NCBI RefSeq assembly: GCF_022271405.1
Contig: NZ_JAJNAL010000008.1
Coordinates: 1 to 64,000 of the forward strand
Direction of reading: 5' to 3'
DNA from: Rhodopseudomonas infernalis
Lineage (GTDB): Bacteria; Pseudomonadota; Alphaproteobacteria; Rhizobiales; Xanthobacteraceae
Length of the DNA stretch: 64,000 bases
Shown: piece by piece, positions 1 to 64,000 of the stretch
Numbering within the stretch: the first letter of the stretch is position 1
Layout: every line of letters begins with the position of its first letter
Program-made: the position numbers and the translations under genes
The notes under the pieces: model-generated
The model's database searches: none
Told to the model about the DNA's origin: nothing
Seen by the model: the letters and a program-made list of their open reading frames with translations, nothing else

Positions 1-2040
1 ATCGAGCCGCCGCCGCACCAGTTCGTACAGGCCGAGATTTTCGAAATGGCCGCCATCGGAAAGCTCGAGAAACGTCGCCTTGTGGTGATGGCCGAAGCCG
101 AGAATGCCGGAGGTCAGCCCGGGCCGGAAATAGGTCGGAACTCTCGGGCTGAAAGGCAACCGGTTCTGCGCCAGCTTCCACGGGTTGGTCACCCACAGTC
201 CCAACCGGATGTTGAGAATGGACATCACCGCGGACAGGAAGCGGTCGCGGGTGACGCCGGTGCCGATATAGCCGGCATTGGCATTGGCCGCGGCTCCGGA
301 GGCGGCCATCGCGGAGGCCAGCGTCAGCGGCCCCTGTAGCCTCAGGTAGTCTCGGCTGCGCATCCAGCCGGTGGTGGCGGAGCCGACTATCGCCGGCGAG
401 ATCAGGAAATTGTCGCCGCCGCGCAGAGCCACCTTGGGGTCGGGTTCGTTGACCAGGATCGCGTGGGCGTTGACGAGGTGATAGGGGCGGTCGCCGCGCT
501 CCTCGGCGCTGCGCACGACGTCGACGATCGTCAGTGTGTCGGCGACGTCGCTTTCTCGGGCGCTGCCCTTGGCAATCGCGTCCGTCATCGGCATGAAGGT
601 TTCCATCAGCCGGTCACGATAGAACCGGTGCAGACCGGTGGCGTTGAGGCTGCCGAGCGCTCCGATCGCTAACGCCACGACGAACAGCGATACCGCGATG
701 GTCAGACTGGTGAGCGGTTGCTTTTGAACCAGCACATGCGCCGCCAGAAATGACAGCAGGAAGAGGCCAGCGAGAAACAGCAGCGATCCGGTGATGGCGA
801 GAAATTGGCCGGCTACGCTCGGCAACTGACTTTTGGCCTTGAGGTAGTAGCCATACAGTGCGGTGCCGACGCCGCTCAGAAGCGACAGCAGGGTGCCGAC
901 CGAGCCTAGCGACACCAGCCAACCTTGGGCGTCTGTGTACGGCTTAAGGCCTGCGATGATCAGCGGCATAGCGCCGAGAAAGGCCGCTCCAACCGCGGGC
1001 GGGATGATCCAGCTCGATGCTCTCTCGAAGGTGCGGCGAAGGAAGTAGCTCCAATTCGCTGATCTGAAGGCTTGAGCAATCGCCACCAGGAGGGCTCCAG
1101 CCGCGACCAGCCCTTCGACGATCAGTTGTGCGCCCATTGCGGGGTGCACCTCGTCGAGCCCGGGGAGCTTCCACCAGATATGAGTTGTCGCGGCGACCAC
1201 GATCGCCACCGCGCCGAGCTGAGTCGACCACTTTCGTGTGCCCTGGAGTCGGCTGAGAAATGCGAACAAAATGGTGACGGTGAAGATCAGCAGCCCGACC
1301 GCCGCCGGACCGGCCAGCAAGGCGCGGTAGGTCGGACGACAGTTCAGCAGGGCCATGCCCTGTCTCTTGAGACAATCTTCTTCGAGAGACCGAGGATTGG
1401 TCAGCGCGTTGTCAAGCAGTTCAATCCCGAGAAAAATCGCGACCAGCAGCGGCAGCCAGACCGCGAGGCTGAGCAGCACGGTGCGCACCACGGCCATGAT
1501 CAGGCCGGCCAAGCCGATGTTGTCGCCCGAGGTTAGATACGAGCCGTGCTGGCGCAGGAATGCCAGGTTGGCGGTCGCCGCCTGCTGCAGCGGCGTGGCG
1601 TTGTCGGTTCGGCTTTGAAACGGAAAGCTGGTGGCGTCCGCGCCGAAGCGCGGCAGGAACCCTTTAGGATCCTTGGCCAGCGCCATCTCCTGCTCGACGC
1701 GCCGCTGACTCCAGAACCACGACAGTGCAGTGCCGATATAGCCGCCGCCCGACACCGTAGAGATGTAGTGAATGCGGGTCAGCAGTCCGCGCGACGCCAG
1801 GCTTTCGAGTACCCCGAGCGCCACCGTGGCGGCCCGGACGCCGCCGCCCGACAGCGCCAGCCCGGCTCGATAGGCCGGCGTTTGCTCCGGCCAGAGGAAT
1901 GCGTCCTCCGCGGCCAGCATACCGGCTTCGTCGAGCAAAAGCGACCCGGCTGCAGGGGAGGCCTTTGCGGTCGAAGCCTGCGCTGCTGCACCCGGATCGT
2001 TCGCGCTTCGTGCGGCTGCGTCCGCCCCGATCATCATCAT
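1..2040 (-). CDS. Patatin-like phospholipase with multi-pass membrane insertion (C-terminus cut by window edge)
   Basis: This frame runs open off the left edge, so at least 680 residues are present and the C-terminus is missing. Near the N-terminus it has the patatin oxyanion loop LSGGGVRAA (residues 63-71) and a nucleophile elbow TVSGGGYIG with Ser97. The matching catalytic Asp motif SDGGHFENLG (Asp662) comes only at the far end. Between them are roughly 500 residues rich in hydrophobic membrane segments. Patatins are Ser-Asp dyad lipid acyl hydrolases, so action on membrane lipids is likely but the substrate is unknown. The first of three consecutive ATGs was chosen because GGAGG lies 7 bp upstream. 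The gene starts 15 bp after the secreted protein on the same strand, so the two are probably co-transcribed. Confidence 0.85.
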   Translation of the reverse strand, partial: MMMIGADAAARSANDPGAAAQASTAKASPAAGSLLLDEAGMLAAEDAFLWPEQTPAYRAGLALSGGGVRAATVALGVLESLASRGLLTRIHYISTVSGGGYIGTALSWFWSQRRVEQEMALAKDPKGFLPRFGADATSFPFQSRTDNATPLQQAATANLAFLRQHGSYLTSGDNIGLAGLIMAVVRTVLLSLAVWLPLLVAIFLGIELLDNALTNPRSLEEDCLKRQGMALLNCRPTYRALLAGPAAVGLLIFTVTILFAFLSRLQGTRKWSTQLGAVAIVVAATTHIWWKLPGLDEVHPAMGAQLIVEGLVAAGALLVAIAQAFRSANWSYFLRRTFERASSWIIPPAVGAAFLGAMPLIIAGLKPYTDAQGWLVSLGSVGTLLSLLSGVGTALYGYYLKAKSQLPSVAGQFLAITGSLLFLAGLFLLSFLAAHVLVQKQPLTSLTIAVSLFVVALAIGALGSLNATGLHRFYRDRLMETFMPMTDAIAKGSARESDVADTLTIVDVVRSAEERGDRPYHLVNAHAILVNEPDPKVALRGGDNFLISPAIVGSATTGWMRSRDYLRLQGPLTLASAMAASGAAANANAGYIGTGVTRDRFLSAVMSILNIRLGLWVTNPWKLAQNRLPFSPRVPTYFRPGLTSGILGFGHHHKATFLELSDGGHFENLGLYELVRRRLD

Positions 2041-2055
2041 TGCAGATCCTCCGCG

Positions 2056-2868
2056 TCAACGTGGCCACGCCCAGGATTGCTCGTCGCTCCGGAAGGATCC
2101 GACGCGGCGTTCGAGGTCGTTGATGCGGATGAAGCCGCCCGGCTTCAGCGTGGCGTCGAACACCACGCAGGCCAGCCCGCCGGCGTCTGCGGCGTAGCGC
2201 TTGATCGTCACTTGCCGCTCGGCCAGCGGCTCGGCATAGGCCGTGCCGAAACCGAATTGCGCCCAGAACTGGCTGTTCTGTCCGCCCCTGACGACTTCGG
2301 GATTGAACGAGAAATCGGAGCGATTACTGCGGCGCCGGAATGAAAAGTAACCGTCGGGCGTCGCATCGTCGGTGCGCTTGCAGCCGTTATTCCGCGCCGA
2401 GTAATCGACGTGATAGGCCTTCAGCGTCTTGCCGTCGGCGGCGTCGCGGATCTCGCTGGAGTCGTGGTAGTAATCATAGGAGCGGATTCGCACGCTCTTG
2501 CCCGACGGGAAGTCGGGATACGCCTCACAGGATCCGTCATTTCGATAGCTGTCGCGTACCAGCGCCACCCGTCCGGTTTCAGTTGCCTGCGCGCCTTCGA
2601 CCCCGGTCTTGATGACCAGAACGCCGCGCCGGGCCGCTTTCAACACCGGCTCGTTGGCCACGTAGGCGAACGTCACCTTGCGGGCGCGACCGTCCTGCAC
2701 GTCGGCCGTGAGGCTGGCAATTGGCCACCAAGCATTGTCTCTGCGATACAACCAGGTGCCGTCATCGAGCTTTCCGGCGTTGGCGATGGCGCTGCAATCG
2801 GCGGCGGCCGTGGTGGCGGATGCGGCAAGGATCAGGCAGGCGAGCGATAGCAATTTGCGAATGCTCAT
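2056..2868 (-). CDS. Secreted hypothetical protein upstream of the patatin gene
   Basis: The predicted product has 270 residues and begins with a clear Sec signal peptide (MSIRKLLSLACLILAAS, cleavage near TAAA-DC), so it is probably periplasmic or exported. The mature part has no family I recognise. It is rich in Tyr, Arg and Asp and has a few scattered cysteines, including the first mature residue region. The open frame extends 12 codons further upstream, but the inner ATG was chosen because GGAGG lies 5-6 bp before it and because it gives a normal signal peptide. The stop lies 15 bp from the patatin start, so the two probably form one transcript, and a role alongside the lipase is an inference from that alone. 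Confidence 0.75.
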   Translation of the reverse strand: MSIRKLLSLACLILAASATTAAADCSAIANAGKLDDGTWLYRRDNAWWPIASLTADVQDGRARKVTFAYVANEPVLKAARRGVLVIKTGVEGAQATETGRVALVRDSYRNDGSCEAYPDFPSGKSVRIRSYDYYHDSSEIRDAADGKTLKAYHVDYSARNNGCKRTDDATPDGYFSFRRRSNRSDFSFNPEVVRGGQNSQFWAQFGFGTAYAEPLAERQVTIKRYAADAGGLACVVFDATLKPGGFIRINDLERRVGSFRSDEQSWAWPR

Positions 2869-3199
2869 GGCGTCCTCCACGTGCGACGCGCTTAGCTCCG
2901 GCAAAGAAAGTGGGTGCGTGAACGCGGCGTGTCTCGGGTGTCCGGCCGCCGGCCGGCATCTGCATCAGACGGCGAGATGGCGTTCCCAAGGCAGGTCGTA
3001 ATTCACCTGCACCTCCAGCCTTGCCGCTACAGCGGCGCAATCTTTTGAACTAATCGTTTACTTGCAATAACAAGTCTTCAAATACACGTGTGAGCACCTC
3101 GGACCCGAGAGATCTCACGATCCGACTATAGCACTGGTCGCGCCGCTGTCCACCGCCGCTGAAAGAATTGCGGCGGCCTTCGCGTGTGACGTAGCTAAC
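2869..3199. other. Intergenic region, promoter side of the secreted protein/patatin pair
   Basis: No convincing gene is seen in these 331 bases. An AT-richer patch at about 3040-3095 is the likely promoter region for the minus-strand pair. It holds a short inverted repeat ACTTG-N6-CAAGT at 3060-3075 that could be a regulator site. Near the end of the SGNH gene there is a separate GC-rich hairpin at 3153-3176. Confidence 0.4.
3153..3176 (-). terminator. GC-rich hairpin after the SGNH hydrolase gene
   Basis: CCGCCGC and GCGGCGG form a 7-bp stem around a 10-base loop, 24 bp past the end of the minus-strand SGNH gene. There is no T-run on the minus-strand exit side, so it may be only a weak or Rho-assisted terminator. 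Confidence 0.3.
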
Positions 3200-5215
3200 T
3201 CAGCGCACTGCGCCGGGCGGCGGCAGCGGCTGGCTGGTGACGTCGGGGGCGGACTGCAGCGACAGCACGGATTCGGCGGCCGGCACTGCGGCGTCGGCCA
3301 TCGCGGCGTGGCCTTCTGCGGACGGATGGATCGCGCCGCCATAGACGGCCGACACCACGCCCCAGGTGGCGTCGTGGATGTCGGCGGGCTGGATCGCGGC
3401 GGGCAAACCTTGGGGAAACGTCATCGCGGCGAAGTAACTGTCGTTGGCGTCGCGGATCCAGCGCGCGCGCGGCAAGTACGCGCGGAAATTGCTGGCGCCC
3501 GCACCGCAGGCCATCGGCGAGTTGGCGGCGGCGACGATGTCGCTGGTGAAGCTGTCGCCGCGCGGCGAGAAGCAGGCGCGGTCGAATTCCGGATCGGTCT
3601 CGGCGCGGGCGCAGAAGCCGTGATTGGCGAAGGTCCGCTGATGCGCGTCGACGAAGGTCATGGCGTCGGCGGATGGATTGCGGCACAGCACGCCGCCGGT
3701 GCATTGCGCCAGATCCTTCAGCCGCGGCAGGAATTCATTGTCGACGAACGATGCGACCGCGGCGAGCCGGTTCGGATCCGCGCTGAACGAGGGGTGCACG
3801 TCGAAGCCGCCGGGGCCGCCGGGGCAGGGGACGCCGCGGCTCGCCAGCGCCGGATTGGCGTAGGTGACGTAGACGACGCGCGACATGTCGTCGACCAGGC
3901 CCTTCAGCGTCTCGCGCAGCTTGGCGAAGTTCTGCGGCAGTTGCCGCTGCAGCGCGCTGCGGGATTCCTCGATCGAGCCGATCACGCCAGAGCGGCGGAA
4001 GATGCCGCGCTCGGTCGGGCTGTCGACGATGACGTCGGCGACCAGGCCGGAGAAGTTGATGTCGTTGGCGCCGACCGACAGCAGCACCAGATCGAGCCCG
4101 CGCTGCGGCTGGCGCTTGCGCGCCGCGGCGACCGCCTCGCGCAGTTCGGCGATCTGGCCGTTGACGTTGCTCGGACAGTTGGTCCCCGATTTGGTGCGGA
4201 AGCACTCGCGCGGCCGCTGCGACCCGAACAGGCCGTCTGGAATGGTGGCGCCGGTGCAGGCCAGCGGCAGATAGGTGACGGCGATGTGCGGATGGCGGGC
4301 CGCCAGCGCCAGCGCGGTGCGGGTCTGGTAGCTATACAGCGAGCGATGGCAGGCGGCGTTGAACCAGGTCGCCGAATATCGCTGCCAGTTCGCCAGCGTG
4401 TCGGGCGCCTCGCAGGCGCGGCCGCCCTTGAAGCCGGCGCGGCTCGGTCGATAGAATTGCCCGGCGGTGGCCCCGACATTGCTGATGCCGAGATAGGAGC
4501 GATAGCAGAAGCCGTCGTCCGACAGCGCGACCGGCCGATCGGGATTGCCTTCGCCCGAGGCGATCGAGTCGCCGAGGCCGGCGATGAAGAAATCGCGCAC
4601 CATGATCTCGGTCGCCACGCGCTGCGGCGCGTCGGCGCCGCTGGTGACGTCGACGGTGGCGACCGTCGGCTTGCCGTAGCGGGCGCGGAAGTTGATCGGT
4701 TCGGCGCAGTCCTGGGTGGCGTTGCGCGGGCCGTCGCCGTCGTCGAAGGTCCAGGCGCAGATCGCGCCGACCGGGATCGCGCCGCCGAGCCGCACCGTCA
4801 CCGGATGCTCGGTCGGGGTCAGGTAGCTTTCCTTGACGCCGTCACGGGTGCAGGGCTCGCTGACCCGGCCGGTCAGATCGATGCACAGCCGGTTGACCAC
4901 ATTGCGAGCCCAGCCGCGGCCTTCGCTCTGCATCCCGAGCGCCTGCTCGGACGCCAGCACGGTCAGCCCGTTCAGCGCCTCGGCCTGTTCGCGAAAATCC
5001 CGTTCCTCCCGGAACAGCCGGAAACGATTGCGGACCTCCCAGACGATCTGCATCGAGCCGTCGGTGACCGGTACGGCGGCGGCCGGCGGTGTCGCACCCG
5101 GGACGGCCGGCGGCGGCAGCGGGGTTTGCGCCGAAGCCGGGAGCGGCTGTGCGAAAAACAGGGCGGCCAGCGTCAGCAACGCCAGCGACCGAAACGAGGA
5201 CATCACGGTGATCAT
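3200..5215 (-). CDS. Secreted SGNH/GDSL-family hydrolase
   Basis: This 671-residue protein has an N-terminal signal peptide (LALLTLAALFFAQPLPASAQ) followed by a Pro/Ala-rich linker, so it is exported. The SGNH blocks are present: block I GLGDSIASGEG with Ser217, an Asn block as SVGANDINFSG, and a C-terminal block V GGAIHPSAEGHAAMAD supplying the catalytic His. The family uses a Ser-His-Asp mechanism on ester bonds, so esterase or lipase activity on a lipid, glycan ester or polyester is likely, with the substrate unknown. About 200 residues precede block I, which is more than in the simplest family members. A start four codons downstream (MSSFRS) is equally possible. The gene lies 77 bp after the YbhN-like gene on the same strand. 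A long plus-strand frame over it is a codon-bias shadow. Confidence 0.85.
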   Translation of the reverse strand: MITVMSSFRSLALLTLAALFFAQPLPASAQTPLPPPAVPGATPPAAAVPVTDGSMQIVWEVRNRFRLFREERDFREQAEALNGLTVLASEQALGMQSEGRGWARNVVNRLCIDLTGRVSEPCTRDGVKESYLTPTEHPVTVRLGGAIPVGAICAWTFDDGDGPRNATQDCAEPINFRARYGKPTVATVDVTSGADAPQRVATEIMVRDFFIAGLGDSIASGEGNPDRPVALSDDGFCYRSYLGISNVGATAGQFYRPSRAGFKGGRACEAPDTLANWQRYSATWFNAACHRSLYSYQTRTALALAARHPHIAVTYLPLACTGATIPDGLFGSQRPRECFRTKSGTNCPSNVNGQIAELREAVAAARKRQPQRGLDLVLLSVGANDINFSGLVADVIVDSPTERGIFRRSGVIGSIEESRSALQRQLPQNFAKLRETLKGLVDDMSRVVYVTYANPALASRGVPCPGGPGGFDVHPSFSADPNRLAAVASFVDNEFLPRLKDLAQCTGGVLCRNPSADAMTFVDAHQRTFANHGFCARAETDPEFDRACFSPRGDSFTSDIVAAANSPMACGAGASNFRAYLPRARWIRDANDSYFAAMTFPQGLPAAIQPADIHDATWGVVSAVYGGAIHPSAEGHAAMADAAVPAAESVLSLQSAPDVTSQPLPPPGAVR

Positions 5216-5292
5216 GAGGCGATTGACGCTTCCGATAAGGCGGAAATATGAGCGTTACCATCGCGCTGAGAAAAGCCGCTCCGCCTTGTCTC

Positions 5293-6354
5293 TCAGCGCT
5301 TCTGCGAGTGCTGCGCGACCTGGCGGACCGGGGCTGTGGCGGTCAGCGGATCGCCATGGGCGGCCCGCTTTTCCTGCCACGGCTTGACCACGCTGAGCCA
5401 CAGTTCGCGCAGGCCCATGATCGATATCGCAATGCCGAACGGCAGCAGGAAGTACAGCACGCGATAGATCAGCAGCGTCGCGATGATGTCTTCGCGGGCG
5501 AACATCGGCAGCGCCACCAGCATGGCGGCGTCGAACACGCCGAGCGAGCCAGGCGCGTGACTGGCGAAGCCCAGCAGGGTGGCGAGGATGAACACCACCG
5601 CCAGCGAAACGTAGTCGATATACGGCTCGGACGGCATCAGCAGATACATCGCCAGCGCGCAGAAGCCGAGGTCGACGACGCCGATCAGCACCTGCACCAG
5701 CGTGAGCTTGGCCGACGGCAGCACCACCTTCCAGCCGTTCTGGCCGAGCTCGCGGCGCTTCTTGCCGCTCGCCAGCCAGACGAAATAGGCCGCAATGCCG
5801 GCGAGGCAGGCGAGGCCGATCAGCTGATTGACGCGGTCCGGCAGCAGATCCATGGCGCTGGCCGCGGCCGGGTGCCAGATCATGCCGATGCCGAGCACGA
5901 ACAGATTGCCGAGCCAGAAGGTGAGGCCGGAGATGAAGCAGATCTTGGCGACGTCGATCGCCGACAGCCCGTAGTCCGAATAGATCCGGAACCGGATCGC
6001 GCCGCCGGTGAACACGGTGGCGCCGAGATTGTGGCCGATCACGTAGGAGCTGAAGGCCGACAGCGCCGCGATGCGATACGGGACGTGCAGCTTGCCGATC
6101 GTGCGCAGGGCGAAGAAATCGTAGAAGGTCAGTGTGCAGAACGCGCCGATGACACACAGCGCCGCCAGCCCGATCTGGGCCGGGCTCTTGTCGGTCAGCG
6201 CCGTCAGAATGACGTTGTGATCGACTCCCTTCAGGGTGCGGATCAGCGAGGTGATCGCAAAGCCGATAATCAGGATGCTGGCGACGATGCCGAGCCGTTT
6301 CCAGCCGACATAGGTCTTGAAGACACGCCCCAGCGCGCTCAGCAGTCGATGCAT
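5293..6354 (-). CDS. YbhN/UPF0104 family integral membrane protein (LPG synthase transmembrane-like)
   Basis: The predicted protein has 353 residues with about eight hydrophobic segments. It resembles the flippase-like transmembrane domain of lysylphosphatidylglycerol synthases and the YbhN family. A conserved-looking stretch (GHNLGATVFTGGAIRFRIY) near residue 110 and GFASHAPGSLGVFDAAM in the second half are typical of that family. There is no soluble aminoacyl-transferase domain, so it should not be called a full LPG synthase, and a role in membrane lipid handling is inferred. The frame extends 49 codons upstream, but the inner ATG has GGGAGG 4-5 bp ahead and begins a normal membrane protein N-terminus. 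Confidence 0.8.
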   Translation of the reverse strand: MHRLLSALGRVFKTYVGWKRLGIVASILIIGFAITSLIRTLKGVDHNVILTALTDKSPAQIGLAALCVIGAFCTLTFYDFFALRTIGKLHVPYRIAALSAFSSYVIGHNLGATVFTGGAIRFRIYSDYGLSAIDVAKICFISGLTFWLGNLFVLGIGMIWHPAAASAMDLLPDRVNQLIGLACLAGIAAYFVWLASGKKRRELGQNGWKVVLPSAKLTLVQVLIGVVDLGFCALAMYLLMPSEPYIDYVSLAVVFILATLLGFASHAPGSLGVFDAAMLVALPMFAREDIIATLLIYRVLYFLLPFGIAISIMGLRELWLSVVKPWQEKRAAHGDPLTATAPVRQVAQHSQKR

Positions 6355-6752
6355 TCGTCCTCCCGGCGGGGCGGCAACGCGACGGGAGCCGGCTGCGGCA
6401 CGGCCTGACACTCGGCACCCGACAAACTCATCCGCGAAAATCCTTAGGGCATAATCGGCCCGCGACGCAATCGGGCCGACGCCGTTTGGAAACCCATCCA
6501 TGGAGCGGCGGATGTCACTGGCCCTTGACGTGGCGCAAAGGAGCTAGTCGGCCGCGGCATGGCGGCCCTCGGCGTCGGACAGCTCTCACCTGCCGGTCAG
6601 ATATAGGGCGGACCAGGCGGCGGCGCCATTGTCTCGTGGGGCTCGGCGAAAACCCGGAACGGGTCTCTGTCTGTCTGGTTAACCCGGCACCCGGGGAACG
6701 CCGGCTGCGGCTAGGCAGCCTCGGACATCCAAAACCCCAGAGAGGCCATGCA
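6355..6752. other. Divergent intergenic region between YbhN-like gene and DUF892 gene
   Basis: No gene of its own is supported here, although the DUF892 frame stays open upstream without stop codons. The only recognisable signal is the EcfG-like promoter at 6656-6680 directed toward the DUF892 gene. Confidence 0.5.
6656..6680 (+). promoter_or_regulatory. EcfG-type (general stress response) promoter candidate
   Basis: GGAAC, 16 bases, then GGTT fits the alphaproteobacterial sigma-EcfG consensus GGAAC-N16/17-CGTT with one mismatch in the -10 element. It lies about 70 bp before the start of a DUF892 gene, a family often stress-induced in these bacteria. Confidence 0.45.
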
Positions 6753-7259
6753 ATGGGACTTTTTACCAAAGACATCAAGACCATGGACGATCTGTTCGTG
6801 CATCAGCTGCAGGACATTTATTACGCCGAGCAACAACTCGTGAAGGCGCTGCCGAAGATGGCCGACAAGGCCACCGATCCGATGCTGAAGCAGGGGTTCA
6901 TGACCCATCTCGAGGAAACCCGCGGGCACGTCAAACGGCTGGAGCAGGTCTTCGAAATGCACGGCGCCAAGGTCAAGGCGGTCAACTGTCCGGCGATCGA
7001 CGGCATCATCGAAGAGGCCGAGGAAACTGCCGGTGAGGTCGAGGACAAGACCGTGCTGGACGCGGCGCTGATCAACGCCGCGCAGGCCGCCGAGCACTAC
7101 GAGATCGTCCGTTACGGCAGCCTTGTGGCGTGGGCGAAGCGGCTGGGCCGCAACGATTGCGCCGCCGTGCTGCAGAAAACGCTCGACGAAGAAAAGGCCA
7201 CCGACAAGAAGCTGACCACCCTCGCGGAGACATCGATCAACATCCGCGCCGCCAGCTGA
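6753..7259 (+). CDS. DUF892 / YciE-YciF family ferritin-like protein
   Basis: The 168-residue protein is almost entirely helical and matches the YciE/YciF (DUF892) four-helix ferritin-like family. The signature LFVHQLQDIYYAEQQLVKAL lies near the N-terminus, and further Glu/His pairs (HLEET, AEHYEIVRYG) could make a di-metal site. Members are linked to oxidative, osmotic and general stress, but their biochemical activity is not well defined. The ATG was chosen because AGAGAGG lies about 7 bp upstream and homologues begin at MGLFTKDI. An EcfG-like promoter upstream and a strong hairpin terminator downstream suggest a single-gene stress transcript. Confidence 0.85.
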   Translation: MGLFTKDIKTMDDLFVHQLQDIYYAEQQLVKALPKMADKATDPMLKQGFMTHLEETRGHVKRLEQVFEMHGAKVKAVNCPAIDGIIEEAEETAGEVEDKTVLDAALINAAQAAEHYEIVRYGSLVAWAKRLGRNDCAAVLQKTLDEEKATDKKLTTLAETSINIRAAS

Positions 7260-7286
7260 CCTAACAGCGGCTGATAGCATGAGGCT

Positions 7287-7316
7287 AAACGCCGCGCAGG
7301 CACCTGCGCGGCGTTT
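7287..7316 (+). terminator. Strong (bidirectional) hairpin terminator after DUF892 gene
   Basis: AAACGCCGCGCAG and CTGCGCGGCGTTT pair perfectly over 13 bp around a GCAC loop, with T residues at the exit and A residues at the entry. It sits 28 bp past the stop codon and could also serve the minus-strand membrane gene. Confidence 0.8.
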
Positions 7317-7393
7317 GTCATGCCGACGTCACGAGAACTACGCGAGGCCGACTACCTCAGAGTTGTATTGTTTGACGGCCGGGTGACAGGCGC

Positions 7394-7834
7394 TTAGTTG
7401 CGGCGCAAGGCGAAGTGTGCGCCGCAGAACGCCATCGCGGCTCCGAGCAGAAGCGTCGCCAGACCGGCGACCACGCCTGCCGTGCTCGGCCCGGCGGAGG
7501 GTGCGGAGGCTGCCTGTCCGGCGGCGGCCAGCACCAGTACACCAATGGCGATCAGGAATTGTCGCATCCGCGGCGGGATCTGCCCGGCGGCGGCGCGATG
7601 CATCAGTGTCGCGGTGAAGTAGCCGCCGGCGAAGCCCGCCGTTGCCACCAGCCACCACGCCAATGCCGCCCGGGCCGGCATGAATTCGGCGAGGTCGCTC
7701 CGCCACAGCCCGCCAAGATCCAGCCCCAGGCGTTGCCCCAGCATGTGCAGCGCCAGCGCCAGCAGCACGCCGCTCACCAGAGCGCCGGCGAAGATCAAAT
7801 GACGGGCGAAATAGGCGGTCTCGGGTCTGGGCAT
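7394..7834 (-). CDS. Small integral membrane protein, unknown function
   Basis: A 146-residue protein with four predicted hydrophobic segments. The first is LIFAGALVSGVLLALALHML near residue 14, the second is in the ALAWWLVATAGFAGGYF region, and two more lie in the C-terminal half. No enzymatic motif or family was recognised. The ATG at MPRPETAYF was taken as the start because the longer frame upstream is Pro/Cys-rich and unlike a protein N-terminus. It is divergent from the next gene, with about 160 bp between starts. Confidence 0.55.
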   Translation of the reverse strand: MPRPETAYFARHLIFAGALVSGVLLALALHMLGQRLGLDLGGLWRSDLAEFMPARAALAWWLVATAGFAGGYFTATLMHRAAAGQIPPRMRQFLIAIGVLVLAAAGQAASAPSAGPSTAGVVAGLATLLLGAAMAFCGAHFALRRN

Positions 7835-7996
7835 GGCGCTCGGCGGCGGAGGGGCTGCACAGAGTTGTAGGAAACGGAGATGCTGTCGGCAAGCGACGAC
7901 GGGGGTGGGGCCAGCAACAGTGGGCCAAACAGGCGGATCGACGCATTGCAAGGGGGCGTGGACTGCGGCAATGACGCGGAGAGCACGGAGGGGCGA

Positions 7997-8587
7997 GTGG
8001 CAAGGGCGGATCCGAAGACTGGCGTGAAGCCGGGGGCCTACGCTTTCAAAGCGTCCCTGATCGGCGCGGCGCAGCAGTTCGAACTTACCGATGACGGCCT
8101 GCTGTGGCGGGTCGGCCCGAAATCCGGGCTATGGCCCTACGCCAGCATCAAGCAAGTGCGGCTCAGCTTCCGGCCGGTGTCGATGCAATCGCAGCGCTAC
8201 CGGGCGGACCTCGAGGACAACAATGGCGCGCGGGTGCGGATCCTGTCGACGACCTGGCAGACCGTGGCGCTGATGGCGCCGCAAAACGACGCCTACAGGG
8301 CGTTCATTCTGGAGTTGCACCGACGGATGCTGGCGGCCGGTAGCCGCGCCGAACTGATCGGCGGACTGCGTCCGGCCATCCACACCGCCGCGCTGGTGAT
8401 CGTTGCGCTGGTGGCCGCGGCAATGACCGGGCTGCTCGCCCGCGCGGTCGCGACTGGCTCCTGGCCGGGCGCTTTGTTTATCGCGGGCTTCGCCGCCTTG
8501 TTCGGCTGGCAGATCGGCGGCTTCATCCGCCGCAACCGCCCACGGCGCTACGATTTCGACGATGTACCAAAGGATCTGCTGCCGTAG
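7997..8587 (+). CDS. Hypothetical protein with soluble N-terminal domain and two C-terminal membrane helices
   Basis: With a GTG start the product is 196 residues. The first half is a soluble, beta-rich domain (FELTDDGLLWRVG, ASIKQVRLSFRP) reminiscent of PH-like sensor folds. Two hydrophobic helices follow (AALVIVALVAAAMTGLLA and ALFIAGFAALFGWQIGGF), and the C-terminus is basic then acidic. The function is unknown. The GTG was preferred because GGAGGGG lies 4 bp upstream. The frame is open for 39 more codons upstream, with an ATG at 7880 as the alternative start. Confidence 0.6.
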   Translation: MARADPKTGVKPGAYAFKASLIGAAQQFELTDDGLLWRVGPKSGLWPYASIKQVRLSFRPVSMQSQRYRADLEDNNGARVRILSTTWQTVALMAPQNDAYRAFILELHRRMLAAGSRAELIGGLRPAIHTAALVIVALVAAAMTGLLARAVATGSWPGALFIAGFAALFGWQIGGFIRRNRPRRYDFDDVPKDLLP

Positions 8588-8721
8588 GCCGGGCCACAGT
8601 GGTGCGCTGCGTGGACAAGACGTGTCCGATGACCATCGCAGGCGCGCGTCCGGCGCCAAATGACCACCTTCCACATTTCGGCTATTTCGTAACGACGGTG
8701 TGTTCGCTTCTGCTGGGCGGT

Positions 8722-8744
8722 ATTCGTACTATCATTCGCAATAA
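8722..8744 (-). promoter_or_regulatory. Fur-box-like site upstream of ftrABCD
   Basis: Read on the minus strand this is TTATTGCGAATGATAGTA and continues; the ATTGCGAATGAT half matches the classical alphaproteobacterial Fur box closely, while the other half is degenerate. It lies about 85 bp before ftrA. A TTCTAAA half-site, as in Irr control elements, follows at 8748-8754. Iron-responsive repression of ftrABCD is the expected consequence. Confidence 0.45.
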
Positions 8745-8826
8745 CCCTTCTAAATGCGTCGCGGGATCAAAAGCGTTCGCTGGTCCGTCTTGCTAGTTAG
8801 TCTCTGTTTCACAATGGGGACGACCG

Positions 8827-9429
8827 ATGAACGTCAGGGCGAACAGATCCATTCACCGTGCGTGGCGCTGCGGTAACATGCACAAATTGATTTCTGCGAC
8901 GCTCGGACTGGCGCTTGCTGCTGTCGCCACGGCGGCGGTCGCGAAGGAATACCCGATCGGCAAGCCGCATAGGCTAGAAGCGGTCGGTCTGGATGTGGCC
9001 GCGGTGTATCTGCAGCCGATCGACATGGAGCCGCCCGGCATGATGCGGGCCGCCAAGGACTCCGACATCCACCTCGAAGCCGACATCAAGGCGCTGAAGT
9101 CCAACAAGAACGGTTACGCCGAAGGCGACTGGGTCGGCTATCTCAAGGTCACCTACGAGCTGATCAAGGACGGCGATCCGGACATCATCAAGGGCGACGC
9201 AATGCCGATGGTCGCCAGCGACGGGCCGCACTACGGCGACAACGTCAAGCTCAAGGGGCCCGGCAAGTACAAGCTGAAATTCACGGTGTCGCCGCCGGGC
9301 GACGACAAGCATGCCGGCCATTTCGGTCGCCACGTCGACAAGGAAACCGGCGTGCAGCCGTGGTTCAACACCTTCACGGTGGACTACGACTTCACCTTTG
9401 CCGGCGTGGGCAAGAAGGGCGCTTACTGA
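8827..9429 (+). CDS. ftrA: FtrA/P19-type periplasmic iron-binding protein
   Basis: This is the P19/Tp34 family (FtrA, FetP), a periplasmic protein that binds ferrous iron (and copper) for uptake. The mature part has the family features EYPIG near its start, the Met-rich loop PIDMEPPGMM, and the histidines HAGHFGRHVD that serve as metal ligands. The signal peptide is MHKLISATLGLALAAVATAAVA. The ATG at 8827 has GGGGA 6 bp upstream. The ATG at 8878 would give a tidier signal peptide but has no ribosome site. It is the first gene of a four-gene operon whose order matches ftrABCD of Brucella and Bordetella. Confidence 0.88.
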   Translation: MNVRANRSIHRAWRCGNMHKLISATLGLALAAVATAAVAKEYPIGKPHRLEAVGLDVAAVYLQPIDMEPPGMMRAAKDSDIHLEADIKALKSNKNGYAEGDWVGYLKVTYELIKDGDPDIIKGDAMPMVASDGPHYGDNVKLKGPGKYKLKFTVSPPGDDKHAGHFGRHVDKETGVQPWFNTFTVDYDFTFAGVGKKGAY

Positions 9430-9440
9430 CGAGAGCGCAG

Positions 9441-9466
9441 GGGCGTGCCGCCGGAGCGGCGCGCCC
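9441..9466 (+). terminator. Hairpin in the ftrA-ftrB gap (possible attenuator)
   Basis: GGGCGTGCCGC and GCGGCGCGCCC form an 11-bp stem with one G-T pair and a CGGA tetraloop. It lacks a T-run. Placed between a binding-protein gene and the permease genes, it may reduce downstream transcription or protect the ftrA message. Confidence 0.4.
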
Positions 9467-9547
9467 TCCTCGTGTTGGCGGGGTGCCGTCCTTGCAGCCG
9501 TCTTTTGGGCGGCTCGCGTTATTTACAGACAAGTTGAGGCGTGTGCG

Positions 9548-9925
9548 ATGAGGCCGTTTGGAATCGATGTCGGTGCGGCGGTCGCCGGGCGCGGTCTGTC
9601 GCTGTTGGCGCTGCTCGCTGGGCTGCTGGCCTGGCCGATCGCCGGCGCGCATGCCGACGACGAGCCGACCTTCAGGATCGAGTTCAACGACGGCAAGGTC
9701 TCGCCGCAGCGGATCGAAGTGCCGGCCCTGACAAGGTTCAAACTCGACCTGCACAATCTGGGTCGTGAGCCGGCCGAGTTCGAGAGCAAGGAACTGCGCA
9801 AGGAAAAGGTGCTGGCCCCGGGGTCGAGCTCGATCCTGGTGATCAGGACGCTCGATCCCGGCGAGTATCCGTTCTTCGACGACTTTCATCTCGACGCACC
9901 GCCTGCCGTGTTGATCGCCAAATGA
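9548..9925 (+). CDS. ftrB: FtrB cupredoxin-like periplasmic protein
   Basis: A 125-residue exported protein with a signal peptide (LALLAGLLAWPIAGAHA) followed by one cupredoxin-like domain: FRIEFNDGKVSPQRIEVPA at the start and DPGEYPFFDDFH toward the end. In FtrABCD systems FtrB is proposed to oxidise ferrous iron released by FtrA before transport by FtrC. Copper ligands are not obvious beyond a single His in DDFHLD, as in other FtrB proteins. It sits between ftrA (118 bp upstream) and ftrC (13 bp downstream). GAGG lies 9 bp before the ATG. Confidence 0.8.
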   Translation: MRPFGIDVGAAVAGRGLSLLALLAGLLAWPIAGAHADDEPTFRIEFNDGKVSPQRIEVPALTRFKLDLHNLGREPAEFESKELRKEKVLAPGSSSILVIRTLDPGEYPFFDDFHLDAPPAVLIAK

Positions 9926-9938
9926 AACGGAGCGGGCG

Positions 9939-10778
9939 GTGAGTAATCAATCCTGGAACGTGGCATTCGTGATCTGGCGCGAAAGCGTCGAAGCGCTGCT
10001 GATCATCGGGATCCTCAACGCCTGGCTGGCGCAGCAGCCGCGGGCCCATGCGGTCCGCGGCCGGATCTATCTGTGGTCGGGCGTTGTCGCCGGCCTGGTG
10101 GCGGCAGTGGCGTTCGGTGCGCTGCTGATCGGGTTCGGCGAGACGCTGTCGGACGATGTGCTGCAGGCCTATCAGACCGCTGCGGTGCTGATCGCCGCCG
10201 CGCTGATCGTCCAGATGGTGTTCTGGATGCGCGCGCACGGCGGGTCGCTGAAGCGCGAGCTGGAGACCTCGCTGCAACGGGCGGCCGACCGGGCGAACTG
10301 GTGGGGCGTGTTCGTGCTGGCGCTGATCGCGGTGGCGCGGGAGGGCAGCGAGACCGTGGTGTTCCTCTACGGAACGCTGGCGTGGGCCCGTTCGGACCAA
10401 CTGATGACGCTGATTCCGGTGGCGCTGTTCGGCTTCGGCCTCGCGATCGTCACCTACTATCTGCTGCAGGTCGGCAGCCGACTGATCTCGTGGCGGATCT
10501 TCTTTCGGACGACCGAGATCATGCTGCTGTTTCTGGCGGCGTCATTGCTGGTCACCGGCGTCGACAATCTCGTCGGCCTCGGTGTGCTGCCGTCCTTGTC
10601 GGGGCGGCTGTGGGACTCCTCGGCGCTTCTGTCCGATAGCGGCGGCGCTGGCGGGATCATCGGGGCTCTGACCGGCTATCGGGCCCGACCCGACCTTGTT
10701 CATGTGCTGGTGTATGGACTGTATTGGGGGCTGATGTGCCTGATTCTGTTTTGGCCGCGTCGCGGCAAGGCAGCTTGA
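9939..10778 (+). CDS. ftrC: FTR1-family iron permease FtrC
   Basis: This 279-residue polytopic protein has both hallmark motifs of FTR1 permeases: an REXXE-like WRESVEALL in the first membrane helix and AREGSETVVF in the fourth, whose acidic residues carry iron across the inner membrane. About seven hydrophobic helices are visible. The start is GTG, preceded by GGAGCGGG. The 3' end overlaps the ftrD frame, which implies translational coupling. Confidence 0.9.
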   Translation: MSNQSWNVAFVIWRESVEALLIIGILNAWLAQQPRAHAVRGRIYLWSGVVAGLVAAVAFGALLIGFGETLSDDVLQAYQTAAVLIAAALIVQMVFWMRAHGGSLKRELETSLQRAADRANWWGVFVLALIAVAREGSETVVFLYGTLAWARSDQLMTLIPVALFGFGLAIVTYYLLQVGSRLISWRIFFRTTEIMLLFLAASLLVTGVDNLVGLGVLPSLSGRLWDSSALLSDSGGAGGIIGALTGYRARPDLVHVLVYGLYWGLMCLILFWPRRGKAA

Positions 10779-12190
10779 GGTCGTTCACGCCCAAGTGGCG
10801 GCGCGCCTCGGCCAGCGATCTCGACGCCGGTCTTGCGGCGCTCGGCGACTGGCTGGGCCGCCACCGCCGTGCTGTCGCCGTCGTGCAATGGGCCGTGGTG
10901 CTGATCTATCTCGCGTTGCTGATCGTTCCGCCGCTGCTGCCGATGCCGGAACAGACCGCGCGGATCTGGAGCAACCTCACGCTGGCGGCGCAGTTCGCGT
11001 TCTGGGGCATCTGGTGGCCATTCGTGCTGCTCAGCATGGTGCTGTTCGGCCGGTTGTGGTGCGGCGTGCTGTGTCCGGAAGGCTCGCTGAGCGAGACCAT
11101 CAGCGCCCGCAGCCGGGGATACGCCGTGCCCGGGTGGATCACATGGAAGGGCTGGCCGTTCGTCGCGTTCTCGCTCACCACGATCTACGGCCAGATGATC
11201 AGCGTCTATCAATATCCGCAGGCGGCGCTGGTGCTGCTCGGCGGCTCCACGGTGGGCGCGGTCGTGATCGGCTGGTTCTACGGCCGCAACAAGCGGGTCT
11301 GGTGTCGCTATCTGTGCCCGGTCTCGCGGGTGTTCGGGGTGTTGGCGAAGCTCGCGCCGCTACACTACCGGGTCGATCTGAATTCCTGGCAATCATGGCA
11401 GAAGCCGCGCGGGGGCGCGCCGGCGCGGGTCGATTGCGCGCCGCTGGTTGCGATCGGCACCATGAAGGGCAGCGCCGCCTGCCACATGTGCGGACGTTGC
11501 AGCGGCTTCCGCGGTGCCGTGACGCTGGCGCGCCGCTCGCCCAATCATGAGATCGTCAACGTCGCCGGATCCGAGACCAATGCGGTCGAGACGCTCGTCA
11601 TCCTGTTCGGATTGCTCGGCCTGGCGGCCGGCGCTTTTCATTGGGGCTCCAGCTCGATCTACATCGCGGCAAAACAATTTTCCGCCGAATGGCTGATCGA
11701 GCACCGGCTGATGTGGCCGCTGGAAGCAACGGCGCCGTGGTGGATTTTCACCAACTATCCAGATCAGAGCGACGTCATGACGCTGCTCGATGGCGCCGTG
11801 CTGATCGGCTATCTGCTGCTGTTCGCCGCGCTCGTCGGCATCGGCGTCGGCGGCGGCGTTGCGGTCGCGACGCGGTGGCTCGGGGCATGGTCGCCCGCGC
11901 GTTTCCATCACATGGTGCAGAGCCTGATCCCGCTCGCCGGCTGCGGTGTATTTCTGGGACTGTCGATGACGACGGTGACGCTGCTCGGCCAGAACGGCAT
12001 CTTCCTGGATTTCGTTGCGGGTCTGCGGGCGACGATGCTGATCGGCGCCGCTGCCTGGTCGCTCTGGCTCGGCTGGCGGATCGCGGGCATCTATGCCGGC
12101 GGGCGCCGGCGCGTCGCCGCTATGCTGCCCTTGGCCATCGGCGTCACCGCCGCTGCGGCGGTGTGGGCGTCGCTGTTCTGGCGCCTTTAG
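10736..12190 (+). CDS. ftrD: FtrD polyferredoxin-like membrane protein
   Basis: A membrane protein of about 484 residues with cysteine motifs of the NapH/polyferredoxin type: LWCGVLCPEG and WCRYLCPVSR early on and CHMCGRCSGF in the middle. In FtrABCD it is thought to accept electrons from FtrB or recycle the cupredoxin so that iron oxidation can continue. GTG at 10736 is proposed as the start because GGGGG lies 5 bp upstream. A TTG at 10724 and a TTG overlapping the ftrC stop are alternatives. It is the last operon gene and converges on the universal stress gene. Confidence 0.8.
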   Translation: MPDSVLAASRQGSLRSFTPKWRRASASDLDAGLAALGDWLGRHRRAVAVVQWAVVLIYLALLIVPPLLPMPEQTARIWSNLTLAAQFAFWGIWWPFVLLSMVLFGRLWCGVLCPEGSLSETISARSRGYAVPGWITWKGWPFVAFSLTTIYGQMISVYQYPQAALVLLGGSTVGAVVIGWFYGRNKRVWCRYLCPVSRVFGVLAKLAPLHYRVDLNSWQSWQKPRGGAPARVDCAPLVAIGTMKGSAACHMCGRCSGFRGAVTLARRSPNHEIVNVAGSETNAVETLVILFGLLGLAAGAFHWGSSSIYIAAKQFSAEWLIEHRLMWPLEATAPWWIFTNYPDQSDVMTLLDGAVLIGYLLLFAALVGIGVGGGVAVATRWLGAWSPARFHHMVQSLIPLAGCGVFLGLSMTTVTLLGQNGIFLDFVAGLRATMLIGAAAWSLWLGWRIAGIYAGGRRRVAAMLPLAIGVTAAAAVWASLFWRL

Positions 12191-12241
12191 TCGCACGTCT
12201 CCGCGCCGTGTCGGCCGCCGCGGTCACGCCCCGCTGCTTCG

Positions 12242-12673
12242 TCACGCGGTATTTCGCACCACCAGCACCGAGCAGGGCGCGTAGCGGACGACGTGGCCCG
12301 CGTTGGAGCCGAGGAAGTAGCTGCGCATGGCCGGGCGGTGCGAACTCATCACGATCAGATCGGCGCCGATCGCGGTCACCTCTTCGATGATCTCGTGATA
12401 GATGCCGCCCTGGCGCACCGCCGTGGAAAGCCGCGACGACTCGATGCCGGAGGTGGCCGCCACCTCGGCGAGTGCGGCTTCGGCATCGCTGCGCTGCTGA
12501 TCGTCGAAATCCGCCGGGACGTATTCGGCGAGTACCACGGGGGTCAGCGAGATCACGTGAAGCAGCCGCACCGTGCCGTCGTAGGTGTGGGCCAGCGTCG
12601 CGGCCGTATCGATCGCTTTCTTCGCCAGCGCGGTGTCGGCAAGATCGATCGGCACCAGAATTCGTTTGAACAT
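12242..12673 (-). CDS. Universal stress protein (UspF-like)
   Basis: A 143-residue single-domain Usp protein, with MFKRILVPIDLAD at the N-terminus and MSSHRPAMRSYFLGSNA leading to APCSVLVVRN at the C-terminus. The P-loop-like segment follows the UspF/UspG form (SHRP...LGSNA) rather than the strict G-2X-G-9X-G form, so ATP binding is plausible but unproven. It lies convergent with ftrD and 36 bp after the sixA gene on the same strand, so it may share that transcript. Confidence 0.88.
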   Translation of the reverse strand: MFKRILVPIDLADTALAKKAIDTAATLAHTYDGTVRLLHVISLTPVVLAEYVPADFDDQQRSDAEAALAEVAATSGIESSRLSTAVRQGGIYHEIIEEVTAIGADLIVMSSHRPAMRSYFLGSNAGHVVRYAPCSVLVVRNTA

Positions 12674-12708
12674 CGGCGGCCTCCCTCACCAACAGCGCGC
12701 CAAGAAAG

Positions 12709-13236
12709 CTAACTGGCCTCGCGCAAAATCTTCGGGCTGACGAAATGCTGCAGCTTGCCGGTGCCGAAGCGGGCATCGGCCCAGTCGGCGATCGGGAAGT
12801 CGATCACGGCGATCGCGCTGGTCGGCATGTTGCCGGACAGCATCCGGCGGTCGCCCTCGTTCGTCCCGCAGGTCAGGCCGAGCGCGAGTTCCTGCAGGCC
12901 GGGATTGTGTCCGACCAGCATCAGACGGTTGATGCCGGCCGAAACCTCGTGCACCGCGGCGAGCAACTGCGCGGCGCTGGCGCTGTATAATTCCGGCAAG
13001 TGTTCGACCTGCGGTTCCGCGCCAGGAAACAACTCGGACAGGATGTCCCAGGTCTGCCGCGTCCGGGTCGCGGTCGACACCAGCACCTGGTCCGGCACCA
13101 GCTGTTGCTCCGCCAGCCACTCCGCCATTGCGGCCGCATCGGCCCGGCCGCGTTCCTCGAGCCGGCGGTCGTGGTCCTTGCCGGTCGGCGCATCCGTTTC
13201 AGTCTTGGCGTGACGCAGCAGGATCAGTCGGCGCAT
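12709..13236 (-). CDS. sixA: SixA-type histidine phosphatase
   Basis: This 175-residue protein belongs to the histidine phosphatase superfamily. LILLRHAKTETD supplies the phospho-accepting His and Arg, VSTATRTRQTW supplies a second Arg, and LMLVGHNPGL supplies the second catalytic His. SixA in E. coli removes phosphate from phosphohistidine (ArcB, NPr). The substrate here is unknown, though the window contains a multidomain His kinase. It is divergent from the FAD oxidoreductase, with 92 bp between starts. Confidence 0.87.
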   Translation of the reverse strand: MRRLILLRHAKTETDAPTGKDHDRRLEERGRADAAAMAEWLAEQQLVPDQVLVSTATRTRQTWDILSELFPGAEPQVEHLPELYSASAAQLLAAVHEVSAGINRLMLVGHNPGLQELALGLTCGTNEGDRRMLSGNMPTSAIAVIDFPIADWADARFGTGKLQHFVSPKILREAS

Positions 13237-13328
13237 GTGTCCCTTTCCGGCGGGCGAGCTTGCGGATTAATCGAGAAGCGCCGGGAGGACAAGGTGACAA
13301 TCGCCCGGGCTATCCGTAAGAAAACGTC

Positions 13329-14783
13329 ATGACCCCCTCCGTCACAAGTGCGACGAATGGACCGCATCCGCTCCCGACCGAGGCGGCCTCGGATCTGCAT
13401 GCGCGGCTGACCTTCGACCTCGACGTCGATCTGTGCGTGGTCGGGGCCGGTCTGGCCGGTCTGTCGGTAGCGCTGGAGGCGGCGCAGCTTGGGCTCAGCG
13501 TCGCGGTGCTGGAAGCGCGACGCGTCGGCTGGGCGGCTTCGAGCGCGACGCTCGGCAGCGTGCTGCCGGGCTACGGCGTGCCGATCGGCGAGCTGATCGA
13601 GCGCGTAGGCGTCGGGCACGCCAGCGACCTGTGGGCGCTGTCGCGCGAAGGCATGGACATCGTCCGCGCGCGGGCCACCGAGGAGGCGATGCCGGGCATC
13701 GCGCTGTCGTCGGGTGCGCTCGAGGTCTCCAATGTCGATCTCGGCGACCGGCTGGTCGAGCGTCTGCAGACGCTCGGCGTTGATTTCGGCTCCGAGGTCG
13801 AAGGCTGGCAGATCGACCGTGTCCGCGAGGTGCTGCGTACGCAGCGCTATTTCCACGCCATCCATTTTCCCGGTGCGTTCCAGCTCGACGGCCGGCGCTA
13901 TATCCGCGGGCTCGAGGCAATGGCGCGGCGGGCCGGGGTTCGGATCTTCGAGGATACGCCGGTGCTCGGCATCGACTCGTCGGGCATTCGCAAGCGGATC
14001 GTCACGCCGCATGCGCGGATGCGGGCGTCGGACATCGTGCTTGCCGGAAATGTCCATCTTGGCGCCGCCTCGCCGCGGCTGACGCGGACGCTGCTGCCGA
14101 TGTGGCGGATGGCGGCCCTGACGGCGCCCCTCGGCGAGCGGCTGGCGGAGGCGATCGCCTTCACCGGGTCGATCGCCGACACCGATGGCGTCGATCACTA
14201 CCGAATCGTCGGCGGCGACCGGCTGCTGTGGACCGGGCCGGAGACCACCTTCGATATCGCCCCTAGGCGGCTGGAAGGGCTGATCCGGCGGCGGATCGCG
14301 GCGCTGTATCCACAGCTCGGCGCGGTGGCGATCGAGCGCAGCTGGAGCGCGCCGATCGGCCAGACCGTGCACGGCATGCCGCAGATCGGCGAATTGCGGC
14401 GCGGGTTGTGGGTGGCGAGCGGGTTCGGCCGGCATGGGCTCTCCACGACGGCGATCGCCGGCCGCCTGATCGCGCAGGGCATTGTGCATGGCGATCAGCG
14501 CTGGCGGCTGTTCGATCCGTTCGAGCTGGTCTGGGCAGGCGGCAAGATCGGCCGGGTCGTGGGGCAGGGCGTCGCCATCGCGGAACGCCGCACGGCGATC
14601 GCCTCCGGCCTGCTGGCGCGCTACCGCGAACGCGCTGCCGAGCGCAGCCGGCAACGTGAGGAGCGGCGCGAAGCGGCCAATCGCAGCGTAAGGCGGGTAC
14701 TGCCGGAGCAAACGCCGGCTTCGCCGACAAAGAGCGATCGCCCAGTCGAACAGCGGACCGAGGCTGGTTCCCCCTCCGCGTAA
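13329..14783 (+). CDS. FAD-dependent oxidoreductase (DadA/PuuB-like)
   Basis: The 484-residue protein has an FAD-binding Rossmann motif DLCVVGAGLAGLSVALEAAQ at about residues 36-55 and the acidic end of the second strand (VAVLEARRVGWAAS). This is typical of the DAO family that includes D-amino acid dehydrogenase and gamma-glutamylputrescine oxidase. A late GLWVASGFGRHGLSTTAIAG segment is the usual C-terminal FAD contact. The exact amine or amino-acid substrate cannot be told. The last 60 residues are Arg/Gln-rich and probably disordered. A 777-codon minus-strand frame over it is a shadow. Confidence 0.82.
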   Translation: MTPSVTSATNGPHPLPTEAASDLHARLTFDLDVDLCVVGAGLAGLSVALEAAQLGLSVAVLEARRVGWAASSATLGSVLPGYGVPIGELIERVGVGHASDLWALSREGMDIVRARATEEAMPGIALSSGALEVSNVDLGDRLVERLQTLGVDFGSEVEGWQIDRVREVLRTQRYFHAIHFPGAFQLDGRRYIRGLEAMARRAGVRIFEDTPVLGIDSSGIRKRIVTPHARMRASDIVLAGNVHLGAASPRLTRTLLPMWRMAALTAPLGERLAEAIAFTGSIADTDGVDHYRIVGGDRLLWTGPETTFDIAPRRLEGLIRRRIAALYPQLGAVAIERSWSAPIGQTVHGMPQIGELRRGLWVASGFGRHGLSTTAIAGRLIAQGIVHGDQRWRLFDPFELVWAGGKIGRVVGQGVAIAERRTAIASGLLARYRERAAERSRQREERREAANRSVRRVLPEQTPASPTKSDRPVEQRTEAGSPSA

Positions 14784-14903
14784 CAACGCTCGCGACAATG
14801 TGAGCCTGCAGCGGGGTGTGTGTTGTAACTTCCGCGGACGTGGCTGCGCATCTGCGAACGACACACCTCCGGGCAGCAGCGCCCACCATCGACGGAGACC
14901 GCC

Positions 14904-15401
14904 ATGATCGACCGCCGTCTGCTTCTTGCTTCCGCCGCCGTTGCGTCGGTGTTCGGCTTCCGTTGGCTGCGGCCGGAGGAGGCCCGCGCGGCCGAAAAAT
15001 TCGAGATCGAGAAGACGCCGGAGGAGTGGCGGGCGCAGCTCACGCCGATGCAGTATCATATCTTGCGCGAGGAGGGCACCGAACGGCCGTTCTCCAGTCC
15101 GCTGCTGAAGGAGCACCGCAAGGGCACTTTCGCCTGCGCCGGGTGCGACCTGCCGCTGTTTGCCTCCGACACCAAATACGACAGCGGCACCGGCTGGCCG
15201 AGCTTCTGGCAGCCGCTGCCGAATGCCGTCGGCGAGCGCAAGGATTCGACGCTCGGCATGATCCGAACCGAGGTGCATTGCCGCCGCTGCGGCGGACATC
15301 TCGGCCACGTGTTCGACGACGGCCCCAAGCCGACCGGCCTGCGCTACTGCATGGACGGCTATGCGCTGACCTTCAAGCCGTCGCCGTCCAGCCCAAGCTG
15401 A
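14904..15401 (+). CDS. msrB: Exported peptide-methionine (R)-S-oxide reductase MsrB
   Basis: A 165-residue MsrB domain preceded by an export signal. The zinc-binding CxxC pairs are CAGC and CRRC, the substrate segment is [10 protein letters not shown], and the catalytic cysteine is in [11 protein letters not shown]. The enzyme reduces R-methionine sulfoxide in proteins. The N-terminus [19 protein letters not shown] contains a twin Arg followed by a hydrophobic stretch and then EARAAE, so it resembles a Tat signal and the enzyme would act in the periplasm. GGAGA lies about 8 bp before the ATG. Confidence 0.9.
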
Positions 15402-15597
15402 TACAAGACGGCGATCGACTCCGGCGCTATGACGGCGTCGGAGTGATCGGTATCGTACGCGTTGTCGGGTTCCCGTGCCGCCGGGGCTCGCCTCGGAGGT
15501 TTTCCGGAATGAAAGTCGCGGCCGCGATTGACAAGGCCGCGCCGCGTCCCCCATCAAGCCGCAACATTAACTTTTGGATATGTTGGCGGCAGGCGGA

Positions 15598-17091
15598 ATG
15601 GATCGCACCTTATCCCGATCGGGATTCTCTGTTGGTCTGCTTGGTCTGGTCGCATTTGCGCTGCTGCTTCCGATAGGGCTGGCGGCGCTCGTTTTTCCCA
15701 CGCCGCTCTACGATACCCGTGAGCTGGTTGCGTGGGGCCGCCATTTTCCGCTGGTGACGCCGGTCCATCCGCCGATGATGGTGTGGTTCGGCGGCATCGT
15801 CGACCGGCTGTTCGGTCCGTCCGGCACCGCCATCGTGGCGGCCAACCAGATCTGCCTCGCGATTGGTCTCGCTTATCTGTACGCGACGCTGCGGCTGCTG
15901 ATCGAGCGCAGCATGGCGGCCTATGTGCTGGCGCTGACCGGGGCCTCGTTCTACGTGGTGTTCGCCCCGCTCTCATGGGCGCTCAACGCCGACATCCTGC
16001 AACTGATGTCGTGGCCCGCGGTGCTGTATCACTTCATGCGTGGCCGCAGCACCGATCGCTGGCTGCACTGGATTCTGTTCGGCGTCTGGACGGCGGTCGC
16101 TGCGCTGACCAAGTACAATGCGGCGGTGCTGCTGATCGGCATCGCGGTCGGCATCATCGCCGTGCCGTCGTTTCGATCCTGCCTGCGCCGACCGGGCTTG
16201 TACGTCGCCGCACTCGTCGGCGGGCTGCTGATCCTGCCGCATGTCATTGCGGCGCTACAGGTCGGAAGCACGATTCATTACGGCGAGCGGCATTTCACCG
16301 GCTTCGGTTCGATGGCGGACACCGCGCGGCGGCTCGGCTGGCTTGTCGTCGGCTATCTGCCGATCCTGCTGCCGGGCGCGGCCGTTCTGGGGATATCCGT
16401 CGCGCGGCGGATGGTGGTGTGGCGCGTACCACGTTTCGCAGCGGCCAGCGACGAGCTGAAATTCGTCGTCATCGTCAACATCGCGATGTTCGCGGTGCTG
16501 CTGGTCCTGATCGTCGGGCTGGGACTGGAGTATATCGCGCGCTACGGCGCGCCTTTCGCGGAGCTGTCGGTGCTAGCGCTGGCGCCGCTGTTCTCGTGGG
16601 CGGCGGACCGCCGCGACGCCGTGATGCGCCAGACCGTGCTGTCGCTCGGCACGTTGTACGGCGTATTGGCGGTCGCGGTGTCGGTTATCTATCTGTTCTT
16701 CGCCTCGCACAGCGGACTGCAGGAAGCGACCGCGCCGGCGGCCCGGCTGATTCTGGATGACTGGAACAGCAAGTACACATGTGGTCCGGGCTATTTCCTC
16801 GGCGATCGCCAGACGGTGTACGGCATCGGCATCGCCGCCGGCCCGGATGGCGACTCGATGACGCTGGATTTCATCCCCAAAGCCCGGTGGTTCGATCGCG
16901 CCAAGCTCGCGTCGCGGGGCGCCGTGCTGATCTACACGCTGCCGCAGGTCCCGACAGATTTTGCGGCGGCCTTTCCCGATCTGACGATGTCGGATGAGAA
17001 ACGCATCAGCGTGCCGGTGCTGCGCACCCGCACCGGAAAGACCAAGGACTACTTCTATCGCCTGGTGCCGCCGAAAGATTGCGGACGCTGA
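15598..17091 (+). CDS. Glycosyltransferase family 39 (ArnT/PMT-like) membrane protein
   Basis: A 497-residue polytopic protein with about ten hydrophobic helices. After the first helix comes a periplasmic loop with the acidic pair and His-Pro signature of GT-C enzymes (PLYDTRELVAWG then TPVHPPMMVW). The family transfers sugars from polyprenyl phosphates to lipids or proteins in the periplasm, and acceptor and donor are unknown here. A soluble C-terminal domain of about 110 residues follows. The ATG at 15598 was chosen for its AGGCGGA upstream. An ATG at 15580 or TTG at 15574 would add a few residues. It converges on the small gene at 17104-17376. Confidence 0.78.
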   Translation: MDRTLSRSGFSVGLLGLVAFALLLPIGLAALVFPTPLYDTRELVAWGRHFPLVTPVHPPMMVWFGGIVDRLFGPSGTAIVAANQICLAIGLAYLYATLRLLIERSMAAYVLALTGASFYVVFAPLSWALNADILQLMSWPAVLYHFMRGRSTDRWLHWILFGVWTAVAALTKYNAAVLLIGIAVGIIAVPSFRSCLRRPGLYVAALVGGLLILPHVIAALQVGSTIHYGERHFTGFGSMADTARRLGWLVVGYLPILLPGAAVLGISVARRMVVWRVPRFAAASDELKFVVIVNIAMFAVLLVLIVGLGLEYIARYGAPFAELSVLALAPLFSWAADRRDAVMRQTVLSLGTLYGVLAVAVSVIYLFFASHSGLQEATAPAARLILDDWNSKYTCGPGYFLGDRQTVYGIGIAAGPDGDSMTLDFIPKARWFDRAKLASRGAVLIYTLPQVPTDFAAAFPDLTMSDEKRISVPVLRTRTGKTKDYFYRLVPPKDCGR

Positions 17092-17103
17092 ACGCTCGGT
17101 CGT

Positions 17104-17376
17104 TCAGCGGACCAGCATCTGCCACTTCTCGGCGGCCTCGATCGCGGCAGGGCGCAAGGTGTCGGCCGGGATGCCGCGATGCAGCGCCTTGGCGTATTCG
17201 CAGACGGCCATGAAAGTCGACGCGCGCGCTTCGTCGACTTCGAACGAATGCGGCGTGCCGTCGCCCTGCACCAGCCCGACCAGCCCATTGAGGATGCCGA
17301 GCGCTCCCTTGGGATCGGCCAGCTCGGTCTGCCGTAAGCACTGCAGCACATGCTGCGCCATCTCGCCTTCGCTCAT
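17104..17376 (-). CDS. Small hypothetical protein downstream of the hybrid kinase
   Basis: A 90-residue, mostly helical, mildly acidic protein (MSEGEMAQHVLQCLRQ start, AAEKWQMLVR end) with no signal peptide, membrane segment or recognised domain. It follows the 1428-residue kinase by about 117 bp on the same strand. The open frame extends to an ATG at 17442, where a 24-bp tandem duplication would encode the repeated octapeptide MVTSDQ[IS][IS]. The inner ATG looks like the better start because the duplicated segment looks non-coding, but ribosome sites are weak for both. Confidence 0.55.
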   Translation of the reverse strand: MSEGEMAQHVLQCLRQTELADPKGALGILNGLVGLVQGDGTPHSFEVDEARASTFMAVCEYAKALHRGIPADTLRPAAIEAAEKWQMLVR

Positions 17377-17400
17377 GCCTTGATCGCCCGCCGTTGAACT

Positions 17401-17448
17401 CTGGTCGCTTGTTACCATGATGATCTGGTCGCTTGTTACCATGATGAT
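17401..17448. repeat. Perfect 24-bp tandem duplication
   Basis: Two identical head-to-tail 24-bp copies (17401-17424 and 17425-17448), each starting CTGGTCGCTTGTTACC, lie in the gap between the hybrid kinase stop and the small downstream gene. The length is a multiple of three, so the frame is preserved. Confidence 0.95.
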
Positions 17449-17493
17449 GGGCGGATGTCCTGATCTGGCGCAAGCCGGAACCGCAGCGGCGTT

Positions 17494-20400
17494 TCAGCCA
17501 AGCGCGCTGGCGGACATCGCCAACGCGCGGCGTAGCACCTTGGACAGATCTTCGACCGAATACGGCTTGTGCAGCAGTTCGAAGCCGTGGTGGCCGTCGT
17601 CGGCCAGGACATTGGCGTAGCCCGAGTTCAACACGATCGGCAGGTTCGGCCAGCGGGTTCGGATCTCGCGGCCGAGCGCGACTCCGTCCATTCCGGGCAT
17701 CACGACGTCGCTGAGCACGATGTTGAAACGCGCGGCGTCCTGGCCGAGCAGCTGCAGGGCCTGTTCGGCGCTCGAGGCCAGCACGGTCTCGTAGCCGAGG
17801 TCGTGCAGCAGCTGGGTCGAGAACTCTCCGACCTCCGCATTGTCCTCCACCACCAAGACCCGCTTGCGCTCCTCGGACTTGTCGCTGTCGCCCGGCGCAG
17901 TGCGCTCGCGCTGTTCGATCGGTTTGTCGCTGAGCGGCAGCCGCAGCGTGATGGTGGTGCCCTTGCCGAGTTCGCTGTCGACCGAGACGTGGCCGCCGGA
18001 TTGCTTGACGAAGCCGTAGACCTGGGAAAGGCCGAGTCCGGTGCCGCGGCCGACGTCCTTGGTGGTGAAGAACGGCTCGAAGATGCGGTCGATCTGGTCG
18101 GGCGCGATGCCCGAGCCGGTGTCGGTGATCGACACGGCGACGACGTCGCCGATGCCCGCGGCGTCTTCTTGATAGGTCGGGCGGGCGCGGACGACGCGGA
18201 TCTGCAGTTCGCCCTGGCCATCCATCGCGTCGCGTGCATTGGCCACCAGATTGACCAGCGCCGCATCGAACTGGTTGGCATCGGCTTCGATCGCGAGCGG
18301 GCGTTCGTCAATCGTCAGCGTGAACCCGGCGCGCGAGCCGAGGGCGGTTCTGAGCATCTCGGCGATCTGCTCGATTTGCGCGGTGACGTCGAAGACCTGA
18401 CGGTTCTGCGCATGACGGCGCGCGAAGGTGAGGAGCTGGCCGGTCAGTTTGGCCGCGCGATCGGCCGTATCGGAAATCGCATCGACGTAGCGCCGCATGC
18501 GATCGGGCGGCAGTTCGCGCCGGCGCAGCAGATCGGCCGAGGAGCGGATCACGGTGAGCAGATTGTTGAAGTCGTGCGCCACGCCGCCGGTGAGCTGGCC
18601 GATCGCCTCCATCTTCTGGGCTTGGCGAAAGGCTTCCTCCGCCTTGCGCCGCACGGTGATCTCGACGGCCTCGGGAACGATGGCGATGACCTGTCCCTGC
18701 GCGTCGTGCACCGGGCGCATCTGGAAGTCGAACCAGCGCCAGCCGCCGACCGGCAGGTTGAGATGCAGCTCGCGACGCACGGTTCCTCCAGCGGCGACGG
18801 CGGACACGGCTTCCTTGATCATCTCCGTCATGCCCGGCGTGCCGGCGAACCAGGGAGTATCCCAGACCGGTTTGCCGACAACGTCGTCCAGCGCTGCGCC
18901 GATGCCGGACAAGGATGTGAGATTGGCGTCGATCAGGACGCCGTCGACGCCGAGCAGGGCCTGGTAGGTGTAGCTGGCGGCGAAGATCGTGCGTAGCCGC
19001 GCTTCTTTCTGGCGCAGTTCGGCGGTGCGTGCGGCGACCTGCTCTTCGAGCTGTTCGTTGAGGTTGCGCATCGCCGTCTCGGCGCGCTTGCGCTCGGTGA
19101 TGTCGCGGAAATACACCGACACGCTGCTGGAATTGGTCGGCGCGACGCGCAGGTTGAACCAGCGCCTGCTCGGCCCATGCTCGATCTCGAATTCCGAGCC
19201 GGCGCGCTCGTCCATCGCGCGGCGCAAGGCTACTTCGATGCGGCTTCCGGTCAGTGCCGGATAGACCTCCTGGCAGATTTTGCCGATCAGTTGCGAGGCC
19301 CGACGCCGCATCATCCGTTCGGCGGCGGTGTTGACGTAGGTGAAGCGATACTCGCTGTCGATCGCCACGAAGCCGTCGCTGATACTGGCGAGGATGCTCT
19401 CGGCGCGGTCGCGTGCCGCCTGTGCTTCCTGCCGCAGCGTGTGTTCGGTGCGCAGCGCTTCGCGCCGCACCTCGGCGGTGTCGAGATTGGACCGCACCCG
19501 CGCCAGCAATTCGCGGGCGCTGAACGGCTTGCTGAGATAGTCGTCGGCACCGGCCTCCAGACCCTCGACCTTGGCTTCCTCGCCGGCGCGCGCCGACAGA
19601 AAGATCACCGGCACGTCGGACAGCCTGGGATCGTTGCGCAGCGCCTTCAGCAGGTTCAGTCCGTCGAGCCGCGGCATCATGATGTCGGACAGAACCAGAT
19701 CAGGCCGATGCTTCCAGGCGGCCTCCAGGGCGGCCACGCCGTCACCCACGGCTTCGACCTCGTAGCTGTCGCCGAGCAGGCGCACCACGTAGTCGCGCAT
19801 GTCGGGATTGTCGTCGGCGAGCAGGACGCGGGGCCGGACTTCGTCGCGGCGGATGCCGAGTCCGAGGTCTTCGGCGGACGACGCGTGAGGCAGGTCGGCC
19901 GCGCCGCCGTCGCCCTCCAGCCAGCCCATCGCTTCATCCAGATAGGCCTGGGCCCGAATGTTGGTGGAAACCTGATGCGAAACCGGCTGAGGCCGGCCAG
20001 CCGGCACATGCGCGGTACCGAACGGCAGCGTGACGTGGAACGCGCTGCCGCGTCCGATTTCGCTTTCCACGCGGATGCTGCCGCTGTGCAGCTTGACGAG
20101 CTCCTGCACCAGCGCGAGCCCGATGCCGCTGCCTTCGATCGACCGGCCGCGCGCGCCTTCGACACGGCGGAAGCGTTCGAACAGATACGGGATCTCTTCG
20201 GGCGGGATGCCGGTGCCGGTGTCGCGCACCACGATCTCGGCCGACCGGCCGTCCGGCGAGGCGCCGACCGAGACGGCGACTTCGCCCTCGAAGGTGAACT
20301 TGAAGGCATTGGAGAGCAGGTTGAGGACGACCTTCTCCCACATATCGCGATCGACATAGACCGGCTGCGGCAATGGCGGCGCGTCGATCACCAGTCGCAA

Positions 20401-21780
20401 CCCGGCCTTGTCCATTGCGGAGCGAAAATTGGAGGCGAGCTCGGCCGTGAATGCCGGCAGATCTACCGGACGAAAATGAGCGGTGAGTCGGCCGGCCTCG
20501 ATCCGGGCGAAGTCGAGCAGGGTGTTGACCAGCTTGAGCAGGCGCAGGCCGTTGCGGTGGGCAATGCCGAGCAGGGCCTGCTGATCGTCAGACAGCCCGG
20601 TCTGCGTGATCACCTCCTCGAGCGGGCTCAGCATCAACGTCAGCGGGGTGCGAAATTCATGGCTGACATTGGAGAAGAACGCGGTCTTGGCCCGGTCGAT
20701 CTCGGCGAGCGCTTCGGCGCGGCGGCGCTCTTCTTCGTAAGCATCGGCGTTGGTGATCGCGGCCGCGATCTGCCCGGCCACCAGCGCCAGGAAGTCGCGA
20801 TAGCCGACGTCGTACAGCCTGAATGGATTGAGGCCGGCGACCAGAAAGCCGGAATGGCCGGTATCGCCGCTCGACTGGATCGGCAGCACGATCGCGCGGG
20901 TCGGCGGACTGCGCCAGCCGCCGGTGGGAAATTCGAAGCCGAACCGCGCCTGGAGATCGTCGACCAGTTGCGGCGTTCCTGACACCATCGCGTCGGCCAC
21001 CGGCCACGACTCCGCGCCCGGCGCGACCGACAGTATCGGCTTGACGCCGGGATGGTTGGCATCGATGCCGGCCGATGCGGCGAGCCGTGCAGTCTCGCCG
21101 CCGGGCTCGACCAGATAGATCAGGGCGAACGGCAGATCGCGCGGGTTGCTTGCCAGGGCTGCGGCACTGCTTTCGCAGGCTTGCGCCACGTTGCGCGATT
21201 GCGCCGCGTTGCTGGCTACCTCGCGCAGCAGCGACAGCTGCCGCTCGCTGATGACGCGCTGGGTGTCGTCGGTATTGGCGCAGAAGATGCCGCCGGGCGA
21301 GCCGTCTTCGGTCGGGATCGGGCTGTAGGAGAAGGTGTAATAGGTCTCTTCCGGGAAGCCGTTGCGCTCCATGATCAGGAGCTGGGCTTCGACGTAGGTA
21401 CCTTCATGTCCGCTGGTGGCCTTGGCGAGCAGCGGCGCGATGTCGTCCCAGATCTCGTGCCAGACCTCGCGGGTCGGCAGGCCCAGGGCCCACGGATGCT
21501 TGCCGCCGATGATCGCCTTGTAGGCGTCGTTGTAGAAGAAAATCAGGTCGCTGCCCCAGCCGATCCAGATCGGCTGTTGCGACGTCAACATGATCCGGAC
21601 GGCAGTCTTGAGCGCTTGAGGCCATTGCTCGGGCGCCCCCAACGACGTCGACGGCCAATCGAACTCCCGCGACAGCGTCGTGAGTTCTCCTCCACCGAGG
21701 AAGAGATGGTCAAGACCGGCCGATTCGTCTCCGGGCGATACAACCGGCAATTTTAGGTCGGCCAACGCTGCCCCCGACAC
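17494..21780 (-). CDS. Giant hybrid sensor histidine kinase with two kinase-receiver modules
   Basis: In order: a PAS-like region (about 40-185), a GAF-like region (190-345), HisKA with HEFRTP (His374), HATPase (N-box NLLSNAFKF about 487-495, G1 DTGTGIP about 520), receiver 1 (phospho-Asp 699 in VLSDIMMP), PAS (about 795-895), a short coiled coil (900-930), PAS (930-1045), a second HisKA of AHDFNN type (His1069), HATPase (DTGSGIAP about 1220), and receiver 2 (Asp1358 in VLSDVVMP). No membrane segment is present, so it is a cytosolic sensor. The start is GTG with a weak GGA upstream. No separate response regulator gene adjoins it. It is divergent from flgE, and no motif ties it to motility beyond that position. 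Confidence 0.9.
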   Translation of the reverse strand: MSGAALADLKLPVVSPGDESAGLDHLFLGGGELTTLSREFDWPSTSLGAPEQWPQALKTAVRIMLTSQQPIWIGWGSDLIFFYNDAYKAIIGGKHPWALGLPTREVWHEIWDDIAPLLAKATSGHEGTYVEAQLLIMERNGFPEETYYTFSYSPIPTEDGSPGGIFCANTDDTQRVISERQLSLLREVASNAAQSRNVAQACESSAAALASNPRDLPFALIYLVEPGGETARLAASAGIDANHPGVKPILSVAPGAESWPVADAMVSGTPQLVDDLQARFGFEFPTGGWRSPPTRAIVLPIQSSGDTGHSGFLVAGLNPFRLYDVGYRDFLALVAGQIAAAITNADAYEEERRRAEALAEIDRAKTAFFSNVSHEFRTPLTLMLSPLEEVITQTGLSDDQQALLGIAHRNGLRLLKLVNTLLDFARIEAGRLTAHFRPVDLPAFTAELASNFRSAMDKAGLRLVIDAPPLPQPVYVDRDMWEKVVLNLLSNAFKFTFEGEVAVSVGASPDGRSAEIVVRDTGTGIPPEEIPYLFERFRRVEGARGRSIEGSGIGLALVQELVKLHSGSIRVESEIGRGSAFHVTLPFGTAHVPAGRPQPVSHQVSTNIRAQAYLDEAMGWLEGDGGAADLPHASSAEDLGLGIRRDEVRPRVLLADDNPDMRDYVVRLLGDSYEVEAVGDGVAALEAAWKHRPDLVLSDIMMPRLDGLNLLKALRNDPRLSDVPVIFLSARAGEEAKVEGLEAGADDYLSKPFSARELLARVRSNLDTAEVRREALRTEHTLRQEAQAARDRAESILASISDGFVAIDSEYRFTYVNTAAERMMRRRASQLIGKICQEVYPALTGSRIEVALRRAMDERAGSEFEIEHGPSRRWFNLRVAPTNSSSVSVYFRDITERKRAETAMRNLNEQLEEQVAARTAELRQKEARLRTIFAASYTYQALLGVDGVLIDANLTSLSGIGAALDDVVGKPVWDTPWFAGTPGMTEMIKEAVSAVAAGGTVRRELHLNLPVGGWRWFDFQMRPVHDAQGQVIAIVPEAVEITVRRKAEEAFRQAQKMEAIGQLTGGVAHDFNNLLTVIRSSADLLRRRELPPDRMRRYVDAISDTADRAAKLTGQLLTFARRHAQNRQVFDVTAQIEQIAEMLRTALGSRAGFTLTIDERPLAIEADANQFDAALVNLVANARDAMDGQGELQIRVVRARPTYQEDAAGIGDVVAVSITDTGSGIAPDQIDRIFEPFFTTKDVGRGTGLGLSQVYGFVKQSGGHVSVDSELGKGTTITLRLPLSDKPIEQRERTAPGDSDKSEERKRVLVVEDNAEVGEFSTQLLHDLGYETVLASSAEQALQLLGQDAARFNIVLSDVVMPGMDGVALGREIRTRWPNLPIVLNSGYANVLADDGHHGFELLHKPYSVEDLSKVLRRALAMSASALG

Positions 21781-21810
21781 GATTGAACGGTCCGAACGCG
21801 CGTCTTCTCA

Positions 21811-21847
21811 AAAAGTTCCGACTTCGCAGTTCCGTGTCGGAACTTTT
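21811..21847. promoter_or_regulatory. Nested inverted repeat between hybrid kinase and flgE
   Basis: AAAAGTTCCGAC (21811-21822) and GTCGGAACTTTT (21836-21847) are perfect 12-bp arms around a 13-base loop. The loop holds a third half-site, so AGTTCCG-TGT-CGGAACT is also a perfect inner palindrome. It lies 31 bp upstream of the kinase start on that gene's leader side. It could be an operator or, as RNA, a terminator-like hairpin with flanking A/T runs. Confidence 0.6.
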
Positions 21848-21869
21848 GGTCGTCCAGCTGACGATCAAT

Positions 21870-21884
21870 CGGCAATTCTTGCCG
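21870..21884. promoter_or_regulatory. FlbD/ftr-like enhancer palindrome for flgE
   Basis: CGGCAA-TTC-TTGCCG is a perfect palindrome, followed at about 21889 by another CGGCAA half-site. It ends 73 bp before the sigma-54 promoter of flgE, the usual placement for an enhancer-binding activator. Near-identical elements precede the sigma-54 promoters of flgI and flgF. Confidence 0.6.
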
Positions 21885-21957
21885 AAGCCGGCAATTCCGC
21901 CACGGCTTCGGCCCGTTGGATAGTTCTTAAGCCACTGAAACAGCTGCATTGTTTCGT

Positions 21958-21972
21958 TGGCACGGAGTTTGC
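21958..21972 (+). promoter_or_regulatory. Sigma-54 promoter of the flgE operon
   Basis: TGGCAC-GGAGT-TTGC is an exact match to the sigma-54 consensus TGGCAC-N5-TTGC. It lies 77 bp before the flgE start codon, giving a predicted leader of about 65 bases. Confidence 0.85.
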
Positions 21973-22048
21973 GGAAGCTCCCACAGATCGTGTCCGACCA
22001 GACAGCACAGCCAGCCGACACGGCGGCTTGAATTGGGAGAAGTGAGTA

Positions 22049-23878
22049 ATGGGTATTTTCGGCGCTCTCACCACCTCGGTCGCGGGCCTGCGCTCGAACT
22101 CCTACGCGCTGGAGAACATCTCCGGGAATATCGCCAACTCCCAGACCACCGCCTTCAAGCGCGTCGACACCTCATTTCTCGATCTGGTCCCGCAAGGTGG
22201 CAGCAGCCAGCAGGCCGCGGGCTCGGTGACTTCCGAGTCGCGGCTGACCAACACGCTGGCCGGCTCCGTTCAGTCGGCCTCGGTCTCGACCTATATGGCG
22301 ATCAACGGCGAAGGCTTCTTTGCGGTCCAGAAGCCCGGCTCCTTTGCAGACAACAGTCCGATCTTCACAGGCGTCAACAACTACACCCGTCGCGGCGACT
22401 TCTCGCTCGACAAGAACGGCTATCTGGTCAACGGCTCGGGCTACTACCTGCAAGGTGTGCCGATCGATTCGACGACCGGCAATCCGGTCGGCAGCACGCC
22501 GCAGGTGCTGAAGTTTCAGAATGACTTCCTGCCGTCGCAGGCGACCACCAAGATCAGCTATCGCGCCAACCTGGCAAGCTACCCGCTGACCACCAAGCAC
22601 GACACTGCGGTGCCTGGCTCCGAATTGTTGCGTCCGGCCGACTTCGCGTCCAACCCGCAGGTCGTCGGCACTTCGCCGCCGCCGTTCGGCGACAACACCA
22701 AAGTCGGCCTGTCGTCGAACAACAAGGCAGGCAGCCCAATCACCGGGGCGACGTTGCTGAAGGGCAGCTCCGGTGACGCCGTTGCGACCAGCTTCACGAT
22801 CACCGACACGGTGACGGTCGGAACCGGATCCGCGGCGAAAACCATCGCCTTCTACGATTCAGGGGCCGGCGGTTCGGCGGGCTCGGCCGCCAACACCACC
22901 TATCTCGACCTTGCCACCGCGACGGTCGCCAATCTGCTCGGCGCGATCGACACGGCGAACGGCAACACCGGCACGGCATCTTCGGCCGCAGCCGGCTCGG
23001 TGACGCTGCACACCGGCACGGCGTCGGATCTGCTCATTACGTCTTCGGCCGGCGGTTTCGCGACGCTCGGCCTGACCAGCCCCGTGACGGTGATGCGCAC
23101 CGGCGGCGGCACAGTGGGCACGGGCCAAGTGATCGGCACCGACAACCAGGCCTTCCTCGACGAATCGATCTCCGGCGGCGCCACGACCGCCTATGACGGC
23201 AGCGGCGCTCCGGTGAACGTGCAGTTCCGTTGGGCCAAAATCGACTCCTCGACGCTCGGTGCCGGGCACACCGACACCTGGAATTTGTTCTATCAGGTCA
23301 ATCCGAATGCCACTGGCAGTCAGGTGGCCTGGCAGAACGTCAATACTAACTTCTCGTTCAGCGCGACGGGGCAGATGAACCCGGTGATCGGGCAGCTGTC
23401 GTTGGCGAACCTCACCGTGTCCGGCGTGTCGCTCGGCACCGTCACGGTCTCGTTCGGCACAGGCGGCCTGACCCAGTTCGCCGACACCAACGGCAATGTT
23501 CAGGTCAATCAGCTGCAGCAGGATGGCTACGCCGCGGGCCAGCTGGTCAGCGTCTCGGTGAGCAATGAAGGCCGCGTCGTCGGCTCTTATTCCAACGGCC
23601 GCAACATCGACCTCGCCGAAGTCTCGGTCGCGACCTTCAACGGCGCGAACTTTCTGAATCGAATCGATGGCGGTGCGTTCGAGGTCACCAACGAGTCCGG
23701 CGAGCCGCTGTACGGCAAGGGCGGCAGCATCTCGGGCTCGTCGCTGGAGTCTTCAAACACCGACATCGCCGACGAATTCACCAAGCTGATCGTCACGCAG
23801 CAGGCCTATTCGGCCAACACCAAGGTCATCACCACGGCCAACACCATGGTGCAGGACCTGCTCAACGTGATGCGCTGA
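22049..23878 (+). CDS. flgE: Flagellar hook protein FlgE
   Basis: This 609-residue protein has the rod/hook N-terminal signature (GIFGALTTSVAGLRSNS, then LENISGNIANSQTTAFKR) and the matching C-terminal heptad segment (SNTDIADEFTKLIVTQQAYSAN). The core FlgE domain with YMAINGEGFFAV and NYTRRGDFSLDKNGYLV is intact. Between about residues 233 and 350 an inserted module resembles the repeated modules of the two flagellins in this window (LGAIDTANGN, then VTLHTGTASDLLI). This explains much of its length over the roughly 400-residue enteric FlgE. It is the first gene of flgE-flgK-flgL, transcribed from a sigma-54 promoter. Confidence 0.95.
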   Translation: MGIFGALTTSVAGLRSNSYALENISGNIANSQTTAFKRVDTSFLDLVPQGGSSQQAAGSVTSESRLTNTLAGSVQSASVSTYMAINGEGFFAVQKPGSFADNSPIFTGVNNYTRRGDFSLDKNGYLVNGSGYYLQGVPIDSTTGNPVGSTPQVLKFQNDFLPSQATTKISYRANLASYPLTTKHDTAVPGSELLRPADFASNPQVVGTSPPPFGDNTKVGLSSNNKAGSPITGATLLKGSSGDAVATSFTITDTVTVGTGSAAKTIAFYDSGAGGSAGSAANTTYLDLATATVANLLGAIDTANGNTGTASSAAAGSVTLHTGTASDLLITSSAGGFATLGLTSPVTVMRTGGGTVGTGQVIGTDNQAFLDESISGGATTAYDGSGAPVNVQFRWAKIDSSTLGAGHTDTWNLFYQVNPNATGSQVAWQNVNTNFSFSATGQMNPVIGQLSLANLTVSGVSLGTVTVSFGTGGLTQFADTNGNVQVNQLQQDGYAAGQLVSVSVSNEGRVVGSYSNGRNIDLAEVSVATFNGANFLNRIDGGAFEVTNESGEPLYGKGGSISGSSLESSNTDIADEFTKLIVTQQAYSANTKVITTANTMVQDLLNVMR

Positions 23879-23924
23879 GGTGCATCGCACGCCTCGTTCT
23901 GTTTCGGTCAACGGGTAGCCGGTC

Positions 23925-25790
23925 ATGAGTCTCGGAGACGCACTTTCGATCGCGATGGCCGGCCTGCGTGCGAACCAGGCGGCGATGTCGCTGGTGTCGT
24001 CGAACGTCGCCAATGCGGAAACGCCCGGCTACGTTCGCAAGACCATCGATCAGGTCCAGACCTATTCGGGCCCGTCCGGCAGCGGCGTCTCGGTCGTCGG
24101 CGTCAACCGCGAACTCGACGCCTTCCTGCAGGCCCAGCTGCGCACCGAAACCTCCGGCGCGTCCTACGCTTCGCTGCGGTCGGATTTCCTCAACCAGGTG
24201 CAGGGATTGTTCGGCGACCCGAACTCGACCGGGACGCTGGAAGATTCCTTCAACAGCCTGACCGCCGCAGTGCGCGCACTCGCCACCAGCCCGGACAGCA
24301 CCTCGGCCCGGATCGGCCTGCTCAATGCGGCGCAGGTGATGTCCGGCGCGCTGAACGCGATGTCGAACGGCATCCAGTCGCTGCGCACCGGCGCCGAGAC
24401 CGGGCTGTCGGACAGCACCACCACCGCCAACAATCTGCTGCAGCAGATCGCCTCGATCAACAACAACATCCGCAGCAATCCGGCCGGGGGCACCTCGACC
24501 GACACGGCGACGGCGGCGATGCTCGACCAGCGCGACCAGGCGATCAGCCAGCTCGCGCAACTGATGGACATCCGCGTCGTCACCGACGGTTCCAATCAGG
24601 TGACGGTCTTCACCGGCTCCGGCGTGCAACTCGCCGGCATGCAGGCCGCCAAGCTGTCGTTCGATGCCCAGGGCACGGTGACGCCGAGCACGACCTGGAG
24701 TTCGAACGCCGCAACCAGTCAGCTCGGGTCCGTCAAGGTCAGCTACGCGGACGGCAGCTCGATCGATCTGACCAGCTCGCTGAAATCCGGCAAGATGGCG
24801 GCCTATATCGAGCTGCGCGACAAGTCGCTGGTGCAGGCGCAGACTCAGCTCGATCAGTTCGCCGCCTCGATGGCGAGCGCGTTGTCGGACAAGACCACGG
24901 CCGGCACTCCGGTGACGTCCGGCACCCAGGCCGGCTTCGCACTCGATCTGTCGAACATGAAGTCCGGCAACACCGTCAATATCAGCTACACCGACACGGC
25001 CACCGGGGCCCAGCGCACCGTCTCGGTGATGCGGGTCGACGATCCGTCGGTGCTGCCGCTGCCGCAGACCGCCACGCTCGATCCCAACGACTATGTGGTC
25101 GGGATCGATTTCTCCGGCGCGTCGGGATCCGTCACCGCGCAGCTCAACGCCGCATTGAACAGCCGCAACCTGCAATTCACCGGCACCGCGCCGAACATCA
25201 CGGTGCTGAACAATCCCAACTTCTCCATCGTCACCGCGGCGTCGGTGACGAGCACGGAGACGTCGCTCGCCGGGGGCAGCGCAGAATTGCCGTTGTTCAC
25301 TGACGGCAGCTCCGCCTATAGCGGTGCGCTGACCGGCTCCGGTTCGCAGATGACCGGCTTCGCGCAGCGGATCGCCGTCAATCCGGCACTGGTCAACGAC
25401 TCCGACAAGCTGGTGTCCTATTCGGCGTCGACGGCAGCCGGCGACACCACGCGTCCCGATTTCATCCTGAAGCAGCTCAGCACCAGCAAATTCTTGTATT
25501 CGCCCTCGACCGGGGTGGGCTCGACCGGCACGCCCTATAACGGCACGCTGCAGAACTATCTGCAGCAATTCGTGTCGCTGCAGGGCTCCAACGCGCAAGC
25601 GGCGTCGCAGCTTTCCGATGGCCAGAACGTGGTGCTGAACACGCTGCAGCAGAAGTACTCGACGAACTCCGGCGTCAACATGGACGATGAAATGGCGCAT
25701 CTGCTGTCGCTGCAGAACGCCTATTCGGCCAATGCGCGCGTGATGTCGACGGTGAACCAGATGTATCAGACGCTGATGCAGGCGATGTGA
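23925..25790 (+). CDS. flgK: Hook-associated protein 1 FlgK
   Basis: A 621-residue junction protein with the N-terminal axial signature (AMAGLRANQAAMSLVSSNVANAETPGYVRK) split around residue 15-45 and a C-terminal helix (NMDDEMAHLLSLQNAYSANARV) typical of FlgK. It forms the first hook-filament junction layer outside the cell. It starts 46 bp after flgE and 7 bp before flgL, consistent with one transcript. Its central region (about 230-480) is Ser/Thr/Ala-rich and beta-like. Confidence 0.93.
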   Translation: MSLGDALSIAMAGLRANQAAMSLVSSNVANAETPGYVRKTIDQVQTYSGPSGSGVSVVGVNRELDAFLQAQLRTETSGASYASLRSDFLNQVQGLFGDPNSTGTLEDSFNSLTAAVRALATSPDSTSARIGLLNAAQVMSGALNAMSNGIQSLRTGAETGLSDSTTTANNLLQQIASINNNIRSNPAGGTSTDTATAAMLDQRDQAISQLAQLMDIRVVTDGSNQVTVFTGSGVQLAGMQAAKLSFDAQGTVTPSTTWSSNAATSQLGSVKVSYADGSSIDLTSSLKSGKMAAYIELRDKSLVQAQTQLDQFAASMASALSDKTTAGTPVTSGTQAGFALDLSNMKSGNTVNISYTDTATGAQRTVSVMRVDDPSVLPLPQTATLDPNDYVVGIDFSGASGSVTAQLNAALNSRNLQFTGTAPNITVLNNPNFSIVTAASVTSTETSLAGGSAELPLFTDGSSAYSGALTGSGSQMTGFAQRIAVNPALVNDSDKLVSYSASTAAGDTTRPDFILKQLSTSKFLYSPSTGVGSTGTPYNGTLQNYLQQFVSLQGSNAQAASQLSDGQNVVLNTLQQKYSTNSGVNMDDEMAHLLSLQNAYSANARVMSTVNQMYQTLMQAM

Positions 25791-25797
25791 GGCAGCA

Positions 25798-27405
25798 ATG
25801 GCAATCGACGGCGTAAGCGGGCGTACATCCTACATCGGCACCGGAATTATCAACATCCGGAGCCAGATCGAGAACCTGACCGCGCAGCTCGCGAACGGTC
25901 GCGTTTCGACGACCTATGCGGGCGACGGGACCGGCCGCAGCCTGGCGATCGGCATGCGCGCGCAGGTGGCGAACATCGCCAGCTATTCCGACACCATGAC
26001 CAACATCAACACCCGGATCAGCGTCGCCAATCTGTCGCTGCAGCGGCTCGACGCGATCGGCAGCGAGGTGAAGGGTGCCGCCGCGAGCGCCGGCGCGACG
26101 CTCGACAACACCGGCCAGTCGGCCGGGCAGAAGACGGCCGGGCTGGATTTCTTCGATGCCGTCGACATGCTGAACGCGCAGTCCAGCGGACGCTATCTGT
26201 TTTCGGGGCGCGCCACCGACACCGCGCCGGTGACCTCGGCCGATCAGATCATGAACGGCAACGGCGCTGCGATCGCCGGGCTCAAGCAGATCATCAGCGA
26301 ACGCCACGACGCCGATGTCGGCACCGACGGCATGGGGCGGACGATCGTCTCGACCGGCGCCACGCCGACCTCGGTGCAGATCGGCGAAGATTTCGCGGCC
26401 AATCCCTACGCGACGCCGACCGCGATCGGGGCCTCGCCGTTCGGTCTGAAGATCTCGTCGATCGCCACCACCATCGCCGGCGCGACGGTGACCCAGCCCA
26501 CCGAGACGCCGCCGACCTCGGCGCCGGCAGCGCCCAACCCAGTGGCGATGGGGATCGACCTGGGCGGCAATCTGCCGAACGAGGGCGACACCGTGTCGTT
26601 CACCTTCAACCTGCCGGACGGCTCGCAGGAGACGATCAAGCTGACGGCGTCGTCTCAGTCGCCGCTGCCGGCCAACAGCTTCGCGATCGACCCGGGCGAT
26701 CCCCTGGCGGTACCGGCGGTGCCTGCGTCGCCGTCGATCACCGCTGGAAACCTGAAGACGGCGCTTACCGATGCGGTGCAGAAGCTGTCGGGCAGTGCGC
26801 TGTCCGCCGCTTCGGCCATCAAGGCCGGCGACGACTTCTTCAACAAGACGCCGCCGCTGCGGGTCGCCGGCACCGCGCCGTTCGGCGCCGCCACCGCGCA
26901 GGTGGCCGGCACCAAGGCCGATACCGTGTTCTGGTACAATGGCGAGCCGGACTCATCGACAGATCCGGCGCGCGGCACCGCCATTGGCCGCGTCGACGAC
27001 TCCATCACGGTGCAATACGGCATCCGGGCCGACGAGCAGGCGCTGCGCAAGCAGTTGCAGACCGTGGCGGTGTTCGCCGCGGTGACCACCTCGGCAAGCG
27101 ATCCGAACGGCGCCAATAAACTCGCCGCGCTCAACCAGCGCGTGTCAGCGAACCTCGCGGTGGTGTCGGGGGAGCAGACGATCCAGAATATCCAGGCGGA
27201 CCTCGCCGGCGCCCAGGCCGCGATGAAGGCCACCGGCGACCGCCAGACCCAGACCAAGGCGCTGGCGCAGACCATGCTGGATTCGATCGAGGGCGTGAAC
27301 AATGACGAAGTCGCGACCAAGATCCTGGCGCTGCAGACCAGTCTGCAGGCGTCGTATCAGTTAACGTCGCAGCTCTATCAGATGAGCCTCGTCAAGTTTC
27401 TTTAG
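25798..27405 (+). CDS. flgL: Hook-filament junction protein FlgL (flagellin-like HAP3)
   Basis: This 535-residue flagellin-like protein has a helical N-terminus (IINIRSQIENLTAQLANGRVS) and C-terminal helix (VATKILALQTSLQASYQLTSQLYQMSLVKFL, ends only) of FlgL/HAP3. It is much longer than the about 300-residue enteric protein because of a central, Pro/Ala-rich and beta-like region around residues 205-330. It connects FlgK to the filament. The start has GAGG 5 bp upstream. A strong terminator follows the stop. Confidence 0.9.
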   Translation: MAIDGVSGRTSYIGTGIINIRSQIENLTAQLANGRVSTTYAGDGTGRSLAIGMRAQVANIASYSDTMTNINTRISVANLSLQRLDAIGSEVKGAAASAGATLDNTGQSAGQKTAGLDFFDAVDMLNAQSSGRYLFSGRATDTAPVTSADQIMNGNGAAIAGLKQIISERHDADVGTDGMGRTIVSTGATPTSVQIGEDFAANPYATPTAIGASPFGLKISSIATTIAGATVTQPTETPPTSAPAAPNPVAMGIDLGGNLPNEGDTVSFTFNLPDGSQETIKLTASSQSPLPANSFAIDPGDPLAVPAVPASPSITAGNLKTALTDAVQKLSGSALSAASAIKAGDDFFNKTPPLRVAGTAPFGAATAQVAGTKADTVFWYNGEPDSSTDPARGTAIGRVDDSITVQYGIRADEQALRKQLQTVAVFAAVTTSASDPNGANKLAALNQRVSANLAVVSGEQTIQNIQADLAGAQAAMKATGDRQTQTKALAQTMLDSIEGVNNDEVATKILALQTSLQASYQLTSQLYQMSLVKFL

Positions 27406-27709
27406 TTAAAGGTCTGTCAACGAATGAGCCGCCGTTGCGTCGATCGCACGGCGGCTTTTGTTTGCGTGCAGCCACGGTACAATCCCCGCAAGCCGAACGA
27501 AATTCAGCATCTTTAGGCCGACGCGGCGCTGAATTCGCGCACTATGAGATGCGCTACCTCGTTGTTTCACGAGGAAAAAGCCATCGTTTTATGCGCGCTT
27601 TCGTGCGCTAAAGGGAGTGCCTTACCTTTACGCATTTTTAGAGTCTGCCCGTCATGGTTCCGCGGTCGATCAAGAAGATCGTATTTGCGCACCAGGAAGG
27701 TAGCATCAC
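27406..27709. other. Intergenic region between flgL and first flagellin
   Basis: It holds the flgL terminator at 27427-27463 and then the flagellin promoter and leader. No exact sigma-54 or CtrA site was found. The best weak candidates are GG-N10-GC at 27476-27489 and a degenerate CtrA-like TTTA-N7-TTAG at 27627-27641. A short frame at 27544 has no support as a gene. Confidence 0.5.
27427..27463 (+). terminator. Rho-independent terminator after flgL
   Basis: AGCCGCCGT and ACGGCGGCT form a 9-bp stem around 12 bases, followed by TTTTGTTT. It closes the flgE-flgK-flgL transcript. Confidence 0.85.
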
Positions 27710-30382
27710 ATGTCAGGTATCGTTCTCTCGAACGCCGTTCGCCAGAATCTCTCGTCGCTTCAGGCCACGGCAGACTTGCTCGCCACCACCCAGAGCCGCC
27801 TCTCGTCCGGCAAGAAGGTGAACACGGCGCTCGATAATCCGACCAACTTCTTCACGGCCGCCTCGCTCGACGCCCGTGCCAGCGACATCAACAACCTCCT
27901 CGACGGCATTGGCAACGGCGTGCAGATTCTGCAGGCCGCGAACACCGGCATCACCTCGCTCACCAAGCTGGTGGACAGCGCCAAGTCGATCGCCAACCAG
28001 GCTCTGCAGACCGTCACGGGCTACGCGACCAAGTCGAACGTCTCGACCACGATCGCCGGCGCCACCGCCGACGACCTGCGCGGCACTCAGAGCTTCACCA
28101 GCTCCACCGCGCTCGGCTCCGTGCTGTTTGACGGCACCGCCGGCGGCACCACACCGCTGTCGGCCACCGATACGCTCGGCGCCGCCGCGAACTCGATCGC
28201 CAACACGGTCGCCAAGACGACGACCAACTCGGCCACCGATGGTACGGTCAACGGCACCGCTCTGAAGATCGGCACCGGTGGTGCGGATGCGACGGGCGCG
28301 ACCCTGATCAGCGCGCTGACCAACGGTGCGACTGCCTCGGCCACAGGCCCGGTGTCCGGCGACTCGATCACGGTGAACGGCAAGACCATCACCTTCACCA
28401 CCGCCGGCGCGTCCAGCAAGGACAGCTACGGCAACTACACGATCGGTATCGACCAGTCGATCGACTCGCTGCTCGACACCATCGACACCATCAACGGCAA
28501 CACCGCCAAGACGTCGACCGTCACCGGCGGCTTGATCGAGCTGCACACCGGCACCAACAGCCCGCTGACCCTCGGGGACAACTCGAACGGCACCGTGCTG
28601 AGCAAGCTCGGTCTGTCTGCCGGCACCGTTGCGTTCGGTGCCGCTGGCGCCGCTGCCAACGTCACCGACACGACGAAGCTGTTCAACACGCAGGGTGCGC
28701 TCAGCACCAGCGCGATCGCCGACGGCACCACCCTGAGCGTCAATGGCAAGACCATCACGTTCAAGGCCGCCGACGCGCCGCTCGCTTCCGACGCTTCGAC
28801 CGGCACCGGCGTGCTCGGCCGGATCTCGACCGACGGCAACGGCAATTCGACGATCTATCTCGGCAATCAGACCAACTTCACCAACGCGACCGTCGGTGAC
28901 GTGCTGACTGCCATCGATCTTGCCAGCGGTGTGAAGTCAGCCAGCATCTCGAACGGCGTGGCCAACATCAGCACCAACTCCGGCCAGACCGCTTCGACCT
29001 CCGCTGCCGGTATCACCACGATCCGTGGCTCGACCGGTGCCGACCTCAGCATCACCGGCTGGTCCGACCTGTTCAACAACATGGGTCTGACCACGTCGGC
29101 CGGCTCCGGCCCGGTGACCCTGTCGTCGACCCGCACCACCAGCGCCTCGACCATGGGCACGCTGATCGAAGACGGCTCGACCCTGAACGTCAATGGCAAG
29201 ACCATCACGTTCAAGAACGCCGCGGTTCCGACCGCGTCGTCGACCCATCAGGGCATTACCGGCAACGTCGAAACCGACGGCAACGGCAATTCGACGGTGT
29301 ACCTGCAGAAGGGCACCATCAATGACGTGCTGAAGGCGATCGACCTGGCCACCGGCGTGCAGAAGGCGACGCTGGGTGTCTCGGGTGCCACCGTGGCGAC
29401 TGCCACCGGCACCGCCAACTCGTCGATCCTGGCGAGCGGCACGCTGAAGATCTCGACCGGCCTCACCTCCGATCTGAGCATCAACGGCACCGGCAACGCG
29501 CTGGCGGCGCTGGGCCTGACGGGTCCGAGCGGCACTGCGACCACGTTCACGGCGTCTCGCGGTGCCAGCGAGGGCAACCTCGACGGCAAGAGCCTGACGT
29601 TCAGCTCGTTCAAGGGCGGTTCGGCGGTCAACGTCACGCTCGGCGACGGCACCAACGGCACGGTCAAGACGCTGGCTCAGCTCAACGTTGCGCTCGCCGC
29701 CAACAACATGACGGCGTCGATCGACAACTCGACCGGCAAGCTGACGATCGCCGCATCGAACGACTACGCCTCCTACACCCTGGGTGGCGCAGACGGCGGT
29801 GCGATCGGCGGCACCCTGGCTTCTTCGGCAACGTTCTCGGTGCCGGCGGCGCCGGTGGCTGACCCGAACGCGCAGACCACCCGCGCGGGCCTGGTCAAGC
29901 AGTTCAACGACATCATGGACCAGATCACCACCACGGCCCAGGATGCTTCGTTCAACGGCGTCAACCTGCTGAACGGCGACACCCTGAAGCTGGTGTTCAA
30001 CGAAACCGGCAAGTCGACGATCTCGATCCAGGGCGTCACCAACAACCCGACCGGCCTCGGCCTGTCGAGCCTGAACGCCGGGACCGACTTCATCGACAAC
30101 TCGCACACCAATGCGGTGCTGGCGAAGCTGAACACCGCTTCCACCACGCTGCGGTCGCAGGCTTCGGCCTTCGGTTCCAACCTGTCGATCGTGCAGGCCC
30201 GTCAGGAGTTCTCGAAGAACCTGATCAACGTGCTGCAGACCGGCTCGGCCAACCTGACGCTGGCCGACACCAACGAGGAAGCGGCCAACAGCCAGGCGCT
30301 GACGACCCGCCAGTCGATCGCAGTGTCCGCGCTGTCGCTGGCCAACCAGTCGCAGCAGGGCGTGCTCCAGCTGCTGCGCTGA
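27710..30382 (+). CDS. fliC: Giant flagellin 1
   Basis: An 890-residue flagellin. Conserved D0/D1 helices lie at both ends: residues 1-125 include LSSGKKVNTALDNPTNFFTA, and residues 715-890 include ANLTLADTNEEAANSQALTTRQ. The long middle is built from repeated modules of about 85-130 residues at roughly 217-305, 337-475, 487-617 and 624-705. The first three share a DG-x-[TS]-L-x-VNGKTITF-type strand, and B and C also share a STDGNGNST-type turn and a helix like DVLTAIDLASGV. This makes it larger than most flagellins and comparable to thick-flagellum flagellins of Bradyrhizobium. AGGAAGG lies 9 bp before the ATG. FlbT, which controls flagellin mRNA in relatives, is encoded downstream. Confidence 0.93.
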   Translation: MSGIVLSNAVRQNLSSLQATADLLATTQSRLSSGKKVNTALDNPTNFFTAASLDARASDINNLLDGIGNGVQILQAANTGITSLTKLVDSAKSIANQALQTVTGYATKSNVSTTIAGATADDLRGTQSFTSSTALGSVLFDGTAGGTTPLSATDTLGAAANSIANTVAKTTTNSATDGTVNGTALKIGTGGADATGATLISALTNGATASATGPVSGDSITVNGKTITFTTAGASSKDSYGNYTIGIDQSIDSLLDTIDTINGNTAKTSTVTGGLIELHTGTNSPLTLGDNSNGTVLSKLGLSAGTVAFGAAGAAANVTDTTKLFNTQGALSTSAIADGTTLSVNGKTITFKAADAPLASDASTGTGVLGRISTDGNGNSTIYLGNQTNFTNATVGDVLTAIDLASGVKSASISNGVANISTNSGQTASTSAAGITTIRGSTGADLSITGWSDLFNNMGLTTSAGSGPVTLSSTRTTSASTMGTLIEDGSTLNVNGKTITFKNAAVPTASSTHQGITGNVETDGNGNSTVYLQKGTINDVLKAIDLATGVQKATLGVSGATVATATGTANSSILASGTLKISTGLTSDLSINGTGNALAALGLTGPSGTATTFTASRGASEGNLDGKSLTFSSFKGGSAVNVTLGDGTNGTVKTLAQLNVALAANNMTASIDNSTGKLTIAASNDYASYTLGGADGGAIGGTLASSATFSVPAAPVADPNAQTTRAGLVKQFNDIMDQITTTAQDASFNGVNLLNGDTLKLVFNETGKSTISIQGVTNNPTGLGLSSLNAGTDFIDNSHTNAVLAKLNTASTTLRSQASAFGSNLSIVQARQEFSKNLINVLQTGSANLTLADTNEEAANSQALTTRQSIAVSALSLANQSQQGVLQLLR

Positions 30383-30410
30383 TCCGCAGCGCACGTCGCA
30401 ACATCGTCAC

Positions 30411-30443
30411 GAGGCGGCGGGGGAAACCCCGCCGTCTTTTTTT
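30411..30443 (+). terminator. Rho-independent terminator after flagellin 1
   Basis: GGCGGCGGGG pairs with CCCCGCCGTC (one G-T pair) around a short A-rich loop and is followed by seven T residues, a textbook terminator 29 bp after the stop codon. Confidence 0.93.
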
Positions 30444-30553
30444 GATTCGCGTTAGGAAAAAAAGGGCAGGGATGCCCTGCGGCGGTCTCGCCCAAACCAT
30501 CCCGCTATTTCCAGGCCATTGATAAACTACACTTTTTAAATGCCCGAGCGGCC

Positions 30554-30568
30554 TTAATCGGCTGTTAA
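30554..30568 (+). promoter_or_regulatory. CtrA-type box upstream of flagellin 2
   Basis: TTAA-TCGGCTG-TTAA is an exact match to the CtrA consensus TTAA-N7-TTAA and continues as TTAACCAT. It lies about 217 bp before the flagellin 2 start. No such exact site precedes flagellin 1. Confidence 0.65.
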
Positions 30569-30785
30569 CCATATTTTAAAGTCCGCGCGCCATAGTACCG
30601 ATGCTCAGGAAGAAGGTTTGGCCGAGAATCGGCTGCGTTGATCCGGACAGTGCGCGAGCACGGCCGAGGTCCCTCTCCAGAACAGGCGTCTAAACACAAC
30701 CGGCGAGCGACGCGGCAGAGCCCGCGCGCGAGCAGCAGCGTACGACCGAAGTCGTCGCACAGCGCGGATCAGGAAGGTTTGCACC

Positions 30786-33452
30786 ATGTCTGACGTGGTT
30801 CTCTCGGCATCAGTTCGCCAGAATCTGTTATCTCTGCAATCGACCGCAGAGCTGCTGTCGACCACCCAGAACCGGCTTGCGAGCGGCAAGAAGGTCAACA
30901 CCGCGCTCGACAATCCAACAAACTTCTTCACCGCGGCAGGGCTCGACAGCCGGGCCAGCGACATCAACAATCTGCTCGACGGCATCAGCAATGGCGTCCA
31001 GATCCTGCAGGCGGCCAACACCGGCATCACATCGCTGAACAAGCTGATCGACACCGCCAAGTCGATCGCCAACCAGGCGCTGCAGTCGAACGTCGGCTAC
31101 ACCACGAAATCAAACGTTTCAGCCACCATCGCAGGCGCGACGCCGGACGATCTGCGCGGCACCCAGACCTTCGCCAGCGCGACCGCCACCAGCAACGTGG
31201 TCAACAATGGCAATGCCGGCGGCACCACGCCGGTGGCGCTGAGCAGCACGCTCGGCGGCGGCGTCGGCAGCATCACCGGCGGCTCGGCGATCACCAAGCC
31301 GGTCGCGGCCGACAACTCGGCCACCGGCACGGCGCTGCACATCGGCACGGCCAGCGCGCTCGCGGACGGCACGACCCTGATCAGCGCGCTGACCAGCGGC
31401 CTGACCAGCACCGCAACCGGCCCGCAGGCCGGTGATGTCCTCGTCGTCAACGGCAAGACCATCACCTTCACCACGACGGGCTCGCAGGCCAACGACGGCA
31501 ACGGCAACTACACGATCGGCATCAATCAGCCGCTCAGCGCGCTGCTGGCGACCGTCGACTCGATCAACGGCAACACCAGCAATCCGTCGGTGGTCGACGC
31601 CAACGGCCGGCTCGAGTTGCACACCGGCACCAATCGTGCGCTGTCGATCAGCGATACGACCGGCGGCCAGGTGATGGCGAAGCTCAATCTGAGCCCGACC
31701 GTCGACGTGGCGCTGAACACCGGCGCGACCAGCGCGATCACCGCCACCACCAAGCTGTTCAACACGGTCGGCGGTTTGCAGACCGGCGCCATCGCCGACG
31801 GCACCACGCTGAACGTGAACGGCAAGTCGATCGTGTTCAAGGCCAGCGATCCGCCGAACGCGGCAGGCCTGCTGGCCGGTTCGGGCGTGCTCGGCAATAT
31901 CGTCACCGATACGTCGGGTAACTCGACGATCTACATGGGCACCAGCAACGCCTACACCTCGGCCACGGTCGGGGACGTGCTGACCGCGATCGATCTGGCG
32001 AGCGGCGTCAAGACCGCCACGATCGCCGGCGGCGTCGCGACCTTCGCGACCAACGGCACGCCTTCGCAGATCTCTGGTTCGGGTGTCGTGACCCTGCAGA
32101 CGTCGACCGGCGCTGATCTCAGCATCACCGGTCCGGCCGACTTCCTCAACACGCTGAAGCTGACCGGGTCCACCGGTCCCGGCCCGGCCACGGTGACCGC
32201 GACCCGCACCACCAGTGCGGCGACGATCGGCACGCTGATCCAGGACGGCGCGACGCTGAACGTCAACGGCAACATCGTCACCTTCAAGAACGCCCCGGTG
32301 CCTGCGGCGTCCGCCACCCACACCGGCGTGACCGGCAATATCGAGACCGATGGTCTCGGCAATTCGACCGTGTATCTGCAGGGCGGCACCATCGCCGACG
32401 TGCTGACTGCGATCGATCTTGCCACCGGCGTGCAGATCGCAAAGCTGAATTCGGGCGGCGCCACGCTGTCGACCCAGGTCAACTCGGCGAGTTCGTCGCT
32501 GTCGAGCGGCGCGCTGAAGATCTCGACCGGCAGCGCCTCCGATCTCACCATCAGCGGCACCGGCAATGCGCTGGTGGCGCTCGGCCTCGCCGGCAACACC
32601 GGCACCTCGACCGAGTTCAAGGCCTCGCGCGCGTCCGGCACCGGCGGCGTCTCCGGCAAGAGCCTGACCTTCACCTCGTTCAAGGGCGGAACGCCGGTCA
32701 ACGTCATCTTCGGCGACGGCACCGGCGGCACGGTGAAGACGCTGGCACAGCTCAATGCAAAGCTGGCGACCAACAACATGACCGCGCAGATCGATGCCAA
32801 TGGCTTGCTGACGATCTCCTCGAACAACGACTATGCGTCGGCGACACTCGGTTCGGTCGCCGACGGCGGCACGGTCGGCGGCACCATCACGGCGACGCTG
32901 ACCTTCAGCACGCCAAATCCGCCGGTGGCCGACGTCACCGCGCAGATGGCGCGGTCCAAGCTGGTCGATCAGTACAACAACGTCATTCAGCAGATCACCA
33001 CCACGTCGCAGGACGCCTCGTTCAACGGCGTCAATCTGCTCAACGGCGACACGCTGAAGCTGGTGTTCAACGAGACCGGCAAGTCGACTCTGAACATCGT
33101 CGGCACCGCGCTCAGCCCGGCGGCGCTCGGCCTGCCGACGCTGGTGTCCGGCGTCGACTTCATCGACAACGCCGCGACCAACAAGACGCTGACCGCTCTG
33201 AACAACGCGTCGACCACGCTGCGCTCGCAGGCGTCGTCGTATGGTTCGAACCTGTCGATCGTGCAGATCCGCCAGGACTTCGCCAAGAACCTGATTAACG
33301 TGTTGCAGACTGGCTCGTCCAACCTGACGCTTGCCGACACCAACGAAGAAGCGGCCAACAGCCAGGCACTTTCGACGCGCCAGTCGATCGCGGTCTCGGC
33401 GCTGTCGCTGGCCAACCAGTCGCAGCAGAGTGTGCTGCAGCTGCTCCGTTAA
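30786..33452 (+). CDS. fliC: Giant flagellin 2
   Basis: An 888-residue paralogue of flagellin 1 in tandem. The terminal helical domains are very similar (RLASGKKVNTALDNPTNFFTA at the N-terminus, NLTLADTNEEAANSQALSTRQ at the C-terminus). The modular centre keeps the same order but has diverged clearly, for example NVNGNIVTFKNAPVPAAS in place of NVNGKTITFKNAAVPTAS. Equal length and module order point to an old whole-gene duplication. AGGAAGG lies about 9 bp before the ATG, as in flagellin 1. Its promoter region differs from that of its twin and contains a CtrA-type box, so the two genes may be expressed at different times or levels. Confidence 0.93.
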   Translation: MSDVVLSASVRQNLLSLQSTAELLSTTQNRLASGKKVNTALDNPTNFFTAAGLDSRASDINNLLDGISNGVQILQAANTGITSLNKLIDTAKSIANQALQSNVGYTTKSNVSATIAGATPDDLRGTQTFASATATSNVVNNGNAGGTTPVALSSTLGGGVGSITGGSAITKPVAADNSATGTALHIGTASALADGTTLISALTSGLTSTATGPQAGDVLVVNGKTITFTTTGSQANDGNGNYTIGINQPLSALLATVDSINGNTSNPSVVDANGRLELHTGTNRALSISDTTGGQVMAKLNLSPTVDVALNTGATSAITATTKLFNTVGGLQTGAIADGTTLNVNGKSIVFKASDPPNAAGLLAGSGVLGNIVTDTSGNSTIYMGTSNAYTSATVGDVLTAIDLASGVKTATIAGGVATFATNGTPSQISGSGVVTLQTSTGADLSITGPADFLNTLKLTGSTGPGPATVTATRTTSAATIGTLIQDGATLNVNGNIVTFKNAPVPAASATHTGVTGNIETDGLGNSTVYLQGGTIADVLTAIDLATGVQIAKLNSGGATLSTQVNSASSSLSSGALKISTGSASDLTISGTGNALVALGLAGNTGTSTEFKASRASGTGGVSGKSLTFTSFKGGTPVNVIFGDGTGGTVKTLAQLNAKLATNNMTAQIDANGLLTISSNNDYASATLGSVADGGTVGGTITATLTFSTPNPPVADVTAQMARSKLVDQYNNVIQQITTTSQDASFNGVNLLNGDTLKLVFNETGKSTLNIVGTALSPAALGLPTLVSGVDFIDNAATNKTLTALNNASTTLRSQASSYGSNLSIVQIRQDFAKNLINVLQTGSSNLTLADTNEEAANSQALSTRQSIAVSALSLANQSQQSVLQLLR

Positions 33453-33468
33453 GCGCGACAGAACGGCA

Positions 33469-33492
33469 GCGGAGGCGCACGCGCGCCTCCGC
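33469..33492 (+). terminator. Hairpin after flagellin 2
   Basis: GCGGAGGCGC and GCGCCTCCGC pair perfectly over 10 bp around ACGC, 17 bp after the stop codon. There is no T-run, so it may be Rho-assisted or may stabilise the mRNA. Confidence 0.5.
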
Positions 33493-33661
33493 GCAACGCG
33501 GCGATTCTCGGGCCGGCAACGCCGGGCCCGACTTATCCACCGAACACGGCATTGGATAGCGACGCGTAGCCGGCGCATAACTGGCGCGCGGCCCGACGCA
33601 CCTGAGTCGTCGGCCGGTCGCGCCGACCGCGATCGACGGATCGCCATCAAAGGACAACACG

Positions 33662-34042
33662 ATGCCATTGCGAGTCGAATTGAAGCCGTTCGAGCGGATC
33701 GTGATCGGGCAAAGCGTGATCACCAATTCCGATTCGCGCACCACGTTTCTGATCGACGGCGACGCGCCGATCATGCGCGAGAAGGACATCCTCACCGCCG
33801 AGACCGCCAACACCCCGGTGAAGCGCGTCTATCTGTGCGTGCAGATGATGTATCTGCAGAACGATATTCCCGCGTATCAGGACTTGTATCTCGGCTTCAT
33901 CAAAGAACTTCTCGAGGCCGTGCCGAGTTTTCGCGACACGATCGAGGCCACGAGTAATCTAATTTTAAGCGGCCAGCTTTATAAAGCGCTGAGGGAGTTG
34001 CGGCCTCTCATCAAGCGTGAAGAAGAATTGCTGCAGAGGTAG
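33662..34042 (+). CDS. flbT: Flagellin mRNA regulator FlbT
   Basis: The 126-residue protein matches FlbT: MPLRVELKPFERIVIG at the start, ITNSDSRTTFLIDGDAP, and a C-terminal LYKALRELRPLIKREEELL. In Caulobacter FlbT binds the flagellin mRNA leader and promotes its decay before hook completion, whereas in other rhizobiales it can act positively. AAGGA lies 7 bp before the ATG. flaF begins 2 bp after the stop, so the two are translationally linked. Confidence 0.95.
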   Translation: MPLRVELKPFERIVIGQSVITNSDSRTTFLIDGDAPIMREKDILTAETANTPVKRVYLCVQMMYLQNDIPAYQDLYLGFIKELLEAVPSFRDTIEATSNLILSGQLYKALRELRPLIKREEELLQR

Positions 34043-34044
34043 TC

Positions 34045-34413
34045 ATGTCGAGTGCTGCTCAAGCGTATGCCCGTACCGCGCAACGGACGGCTTCTCCGCG
34101 GGAGATCGAAGCGCAAGCTCTGCTCAAAGCCGCCCGGCAGCTCCAGGACGTTGTGACGAACTGGGACGAGCGCGGCGCCATCGGCATGAACGAAGCGCTG
34201 ATGTTCAATCGCAAGCTGTGGTCGCTGTTCGTCAGCGACGCGCTGCGCGACGACAGCCCGCAGACGCTGGATATCCGGCAGAACATCGCCAATATCGGCG
34301 TGTTCGTGCTCAGCCAGTCGGCGGCGCTGCAGATGGCTCCGCAGGTCGAGCCGCTCAATGCGCTGATCGAGATCAACCGCAACATCGCCGCCGGTCTCAG
34401 CGGCCGCGGCTAA
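34045..34413 (+). CDS. flaF: Flagellin synthesis regulator FlaF
   Basis: A 122-residue FlaF: AQAYARTAQRTASPREIEA near the start and ALMFNRKLWSLFVSDAL in the middle, followed by a helical tail. FlaF works opposite to FlbT, favouring flagellin translation or secretion in Caulobacter. The FlbT stop and FlaF start are separated by 2 bp, with GAGG inside the end of flbT. Confidence 0.94.
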   Translation: MSSAAQAYARTAQRTASPREIEAQALLKAARQLQDVVTNWDERGAIGMNEALMFNRKLWSLFVSDALRDDSPQTLDIRQNIANIGVFVLSQSAALQMAPQVEPLNALIEINRNIAAGLSGRG

Positions 34414-34528
34414 CCGGTCCCGCGTCCAACGCGACGCGGTCTACGCCGATAACGATCCCACTCTCAGTCACGAGTGATTGCCCGCGCTTGCGCTGCAAGC
34501 CGGGGCATCATCCCAATCGCTGCTGCGT

Positions 34529-34909
34529 TCACGCGATTCGATCGGTCGGGATCGGGCCGGTGCGCTGCTGCAGTTTCGATTGATCCTGTTCGCGGAAGTA
34601 AGCGCGCGCCTTGAGCTGCCAGGATTCCGGATATTGGTTGATCACTTCGGCGGTCGACTCGTCGACCGAGACGTACACCATCGCGGCCGATGCCTGATCG
34701 AAGATCACCTGGCGCGAGATGGTGTCGGCGCCGACCTTGGCGGCGTTGCTCGCGACGGCATTGCTGCCGCCTCCGTTCGCCGTAGCGGACACGCTTTGCG
34801 GTGCGGGCAATTGTGTCGCCACGGCAGATTGGACCGCTTCAGGCTGAAGCCTGACCACGGGCGGTATCACCAATTGCCCCACCGGCTTCACGGTGAAGTC
34901 GAAACTCAT
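34529..34909 (-). CDS. FlaG-like protein
   Basis: A 126-residue protein with an unstructured, Val/Pro/Ala-rich first half and a short C-terminal beta domain (RQVIFDQASAAMVYVSVDE, then EVINQYPES) that resembles the FlaG family (R-x-x-F, then V.V.D..T.EVI.Q.P). FlaG influences filament length or capping in other bacteria. The gene is convergent with flaF and 156 bp after flgN on the same strand, so it belongs to the flagellar cluster. GGAGG lies about 6 bp before the ATG. Confidence 0.65.
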   Translation of the reverse strand: MSFDFTVKPVGQLVIPPVVRLQPEAVQSAVATQLPAPQSVSATANGGGSNAVASNAAKVGADTISRQVIFDQASAAMVYVSVDESTAEVINQYPESWQLKARAYFREQDQSKLQQRTGPIPTDRIA

Positions 34910-35065
34910 GGCAGCCTCCTGGCTCCATCAAGGTCAATTCACCCGCCCAGGAGATGCTGCACAGAAGTTTTGAAAGTTGTTCTACACCGTTCAGTCAGAT
35001 TTGATTCGAGTTGGAGCCACCGGGACGGCCCGGCCATGGCGACTGCGGCGCGGACGGCCGCGCGG

Positions 35066-35554
35066 CTACAGCGACCGGCTCACCGCGATCGGCGTCAGGT
35101 TGCGTGGGCCGGGCGCGGCGCGCCTGCCGGCGGCCGTGTAGGTCTGCGGGATGTTGCGCTTCTGCACCTCGGCATTGACGCCGCGGACGATGCCTTCCGA
35201 CACCGCGTGTGCGGTCGCCAGTACAGTGAGGTTGACCTGCAGCATCGCGCGAAACACTTCGTGGTGGCGGTGCAGGGCGCCGAGCAGGTCGGGGGTCGCT
35301 TTCGCCATGTAGGGCTGGCTGGCGCGCACCAGCGTGATCGCCGCGATATAGCGCTTGGTAAGGTCGTTCTTCTGCGGCTCGAGCTTCATCGCCTCCGGGA
35401 TCTTGCCGGCGCGGACGAGTTCGGTCTCCTGTTCGATCAGCGCCAGCAGATTGTTCATGATCTCGGTCAGCACGTTGGCGAGCTGGCGCGCGTCGATCGG
35501 TGAAGTGACGGATGGGGCCGGGGCGGGCGCCGGCTGGCGTTGCATCTGCATCAT
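35066..35554 (-). CDS. flgN: FlgN-like flagellar export chaperone
   Basis: A helical 162-residue protein. After a short Gln/Pro-rich N-terminus, ARQLANVLTEIMNNLLALIE and the following helices fit the FlgN chaperone fold that escorts FlgK and FlgL to the export gate. The C-terminus has the small PQTYTAAGR motif often seen in alphaproteobacterial FlgN proteins. AAGGA lies 7 bp before the chosen ATG, whereas the upstream frame overlaps flgJ. It is the third gene of flgI-flgJ-flgN. Confidence 0.7.
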   Translation of the reverse strand: MMQMQRQPAPAPAPSVTSPIDARQLANVLTEIMNNLLALIEQETELVRAGKIPEAMKLEPQKNDLTKRYIAAITLVRASQPYMAKATPDLLGALHRHHEVFRAMLQVNLTVLATAHAVSEGIVRGVNAEVQKRNIPQTYTAAGRRAAPGPRNLTPIAVSRSL

Positions 35555-35570
35555 GCGTCGTCCTTGCTGC

Positions 35571-35912
35571 TCAGGCCTTGCCGTTCGCCTGTTGAAGAAT
35601 GAGGGTGCGGAACACATCGCTGGCAATGCCGACGCCGCCAGCCTTCGCCACGGTCTGCGAATACTGTTCCGTCAGCATCGAGCGCCAGACCCCGGTTCCG
35701 ACCGTGTCGCCGAACGGGCCTTCGCCCTTCAGCCCCGAGGTCATCTGCGAGAACATCGAATTCAGAAACATCGCCTCGAAGTCGCGGGCGGAATTGCGTG
35801 CCTTCGTCTGGGCCTCCGGCGAGACCTTTGCGAGTGCCGCAGCCATATCGTGGTCGGGGCGGCCGTTGCGCGTCGGAGCGGTGGTCGGATAGTTGACCGG
35901 GACAAGCGACAT
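35571..35912 (-). CDS. flgJ: FlgJ-type rod-binding protein
   Basis: A 113-residue protein with only the rod-binding FlgJ N-domain: ARDFEAMFLNSMFSQMTSGL and GVWRSMLTEQYSQTVAKAGG. It lacks the muramidase domain of enteric FlgJ, as is normal in alphaproteobacteria, where a separate lytic enzyme acts. Its ATG overlaps the flgI stop as TGATG with GAGGTG 5 bp upstream, so translation is coupled to flgI. Confidence 0.88.
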   Translation of the reverse strand: MSLVPVNYPTTAPTRNGRPDHDMAAALAKVSPEAQTKARNSARDFEAMFLNSMFSQMTSGLKGEGPFGDTVGTGVWRSMLTEQYSQTVAKAGGVGIASDVFRTLILQQANGKA

Positions 35913-37033
35913 CACATCACCTCGATATCGGCTTCGATGGCGCCGGCGGCCTTGATGGCCTGCAGGATGCCGATCAGGTCGCGGGGGCCGATGCCGAGGC
36001 CGTTGAGGCCGTCGACCAGCTGCTGCAGCGACACGCCGTCCTTGACCAGCGCCAGCTTCTTGCCGTCTTCGGTGACGCCGACCCGCGTGTTCGGCGTCAC
36101 CACGGTGCGACCGCGCGACAAGGGGTTGGGCTGGCTGACCTGCGGGCTTTCGGAAATCGACACGGTGAGGTTGCCCTGCGCCACCGCAACGGTGGCGACA
36201 CGGACGTCGCGGCCCATCACGATGATGCCGCTGCGTTCGTCGATGATGATCTTGGCAGCCTGATCCGGCTCGACCTGCAACTGCTCGATTTCGGTGACGA
36301 AGGCGACGGCGTTGCCTTTGAATTCGGCCGGGATCGAGAGCTGCACGGTCGACGGATCGATCGGCTCTGCGCTCTTGGTGCCAAGAAAGTCGTTGACCGC
36401 CGCGGCGATGCGCTTGGCGGTGGTGAAGTCGGCGTTGCGCAGCGCCAGCCGCACCATCGGCAGCCGGTTCAGGGCGAATTCGATTTCGCGTTCGATGATC
36501 GCGCCGTTGGCGATACGGCCGACGGTGGGGACGCCGCGGGTGATCTTGGCGGCATCGCCCTCGGCCTGGAAGCCGCCGATCGCCAGCGAGCCTTGCGCCA
36601 CGGCGTATACATTGCCGTCGGCGCCCAGCAGCGGCGTCACGAGCAACGTGCCGCCCTGCAGATTCTTGGCGTCGCCGAGCGCCGAGACAGTGACGTCCAT
36701 CCGGGTGCCTTGGGTGGCGAAAGCGGGCAGATTGCCGGTCACCATCACGGCGGCGACGTTGCCGGTGCGGATGGTGGCGCCGCGGATGTTGACGCCCATT
36801 CGCTCCAGCATCGCCTGCAGCGATTGCTTGGTGAAGGGGATGTTGTTCAGCGTATCGCCGGTGCCGTTGAGGCCGACCACGAGGCCGTAGCCGATCAGCT
36901 GATTCTGCCGGACGCCCTCGATATTGGCGAGGTCTTTGATGCGCGACGTCGCGCTGGCGGCCACCCCCGACAGCAGCAGCGCGGACAGGGCGACTGCGGC
37001 CAGCTTCAGGATCGTGGACGAAACGCTCGGCAT
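35912..37033 (-). CDS. flgI: Flagellar P-ring protein FlgI
   Basis: A 373-residue P-ring protein with a signal peptide (AAVALSALLLSGVAASATS) and the FlgI signature SRIKDLANIEGVRQNQLIGY followed by GLVVGLNGTGD. It forms the periplasmic ring around the rod in the peptidoglycan. It heads the flgI-flgJ-flgN transcript from a sigma-54 promoter and is divergent from fliX, an arrangement also known in Caulobacter. Confidence 0.96.
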   Translation of the reverse strand: MPSVSSTILKLAAVALSALLLSGVAASATSRIKDLANIEGVRQNQLIGYGLVVGLNGTGDTLNNIPFTKQSLQAMLERMGVNIRGATIRTGNVAAVMVTGNLPAFATQGTRMDVTVSALGDAKNLQGGTLLVTPLLGADGNVYAVAQGSLAIGGFQAEGDAAKITRGVPTVGRIANGAIIEREIEFALNRLPMVRLALRNADFTTAKRIAAAVNDFLGTKSAEPIDPSTVQLSIPAEFKGNAVAFVTEIEQLQVEPDQAAKIIIDERSGIIVMGRDVRVATVAVAQGNLTVSISESPQVSQPNPLSRGRTVVTPNTRVGVTEDGKKLALVKDGVSLQQLVDGLNGLGIGPRDLIGILQAIKAAGAIEADIEVM

Positions 37034-37092
37034 TCTCGGACTCCCGCGATGGCCGTCGCGTCCAGACGCGAAACGGCCTCAGCAGTCGTCTT

Positions 37093-37107
37093 GCGAGACC
37101 CGTGCCA
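37093..37107 (-). promoter_or_regulatory. Sigma-54 promoter of the flgI operon
   Basis: On the minus strand TGGCAC-GGGTC-TCGC matches TGGCAC-N5-TTGC with one mismatch and keeps the invariant GG-N10-GC. It lies 60 bp before the flgI start. The flgF promoter has the same form including TCGC. Confidence 0.8.
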
Positions 37108-37201
37108 ATCGCCAGGATTTGATAAGCATCTGTTCTGAATAACTAAATCGCGATGGCGATGGCGGGGCCGCAGCGCTGCCCACGGCAAAACCGACACCGC
37201 C

Positions 37202-37216
37202 CGGCAAATCTTGCCG
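37202..37216. promoter_or_regulatory. FlbD/ftr-like enhancer palindrome for flgI
   Basis: CGGCAA-ATC-TTGCCG, a perfect palindrome differing from the flgE element only in one spacer base. It lies 94 bp upstream of the flgI sigma-54 promoter. Another CGGCAA half-site is at about 37183. Confidence 0.6.
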
Positions 37217-37220
37217 ATCG

Positions 37221-37235
37221 TTTACCCGCCGTTAA
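37221..37235 (+). promoter_or_regulatory. CtrA-type box upstream of fliX
   Basis: TTTA-CCCGCCG-TTAA matches TTAA-N7-TTAA with one mismatch and extends as TTAACCAT. It lies 106 bp before fliX, a class II gene controlled by CtrA in Caulobacter. Confidence 0.6.
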
Positions 37236-37341
37236 CCATAAACCGCGAGGTTGGGTTCCCGGGCTCTCAGCGCGCTTGTCAGCTTGGGTGTATGCTGTTC
37301 AGGCGCGGCGCTTAGCCAGGAACAGTCCGGCGAGAAAGACC

Positions 37342-37758
37342 ATGCGAATCTACGGCCCGAACGGCACCTCCACATCGACACCCTCGAGCACGGTCCGTCG
37401 CAGCGGCTCGAGCACGTTCTCATTGCCCACCGGCGGCGCGCAGCCGGAGCCTGAAGCCCGGGCGGTGCATGCGCCGCTGGCACCGACGGGGCTCGAGGCG
37501 CTGCTGGCCATGCAGGGCGTCGAGGACGCCACCGAGCGCCGCAAACGTTCGGTCGCGCGCGGTCGGACGGCGCTCGACGTGCTCGACGATCTAAAAATGG
37601 GCCTGCTGGCCGGCAATTTCGATCCGTCGACCGTGATGCGGCTGCGCGCTGCCGCGGCGGAGCTTAAGGCCTCGTCCGGCGATCCGGGTCTCGACGCGGT
37701 GTTGTCGGAAATCGAGCTACGGGTCGAAGTCGAACTCGCCAAAGCCGGCCAATACTGA
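37342..37758 (+). CDS. fliX: Flagellar assembly regulator FliX
   Basis: The 138-residue protein matches FliX: MRIYGPNGTS at the start, a low-complexity Pro/Ala stretch, then ALLAMQGVEDATERRKRS and a helical C-terminal half ending in LRVEVELAKAGQY. In Caulobacter FliX joins assembly of the early basal body to activation of the sigma-54 activator FlbD. flbD itself is not in the window. The ATG was chosen because homologues start at MRIYGP, and the upstream frame spans the divergent promoter region. Confidence 0.92.
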   Translation: MRIYGPNGTSTSTPSSTVRRSGSSTFSLPTGGAQPEPEARAVHAPLAPTGLEALLAMQGVEDATERRKRSVARGRTALDVLDDLKMGLLAGNFDPSTVMRLRAAAAELKASSGDPGLDAVLSEIELRVEVELAKAGQY

Positions 37759-37895
37759 CCACTTCGGCACGAGTTCCGTCTAGGCGACGAGGGCTTGGCT
37801 CGCTTGGGGGCGGAATGGCGGACGATATTGTCTGTCATCTGCGCGCGCTATATAAGCTGCCGCGCAGGCGGGATTTTTTGCCGCCCAACGAGATC

Positions 37896-38318
37896 ATGGA
37901 TTGCCCCTTGGATAAGTTGAAAAGCTATCGACCCTCCGAGAAAGAGCCGTTCATGAATGAACGGCAACGTGAGTATTTTCGTGCGAAGTTGCTGGCCTGG
38001 AAGGACGAGATTTTGCGCGAAGCAAAACTCACGCTCCAGACCCTTCAAGAAGAAAACGTCAACCACCCCGACCTGGCCGATCGCGCCTCGTCGGAAACCG
38101 ACCGCGCGATCGAGCTGCGCGCGCGCGATCGGCAGCGCAAGCTGATCTCCAAGATCGATGCCGCGTTGCAGCGCATCGAAGACAACACCTACGGCTATTG
38201 CGAAGAGACCGGCGAGCCGATTTCGCTGAAGCGGCTCGAGGCCCGTCCGATCGCAACCCTGTCGGTGGAAGCCCAGGAGCGCCACGAGAAGCGCGAAAAA
38301 GTCTACCGCGACGAGTAG
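37896..38318 (+). CDS. dksA: DksA-family RNA polymerase-binding protein with reduced zinc site
   Basis: A 140-residue DksA. The coiled-coil tip has the D-x-x-D-x-A motif in DLADRAS, and the C-terminal globular part is YGYCEETGEPISLKRLEARP. DksA binds the RNA polymerase secondary channel and works with ppGpp. Only one of the four usual zinc cysteines is present (C-EE-T in the first pair, S-VE-A in the second), as in zinc-independent DksA2-like forms. The ATG at 37896 has GAG close upstream. ATG 37815 and TTG 37908 are alternatives. A hairpin follows the gene. Confidence 0.88.
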   Translation: MDCPLDKLKSYRPSEKEPFMNERQREYFRAKLLAWKDEILREAKLTLQTLQEENVNHPDLADRASSETDRAIELRARDRQRKLISKIDAALQRIEDNTYGYCEETGEPISLKRLEARPIATLSVEAQERHEKREKVYRDE

Positions 38319-38346
38319 CGGGCTGCGCTCGGCGATAAGTCTGGCC

Positions 38347-38374
38347 CCGGTGGTCCTGCTGACAGGACCTCCGG
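38347..38374 (+). terminator. Hairpin after dksA
   Basis: CCGGTGGTCCTG and CAGGACCTCCGG pair over 11 of 12 positions (one T-T mismatch) around CTGA, 28 bp past the stop codon. There is no T-run. Confidence 0.5.
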
Positions 38375-38464
38375 GTTGCCGTTCTCGACAAGCATCACGC
38401 GCGTGGTGGTTTGAAAATATTGCGCCGCGGCATCATGTCGGGTAAAGTGTTACTTATAAATCGG

Positions 38465-38483
38465 ACCCGGTGAAACTCCGGGT
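38465..38483 (+). other. Small hairpin in the SulP gene leader
   Basis: ACCCGG-TGAAACT-CCGGGT forms a 6-bp stem about 130 bp before the SulP start. It does not match any riboswitch consensus I know. The surrounding 38319-38612 region holds no gene. Confidence 0.3.
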
Positions 38484-38612
38484 GGCTCTTCCGGCCGCCG
38501 ATCCGCCGGACCACGCAAAAGTTCTCTTTTAAGAATCTGCCTGTCCTCGGGCCGATCGACCTTTTGCGCCTGACGCGCGGCAAGCGCGTCACCCACGAAA
38601 GCAACTCTCTTC

Positions 38613-40094
38613 ATGGACATGATACATCTGCGGAGCGAATGGGCTCCGAACGTCACCCGTGAACTCCTCGCGGGGACGGTGGTGGCCCTTGCGCTGATTC
38701 CAGAGGCGATCGCATTCTCGATCATTGCCGGAGTCGATCCCAAGGTCGGACTGTACGCATCCTTCTGCATCGCCGTGGTCACCGCCTTTGCCGGTGGCCG
38801 ACCCGCGATGATCTCAGCGGCGACCGGCGCCACCGCGCTGTTGATGATAACGTTGGTGAAGGAGCACGGCGTCGGCTACCTGTTTGCCGCGACGATCCTG
38901 ACCGGCGTGATCCAGATCGTCGCAAGTCTGATGCGGCTTGGCACGCTGATGCGTTTCGTCTCGCGATCGGTCGTCACCGGCTTTGTCAATGCACTCGCAA
39001 TTCTCATCTTCGCCGCGCAGATGCCTGAACTGATCGGACGCGGTCCGGCGGTGTATGCGATGACGGCGGCCGGGCTCGTGATCATTTACGGCCTGCCGCG
39101 CCTCACCAAAGCAGTGCCTTCGCCCCTGGTGGCGATCATTCTGCTGACGGGGGTCTCGATGTATCTCGGTCTCGGCATCCACAAGGTCGGCGACATGGGC
39201 GCGCTGCCGAACGAATTGCCGTGGTTCGCCCTTCCGCAGGTCCCGTTCACATTCGAGACCCTGCGCATCATTCTACCGACTTCGCTGACCATCGCGATGG
39301 TGGGACTCCTCGAAAGCCTGATGACGGCGGCGATCATCGACGAGATGACCGACACCACGTCCGACAAGAACCGCGAATGCGCGGGTCAGGGCCTCGCCAA
39401 CATGGTGTCGGGACTGTTCGGCGGTATGGCTGGTTGCGCGATGATCGGACAATCGGTGATCAACGTTTCGTCCGGCGGACGCGGTCGGCTATCGACGCTG
39501 TGGGCGGGCGCGTTTCTGTTGTTCCTGATCGTCGTGCTGGGGCCGTACGTCGCGCAGATCCCGATGGCCGCACTGGTGGCGGTGATGATCATGGTGTCGA
39601 TCAACACCTTCCAGTGGAAGTCGGTTCGCACGCTGGTGACGCATCCACGCTCCTCGAGCTTCGTCATGCTCGGTACCGTGGTGGTTGTTGTCGGCACCCA
39701 CGATCTCGCCAAGGGCGTGCTGTTCGGCGTCGTGCTGAGCGGATTGTTCTTCGCCCACAAGGTGACCCGGCTTTTCCGCGTCGAGTCATCGCGCGACGGC
39801 GGGCCGGTGCGGACCTACAAGGTCGCCGGGCAGATCTTCTTCGCTACCGCCGAGGCCTTCCACAGCGCGTTCGATTTTCGCGAGGCCGATCTGGAGCGGG
39901 TCGTGATCGATCTGGCGAACGCGCATCTCTGGGATATCACCAGCATCAACGCACTCGACCGCGTGGTGCTGAAATTCCGCCGCCACGGCATTGCGGTCGA
40001 CGTGGTGGGGATGAACGAAGCCACCGCGACGCTGGTGGATCGTCTAGGCACCCACGACAAGCCGGGCGCCGCGCTCGGCGCGCCCGGTCACTAG
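38613..40094 (+). CDS. SulP-family anion transporter with STAS domain
   Basis: A 493-residue transporter. The membrane domain (about residues 15-390) has the SulP signatures [20 protein letters not shown] and [21 protein letters not shown], split here, and the later [22 protein letters not shown]-terminal STAS domain (about 400-480) contains [20 protein letters not shown]. SulP carriers move sulfate, bicarbonate or dicarboxylates across the inner membrane, and the conserved regions look closest to sodium-bicarbonate or sulfate types, but the substrate cannot be assigned. The ribosome site is weak. No sulfate or carboxysome genes adjoin it. Confidence 0.88.
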
Positions 40095-40122
40095 ATCTCA
40101 TCATCGCGTCGCGGCGTCGCTT

Positions 40123-40398
40123 TCACTGCGACTGGTGGCGGCGCGATCTCGGCGCGGGCTGCTGCGTGAGATCCGGCTGCTGCTGGCGGCGGAAGGCGAC
40201 CACCGGATTGATGTCGCAGCCGGCGCGGGTGCCCGAAGCTGTCGCCATGCACTGCTCGTAGGAGTCGAACTGGCAATTGCCCGGATAGCCCCAATCGCCG
40301 CCCTGCAGGCAGTAGGGGAAATCGCGTGCGGACGCCGGCGCTCCCATGAAGCCGACGATCATCGCGGCCGCACCCAGAGCGGCGCCGAGTCTAATCAT
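40123..40398 (-). CDS. DUF3551 small secreted protein
   Basis: A 91-residue protein with a signal peptide (MIRLGAALGAAAMIVGFMG, cleavage near SARD) and the DUF3551 pattern: FPYCLQG then PGNCQFDSYEQCMATASG and CDINP, with four cysteines likely forming two disulfides. The family is numerous in Bradyrhizobium and Rhodopseudomonas and has no known function. GGAGAG lies 5-6 bp before the chosen ATG; the longer frame upstream is not signal-like. Confidence 0.85.
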   Translation of the reverse strand: MIRLGAALGAAAMIVGFMGAPASARDFPYCLQGGDWGYPGNCQFDSYEQCMATASGTRAGCDINPVVAFRRQQQPDLTQQPAPRSRRHQSQ

Positions 40399-40579
40399 GT
40401 GGTCTCTCCATCGTGCCGGACCCCGCGGACGCAGGATGGACCGGGTCGGTAGCGGAAATAGTGAGCGTCCGGGCTGATACAACAGCGAAGCCGGCATGCC
40501 GTCGATGCGCCGGATCATGTTTGTGCAAACGTGGTTTGCGATCAACGCGCTCAGTCGGTCGCCGGCCTCGGTCCGATGA

Positions 40580-41146
40580 TCAGTCCTTCCTGGTCATCGC
40601 GATCAGCCGCGCCAGCAGCTTCTTGCGGCTCATCCGCAGATCGGGCGCAAGATCCGTGAGATCGGCCAGCCAGGCGCCGTCTGCGGCGAGACGGACGATC
40701 TCCAGCGCCGGCGCGGAGTCGGTCTTCTTGTGCTTGGCCATCCGGGCTCGCATCCACACCGACCAGCGCGGTCGTAGCAGCGGGTCGGTCATCATCGACA
40801 CCGCCAGCGCGCCGCCGCATTGGCCTTCGTCCTCTTCGCCGAGCTTGAAGGTGGCCATCACATAGGCGCGGGTGAAACAGCCGTAGCTCCCATGGTCGCG
40901 TTGCAGAGCTTCGTCGACCGCCGCACCGAACACGTCGAGCTGCGCGTCGAAGACCGCCTCGATCAGCTTTTCCTTGGAAGCGAAGTGATGAAACAGGCCG
41001 CCTTTGGTGACGCCCGCCGCGGCCGCGACCGCCTGCACGGTGACGGCTTGCAGCCCGCGCTCCATCGCCAGACGCGCGGCGCAGTCGATCAGGGCCTGTC
41101 TTACGACTTCAGGTTGTTTCTTCCGCTCGTAGGCCGTGGGCGCCAT
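40580..41146 (-). CDS. TetR-family repressor of the adjacent efflux operon
   Basis: A 188-residue regulator. The HTH is VTVQAVAAAAGVTKGGLFHHF, given here in part as TVQAVAAAAGVTKGGLF at about residues 36-52. The C-terminal half (about 80-180) is the ligand domain, with a Cys/Gly-rich start (CGGALAVSMMTD). It is divergent from the AcrA-like gene, with a palindromic operator candidate in between, so repression of the pump and of itself with release by a pump substrate is the likely scheme. Confidence 0.88.
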   Translation of the reverse strand: MAPTAYERKKQPEVVRQALIDCAARLAMERGLQAVTVQAVAAAAGVTKGGLFHHFASKEKLIEAVFDAQLDVFGAAVDEALQRDHGSYGCFTRAYVMATFKLGEEDEGQCGGALAVSMMTDPLLRPRWSVWMRARMAKHKKTDSAPALEIVRLAADGAWLADLTDLAPDLRMSRKKLLARLIAMTRKD

Positions 41147-41216
41147 TCAAGACACTTTCTATCTTGCCTTCCTACGAAGTCATGATGTCGCCCCGTTGTC
41201 ATTGTCAACGATGTAA

Positions 41217-41236
41217 TATACCAACCGCGCGGTATC
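41217..41236. promoter_or_regulatory. TetR operator candidate for acrAB-type pump
   Basis: TATACC-AA-CCGCGCGG-TATC contains the palindromic core CCGCGCGG with outer ATACC and GGTAT arms. It lies about 70 bp from the repressor start and 65 bp from the adaptor start, so it could cover both promoters. Confidence 0.5.
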
Positions 41237-41301
41237 TTTCTGGCGGCTGGCGATGGGCGGGCAGGAGTCTCGCACGGCCGTTGCGATCGGAGAATAGTTC
41301 A

Positions 41302-42486
41302 GTGACGACGATAAGGATGGCGAGCCTGCGCGAGGCCTGCGCCCTCGCAGTGGCGCTCGGCCTGGCGGGCTGCGGCGACAAGCAGGCCGAGGCCGAGAAG
41401 GCAAAGCCGGCGGTGGTGGTGAGCGTGGTGACGGTTGCGCCCGAAACGGTGCGCATCGTCAACGATCTGCCCGGCCGCATCGCGCCGACGCGGATTGCCG
41501 AGGTGCGGCCGCGTGTCTCCGGCATCATCGTCGAGCGCGTGTTCAAGCAGGGCACCACCGTCAAGCAGGGCGACGTGCTGTATCGGATCGATCCGGCGCC
41601 GTTCCAGGTCCGCGTCGCGAGCGCGAAGGCCGCGGTGCAGCGGGCCGAGGCGACGCGCGCGCTGGCGGCGCAGCAGGCGGAGCGCCAGATCCGGCTGAAG
41701 GATCGCGATGCGACCACCGGCCAGCTCTACGACAAGGCGATTGCCGAACTCGCCCAGGCAGAGGCCGACGAAGCATCGGCCCGCGCCGGGCTGCAGGGGG
41801 CCGAACTCGATCTGCAATACACCGACGTGCGGGCGCCGATCACCGGCCGCATCGGCCGCGCGCTGATCACCGAGGGCGCGTTGTTCACCGTCGGCGGCAG
41901 CGAGAGCCTCGCCACCATTCAGCAGATCGATCCGGTCTATGCCGACTTCACCCAGTCGGCGAACGATCTGCTCGCGCTCAAGCGTACGGCGGCGCAGGCG
42001 GCACGGCGTGGTGAGGCGATCGACGCGGACGTCCGCCTGCGGTTCGACGACGGGTCGGAGTATGCGCAGCGCGGTCGGCTGTTGTTCTCCGAGGCTTCCG
42101 TCGAGGCCGGCACCGGCCAGATCACGCTACGCGGCGAATTTCCCAATCCCGACGGCGATCTGTTGCCGGGGATGTATGTGCGCGTGCAGATCGTCCAGGG
42201 CGAAGAGAAGAACGTCCTCGCGGTGCCCGAGCGCGCGCTACGTCGCGATCCGGGCGGACAGGCGCAGCTGTTCGTCGTCGGTGCCGACAACAAGGCCGTG
42301 CTGCGGCCGGTGACGCCGGCGCGTCTGGTCGACGGTCGCTGGATCATTGCGAGCGGCCTGAAGGCCGGCGAGGCCGTCGTCGTCGAAGGCTTCCAGGCGC
42401 TGGCAGCGGGGACGGCTGTTGAGCCCAGGCCGTGGCGAAGCGCGACATCGGTCGGCGCCGCGAAGGCTCCTGCGCGCACCAACTGA
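41302..42486 (+). CDS. acrA: RND efflux periplasmic adaptor (AcrA/MexA-like lipoprotein)
   Basis: A 394-residue membrane fusion protein. A lipoprotein signal ends at the lipobox LAGC. A barrel-sandwich hybrid half (SGIIVERVFKQGTTVKQGDVLYRIDP, ends given) is followed by an alpha-hairpin (about 100-170), the matching half TDVRAPITGRIGRALITEG, and a beta-barrel region. It links the inner-membrane pump to an outer-membrane channel, whose gene is not in this window. The start is GTG with GGAG 9 bp upstream. The pump gene begins 10 bp after the stop. Confidence 0.92.
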   Translation: MTTIRMASLREACALAVALGLAGCGDKQAEAEKAKPAVVVSVVTVAPETVRIVNDLPGRIAPTRIAEVRPRVSGIIVERVFKQGTTVKQGDVLYRIDPAPFQVRVASAKAAVQRAEATRALAAQQAERQIRLKDRDATTGQLYDKAIAELAQAEADEASARAGLQGAELDLQYTDVRAPITGRIGRALITEGALFTVGGSESLATIQQIDPVYADFTQSANDLLALKRTAAQAARRGEAIDADVRLRFDDGSEYAQRGRLLFSEASVEAGTGQITLRGEFPNPDGDLLPGMYVRVQIVQGEEKNVLAVPERALRRDPGGQAQLFVVGADNKAVLRPVTPARLVDGRWIIASGLKAGEAVVVEGFQALAAGTAVEPRPWRSATSVGAAKAPARTN

Positions 42487-42496
42487 GGTCACGATC

Positions 42497-45400
42497 ATGT
42501 CGGCTTTCTTCATCGCGCGGCCCATCTTCGCGTGGGTGGTGGCGATCTTCATCATGATCGCGGGCGCACTGGCGATTCCGTTTCTGCCGGTCGCGCAATA
42601 TCCCAATGTCGTGCCGGCGAAGATCTCGGTGACCGCCAACTACCCGGGCGCGTCGTCCGAGGAGATCTATCAGGGCGTCACGCGGCTGATCGAGGATCAG
42701 CTCAACGGCATTCCCGGCCTGATGTACTTCGAGTCGACGGCGGACGCGACCGGTGCGATCTCGATCGAGGTGTCGTTCCAGCCGGGGACGTCGCTGGCGC
42801 AGGCGACGGTCGACGTGCAGAACCGCATCAGGCGCGTGGAATCGCGGCTGCCGAGCGCCGTCACCCAGCGCGGCATCGTGGTCGACGAGGCCTCCAGCGC
42901 GTTCCTGATGTTCATCTCGGTGCAGTCGACCGACGGGTCGATCGATAGCATCGGCGTCGGCGACTACATCACGCGCAATCTGCTCAGCGAGATTCGCCGC
43001 GTCGAAGGCGTCGGCAAGGCGCAGCTGTTCGGCACGCAGCGTTCGATGCGGGTCTGGATCGATCCTGACAAGCTGCTCGGCCTCAGCCTGACGGTCGCCG
43101 ACGTGTCGGCGGCGATCGCTTCTCAGAACGCGCAGGTCGCCGCCGGCCGTATCGGCGCCACGCCCAATCCGATCTCGCAGGAAGTCTCCGCGCCCGTGCT
43201 GGTCAAGGGCCAGCTCGGCACGCCCGAGGAGTTCGGCGCCATCGTGCTGCGCGCCAATCGCAACGGATCGACCGTGCGCCTGCGCGACGTCGCCCGGATT
43301 GAGGTCGGCGGCGAGGACTACAACACCGAGAGCCGGCTCAACGGCCAGCCCGCGGCGGCGATCGGCATCCAGCTCTCCGCGACCGCGAACGCGCTTGCGA
43401 CGTCGAAGGCGGTCACCGCCAAGATGAAGGAGCTGTCGAAATACTTCCCGAAGGGACTGACTTACGAGATCCCCTACAACACCTCGCCGTTCATTCAGGG
43501 GTCGATCGAGAAGGTGCTGTACACGCTCGCCGAGGCGGTCGGTCTGGTGTTCGTCGTGATGTTCCTGTTCCTGCAGAACATCCGCTACACGCTGATCCCG
43601 ACCATCGTGGTGCCGATTGCGCTGCTCGGCACCTGCGCGGTGATGTTCGCCACCGGCTTCTCGATCAACGTGCTGACGATGTTCGCGATGGTGCTGGCGA
43701 TCGGCATCCTGGTCGACGACGCGATCGTCGTCGTCGAGAACGTCGAACGGCTGATGGCGACCGAGGGCCTGTCGCCGCGGGCGGCGACCGAGAAAGCGAT
43801 GCAGCAGATCCGCGGTGCGATCGTCGGTATCACGCTGGTGCTGACGGCGGTGTTCGTGCCGATGGCCTTCTTCCCCGGCGCGGTCGGCATCATCTATCGC
43901 CAGTTCAGCCTGACGATGGTGGTGTCGATCCTGTTCTCGAGCTTCCTGGCGCTGACCCTGACGCCGGCCTTGTGCGCCACGTTCCTGAAGCCAGTGCCTG
44001 CGGATCATCACGAGAAGCACGGCTTCTTCGGCTGGTTCAACCGCGCGTTCAACAGCGTCGCGGGTCGCTATCAGTCCGCGGTCGGATGGGCGACCGGACG
44101 GATCGGGCGGATGATGGTGATCTATCTCGCGCTGCTGGCTGCGCTCGGCTGGGCGTATCTGCGGCTGCCGGCGGCGTTTCTGCCGGCCGAGGATCAGGGC
44201 TATCTGATCGTCGATATCCAGGCGCCGACCGAGGCCACGCAGAGCCGTGCGATGAATTCGATCGAGCAGGCCGAGAAGGTCTTCCTCGAGGATACGAGCG
44301 TCGCCCAGGTGTTCACCGTGTCGGGCTTCAGCTTCTCCGGCAACGCCCAGAGCGCGGCGGTCGCCTTCGTGACGCTGAAGGACTGGAGCGTGCGCGGCGA
44401 TGACGATGCGGAAACGATCGCCAGGCGCGCGAATGTGCATCTGGCGAAGATCGGCGACGCGTCGGTGATGGCGCTGTCGCCGCCGCCGATCGATGGCCTC
44501 GGCAATTTCACCGGCTTCACCTTCCGGCTTCAGGATCGCGGTAGCCGCGGCACGGCGGCGCTCGACGAGGCAGCCGCGCAGTTGACGGCGGCGGCGGCGG
44601 AAAGTCCGGTGCTGGCGGGCGTGCGTGTCGAGGGCCTCGCCAATTCGGCGCAGCTCAATCTGGTGATCGACCGCGAGAAGGCCAACACCTTCGGGGTGTC
44701 GTTCGCCGACATCAACGCGACCATCACCGCGAGCCTGGGGTCGGCCTACGTCAACGATTTTCCGAACGCCGGCCGGATGCAGCGCGTCACCATTCAGGCG
44801 CTCGACACGCGGCGCATGCGGGCGGACGATCTGCTGAAACTCAACGTGCGCAACTCCAGCGGCGGCATGGTGCCGCTGTCGGCCTTCGCCCGCACCGAAT
44901 GGTCGAAGGGCCCGATCCAGGTGGTCGGCTTCAACGGCTATCCGTCGGTCCGCTTCGCCGGCGATGCCGCGCCCGGCCACTCCTCGGGGGAAGCGCTGGC
45001 CGAGATGGAGCGGCTGGCCAAGCAATTGCCGAGCGGCTTCGGCTTCGAATGGGCCGGACAGTCCTTGCAGGAAATCCAGTCTGGCAATCAGGCGCCGTTC
45101 CTGCTCGGCCTCAGCGTGCTGTTCGTGTTCCTGCTGTTGGCCGCCTTGTACGAGAGCTGGTCGATCCCGCTGTCGGTGATGCTGGTGGTGCCGCTCGGCA
45201 TCATCGGCTCGCTGCTCGCGGTGATGATCCGCGAGCTGCCGAACGACATCTACTTCAAGGTCGGCCTGATCGCGATCATCGGCCTGTCGGCGAAGAACGC
45301 GATCCTGATCGTCGAATTCGCCAAGGAGCTGCACGCCGAGGGCAAGTCGCTGCGCGAGGCGGCGATCGAGGCTGCGACGGTGCGGTTTAGGCCGATCATC

Positions 45401-45634
45401 ATGACGTCGCTCGCGTTCATCCTCGGCGTCACGCCGCTGGCGTTCGCGACCGGGGTCAGCGCCGGCAGCCAGAACGCGATCGGCACCGGCGTGCTCGGCG
45501 GCATGCTGTCGGCGACCCTGCTGGCGGTGCTGTTCGTGCCGGTGTTCTACGTCTTCGTACTCCGCCGGGTGGAGCGCCGAAAGCCGGCCCGTCACGCAGG
45601 CGCGGTGGGCGAAGGCGAACCGCAATCGGGTTGA
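42497..45634 (+). CDS. acrB: RND multidrug efflux pump, HAE1 family (AcrB-like)
   Basis: A 1045-residue AcrB-type pump of normal family length. It starts with MSAFFIARPIFAWVVAIFIM and shows AMVLAIGILVDDAIVVVENV (helix 4, with the paired Asp residues of the proton relay) and VGLIAIIGLSAKNAILIVEF (helix 10 with the relay Lys). Two large periplasmic loops bind drugs. It forms an operon with the adaptor under TetR control. GAGG lies 9 bp before the ATG. A minus-strand frame of more than 1100 codons across it is a shadow of codon bias. Confidence 0.94.
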   Translation: MSAFFIARPIFAWVVAIFIMIAGALAIPFLPVAQYPNVVPAKISVTANYPGASSEEIYQGVTRLIEDQLNGIPGLMYFESTADATGAISIEVSFQPGTSLAQATVDVQNRIRRVESRLPSAVTQRGIVVDEASSAFLMFISVQSTDGSIDSIGVGDYITRNLLSEIRRVEGVGKAQLFGTQRSMRVWIDPDKLLGLSLTVADVSAAIASQNAQVAAGRIGATPNPISQEVSAPVLVKGQLGTPEEFGAIVLRANRNGSTVRLRDVARIEVGGEDYNTESRLNGQPAAAIGIQLSATANALATSKAVTAKMKELSKYFPKGLTYEIPYNTSPFIQGSIEKVLYTLAEAVGLVFVVMFLFLQNIRYTLIPTIVVPIALLGTCAVMFATGFSINVLTMFAMVLAIGILVDDAIVVVENVERLMATEGLSPRAATEKAMQQIRGAIVGITLVLTAVFVPMAFFPGAVGIIYRQFSLTMVVSILFSSFLALTLTPALCATFLKPVPADHHEKHGFFGWFNRAFNSVAGRYQSAVGWATGRIGRMMVIYLALLAALGWAYLRLPAAFLPAEDQGYLIVDIQAPTEATQSRAMNSIEQAEKVFLEDTSVAQVFTVSGFSFSGNAQSAAVAFVTLKDWSVRGDDDAETIARRANVHLAKIGDASVMALSPPPIDGLGNFTGFTFRLQDRGSRGTAALDEAAAQLTAAAAESPVLAGVRVEGLANSAQLNLVIDREKANTFGVSFADINATITASLGSAYVNDFPNAGRMQRVTIQALDTRRMRADDLLKLNVRNSSGGMVPLSAFARTEWSKGPIQVVGFNGYPSVRFAGDAAPGHSSGEALAEMERLAKQLPSGFGFEWAGQSLQEIQSGNQAPFLLGLSVLFVFLLLAALYESWSIPLSVMLVVPLGIIGSLLAVMIRELPNDIYFKVGLIAIIGLSAKNAILIVEFAKELHAEGKSLREAAIEAATVRFRPIIMTSLAFILGVTPLAFATGVSAGSQNAIGTGVLGGMLSATLLAVLFVPVFYVFVLRRVERRKPARHAGAVGEGEPQSG

Positions 45635-45705
45635 TCGAAACTGCTGAGTAGTCCGGAGTCGCTTGCGGCTCATCGCCCTTTGAGATCGGGTACTTTCGTT
45701 TCCAC

Positions 45706-45797
45706 CCGTCATGCCCGGCCTTGTGCCGGGCATCCACGCCTTGCTGACGGAATCGCATCAAAGGCGTGGATGGCCGGGACAAGCCCGGCCATGACGG
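45706..45797. repeat. REP/BIME-like inverted repeat pair
   Basis: A 37-base unit beginning CCGTCATGCCCGGCCTTG (45706-45742) is repeated in inverted orientation at 45761-45797 (ending CGGCCATGACGG) with few mismatches, separated by 18 bases. Each unit also has its own internal GCCCGGC-type hairpin. Units of this sequence are widely dispersed in Bradyrhizobium and Rhodopseudomonas genomes between convergent genes. Confidence 0.85.
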
Positions 45798-45850
45798 AAT
45801 TTGTGACCACCTTCGGCGATCTAGAAAGTACTACGTAGCTTGAAGAGGCC

Positions 45851-45887
45851 GCGGCCTCCGTCCGGGGGAGAGCCGGAGGAGGCCGCG
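45851..45887 (-). terminator. Hairpin after flgH
   Basis: GCGGCCTCCG pairs with CGGAGGAGGCCGC (one bulged A) about 70 bp past the flgH stop. On the minus strand only a short T-rich stretch follows, so strength is uncertain. Confidence 0.5.
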
Positions 45888-45954
45888 TTGGAACACCTGA
45901 CTGCGCCTAGGTTCGCAGCCGGGTGTGGGAGCTCGTTGTGTTAGATCATGTCCG

Positions 45955-46713
45955 TCAGAACGGCAGCAGCACGTCCATCACCTGCGAGCCGTAGCGCGGC
46001 TGCTGCACATCGGTGATCTGGCCGCGACCGCCATAGGCGATGCGGGCCTGCGCGATCTTGCTGCTGTCGATGGTGTTGTCGCTCTGGATGTCTTCCGGCC
46101 GGACGATGCCGGCGACGATCAGTTCGCGGACTTCGAAATTGACGCGGATTTCCTGCTTGCCCTCGACCACCAGATTGCCGTTCGGCAGCACCTGCGTCAC
46201 CACCGCGGCGACGCTTGTCTGCAGCGCTTCCTGGCGCTGCACCGAGCCCTTGCCATCGCTCGTCGAGGTCGAGTCCGTGGTCAGGATGCGGCCGGGCAAC
46301 ACCGCGGTGGCGGGGTTGGTGATGGTCTTGCTGCCGATGAAATCGGTGATGCCGGAATCGTCGGTGTTCTTTCGGCTGCGCTGGGTCTCGTTGGCGATGT
46401 TGGCCTTGTCGGTGAAGTTCACCGTCACGGTCATGATATCGCCGACCTTGGCGGCGCGCTGATCGCGGAAGAACGCGCGCGAGCCGTTCCGCCACAGCGA
46501 GTTGGCGTTGTAGGAGGCGACCTCCGGCTTCGGCATCGGCATCTGCACCGGCTTGTAGCCCGGCTGGGTGGTGGGATTCTCGATCGCACTCAGCGCCGGC
46601 CGCTCGCCAATCGCGGCGAGCCGGTCGATCGAGGAGCAGCCGCCGGCAAAGCCGCCCGTCGCCAGCAGCGCGGCGATCAGGACGAGACGGTTGGTCGGGA
46701 TGGACTTGTACAT
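45955..46713 (-). CDS. flgH: Flagellar L-ring lipoprotein FlgH
   Basis: A 252-residue outer-membrane ring protein. The lipoprotein signal is MYKSIPTNRLVLIAALLATG, ending in FAGGC at the modified Cys. The family core SLWRNGSRAFFRDQRAAKVGD and the C-terminal VRPEDIQSDNTIDSSKIAQARI (ends shown in part) fit FlgH. It is the last gene of flgF-flgG-flgA-flgH. ATG 46713 was chosen. A GTG at 46722, overlapping the flgA stop, is the alternative. Confidence 0.93.
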   Translation of the reverse strand: MYKSIPTNRLVLIAALLATGGFAGGCSSIDRLAAIGERPALSAIENPTTQPGYKPVQMPMPKPEVASYNANSLWRNGSRAFFRDQRAAKVGDIMTVTVNFTDKANIANETQRSRKNTDDSGITDFIGSKTITNPATAVLPGRILTTDSTSTSDGKGSVQRQEALQTSVAAVVTQVLPNGNLVVEGKQEIRVNFEVRELIVAGIVRPEDIQSDNTIDSSKIAQARIAYGGRGQITDVQQPRYGSQVMDVLLPF

Positions 46714-46718
46714 TGAAC

Positions 46719-47792
46719 TCACTCGGGCTTCGCGGCGGAACTGCGGGCGATGGAGGGTTCGGGCGCCACGGCGGACGCAGCTCCGCCGGCGCTGGCGAGG
46801 ACCCGCGGCACGGCGACCATCACCACCACCTGGCCACGTCCCACCACGGTCGCGGGCACGGTTCGCTTCGATTGCAGATTCAGCACGTTGACGACGTCGC
46901 CTTCGGTGCCGGTTTCCAACGCCTTGCCGCGCGAGGTCAGATAGATGCCGGCGGCCTCGTAGATCAGCGTCACGCTCTGGTCGCGGGTCACGAGGTCCGG
47001 CTTGGTGAGATCGGTGGTTCGCATCACCTGGCCGCCGCGCAGCGATCGCCGCGTCTGCATGCCGATCGCGGCCTCGCGCGTGACGGTGTCGGAGGTGACC
47101 TCGGCTTTCGGACGGCGCTCGATCGCGACGTCGGAGACCTTGATCACTTCGTTTCGTTCGATCGGCCGGGTCAGCACGGTTACCGGGGCCGTCTCGACGG
47201 CCGTGCCGGTGACGCGAAGACGCACCGGCGCATTGTCGGCGCCGCCGCTGATCTCGAAGCTGAGATCGAAGCGGCCGCTGCGGCGGTCGAACCGATCGGC
47301 GACCAGCATCGGGGCGCCGCTGTAATTTGCCGGCAGGGTGCGCGCCTCGATCTCGCGATCCCAGGTCAGCGCCAGATCCTCGGCGTCGCCGAGACCGTGA
47401 CGGCGCTGCAGAACCTCGATCACCTGCTTCTCGATCTCCTTCGCCGGCAGGCTGCGTGCCAGCCGGGTGACGGTGACTTCGCGGATGTCGCGGGTGTCGA
47501 CGCCGATCACCTGATGGGCGCGCAGCGTGGCGATCACCGCGTTTGTCGACAACGCGCCGGTGGTCCCGAGATCAGGCGCCCGATACACGGCGATCTGTGC
47601 GGCGACGCCGGCGTTGTCGATCAGGTCGCCGATCCGGACCAGTTCGTCGGCGACTTCGATGTGGGCGCGCAGCACCGGCGTGCGCAGCACGTCTTCGACC
47701 TGCGGCGACAGGCGCGGGGCGGGCGCGGTTTCGGCGGCGACCGCTGCGATCGGTGTTGCAACGAGCAAGGCGGCGAGGAGAGAACGGATCAT
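46719..47792 (-). CDS. flgA: P-ring assembly chaperone FlgA
   Basis: A 357-residue exported protein with a signal peptide (SLLAALLVATPIAAVAA). The C-terminal part has the SAF-type domain of FlgA (TVLTRPIERNEVIKVSDVAIE, RRSLRGGQVMRTTDL and VTLIYEAAGIYLTSRGKAL). FlgA helps FlgI monomers form the P-ring. The N-terminal extension of about 120 residues makes it longer than enteric FlgA (about 220), as is common in rhizobiales. The gene overlaps the flgH start region and lies 12 bp after flgG. Confidence 0.92.
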   Translation of the reverse strand: MIRSLLAALLVATPIAAVAAETAPAPRLSPQVEDVLRTPVLRAHIEVADELVRIGDLIDNAGVAAQIAVYRAPDLGTTGALSTNAVIATLRAHQVIGVDTRDIREVTVTRLARSLPAKEIEKQVIEVLQRRHGLGDAEDLALTWDREIEARTLPANYSGAPMLVADRFDRRSGRFDLSFEISGGADNAPVRLRVTGTAVETAPVTVLTRPIERNEVIKVSDVAIERRPKAEVTSDTVTREAAIGMQTRRSLRGGQVMRTTDLTKPDLVTRDQSVTLIYEAAGIYLTSRGKALETGTEGDVVNVLNLQSKRTVPATVVGRGQVVVMVAVPRVLASAGGAASAVAPEPSIARSSAAKPE

Positions 47793-47804
47793 CGGTCAGC
47801 TCCC

Positions 47805-48593
47805 TCAGCGGAACATGTTGGAGGTGGACTGCAGCATCTGGTCGGCGGCGCTGACGACCTTGGCGTTCATCTCGTAGGCGCGCTGCGCGGCGATCAGGTC
47901 GGAGATTTCATTGACGACTTCGACGTTGGCCTGCTCCAGCGTCTTCTGCAGCATGTCGCCGAGGCCATCGACGGTGGCGATGCCGTCCTGCGGCGGGCCC
48001 GAAGCCTGGGTTTCGAGGAACAGATTGTCGCCTTCCGGCTGCAGGCCGGTCTTGTTGATGAAGCGGGTCAGGCCGATCTGGCCGATCACGGTCGGCGTGG
48101 TCGAGCCCGAGACAGTCACCGAGACCTGGCCGTTGCTCGCGACCGTGATGCCGTAGGCGCCGTTCGGAATGGTGATGGTCGGCTGCACCGGATTGCCGGC
48201 TGCGGTGACCACGCGGCCGGTGTTGTCGGTGGTGAACGAGCCGTCGCGCGTGTAGCGATAGGTGCCGTCCGGCATCTGGATCTTGAAGAAGCCTTCGCCG
48301 CGGACCGCGAGGTCGAGATCGTTGCCGGTGGTCGACAGCGTGCCCTGGGTCATCAGCCGCGGCGTGCCGACGGTCTTGACGCCGCCGCCGATATCGACGC
48401 CGACCGGAATGATCGTGCCCTGATCGGACGCCTGGGTGCCGACGCGGCGGACGTGGTCGTAGATCAGGTCCTGAAACTGCGCCGTCTGCTTCTTGAACCC
48501 GGTGGTTCGCATATTGGCGATGTTGTTGGAGATCACCTGAACGTTGAGCTCCTGAGCGGCCATTCCGGTCGCCGCGGTGTAGAGTGCGCGCAT
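47805..48593 (-). CDS. flgG: Distal rod protein FlgG
   Basis: A 262-residue protein of the standard FlgG length, with MRALYTAATGMAAQELNVQ, VISNNIANMRTTGFKKQTAQ and the C-terminal VEVVNEISDLIAAQRAYEMN. It builds the distal rod crossing the periplasm. GGAGA lies just ahead of the ATG, and the gene sits 12 bp after flgF. Confidence 0.96.
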   Translation of the reverse strand: MRALYTAATGMAAQELNVQVISNNIANMRTTGFKKQTAQFQDLIYDHVRRVGTQASDQGTIIPVGVDIGGGVKTVGTPRLMTQGTLSTTGNDLDLAVRGEGFFKIQMPDGTYRYTRDGSFTTDNTGRVVTAAGNPVQPTITIPNGAYGITVASNGQVSVTVSGSTTPTVIGQIGLTRFINKTGLQPEGDNLFLETQASGPPQDGIATVDGLGDMLQKTLEQANVEVVNEISDLIAAQRAYEMNAKVVSAADQMLQSTSNMFR

Positions 48594-48605
48594 CTCAGGT
48601 CTCCT

Positions 48606-49367
48606 TTACGCCGGCACGTCAGCAAGCCGCTCGATGGCGGTCTTCTGCAGGTCGCCTTCCTGCTGCAGCAGGGCGGAAACGGATTGGTAGGAGCGGCTGA
48701 CGGCGATCATCCGCGACATCTCGGCGACCGAATTGACGTTCGATTTCTCGACGTAGCCTTGGCGCACCTGCGATTTGGTGTCGGGCGCGCCGGGATCGTT
48801 GGTGGCGGCATAGAGATTGTCGCCCTGCTTCTCCAGGCTCTGCGGCCGCGCGAACGACACCATCCGGAGCTTGCCGCGCAGCGAGTCGATCACCGCGCTG
48901 CCTTCGATCACGCTGACATTGCCGTCGGCGGCGATGTTGATCGCCTTGTCGGTCGGCTGGAACACGATCGGGCCGGAGTTGCCGAGCACCTGATAGCCGG
49001 AGGCGTTGACGAGCTGGCCCTGCGGATTGATCGAGAGCTTGCCGTCGCGGGTGTAGCGCTCGCCGGCCGGAGTCTGCACCACCAGGAAGGCCGAGCCGTC
49101 GATGGCGATGTCGAGCGGGTTCTTGGTCTCGTCCAGCGGTCCGGAGGAGAAGTCGTGATAGGCGGCGCGGTCCTGCACGAAACTGACCCGGCGGTCCGGC
49201 TGCTGGAAATTGTCTTCGTGCGCCCCGGTGTTCAGGAATTCCTGAAACATCGAACGCTGGGCCTTGAAGCCATTGGTGTTCACGTTCGCCAGGTTGTTCG
49301 CGACGACATCCATCTGTCGTTCGAGCACGACCTGCCGCGACAAGCCGACCAGAAGCGTATTCTGCAT
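48606..49367 (-). CDS. flgF: Proximal rod protein FlgF
   Basis: A 253-residue rod protein: MQNTLLVGLSRQVVLERQMD, VVANNLANVNTNGFKAQRSM, and the C-terminal NVNSVAEMSRMIAVSRSYQS. The open frame begins 40 codons earlier at 49487, but that N-terminus is not rod-like and contains the sigma-54 promoter. The inner ATG has GGGAG 8 bp upstream. It heads the four-gene flgF-flgG-flgA-flgH transcript. Confidence 0.95.
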   Translation of the reverse strand: MQNTLLVGLSRQVVLERQMDVVANNLANVNTNGFKAQRSMFQEFLNTGAHEDNFQQPDRRVSFVQDRAAYHDFSSGPLDETKNPLDIAIDGSAFLVVQTPAGERYTRDGKLSINPQGQLVNASGYQVLGNSGPIVFQPTDKAINIAADGNVSVIEGSAVIDSLRGKLRMVSFARPQSLEKQGDNLYAATNDPGAPDTKSQVRQGYVEKSNVNSVAEMSRMIAVSRSYQSVSALLQQEGDLQKTAIERLADVPA

Positions 49368-49466
49368 CGGTATTCTCCCTTTAACGATCCGCTTCCGGTC
49401 CTCCCAGACCCTCGGCGGATGCCGTGAACCGAAGCTCTCCCAAGCCGCGGTTCGCCCTTCCGTCTT

Positions 49467-49481
49467 GCGAGCGGCGTGCCA
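49467..49481 (-). promoter_or_regulatory. Sigma-54 promoter of the flgF operon
   Basis: On the minus strand TGGCAC-GCCGC-TCGC matches TGGCAC-N5-TTGC with one mismatch and GG-N10-GC intact. It is the same variant as the flgI promoter. The flgF start codon is 100 bp downstream. Confidence 0.8.
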
Positions 49482-49562
49482 ACTCATAAAAGCAAATTAA
49501 ATCAATTGCTTAACGTTCTTGGAGAGCGCTGGGAGGTCGGCAATAAGGATCTGTTGACCATG

Positions 49563-49583
49563 TTGCCCGGCAAAATCTTCCTA
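49563..49583. promoter_or_regulatory. FlbD/ftr-like enhancer element for flgF
   Basis: CCCGGCAAAATCTTCC is the flgI element with one inserted A and one lost G, so it is a degenerate member of the same family. It is preceded by TTGCC, and another CGGCAA is at 49538. It lies about 85 bp upstream of the flgF sigma-54 promoter. Confidence 0.5.
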
Positions 49584-49661
49584 GTCGGGGGCGCTCTGGA
49601 AAGGTTCCGTTAACCATTGCGACATTAGCGTCGCATGATCAGGGCTCGAGGCGCTGGCGGC

Positions 49662-49676
49662 TTAGTTTCGCGTTAA
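49662..49676 (+). promoter_or_regulatory. CtrA-type box upstream of fliL
   Basis: TTAG-TTTCGCG-TTAA matches TTAA-N7-TTAA with one mismatch and lies 47 bp before fliL, overlapping the expected promoter. A TTAACCAT half-site is 45 bp further up. Confidence 0.55.
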
Positions 49677-49722
49677 CGGTTCGCCCGGACGGCACGGCTC
49701 TTCTTGCAGGCGGACGCAGCCG

Positions 49723-50226
49723 ATGGCGGATTCAGAGAAACCGGAAGAAGGCGCCGAGGGCGCCGAAGGCGCTGCGCCGAAAAGCAAGAAGAAGCTGATC
49801 ATCATCATCGCCGCGGCCGTGCTGCTGCTGGTCGGTGGCGGCGGCGGCGCATGGTTCTTCATGTCCAAGGGCCACAACAAGGATAAGGAACACGCCGAGC
49901 ACGTCGAGAAGGTGAAGCCGCCGAATTTCGTCGAGGTGCCGGAGATCATGGTCAATCTCGCCGGCTCGCCGGGCGAGCGGGTGCAGTACCTCAAGGCCAA
50001 GATCGTGCTGGAAGTGAAGGACGACAAGCTCGCCGAGCAGATCAAGCCGACGATGCCGCGTATCACCGACCTGTTTCAGACCTACTTGCGCGAACTGCGC
50101 TCGAACGACCTCAACGGCTCGGTCGGGATGTTCCGCATGAAGGAAGAGCTGACCCGCCGGGTCAACGTCGCGATCGCACCAGCGCAGGTGAACGCGGTGC
50201 TGTTCAAGGAAGTGCTGGTGCAGTGA
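49723..50226 (+). CDS. fliL: Flagellar basal body protein FliL
   Basis: A 167-residue inner-membrane protein. A charged N-terminus and KKKLIIIIAAAVLLLVGGGG (one membrane helix, about 23-42) precede the periplasmic stomatin-like domain (FVEVPEIMVNLAGSPGERVQ, then the C-terminal AVLFKEVLVQ). FliL surrounds stators and supports torque. It is the first gene of fliL-fliM-DUF6468-motE, with 6 bp before fliM. Confidence 0.93.
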   Translation: MADSEKPEEGAEGAEGAAPKSKKKLIIIIAAAVLLLVGGGGGAWFFMSKGHNKDKEHAEHVEKVKPPNFVEVPEIMVNLAGSPGERVQYLKAKIVLEVKDDKLAEQIKPTMPRITDLFQTYLRELRSNDLNGSVGMFRMKEELTRRVNVAIAPAQVNAVLFKEVLVQ

Positions 50227-50232
50227 GCTGAC

Positions 50233-51435
50233 ATGGCCGGCCAGGAACAACTCGACCAAGACGCCATCGCAGCCCAATGGGAAGCGTCGATGGCCTCGGA
50301 AGATCCCGAGGCCGCGGCCAAGGCTGCGCAGGAGAACGAACTCACCGGGACGATGGCGGAGCAATGGGCCGCCATGGTCGACGATGGCGGTCGCGATCTC
50401 GGCGGTGGCAAGAACGGCGGCGAGCGCGTGCTGTCGCAGGAGGAGATCGACAATCTCCTCGGCTTCAGCGTCGGCGAGGTGCATCTCGACGAGAACTCCG
50501 GCATCCGCGCCATCATCGACTCGGCGATGGTGTCCTACGAGCGTCTGCCGATGCTCGAAATCGTGTTCGACCGCCTGGTGCGGTTGATGACGACGAGCCT
50601 GCGCAACTTCACCTCCGACAACGTCGAAGTCTCGCTCGACCGCATCACCTCGGTGCGGTTCGGCGACTATATGAATTCGATTCCGCTGCCCGCGGTGCTG
50701 TGCGTGTTCAAGGCCGAGGAGTGGCAGAATTTCGGCCTCGCCACCGTCGATTCCAGCCTTATCTATTCGATGATCGACGTGCTGCTCGGCGGTCGCCGCG
50801 GTCAGGCGTCGCTGCGCATCGAAGGCCGGCCCTACACCACGATCGAAACCAACCTGGTCAAGCGGCTGCTCGAAGTCGTACTCGCCGACGCCGAACAGGC
50901 GTTCCGGCCGCTGTCGCCGGTGGCGTTCTCGATCGACCGGCTGGAGACCAATCCGCGCTTCGCCGCGATCAGCCGTCCGGCCAACGCCGCCATTCTTGTC
51001 CGCCTGCATATCGACATGGAAGATCGCGGCGGCAATATCGAGCTGCTGCTGCCCTACGCCACGATCGAACCGATCCGCGGCGTGTTGATGCAGATGTTCA
51101 TGGGCGAGAAGTTCGGCCGTAACCAAGTCTGGGAAGGCCATCTCGCCACCGAGATCGGCCAGGCCGAGATCTCGGTCGATGCGGTGCTGTACGAAGCCGA
51201 AGTGCCGTTGAAGCAACTGATGGCGCTGCAGGTCGGCGACACCCTGCCGCTCGATTTGCGCGCCGACGCGCTGGTCGCGGTCCGCTGCGGCAACGTCACG
51301 TTGACGGAAGGCCGGATGGGCCGCGTCGGCGACCGCGTCGCGATCCGCGTCACCAAACCACTCCGCAAGCCGGTCACGACCTACGCGATGTTCGAACGGA
51401 CCGACGAGCAAAGCAAAATGATGGAGGCACAATGA
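50233..51435 (+). CDS. fliM: Flagellar switch protein FliM with N-terminal extension
   Basis: A 400-residue switch protein. The CheY-P binding peptide LSQEEIDNLLGF is at residues 67-78 rather than at the N-terminus. The middle domain (RAIIDSAMVSYERLPMLEIV onward) and the C-terminal SpoA domain (about 315-390) are complete. The extra first 66 residues contain two similar segments, AIAAQWEASMASED and GTMAEQWAAMVDDG. FliM forms the C-ring middle layer and receives CheY-P. The gene overlaps the next by 4 bp. Confidence 0.94.
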   Translation: MAGQEQLDQDAIAAQWEASMASEDPEAAAKAAQENELTGTMAEQWAAMVDDGGRDLGGGKNGGERVLSQEEIDNLLGFSVGEVHLDENSGIRAIIDSAMVSYERLPMLEIVFDRLVRLMTTSLRNFTSDNVEVSLDRITSVRFGDYMNSIPLPAVLCVFKAEEWQNFGLATVDSSLIYSMIDVLLGGRRGQASLRIEGRPYTTIETNLVKRLLEVVLADAEQAFRPLSPVAFSIDRLETNPRFAAISRPANAAILVRLHIDMEDRGGNIELLLPYATIEPIRGVLMQMFMGEKFGRNQVWEGHLATEIGQAEISVDAVLYEAEVPLKQLMALQVGDTLPLDLRADALVAVRCGNVTLTEGRMGRVGDRVAIRVTKPLRKPVTTYAMFERTDEQSKMMEAQ

Positions 51436-51866
51436 GCCATACCCTGGGACTCGTCATCGAAAGCCTCGTCGCCGTGCTGTTGCTGCTGACGATCGGTTAT
51501 TGCTGGCTGCTCAACAAGCGGTTGCTGCGGCTGAAGGCCGACGAGCAGTCGCTGAAGGCGACGATCGGCGAACTGATCACCGTCACCGAGATCGCCGAAC
51601 GCGCGATCGGCGGGCTCAAGCTCACGGTGCGCGAGGTCAACGAGAATCTCGGCCGCGACATCGCCGCAGCGAGCGCGATGTCCGAGACTCTCAAGAAGCA
51701 ACTCGCCGAAGGCGACAATGTGCTGCGCCGTCTGTCGAAGATCGTCCTCGCCGCGCGGCCGTCGTCGGAGCAGCCAGACGCGCCGACGCTGTCGGCAGCA
51801 CGCGCCAACGCAGCCGCGGCTGAAGCCTTCGCCGATCGGCGACGACACAGCGGCCTGGCTGCATGA
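51432..51866 (+). CDS. DUF6468 flagellar-operon membrane protein
   Basis: A 144-residue protein with one N-terminal membrane helix (LVIESLVAVLLLLTIGYCWL) followed by a predicted coiled coil (about 35-115) and a low-complexity Ala-rich tail. It matches proteins annotated DUF6468 that lie between fliM and motE in alphaproteobacterial flagellar clusters. No function is proven. Its start overlaps the fliM stop (ATGA) and its end overlaps motE, so all are translationally coupled. Confidence 0.75.
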   Translation: MSHTLGLVIESLVAVLLLLTIGYCWLLNKRLLRLKADEQSLKATIGELITVTEIAERAIGGLKLTVREVNENLGRDIAAASAMSETLKKQLAEGDNVLRRLSKIVLAARPSSEQPDAPTLSAARANAAAAEAFADRRRHSGLAA

Positions 51867-52642
51867 CCGCACTCCGGGATATCCGCATCCTTCCGGTGGT
51901 GCTGGTCGCGATCCTCGGCCTGGCCGTGCTGAAGATCGCCGGCCTGCTGCTCGATGGCGGCTACGTGTTCGACTACGATCCGAACGCGACCAAGCCGTCG
52001 TGGGCGCAGGCCAACCTGAACTACCCGGGCGGCGCTGCCGCCAAGGCTGCGAATCCCGAACTGTCCTCCGACATCACCGGCTCGGTCCAGGCTCCGGCGA
52101 AAAAGGAAGAACAGAAGCCGACGGTTGCAGCCCCGGAGGACGTCAAGCCATCCGAGCCGCCGGTCGAACAGCCGGCCGGCATTTCACCGTCCGAGCGGGC
52201 GATCCTCGAGCGGCTGCAAGCGCGCCGCCAGGAACTCGACGCGCGCGCCCGCGAAGTTGAAATCCGCGAGAGTCTGCTGAAGGCCGCCGAGAAGCGGATC
52301 GAATCCCGCGTCGACGAGATGAAGGCGACCGAGGGCCAGATCGGCAAGGCGAACGAGCAGAAGAGCGAGGCTGAAGCCGCGCGGTTCAAGGGCATCATCA
52401 CGATGTACGAGTCGATGAAGCCAAAGGACGCAGCCAAGATCTTCGATCGCCTCGAGATGCCGGTGCTTATCGAGATCGCGTCACAAATCGCGCCGCGCAA
52501 GATGTCGGACATTCTCGGTCTGATGACGCCGGAAGCCGCCGAGAAGCTGACGGTCGAAATGGCCCGCCGCGCCAGCGGCAAGAGCTCGGCGACTGCGGCC
52601 GCGCTGCCCAAGATCGAAGGTCGACCGGTTCCCGGGAGGTAA
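51863..52642 (+). CDS. MotE-like protein (MgtE N-domain fold)
   Basis: A 259-residue protein with an N-terminal membrane helix or signal (LPVVLVAILGLAVLKIAGLL), a Pro/Glu-rich linker (about 70-105), a long coiled coil (about 110-175), and a C-terminal MgtE_N-like domain (YESMKPKDAAKIFDRLEMPV, then APRKMSDILGLMTPEAAEKL). In Sinorhizobium MotE is a periplasmic chaperone for MotC, and in other bacteria this fold sits near fliM. The role here is inferred from the domain and from its place at the end of fliL-fliM. Confidence 0.75.
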   Translation: MTALRDIRILPVVLVAILGLAVLKIAGLLLDGGYVFDYDPNATKPSWAQANLNYPGGAAAKAANPELSSDITGSVQAPAKKEEQKPTVAAPEDVKPSEPPVEQPAGISPSERAILERLQARRQELDARAREVEIRESLLKAAEKRIESRVDEMKATEGQIGKANEQKSEAEAARFKGIITMYESMKPKDAAKIFDRLEMPVLIEIASQIAPRKMSDILGLMTPEAAEKLTVEMARRASGKSSATAAALPKIEGRPVPGR

Positions 52643-52683
52643 TTTATTACTTACTGCGTGCAGCCCGTGTGCACGTATTTCGA

Positions 52684-53013
52684 TCAGTCGCAGATTCGCG
52701 TCAGTACAGCCTTGAAGCCGAGAGCGGGAGCTTCGGCCGCGGTGCCTTCGACCTGCGCGAAATCGCCGATCGATGAGCCGTGAAAGTCAACGCGAACTTC
52801 GTCGACGCCGAACACGGATGCCACGTTGGGATCGTTGGTGTGCCGACGGCTCGTGATTTTACCGTGAATCTGGCCGCCATCCTGCTCGTAACTACCGATA
52901 TAGGCAAAGGCCGAACTGCCACCGCGGAGCTTTCCGTCACTTGCAAACACCACGCCGACCGCTTTTCGACGGGCCGTTTCAAATTCGACTTTATACAATC
53001 CCTTCAACAGCAT
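52684..53013 (-). CDS. GrlR-like small regulatory-domain protein
   Basis: A 109-residue protein resembling the GrlR fold: LLKGLYKVEFETARRKAVGV at the start, GGSSAFAYIGSYEQDGGQIH in the middle, and the C-terminal GTAAEAPALGFKAVLTRI. GrlR in enteric pathogens binds and inhibits the activator GrlA of type III secretion. In other bacteria this domain occurs in small single-gene proteins of unknown role. ATG 53013 was chosen over a TTG at 53031. It is on the opposite strand to both neighbours, in a visibly AT-richer patch. Confidence 0.7.
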   Translation of the reverse strand: MLLKGLYKVEFETARRKAVGVVFASDGKLRGGSSAFAYIGSYEQDGGQIHGKITSRRHTNDPNVASVFGVDEVRVDFHGSSIGDFAQVEGTAAEAPALGFKAVLTRICD

Positions 53014-53358
53014 AACTATAGCGTTCCCCAATTGAACGGCTGATGAGAAGTCTGATGTGTATCGATGGAGGAATTTTGACTTTCGACCCGCTCGTAATTC
53101 TTACTACAGAATTTAGGATTAGCCGACTAATTAAAATCAGATGACCGCATCCCAAACGATGCATCCATCGCGCGACGGTTGTCAGACGTCTCTGGTAGCA
53201 ACGGGATGGGCGATGGTTAAACCAGCGTTAACAGCTTCCGTGGTGAAGTGGCGTGGGAATGCCTGCATGGGGAACCGTGCGGGCGGCGGTGCATCGGATA
53301 ACGCAAAGGGCGGGTTCGGTTCGCCCGCCAGAACAGGGTCGTTGACCGGAAGACACCG
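53014..53358. other. Intergenic region before the exported repeat protein
   Basis: AT-richer than its surroundings, particularly 53070-53150. It contains a CtrA-type box at 53217-53231. A frame at 53141-53383 has no support as a gene. Confidence 0.5.
53217..53231 (+). promoter_or_regulatory. CtrA-type box upstream of exported repeat protein
   Basis: TTAA-ACCAGCG-TTAA is an exact match to TTAA-N7-TTAA and lies 128 bp before the 1235-residue protein gene. Confidence 0.6.
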
Positions 53359-56300
53359 ATGGCGCGGATGGCTGCCGTTGTAAACTGGTCGCGGGCGCTC
53401 TGCTGGCGCCTCGCGCAAGTCTGCCTCGCAATAGGGCTCAGCATGGCCGTCGCCCTTTCGGCGCAGCCGGCGGTGGCGCAGGCCGTGCGCGGCGAGGCCA
53501 GCTTCGACGCCAGCGGTGGTTATGGCCGACTGCTGTTTCAGCTTGCCGAGGATGTCGACTCCGACGTGGTGATGGCCGGCTTGATCGTCGTCATCCGATT
53601 CAAGCGTCCGGTCGATATTCCAATCGACAAGCTCACCGAGTCCGGGCGCGACTACATCGGCTCGGCGCGGCTCGATCCGGATGGCTACGCGGTGCGGTTG
53701 GCGCTGCTGCGCAAGTTCACGGTCAATCCCATGGCCGCCGGCGAGCGCCTCTATGTCGACCTCTTGCCCGAAAATTGGGCGGGCGCGCCGCCGAGTCTGC
53801 CGCAGGACGTCGTGAAAGCACTCGCCGAGCGTGCCCGTGCGGCGGAGCGCGCGCTGCGTGCCCAGCAAGCCAGAGCCGATGTCAAGAAGCGTCCGCCGAT
53901 CCGGGTCCGCGCGTCGATGCAGCCGACCTTCGTGCGCTACGTGTTCGAAGTGCCGCCGGGCGTTCAGGTGTCGTCGACGCTGAGCGAGAAGAAGCTGACG
54001 GTGCAGTTCAACACCGGCCTCAACTTCGACCTCGCCGACGCGCAACTCGCGGGCGCGCCGAATGTCGGGGCGATCAGCCAGAAGATCGACGGCAACGGCT
54101 CCAGCGTCGACTTCGCACTGATTGGCGGCGCGGACGTGCGCTCGTTCCGGGAGGACAAAAACTTCGTCGTCGACGTCAGCTTCCAGCCGCAGGAGAGCGA
54201 ACCGCAGAAGAAGAGCGACGCGGCGCTGGTGCTGCCTGAAATCGCCAAGCTCGAAGCGGCTGCGAAGCTCGAAAGCAAGCCGGCAGCTGCAAAGCAGGAG
54301 ACGCAAAAGCCGGAGGCCGCGAAGCCTGTCGCAGCCAGGCCGGAGACGAAGCCCGAAGCGGCCAAGCCTGAGGCAAATCCCGCTGCGAGCGCCGAGACAA
54401 AGACGGAGGCCAAGCCAGAGACCAAGCCCGCGGCCGCAACGCCGAAGGTTGCTCCGCCGTCACTCGCAGGGCCGCCTGCGCGGGCCAGCGATCCGCCAGC
54501 GGTTGCACCGGTCGCGGTGGCGGCGGTCGCGGGACCCGAGCCCGTTGCGGCACCAGCGGCCGCGGCTGCGCCGAAAGCGGCCGCGCCGGCCTCTGCGCCG
54601 GTCGCGCTCGCCCCGGCTGCGTCGAATGCGGCCCGGCCGGTCGAGGCCCGGCGCAGCACCGATGGTCTGCAGTTCGACCTGTCATTCGCGGCGCCGACGC
54701 CGGTGGCGTTGTTCCGCCGCGGCGAGGTGCTGTGGCTGGTGCTCGACAACACGGCTCCGTTCGATCTCACCGCGATCCGTCGCGAAGGCGGCGGTATCGT
54801 CGGCGACGTCAGCCGCGTCGCGCTGCCCAGCGGACAGGCGATCCGCATTAGACTCGATCGGCCGCAGCTTGCGACGCTGAGCGACGAGGACGGCTCCGGC
54901 AGATCCTGGTCGATCATGCTGGCTGATTCCGGCCGGGCGGCGCCGCGGCCGCTGAACGCGGTGCGCAACATCGCCGATCCGAACCGCGCGACGGTCAGCA
55001 TTACGCTCAGCGGGCTCGGCAAGCTGCACCGCCTGATCGATCCGGAAGCCGGCGATGCGCTGACGGTGGCCACCGCGCTGCCGCCGCCGCGCGGCTTCAT
55101 CAAGCGGCAGAGCTTCGTCGAGTTCAATCTGCTGGAGTCGCTGCACGGCGTGGTGATCGAATTGAAATCCGACGACGTGACGGTGGAGACCGCGGCCGAT
55201 GCGGTGGTGTTGTCGCGTCCCGGCGGACTGACCTTGTCGTCGGCCGAGCCGGCCGGGCAGGCGGGTTCGCCGAGCGAGCGGCCGTTCTTCGACGTGACGC
55301 AATGGTCGAAGGATCAGGAAGGCCGCTATTTGCCGGCGCTCGACGCGCGGATCAACGCTCTGACGGCCGCGACTGGCGAGGATCGCTTGCCGGCGCGGCT
55401 CGATCTGGCGCGGTTCTACATGGCCCGGGGCATGTATCAGGAAGCCAAGGGTGCGCTCGATCTGGCATTGCTCGGCAGCAAGCCCGGCCAGGAAGACCCC
55501 GCCGCGATGATCGGCCACGCGGCCGCTACCGCACTGATGCTGCGGCCGGAGCAGACGCTGAAGGACGTCGCCAACCCGGCGATCGCCTCGACCTACGAGG
55601 CGCAGATGTGGAAGGGCGTCGCGCTGGCGCGTCAGGGCAAATGGGCCGAGGCGCGCGAGAAGCTGAAGTCGGTGCAGTTCGCCGTCACGGCGCTGCCGCT
55701 CGACATCCAGCGTGAAGTGCTGCAGACCGCGATGCGCGCCTCGCTCGAAGTGCGCGATTACTCCGGCGCCGCCAAGATCAGCAGCGATTTCGACCTGGTC
55801 GGGGTGCCGCCGGCGATGGCGCCGCAGCTGGCGATGATGCGCGGCTGGCTCGACGAAGCGCTCGGCCGCGATCAGGAGGCGCTGCGGCGCTACAAGGAAG
55901 CTATGGCGTCGGCGGATCGGCAGGCCGCGAGCGAAGCGAAATTCCGCGACGTCGTGCTGCGCTCCAAGCGCGGCGAGCTCTCGCCCGAGGACGCGCTGCC
56001 GGAACTCGAGCGGCTGTCGGTGACCTGGCGCGGCGACGATCTCGAAGTCCGCACCCAGCAATTGCTGTCGAAGCTCTACACCGATGCCGGCCGTTATCGC
56101 GACGCGCTGATGGCGGCGCGGATCGCGACGCAGCTCGCGCCGAATTCCGACTCTGCACGCCAGGCGCAGGACGACAGCCGCGCGCTGTTCAGCCAGATGT
56201 ATATCGGCAACAAGGGTGACGACATTCCGCCGATCGAGGCGCTGGCGACCTTCTACGAATTCCGCGAACTGACGCCGATCGGCCGCCGCGGCGACGAGAT

Positions 56301-57066
56301 GATCCGCCGGCTGTCCGATCGCCTGGTCGCGATCGACCTGCTCGATCAGGCCAGCGAGTTGTTGCAGTATCAGGTCGACAAGCGGCTCGAGGGCGCGGCG
56401 CGGGCGCAGGTCGCCGCAAGGCTGGCGATGGTTTATCTGATGAACCGCAAGCCGGACCGCGCGATCGCGGCGCTGCATTCGTCGCGCATCGCCGATCTCG
56501 CCGGCGAGCTGCGACAGCAGCGGCTGCTGATCGAGGCGCGGGCGCAGAGCGACATCGGCCGGCACGATCTCGCGCTCGACATCATCAGCAATATCGGCGG
56601 TCGCGAAGCGATCCGGCTGCGCTCCGACATCCATTGGGCGGCGCGTCGCTGGCGGGAATCGTCCGAGCAGATCGAACTCTATCTCGGCGATCGCTGGAAG
56701 GACTTCACGCCGCTGTCGTCCGACGAGAAGAGCGACGTGATCCGCGCCGTGATCGGCTACGCGCTCGCCGATGATGCACTTGGCCTCGGGCGTTTCCGCG
56801 AGAAGTTTGCGCCGCTGATGACCGACCCGGCCGATCAAACTGCATTCGACATCGCCAGCAAGCCGGCCTCGGGCGACAGCGCCGCCTTTGCGGCGATCGC
56901 CAAGATGGCCGCGAGCGTCGACACGCTGGAAGGCTTCCTGCGCGAGATGAAGCAACGCTTCCCCGACGCCAGCGCCCGCGCCACCCCGCCCGGCGCCGAC
57001 ATGACATCGACCGGCTCGCTGCCGGCGATCACCCGCACGCGGCGTGAAGCGGCGGCGGATCATTAG
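53359..57066 (+). CDS. Large exported helical-repeat (TPR-like) protein of the flagellar cluster
   Basis: A 1235-residue protein with a signal peptide (LAIGLSMAVALSAQPAVAQA). Residues about 43-275 form beta-rich domains. Residues about 280-432 are a low-complexity linker of Ala/Pro/Lys/Glu (repeats like KPEAAKP). A second beta region follows (about 435-640), and from about 650 to 1215 come helical repeats of TPR type (MARGMYQEAKGALDLALLG, LSKLYTDAGRYRDALMAARI). TPR domains assemble protein complexes. The periplasmic location and the exact CtrA box upstream suggest a motility or cell-cycle role. No specific name is recognised. Start ATG has GGAAG about 10 bp upstream. Confidence 0.8.
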   Translation: MARMAAVVNWSRALCWRLAQVCLAIGLSMAVALSAQPAVAQAVRGEASFDASGGYGRLLFQLAEDVDSDVVMAGLIVVIRFKRPVDIPIDKLTESGRDYIGSARLDPDGYAVRLALLRKFTVNPMAAGERLYVDLLPENWAGAPPSLPQDVVKALAERARAAERALRAQQARADVKKRPPIRVRASMQPTFVRYVFEVPPGVQVSSTLSEKKLTVQFNTGLNFDLADAQLAGAPNVGAISQKIDGNGSSVDFALIGGADVRSFREDKNFVVDVSFQPQESEPQKKSDAALVLPEIAKLEAAAKLESKPAAAKQETQKPEAAKPVAARPETKPEAAKPEANPAASAETKTEAKPETKPAAATPKVAPPSLAGPPARASDPPAVAPVAVAAVAGPEPVAAPAAAAAPKAAAPASAPVALAPAASNAARPVEARRSTDGLQFDLSFAAPTPVALFRRGEVLWLVLDNTAPFDLTAIRREGGGIVGDVSRVALPSGQAIRIRLDRPQLATLSDEDGSGRSWSIMLADSGRAAPRPLNAVRNIADPNRATVSITLSGLGKLHRLIDPEAGDALTVATALPPPRGFIKRQSFVEFNLLESLHGVVIELKSDDVTVETAADAVVLSRPGGLTLSSAEPAGQAGSPSERPFFDVTQWSKDQEGRYLPALDARINALTAATGEDRLPARLDLARFYMARGMYQEAKGALDLALLGSKPGQEDPAAMIGHAAATALMLRPEQTLKDVANPAIASTYEAQMWKGVALARQGKWAEAREKLKSVQFAVTALPLDIQREVLQTAMRASLEVRDYSGAAKISSDFDLVGVPPAMAPQLAMMRGWLDEALGRDQEALRRYKEAMASADRQAASEAKFRDVVLRSKRGELSPEDALPELERLSVTWRGDDLEVRTQQLLSKLYTDAGRYRDALMAARIATQLAPNSDSARQAQDDSRALFSQMYIGNKGDDIPPIEALATFYEFRELTPIGRRGDEMIRRLSDRLVAIDLLDQASELLQYQVDKRLEGAARAQVAARLAMVYLMNRKPDRAIAALHSSRIADLAGELRQQRLLIEARAQSDIGRHDLALDIISNIGGREAIRLRSDIHWAARRWRESSEQIELYLGDRWKDFTPLSSDEKSDVIRAVIGYALADDALGLGRFREKFAPLMTDPADQTAFDIASKPASGDSAAFAAIAKMAASVDTLEGFLREMKQRFPDASARATPPGADMTSTGSLPAITRTRREAAADH

Positions 57067-57102
57067 TCAGCCGGCGCCGCGCGAGAGTCGCGGACGGGGC
57101 GA

Positions 57103-58239
57103 TTAGTTGACAGCCAGGTAGTTGACGAAGAGGTCGACCACGCACTGAGGCGCGGCGCTGCTGAAGAACAATCTGAGGTTCCGATCCGTCTCGGCCGCCG
57201 CGGATGCGCTGCGGGGGAAGAGTTGTTTTTCATAGGCGACGAGCGCAGCTTCGACGTCACCGGGATTGGCGGCGATCGCCTTGCCGAGCTCGGCGCCGTC
57301 GTACATGGCGAGATTGGCTCCTTCGCCGGCAAACGGCGACATCAGGTGTGCCGCATCGCCGAGCAGCGTGACTCCGGGCAGGCGATCCCAGCGGTGATCG
57401 ACTGGAAGCGCATGGATTGGGCGAAGCACGGGTTCGGTCTCGCTCTCGGTAATAAGTGCCGTTAGTTCCGGGGCCCAACCGTTGAATTCCGACGCGACTC
57501 TGGCCAAGGCCGCCGTCCGGTCGGTGAAGTCGATGCTGCCAATCCAGTCTTCCGGCGTGTTCAAGGCTACGTAGGTGCGCAGAGTGCCGTTGGCGTGGCG
57601 GTGAGCAAGGATCCCTTTGCCCGGCGCAATCGCCATCATCGTGCCGCCGCCGATCGCTTCGGCGCTGGCCTTGTGGCGGGTGTCGGCGTCGAACAATTGC
57701 GTCTCGATGAACGTCGTGCCGACATAGGCGGGCGTTGCTTTGGACAGAAGCGGTCGAACTTTCGACCACGCGCCGTCGGCCCCCACCAGCAGATCGGTAC
57801 TCACCGTCGAGCCGTTGGCGAACGTCAGCAGGTGCCGCCCGCTGCCCAGCGGTGACACCGTCGCAAGCCTGTGTCCCCAGCGGATCGTATCGGCGGGAAG
57901 TGAGTCGAGCAGAATCCTTCGGAGATCGCCGCGGTCCACCTCGGGCCGACCGCCATTGCCGAGGTCCGGCCAGTCCAGCAGGACGTTGCCAGCATTGTTG
58001 ACGATCCGTTTTGCATCGGCACCGCGCTGGATGATCGCAAGAAACCGATCGAACAGTCCCGCGGCCTTGAGCGCGAGTTGCCCATTGTATTCGTGAATAT
58101 CGAGCAAGCCGCCCTGTGGCCGCGCGCTCGCCGATGCTTCCGCGTCGTAGACCGTGGCTGCGATACCGTGAACGTGGAGGATCCTGGCAAGCGTCAGCCC
58201 GCCCAGACCGGCGCCGATGATCGCGATCGGGTTATTCAT
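57103..58239 (-). CDS. FAD-dependent monooxygenase (TetX-like)
   Basis: A 378-residue class A flavoprotein monooxygenase. The N-terminal dinucleotide motif is [17 protein letters not shown], the middle shows [16 protein letters not shown] (DG motif), and the second FAD motif is [20 protein letters not shown] followed by [13 protein letters not shown], a combination typical of the TetX branch. TetX hydroxylates and inactivates tetracyclines, but many relatives act on other compounds. ATG 58239 was chosen for its GGAG 8 bp upstream. It is divergent from a TetR gene and probably its target. Confidence 0.85.
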
Positions 58240-58288
58240 CACGTTGCTCCGTTGCGGGCCGCCATTCGGGACGCGCAAAGGCGCCGAT

Positions 58289-58324
58289 GGAACGTCGTTC
58301 CAATGTATTGGAACGACGTTCCAA
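58289..58324. promoter_or_regulatory. Tandem palindromic TetR operator
   Basis: GGAACG-T-CGTTCC (58289-58301) and TTGGAACG-A-CGTTCCAA (58308-58324) are two perfect palindromes in the monooxygenase/TetR gap. Together they form one larger dyad (TCGTTCCAAT and ATTGGAACGA). They lie 50 bp from the monooxygenase start and within 20 bp of the TetR start. Confidence 0.8.
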
Positions 58325-58341
58325 ACATGTCAAGATGCAGC

Positions 58342-59094
58342 ATGGTCAGACATGCAGGTGGCACGCGCCGACGGCTGCAAGCGCTCTCGCGGGAGCGCAT
58401 TATCGAAGCGTCGATCGATCTGTTGGACGGCAGCGGAGAGGACGGCCTGACATTCCGGGCCCTGTCCGAACGGCTTTCCACCGGGCCCGGCGCCATCTAT
58501 GGGCACATCCCCAACAAGAGCGAGCTGCTGATCGCCGCCTGCGACTCCATCGTCGCCCGCACGGTCAACGTCTCGTTGGCAGGCGCGACGCCGGAAGCGA
58601 CCATTCGCGGCCTCGCTCTGGGGTTGTTCGACATGATCGACGCGCATCCGTGGGTCGGTTCGGCACTGGCACGCGCGCCTGGACGGTTGCCGATGGTGCG
58701 CATTCTCGAAAGCATCGGACAGCAGGTTCGTGCTCTCGGCGTGCCGGACGAGGAGCAGTGGGCGACCGTCGGTGCGTTGCTGAACTACATGCTCGGTGTC
58801 GGCGGGCAGAACGCAGCCAACGGGCAACTCGCCCGCACGCTCGGCCTGGATCGCTCCGACTTCCTTGGGTCGGTGTCGATCGCCTGGTCCGAGCTCGATC
58901 CGGCCGACTATCCCTTCACGCATAGCATCGCCGGACAGTTGCTCGCTCACGACGACCGGGCCGACTTTCTCGCTGGTATCGATCTTATTCTCAGAGGCGT
59001 CGACTCGTCGCGGCGTAGCCGAGCCGCAAGGGGCGGGGCGTCGCGTCGATCGTCAAATCAGCGGCAGGCACCCCCAGGCGCCGTGTTTCGCTAG
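58342..59094 (+). CDS. TetR-family regulator of the TetX-like gene
   Basis: A 250-residue regulator. The HTH region SRERIIEASIDLLDGSGEDG, TFRALSERLSTGPGAIYGHI and PNKSELL is at about residues 14-62. The larger C-terminal domain is of the TetR type related to tetracycline repressors. It is divergent from the TetX-like monooxygenase across a tandem palindromic operator, so it probably represses that gene and itself. ATG 58342 was taken. ATG 58327, immediately after the operator, is the alternative, and neither has a clear ribosome site. The last 30 residues are Arg/Ser-rich. Confidence 0.82.
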   Translation: MVRHAGGTRRRLQALSRERIIEASIDLLDGSGEDGLTFRALSERLSTGPGAIYGHIPNKSELLIAACDSIVARTVNVSLAGATPEATIRGLALGLFDMIDAHPWVGSALARAPGRLPMVRILESIGQQVRALGVPDEEQWATVGALLNYMLGVGGQNAANGQLARTLGLDRSDFLGSVSIAWSELDPADYPFTHSIAGQLLAHDDRADFLAGIDLILRGVDSSRRSRAARGGASRRSSNQRQAPPGAVFR

Positions 59095-59170
59095 CTGTTT
59101 TCGGACGCCCCTTGGATTCTCCGCGCTTTTCGGCAAATCAGGATGGTTGAGATTCTCGAGGAGCGGTCGC

Positions 59171-59647
59171 GTGGCGGATAAAGCGAAAACAAAAGCCCAA
59201 AATCTGTTCAGGCGGCCGGGATTCCTGGTGCGTCGGCTGCACCAGATTTACGTCGCCATATACCTCAAGGAGTGCGAGCAGTTCGGGACCACGCCGGTTC
59301 AGACCAGCATCATGCAGGTTCTCCTCGGCAAGCCGGGCCTTGATCAGGTGGCGCTGGCTGCGGAGATCGGCATGGACCGGACCACAACGTCCAATGTGCT
59401 GACCCGACTCGAAAAGCGCGGGATCATCCGACGCGAAGAGGCGGAAAAGGATCGCCGCGTCCGGCTGGCCTTTCTCACGCAGGAAGGCAGCGCGATGCTC
59501 GCCGACATGCAGACGGCGCTGGACAGGGCGCACAGCCGTCTCATCGCCCCGTTGCCGGAGAAAGAGCGGGACACTTTCATCCGGCATCTCGCGTTGCTGG
59601 TCGAATCCAACAACGGCGTTGGACGCACCGTGCTGCGCAATCTGTGA
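59171..59647 (+). CDS. MarR-family regulator of the UbiD-TRAP operon
   Basis: A 158-residue winged-helix regulator with the MarR core: VALAAEIGMDRTTTSNVLTR (recognition helix) and the wing EEAEKDRRVRLAFLTQEG at about residues 58-105. MarR proteins often respond to aromatic carboxylates. The start is GTG with GGAG 8 bp upstream. It lies 142 bp before the ubiD-like gene, and the gap contains several palindromes it may bind. Confidence 0.85.
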   Translation: MADKAKTKAQNLFRRPGFLVRRLHQIYVAIYLKECEQFGTTPVQTSIMQVLLGKPGLDQVALAAEIGMDRTTTSNVLTRLEKRGIIRREEAEKDRRVRLAFLTQEGSAMLADMQTALDRAHSRLIAPLPEKERDTFIRHLALLVESNNGVGRTVLRNL

Positions 59648-59664
59648 GCGCCAACTGGTGAATG

Positions 59665-59685
59665 TTTGACGTTGTCCACGTCAAA
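59665..59685. promoter_or_regulatory. Palindrome at the start of the UbiD promoter region
   Basis: TTTGACG-N7-CGTCAAA is a perfect 7-bp inverted repeat just 18 bp after the MarR stop. It includes a TTGACG sequence that could be a -35 element. Confidence 0.5.
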
Positions 59686-59689
59686 TCCG

Positions 59690-59704
59690 TCAGCATACTG
59701 ATCA
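59690..59704. promoter_or_regulatory. MarR operator candidate, copy 1
   Basis: TCAGCATACTGATCA contains TCAG-CATA-CTGA. It matches a second copy 65 bp downstream in 11 of 13 positions. Confidence 0.5.
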
Positions 59705-59754
59705 AAATGGTTGCTCGGAGCGTCGGCCGCACGCAGCTCCGACTGCGGACAGAT

Positions 59755-59770
59755 CATCAGTGTACTGATG
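59755..59770. promoter_or_regulatory. MarR operator candidate, copy 2
   Basis: CATCAGTGTACTGATG is a perfect 16-bp palindrome (CATCAGT-GT-ACTGATG). It ends 19 bp before the UbiD start codon, so binding would block the ribosome region and transcription start. Confidence 0.6.
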
Positions 59771-59789
59771 AAATCGAGGAGTCTGGAGC

Positions 59790-61187
59790 TTGAACGAGAC
59801 GACGGCAGCTCAGAGCTTGCGCGGTTTTCTGGACATGGTCCGGACCCGCTTCCCTGAAGAGTATCTCCAGATCCACGAACGCGTGGATGCACGCCTGGTG
59901 TCCACCGCAATGGTTCTCGAGCTTGATCGTGCGGGGCGAAGCCCGGTCGTGATGTTCGACAAGCTCGGCGATTCCGGCATGGCCTGCGTCACCAACATCG
60001 CCGCAAACCGCAAGTTGCTCGGTGCCTGCCTCGGCGTCGGAGCGTCCGAACTGCCGACCGTCTTTCGCGAGCGCAGCCAGCATCCGATTCCCTGTGAGTT
60101 GGTCGAGCGCGGGGAATGGGACGACATCGTCCTCGAAGGCGATGCCGTCGATCTCACCAAGTTGCCGATTCCGCATCAGTTCACTGTCGACGCCGCGCCC
60201 TACATCACCGCCGGTCAAGTCACGGCCCGCGACCCCGTCACCGGCATCGACACCACCGGCTTCCACCGCCTGATGCTCACCGGCAAGAACCGGCTGGGGA
60301 TCTCGCTGCATTCGCGGCGCCGGATGTACGAGTATCACCGTCGCGCCGAGCAGCGCGGCCAATCGCTTCCCGCCGCCATCACCATCGGGGTGCACCCGCT
60401 GCACTACATGGGCTCGATGACCTACGCCTACGGCGCCGATGTCCGCAAGTACGAGATTATCGGGGCTCTGTTCGGGCAGCCTTATCGGCTCGCCAAGTGC
60501 GGCGTCGGCGATCTCGAGGCGCCGGCCGGCGCCGAGATGGTGATCGAAGGAGAAATCCTTGCCAACGTGCACGAGCCGGAGGGGCCGTTCGGCGAGTTCA
60601 CGGGCTATGCTTCCTACCGCAGCACCCAGAATGTGTTTGTCGCGCACCGCATCCGCATGCGCCGCGACGCTTTCTTCCACAGCATCACGGCGGGAATGTC
60701 GAAGGATCACATTCTCATCTCATGCGTGACCCGCGAGGGCGAAATTCTCAATGCGCTCCGCCGAAACCTGCCGAACGTGACGGCGGTGCATGTCCCGCAC
60801 TCGACCTGTGGGGCGTTCCTCGCCGTCGTCGCGATGAAGAAGACCGCGGCAGGCGAGCCGCAGATGGCGGTGATGGCTGCGCTGGGGACAGAACTCTACA
60901 CCAAGTACGTCATCGTGGTGGATGACGACGTCGACATCTTCGATCTCAACGACGTGTTCTGGGCGATCGCCACCCGGGTTCAAGCCGAGAAGGACATCTT
61001 CTTCATCCCCGGCGTCAAGGGCGCAGTGATCGATCCGAGTTCCGACCCGCAAAGCTTCACCGTCACCAAAATGGGCATCGACGCGACCCGCCCCAGCGGC
61101 CGGGAATTTGCAGAGCGACTGGTCGTCCCGGACGAGGCGCGCGATCGGGCCCGGGCCATTCTCAGTGCGGCGGGCATCACCTTGTGA
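59790..61187 (+). CDS. UbiD-family (de)carboxylase
   Basis: A 465-residue UbiD-type enzyme. The active-site segment HEPEGPFGEFTGYASYR (about 262-278) carries the conserved Glu residues, and LGISLHSRRRMYEY and RNLPNVTAVHVPHSTCGAFL are other family blocks. UbiD enzymes use prenylated FMN to remove or add carboxyl groups on aromatic or unsaturated acids. No ubiX-type prenyltransferase is seen in the window, so the cofactor must come from elsewhere. The start is TTG with GAGGAG and GGAG just upstream; no closer ATG fits. Downstream TAXI and TRAP genes follow at 53 and 44 bp. Confidence 0.88.
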   Translation: MNETTAAQSLRGFLDMVRTRFPEEYLQIHERVDARLVSTAMVLELDRAGRSPVVMFDKLGDSGMACVTNIAANRKLLGACLGVGASELPTVFRERSQHPIPCELVERGEWDDIVLEGDAVDLTKLPIPHQFTVDAAPYITAGQVTARDPVTGIDTTGFHRLMLTGKNRLGISLHSRRRMYEYHRRAEQRGQSLPAAITIGVHPLHYMGSMTYAYGADVRKYEIIGALFGQPYRLAKCGVGDLEAPAGAEMVIEGEILANVHEPEGPFGEFTGYASYRSTQNVFVAHRIRMRRDAFFHSITAGMSKDHILISCVTREGEILNALRRNLPNVTAVHVPHSTCGAFLAVVAMKKTAAGEPQMAVMAALGTELYTKYVIVVDDDVDIFDLNDVFWAIATRVQAEKDIFFIPGVKGAVIDPSSDPQSFTVTKMGIDATRPSGREFAERLVVPDEARDRARAILSAAGITL

Positions 61188-61240
61188 GCCCGGCCGCTGC
61201 GCGCAAGCAACTACGTATAGGCAGCAAAGGAGACGAGCCG

Positions 61241-62236
61241 ATGAGACGATTGACCGCTTTCTGCTTCAGCCTGACCCTCGCAACGTCGGCCGGCCTTGCG
61301 GCCGCCTCGGCACAGCCGGCGGTGAAACTCCGCTTCGCCACCGTTGGCGTCGGATCGGCCTGGTACAATTACGGCGCGGGCTTCGCCGATCTCCTGACCA
61401 AACAGCTTCCCAAAGGGTCGAGCATCGACGTTCTTCCCATCGCCGGCGGCGTCGGCAACATCAAGCTGATCCAGAGCGGCGAGGCCGAACTCGGAATCAG
61501 CTTCGCGGTCACTTCGGCCGAGGGCTGCGGCGGCTTCGGCGCATTCTCGCAGAAGCAGGACAAGGTCATGGGCCTGATCGGCGGGCTCGATACCTATTAC
61601 TTCAGCACCTTCGTCACCCGGGCGTCCGGGGTGACATCCTGGAATGACATCGTCGCCGGCAAGAACAAGTTCCATCTTCTGACCACTCAGGCCGGCGGCA
61701 CCGGCGAGCAGGGCGTACGTCAGGTTCTCACCCTGCTGGGGTCCAGCAAGGAAGCGGTGGCGCAGAAGGGAGGATTGATCGAACCGTCGACCCGCTCGGG
61801 GACGGCCGAGATCATCAAGGACGGCAACGCCGGTGGCTGGGCGCATGTGGTGACGAAGGGCCATCCCGCTGCCACGCAGATCACCACCGTCAACGACATG
61901 ATCATGCTTCCCCTGCCGGACGACGTGATCAAGGGAATGACGGAGAAGTACGGCTGGGCCGACGTCACCGTTCCGGCCAACACCTTCAAGGGGCAGACCG
62001 AGCCGGTCAAGACGGTGCGCGCCGCGTCCAACATCCTGATCGCGTCGAGCGTCTCCAACGACGCGGCCTATACGATCGCCAAAACGCTGGTGGAGAACGC
62101 GGCGGCGATGCCCCGGATCCACGCAGCTCTGGCCGACTTCGATCCCAAACTCGCCGCGGACCCCGCCCTCAACGGCAACTGCCCGATCCATCCGGGCGCG
62201 GCGAAGTACTACCGTGAAGCCGGGCTGATGAAGTAA
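61241..62236 (+). CDS. TAXI-family TRAP transporter solute-binding protein
   Basis: A 331-residue exported binding protein with a signal peptide (FCFSLTLATSAGLAAASAQP). It matches the TAXI type: FATVGVGSAWYNYGAGFADL near the start, LLTTQAGGTGEQGVRQVL, and EPSTRSGTAEIIKDGNAGGW. TAXI proteins capture organic acids or amino acids in the periplasm for TRAP permeases. AAGGAG lies 8-9 bp before the ATG. The gene is flanked by the UbiD-like decarboxylase and a fused TRAP permease, so the ligand is probably the decarboxylase substrate. Confidence 0.88.
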   Translation: MRRLTAFCFSLTLATSAGLAAASAQPAVKLRFATVGVGSAWYNYGAGFADLLTKQLPKGSSIDVLPIAGGVGNIKLIQSGEAELGISFAVTSAEGCGGFGAFSQKQDKVMGLIGGLDTYYFSTFVTRASGVTSWNDIVAGKNKFHLLTTQAGGTGEQGVRQVLTLLGSSKEAVAQKGGLIEPSTRSGTAEIIKDGNAGGWAHVVTKGHPAATQITTVNDMIMLPLPDDVIKGMTEKYGWADVTVPANTFKGQTEPVKTVRAASNILIASSVSNDAAYTIAKTLVENAAAMPRIHAALADFDPKLAADPALNGNCPIHPGAAKYYREAGLMK

Positions 62237-62280
62237 CAGCCGCCACTTCCGGATCCGGACCAACAGCCGAGAGCGAGACC

Positions 62281-64000
62281 ATGACGTTATCTGCCCGCAA
62301 TGCGCGGTTTCTGGTAGGTCTGATCGCGATTGCGCTCGCGGTCGTGCAGTTCATCCCGGTGTTCGCCAGCCGGGCGATCTACGAAATATCACTGCTCTCG
62401 GCACATGTCGGCGCGACGACCGCCATCGCCTATCTGGTGGTAGGACTTCGCGGCCGACGCAAGGAAGGGGACGACGTCCCATTGTTCGACGTGCTGTGCG
62501 CCGGCCTGGCACTGGCCTGCGCAAGCTATTTCTACATGCAGGGCGCGCGCGTGGCCGAGCGGATCGAGGGCGTCGATCCGGTCTACACGGCGGACTATGT
62601 GTTCGGCATCGTCCTGATCCTGCTGCTGCTGGAAGCCGCGCGCCGAATTGCCGGCACCGTCCTGATGTCGCTGGCGGTGCTGTTCATTCTCTACGTTTTT
62701 CTGGGGCCGTATCTGCCCGCTCCATTCGACAACAGGGGGTTGTCGCTGAAGCGGTTCGTCGATCTCCAGCTTCTCTCCGGACAGGGCATCTTCGGCACAC
62801 CGATCTCGGCCTCCGCCAATATGGTGTTCTACTTCGTCATCGTCGGCGCGTTCCTGGAGCGCTCCGGTGCCGGCCGCCTGTTTGTCGATCTCGCCTATTG
62901 CGCCACCGGCCGGGCTTGGGGCGGAGCCGCCAAGGCGAGTATCGTTTCGTCGGGCTTGTTCGGCACGGTGTCGGGCAGCGCAGTCGCCAACGTGCTGATG
63001 ACGGGCGTGGTCACCATTCCGTTGATGCGCCGCACCGGCTTCAGCCGCAATTTCGCCGGCGCGGTCGAAGCCACCGCCTCAACGGGGGGGCAACTCGCCC
63101 CGCCGGTGATGGGCGCGGCCGCTTTCATCCTGGCCGACATCGTCGGCGTGACCTATGGGACGGTCGCCTACGCCGCGATCGTGCCGGCGGTGCTGTTCTA
63201 TCTGTCGCTCTACGTGCTGGTGGACAGCTATTCGCGGCGCTACGGCCTCGTTCCGACCCGCGATCTTCCGCTCGCGGAATCTTGGCGGGGCTTGAAAGAG
63301 CGCTGGCATGTGCTGCTTCCGCTCGGCCTCATGGTCTATTTGCTGACGTCGCAATATTCACTGATGCGTGTCGGCGCTATCACGGCGGTTGCGATCATCA
63401 TCATCAGCTGGCTGCGCGCGACGACGCGGCTGATGCCCCGCGATATTTATGCCGCCCTCGTGGCAGGAGCACGGAGCGCCGCCGAGGTGGCGATTCCGTC
63501 CGCCGTTGCAGGGATCATCGTCGGCATCCTGGTTCACACCGGGATGGCGCTGCATCTGGAGCGCTGGCTGCTGGACATCGCCGGCAACTCGCTGTTCGTC
63601 TCGCTGATCGGCGCCATGCTGCTGACGTTGGTGTTCGGCATGGGCATGCCCACCGCCGCCGCCTATCTGGTGGCTGCCATTCTGGTCGGACCCGCATTGC
63701 AGAATCTCGGCGTGCCGGCGCTCGAGGCTCACCTGTTCATCTTCTATTTCGCGGTGCTGTCGATGGTGACGCCGCCCGTCGCGCTGGCCGCCTATGCGGC
63801 CGCCGGCGTCAGCGGTGGGTCGCTGTGGACCACGGGACTGATCGCGTTCGGTCTCGCCATCCCGGGCTTCATCATCCCGTTCGCGTTTGTCGCCGATCCG
63901 GCGCTCCTGCTGCAAGGCAGTGCGCTGGACAATGTCCGCACCGTCGGCACCGCCGCCATCGGCGTCTGCGCAACGGCGGCGGCCTCGGGAGGATTCGCGC
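62281..64000 (+). CDS. TRAP transporter fused permease (4TM/12TM), 3' end outside window
   Basis: An open frame of at least 573 codons running off the right edge. It is a fused small-plus-large TRAP permease as usual for TAXI systems. The first part has four hydrophobic segments (about 10-150). The large DctM-like part contains VSSGLFGTVSGSAVANVLMT, GGQLAPPVMGAAAFILADIV and FGMGMPTAAAYLVAAILVGP. It drives uptake with a sodium or proton gradient. The ATG lies 44 bp after the TAXI gene. The C-terminus is not visible. Confidence 0.88.
   Translation, partial: MTLSARNARFLVGLIAIALAVVQFIPVFASRAIYEISLLSAHVGATTAIAYLVVGLRGRRKEGDDVPLFDVLCAGLALACASYFYMQGARVAERIEGVDPVYTADYVFGIVLILLLLEAARRIAGTVLMSLAVLFILYVFLGPYLPAPFDNRGLSLKRFVDLQLLSGQGIFGTPISASANMVFYFVIVGAFLERSGAGRLFVDLAYCATGRAWGGAAKASIVSSGLFGTVSGSAVANVLMTGVVTIPLMRRTGFSRNFAGAVEATASTGGQLAPPVMGAAAFILADIVGVTYGTVAYAAIVPAVLFYLSLYVLVDSYSRRYGLVPTRDLPLAESWRGLKERWHVLLPLGLMVYLLTSQYSLMRVGAITAVAIIIISWLRATTRLMPRDIYAALVAGARSAAEVAIPSAVAGIIVGILVHTGMALHLERWLLDIAGNSLFVSLIGAMLLTLVFGMGMPTAAAYLVAAILVGPALQNLGVPALEAHLFIFYFAVLSMVTPPVALAAYAAAGVSGGSLWTTGLIAFGLAIPGFIIPFAFVADPALLLQGSALDNVRTVGTAAIGVCATAAASGGFA

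Follow-up and report, generated by a model that had tools for sequence, protein, structure and literature searches.

Putative FlbD boxes at late and early flagellar promoters of Rhodopseudomonas infernalis

The flagellar genes of Rhodopseudomonas infernalis raise the question of which regulator recognises the palindrome CGGCAA-N3-TTGCCG found upstream of their sigma-54 promoters, and whether that regulator does one thing or two. Based on a window of 64,000 nucleotides (the whole stretch of DNA analysed), the remainder of the genome and its relatives, we consider it likely, with good confidence, that the palindromes are FlbD boxes with two roles, which would serve as paired enhancers activating class III genes and as single operators repressing class II genes. 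The genes, promoters and first sites of the window are the following.

21870–21884, no strand: putative FlbD-type palindrome CGGCAATTCTTGCCG (pattern match), enhancer site 1 of flgE
21958–21972, plus strand: sigma-54 promoter TGGCACGGAGTTTGC of flgE, exact match to TGGCAC-N5-TYGC
22049–23878, plus strand: flgE, hook protein, above the cut-off of the FlgE/F/G subfamily model
35912–37033, minus strand: flgI, P-ring protein
37093–37107, minus strand: sigma-54 promoter TGGCACGGGTCTCGC of flgI, exact match to TGGCAC-N5-TYGC
37202–37216, no strand: putative FlbD-type palindrome CGGCAAATCTTGCCG between flgI and fliX
37342–37758, plus strand: fliX, partner regulator of FlbD (Pfam FliX PF10768, E 1e-44)
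48606–49367, minus strand: flgF, rod protein, start taken at 49367
49467–49481, minus strand: sigma-54 promoter TGGCACGCCGCTCGC of flgF, exact match, conserved in relatives
49568–49582, minus strand: putative degenerate FlbD-type site AGGAAGATTTTGCCG 5' of flgF, with conserved halves
49723–50226, plus strand: fliL, divergent early gene, with fliM next

The original prediction had described a perfect palindrome at flgE and at flgI and a degenerate copy at flgF, with a promoter that fits TGGCAC-N5-TYGC exactly 73–94 bp downstream of each, and had placed fliX in the same stretch; all of this is borne out by the window coordinates and the Pfam match. The gap between palindrome and promoter is 73 bp at flgE, 94 bp at flgI and 86 bp at flgF, where AGGAAGATTTTGCCG differs from the palindrome at three of 12 positions. 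Apart from these three promoters, the window contains no exact match to TGGCAC-N5-TYGC; the pair of large flagellin genes at 27710 and 30786 has none upstream. The flgE product also matches the FlgE models, below their own cut-offs. Downstream of flgE lie flgK and a flagellin-like gene, and downstream of flgF lie flgG, flgA and flgH.

Palindromes of this kind could be chance matches in GC-rich DNA, and relaxed searches look that way: with up to two mismatches the window holds 9 matches against 6.04 expected, a number reached by 15 of 100 shuffles and thus no enrichment, and the genome holds 607 matches per strand against 670 for the reversed control, which is uninformative. Because the two-mismatch form is not enriched in the window, only the exact palindrome is informative. 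The exact 15-mer occurs at four places in the 5.5-Mb genome (reversed pattern: none) and its core GGCAA-N3-TTGCC at 10 (reversed pattern: 5), namely at flgE, flgI/fliX, fliK, flhA, fliF and five other places. On the question, raised by the original prediction, whether the palindrome is equally common away from sigma-54 promoters, the answer is divided: three of the 10 cores stand at sigma-54-type promoters, two at class II flagellar promoters and five elsewhere, and the last number is exactly what the reversed control predicts for chance. Yet the exact copies, their position, the lateral-type control described below and the conservation across genomes leave chance with a negligible probability as an account of the flagellar palindromes. 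One of the further core copies adjoins a CcrM-like methylase gene, in the interval that separates it from a zinc-peptidase gene. The promoter word itself has 37 exact matches in the whole genome (reversed control: 12), many of which may not be promoters; upstream of 30 of the 34 matches outside the window (180 bp scanned each), no palindrome within two mismatches was present.

The scan of related genomes that the original prediction had proposed used the composite palindrome-N66–96-promoter together with reversed controls. It returned 83 of 296 family genomes and 38 of 385 class genomes, with none for the reversed controls in either set, the related genomes not being independent counts. Among the sampled family loci, 29 of 30 precede flgE. 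Taking as the downstream gene the longest open reading frame starting within 450 bp, 21 of 30 sampled class loci precede flagellar genes, and the others precede GGDEF genes (4), an ApbE gene (1) or frames with no Pfam match (4). FliX was detected in 80 of the 83 composite-positive family genomes (210 of 296 overall) and in 36 of the 38 positive class genomes (208 of 385 overall). No FliX match was obtained in three positive family genomes and in two positive class genomes, the latter being those of the ApbE locus (G621, L179) and of one GGDEF locus (G324, L198). How far the composite lies from fliX was worked out for 30 of the 41 places listed; fliX lay on the same contig for 24 of them and within 1.1 kb for 10. 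Because fliX co-occurs with polar flagella and with sigma-54 flagellar promoters, the association is confounded in part. Fisher tests, which take related genomes as independent, and a binomial test, for which 20 flagellar promoters, each 400 bp long, were assumed, are rough and were not used as proof. The strict composite is missing in 213 of the 296 family genomes, 130 of which have FliX; these exact words are thus by no means universal.

Spacing in the relatives is tight, and at flgE and most flgI regions the palindrome is accompanied by a second, weaker site.

21888–21901, plus strand: second, weaker site CCGGCAATTCCGCC at flgE, its GGCA 19 bp past the GGCA of the first site
37183–37194, minus strand: diverged second site TCGGTTTTGCCG at flgI, where relatives carry GGCAGTTTCGCC

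A second GGCA stands at offset 18, 19 or 20 in all 31 composite sequences (29 flgE loci, locus L088 and the flgE of the window) and at offset 18–20 in 38 of 43 flgI regions; the flgI region of the window is one of the five without it and keeps only the TTTTGCCG half. The flgI palindrome core is exact in six of the 43 regions and within one mismatch in 41. From the 13-bp core to the promoter the gap is 74–85 bp in the 29 flgE loci, and from the 15-mer it is 93–98 bp in 41 of the 43 flgI regions, the remaining two having 84 and 148 bp. At flgF, all 80 regions have the TGCCG half at a gap of 86–88 bp, and 79 of the 80 have the GGAA half (one locus on a truncated contig, L125, was dropped). Taken alone the flgF element is unremarkable, because the same region holds another three-mismatch match at a gap of 213 bp; half of the palindrome's symmetry is missing from it. 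Outside the window fliK has a similar enhancer, with the promoter TGGCCC-N5-TTGC carrying one mismatch in the −24 word. Neither the second sites at flgE and flgI nor the cores at fliK, fliF and flhA had been part of the original prediction.

The genome offers a candidate for the protein that binds these sites. On another contig, after fliN, a gene (L057:1141–2520) encodes an AAA+ sigma-54 activator with PF00158 and HTH_8 domains, the GAFTGA motif and a Fis-type helix-turn-helix, whose designation as FlbD rests on these domains and on its genomic place. The earlier reading of the palindrome as an FlbD site has good indirect support, from flbD after fliN, fliX in the window, the association with fliX in both family and class and the absence of the site from lateral-type fliF and flhA; the palindrome is very probably a docking site for FlbD, as judged from sequence.

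NtrX would be another candidate, coupling nitrogen or cell-cycle state to motility, and its motif CAA-N2–5-TTG is contained in the palindrome core CAA-N3-TTG. Passages of a study in S. meliloti describe NtrX as binding CAAN2–5TTG, as affecting flagellar synthesis and as down-regulating genes whose start site overlaps its site (PMC9223101). The NtrX-like protein here (L061, so called because an NtrC-like gene lies next to it) has no GAFTGA in its translation and should not activate sigma-54 promoters, as the role at flgE, flgI and flgF would require, because that contact loop is missing. Moreover, conservation includes GG/CC flanks outside CAA-N3-TTG, contig C56, the home of the NtrX-like/NtrC-like pair, carries none of the 10 core sites, and the composite-positive genomes, with conserved sites at flagellar promoters of fliX-bearing systems, are enriched for fliX. 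We give this reading a very slim chance and retain FlbD as the candidate binder.

The early genes extend the pattern, and two CtrA-like words lie in the window.

37221–37237, plus strand: CtrA-like box TTTA-N7-TTAACC on the fliX side, 4 bp from the palindrome, with a putative CtrA role
49609–49617, plus strand: CtrA half-site-like word GTTAACCAT on the fliL side, in a conserved block of the flgF–fliL alignment (79 sequences), with a putative CtrA role

The flgI palindrome also adjoins a CtrA-like box that belongs to fliX, a class II gene transcribed divergently, and this box is conserved in 39 of 43 regions. Upstream of fliF, TAGGCAAGATTTGCCTA is present behind a CtrA-like box. In the best-scoring 30 loci for each gene (36 of 41 genomes had a match), the core is exact in 25 of 30 genomes at fliF and in 23 of 30 at flhA, and within one mismatch in 29 of 30 at both, and a CtrA-like TTAA-N7-NNAACCA lies upstream in 29 of 30 at either gene. 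The spacing from box to core is 6 bp in 22 of 28 scored fliF and 26 of 27 scored flhA regions. As a control we used lower-scoring copies, which we label lateral-type (FlhA 61–67%, FliF 34–37% identity). Among their 16 fliF/flhA upstream regions from eight genomes (fragments and further copies in G010, G021, G036 and G024 excluded), none has the core within one mismatch and none a TTAA-N7-NNAACCA-like CtrA box. The strict word TAACCAT-N4–8-palindrome occurs in five of 385 class genomes at six places, three before flhA (one of them in the present genome) and one before fliF; the other two (L278 and L279) gave no match to eight query proteins, and the frame after L278 has no Pfam match. With the strict word in so few class genomes, a fixed geometry seems to be characteristic of the family and its order. 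The original prediction of one class III regulon with the palindrome at "all three" promoters was therefore too narrow, given the fliK enhancer and the cores at class II flhA and fliF.

The early copies might have nothing to do with repression, FlbD being an activator only and the fliF and flhA copies being bound by another factor or serving positive feedback. All 37 exact matches to TGGCAC-N5-TYGC lie on contigs other than those that carry flhA (C18) and fliF (C27), the site follows closely behind the CtrA-like box, in the likely promoter body, and Caulobacter FlbD represses fliF according to the passages of PMC3930126; an activator-only FlbD is improbable on these grounds, if marginally less so than NtrX.

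From the observed sites, their spacing, their conservation and the association with fliX, we infer that FlbD binds, in which direction it regulates and what the second site does, in a two-role scheme as follows. At flgE, flgI, flgF (through its degenerate site) and fliK, the enhancer would consist of a full site and a weaker second site usually 18–20 bp off, mostly 73–98 bp upstream of the −24/−12 promoter, and FlbD dimers on the paired sites would assemble into oligomers and activate the sigma-54 form of RNA polymerase. At class II fliF and flhA, FlbD on a single operator, its core starting about 6 bp past the CtrA-like box, would block the CtrA-driven promoter. FliX would permit FlbD to act when the MS-ring and the export gate have been completed, and because of this release one protein could switch early genes off and late genes on. 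Since early as well as late genes are marked, the circuit looks like a well-conserved version of the Caulobacter one and not like a new one. A bolder version, which we put forward tentatively and would not bet on, is that in this family the DNA itself encodes whether FlbD activates or represses: a pair of sites far upstream, separated by about two helical turns, would specify activation, and a single site held about 6 bp behind a CtrA box would specify repression. On this view the CtrA–FlbD composite of fliF and flhA would act as a direct molecular switch, FlbD displacing or locking the CtrA-driven polymerase and closing the early genes once FliX reports a finished export gate, and the core by the CcrM-like methylase gene would extend it to cell-cycle methylation.

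In Bradyrhizobium diazoefficiens, a close relative of the present genome, FlbD and FliX are reportedly class II regulators that control flagellar synthesis (Dardis et al. 2021, by its title). In Caulobacter crescentus FlbD binds ftr sites, activates middle and late genes and represses fliF through ftr4 (PMC3930126). FlbD and FliX are both present there as here, sigma-54 promoters with upstream sites serve hook, ring and rod genes, a site lies at the early, CtrA-type fliF, and activated late genes stand against repressed early genes, the repression being a prediction here (PMC3930126, PMC3096577). The present system may differ in its sharp palindrome of 13–15 bp, in the near-fixed spacing of 6 bp behind the CtrA-like box at fliF and flhA and in the paired site 18–20 bp off at flgE and most flgI regions. 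The palindrome presumably corresponds to the Caulobacter ftr site; the letters of an FlbD site were not found in the passages returned by a literature search, and we make no claim that they are unpublished. Its identity with "Motif 3" of Methylosinus sporium (PMC12403871) is only a guess.

For a large family of Alphaproteobacteria the palindrome provides a candidate FlbD box that is precise and can be searched for, with fliK, flhA and possibly the CcrM-like gene as predicted further targets. It also makes an old question directly testable, namely how a single regulator can shut down early flagellar genes and turn on late ones, perhaps through the number of sites and their position relative to CtrA. 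The lateral-type fliF and flhA copies are natural negative controls, and three of these pairs sit in genomes that also carry a polar-type set.

A scan of the 5.5-Mb genome yielded four exact copies of the palindrome CGGCAA-N3-TTGCCG and none of its reversed pattern. Both perfect palindromes of the window and its three sigma-54 promoters, upstream of flgE, flgI and flgF, were confirmed in the sequence at the positions originally predicted. Scans of window and genome that allowed mismatches in the palindrome were uninformative; relaxing only the outer base to GGCAA-N3-TTGCC (the core) yielded ten genome copies compared with five for the reversed control. Five of the ten are located in flagellar promoter regions (flgE, flgI/fliX, flhA, fliF and fliK), three inside long ORFs (C5:84219 and contigs C21 and C70) and two outside long ORFs (contigs C4 and C61). 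The predicted list of three promoters therefore holds for flgE, flgI and flgF but is incomplete, because the core is also present at fliK, another gene of the sigma-54 type, and at the class II genes flhA and fliF.

Exact palindromes from the genome scan and selected core copies
Exact palindrome, copy 1: upstream of flgE
Exact palindrome, copy 2: between flgI and fliX
Exact palindrome, copy 3: 131 bp upstream of flhA
Exact palindrome, copy 4: within an ORF, by eye a xanthine-dehydrogenase-like small subunit
fliF core, flagellar promoter region: TAGGCAAGATTTGCCTA
fliK core: GGGCAATTCTTGCCG, then a gap of 94, TGGCCCGCTCCTTGC and fliK
C61 core, L274:1501-1513 (G000:C61:10997-11009 of this genome): GGCAATATTTGCC, with a CcrM-like methylase on one side and a zinc-peptidase gene on the other

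The scan of relatives showed that the composite of palindrome and promoter (palindrome-N66-96-TGGCAC-N5-TYGC) recurs in 83 of 296 family genomes, whose nearest named relatives are Rhodopseudomonas and Bradyrhizobium, and in 38 of 385 class genomes, and never in the reversed controls. Of 30 fetched family loci, 29 have flgE next to the composite; the remaining one (L088) lies, by coordinates, just upstream of a fliX. FliX, which is encoded in the window as predicted, was found in 80 of the 83 composite-bearing family genomes (210 of 296 overall; exceptions G033, G109 and G293) and in 36 of the 38 class genomes (208 of 385 overall; exceptions G324 and G621), while 130 FliX-bearing family genomes have no strict composite. 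A search for sigma-54 activator domains placed flbD directly 3′ of fliN (L057:1141-2520), and its product carries a GAFTGA loop and a Fis-type HTH. NtrX is the serious rival for these sites because its motif, reported as CAAN2-5TTG in the available text of PMC9223101, falls inside the core; binding by NtrX is nevertheless disfavoured by the missing GAFTGA loop of the NtrX-like protein, the GG/CC flanks of the core, the lack of core sites on the contig of the ntrC/ntrX-like pair and the association of the sites with fliX.

The class III enhancer is usually a pair, with a strong and a weak site separated by about two helical turns, since another GGCA occurs 18, 19 or 20 bp beyond the first site in all 31 composite sequences (30 family loci and the window flgE), as it does in 38 of the 43 flgI regions examined. 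The window flgI is among the five exceptions, its second site keeping only the other half, TTTTGCCG. The second site would presumably be needed for regulation. Of these flgI regions, six have an exact core and 41 have one that deviates by at most one mismatch; the commonest form is CGGCAAAATCTGCCG (21 regions). At flgF the site is degenerate (AGGAAGATTTTGCCG, three mismatches to the palindrome) and is conserved nonetheless: its TGCCG half lies 86–88 bp from the promoter in 80/80 regions (80 loci plus the window, excluding L125 on an incomplete contig), and its GGAA half is present in 79.

Upstream of flgE in many relatives (L065–L094), the second site merges into a GC-rich hairpin with a T-rich stretch after it (GCCCCGG...CCGGGGC), so that the enhancer may overlap a terminator of the preceding gene. 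The window also holds two large flagellin genes (27710-30382 and 30786-33452, ~890 aa each, both matching NF011295), upstream of which no exact TGGCAC-N5-TYGC was found.

In class II regions, sampled at about one genome per genus, the core is exact upstream of 23 of 30 flhA and 25 of 30 fliF genes, compared with exact cores in one and three of 6000 mononucleotide-shuffled upstream sequences, respectively. Allowing one mismatch raises the count to 29 of 30 for either gene. A CtrA-like box, TTAA-N7-NNAACCA, precedes the core in 29 of 30 regions of either gene (the CtrA motif is given as TTAA-N7-TTAA in the accessible part of PMC12403871), and ACCAT and GGCAA are 6 bp apart in 26 of 27 scorable flhA and 22 of 28 scorable fliF regions. 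A CtrA-like box also lies next to the palindrome at fliX, divergent from flgI, in 39 of the 43 regions there. Neither the core within one mismatch nor a CtrA-like box of this type was found in 16 upstream regions of lower-identity fliF and flhA copies from eight genomes, which we read as lateral-type and of which three genomes (G024, G026 and G037) also carry the polar-type set.

According to the available portions of PMC3930126 and PMC3096577, CtrA drives the early genes in Caulobacter, flbD and fliX among them; FlbD is an activator of the middle and late genes and, through ftr4, a repressor of fliF, and FliX holds FlbD back until the early structure is complete. The sites fit this circuit: FlbD would act both on enhancers of class III genes and on operators of class II genes. 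The analysis establishes the sites with their geometry, conservation and fliX association, and we infer FlbD binding and the sign of regulation at each gene.

The kind of system is known. In the literature covered, which was partial and had the key Caulobacter ftr/FlbD and Bradyrhizobium FlbD–FliX papers outside it, we found no description of the sharp palindrome in this family, of the 6-bp CtrA–FlbD spacing at fliF and flhA or of the paired sites. One Caulobacter paper reportedly presents FlbD ChIP data. 'Motif 3' of Methylosinus sporium may represent an FlbD box or a related one, a likeness drawn from its description, not its sequence, in the part of PMC12403871 available.

Among 30 fetched class loci, nine sites lie between flgI and fliX, two precede a FlgE-like gene (one in this genome, the other 31% identical), six flagellins, three flgK, one flaG, four a GGDEF protein, one ApbE and four genes without a Pfam match. 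The FliX-negative class genomes are the ApbE case and one GGDEF case (L198 of G324). The palindrome and sigma-54 promoter ahead of a GGDEF diguanylate cyclase gene at L192, L193, L194 and L198, three of them from one genus, suggest that FlbD controls c-di-GMP in these four genomes. In this genome, the methylase beside the C61 core has N6_N4_Mtase and RAMA domains, and the site is either a possible link of FlbD to cell-cycle methylation or background.
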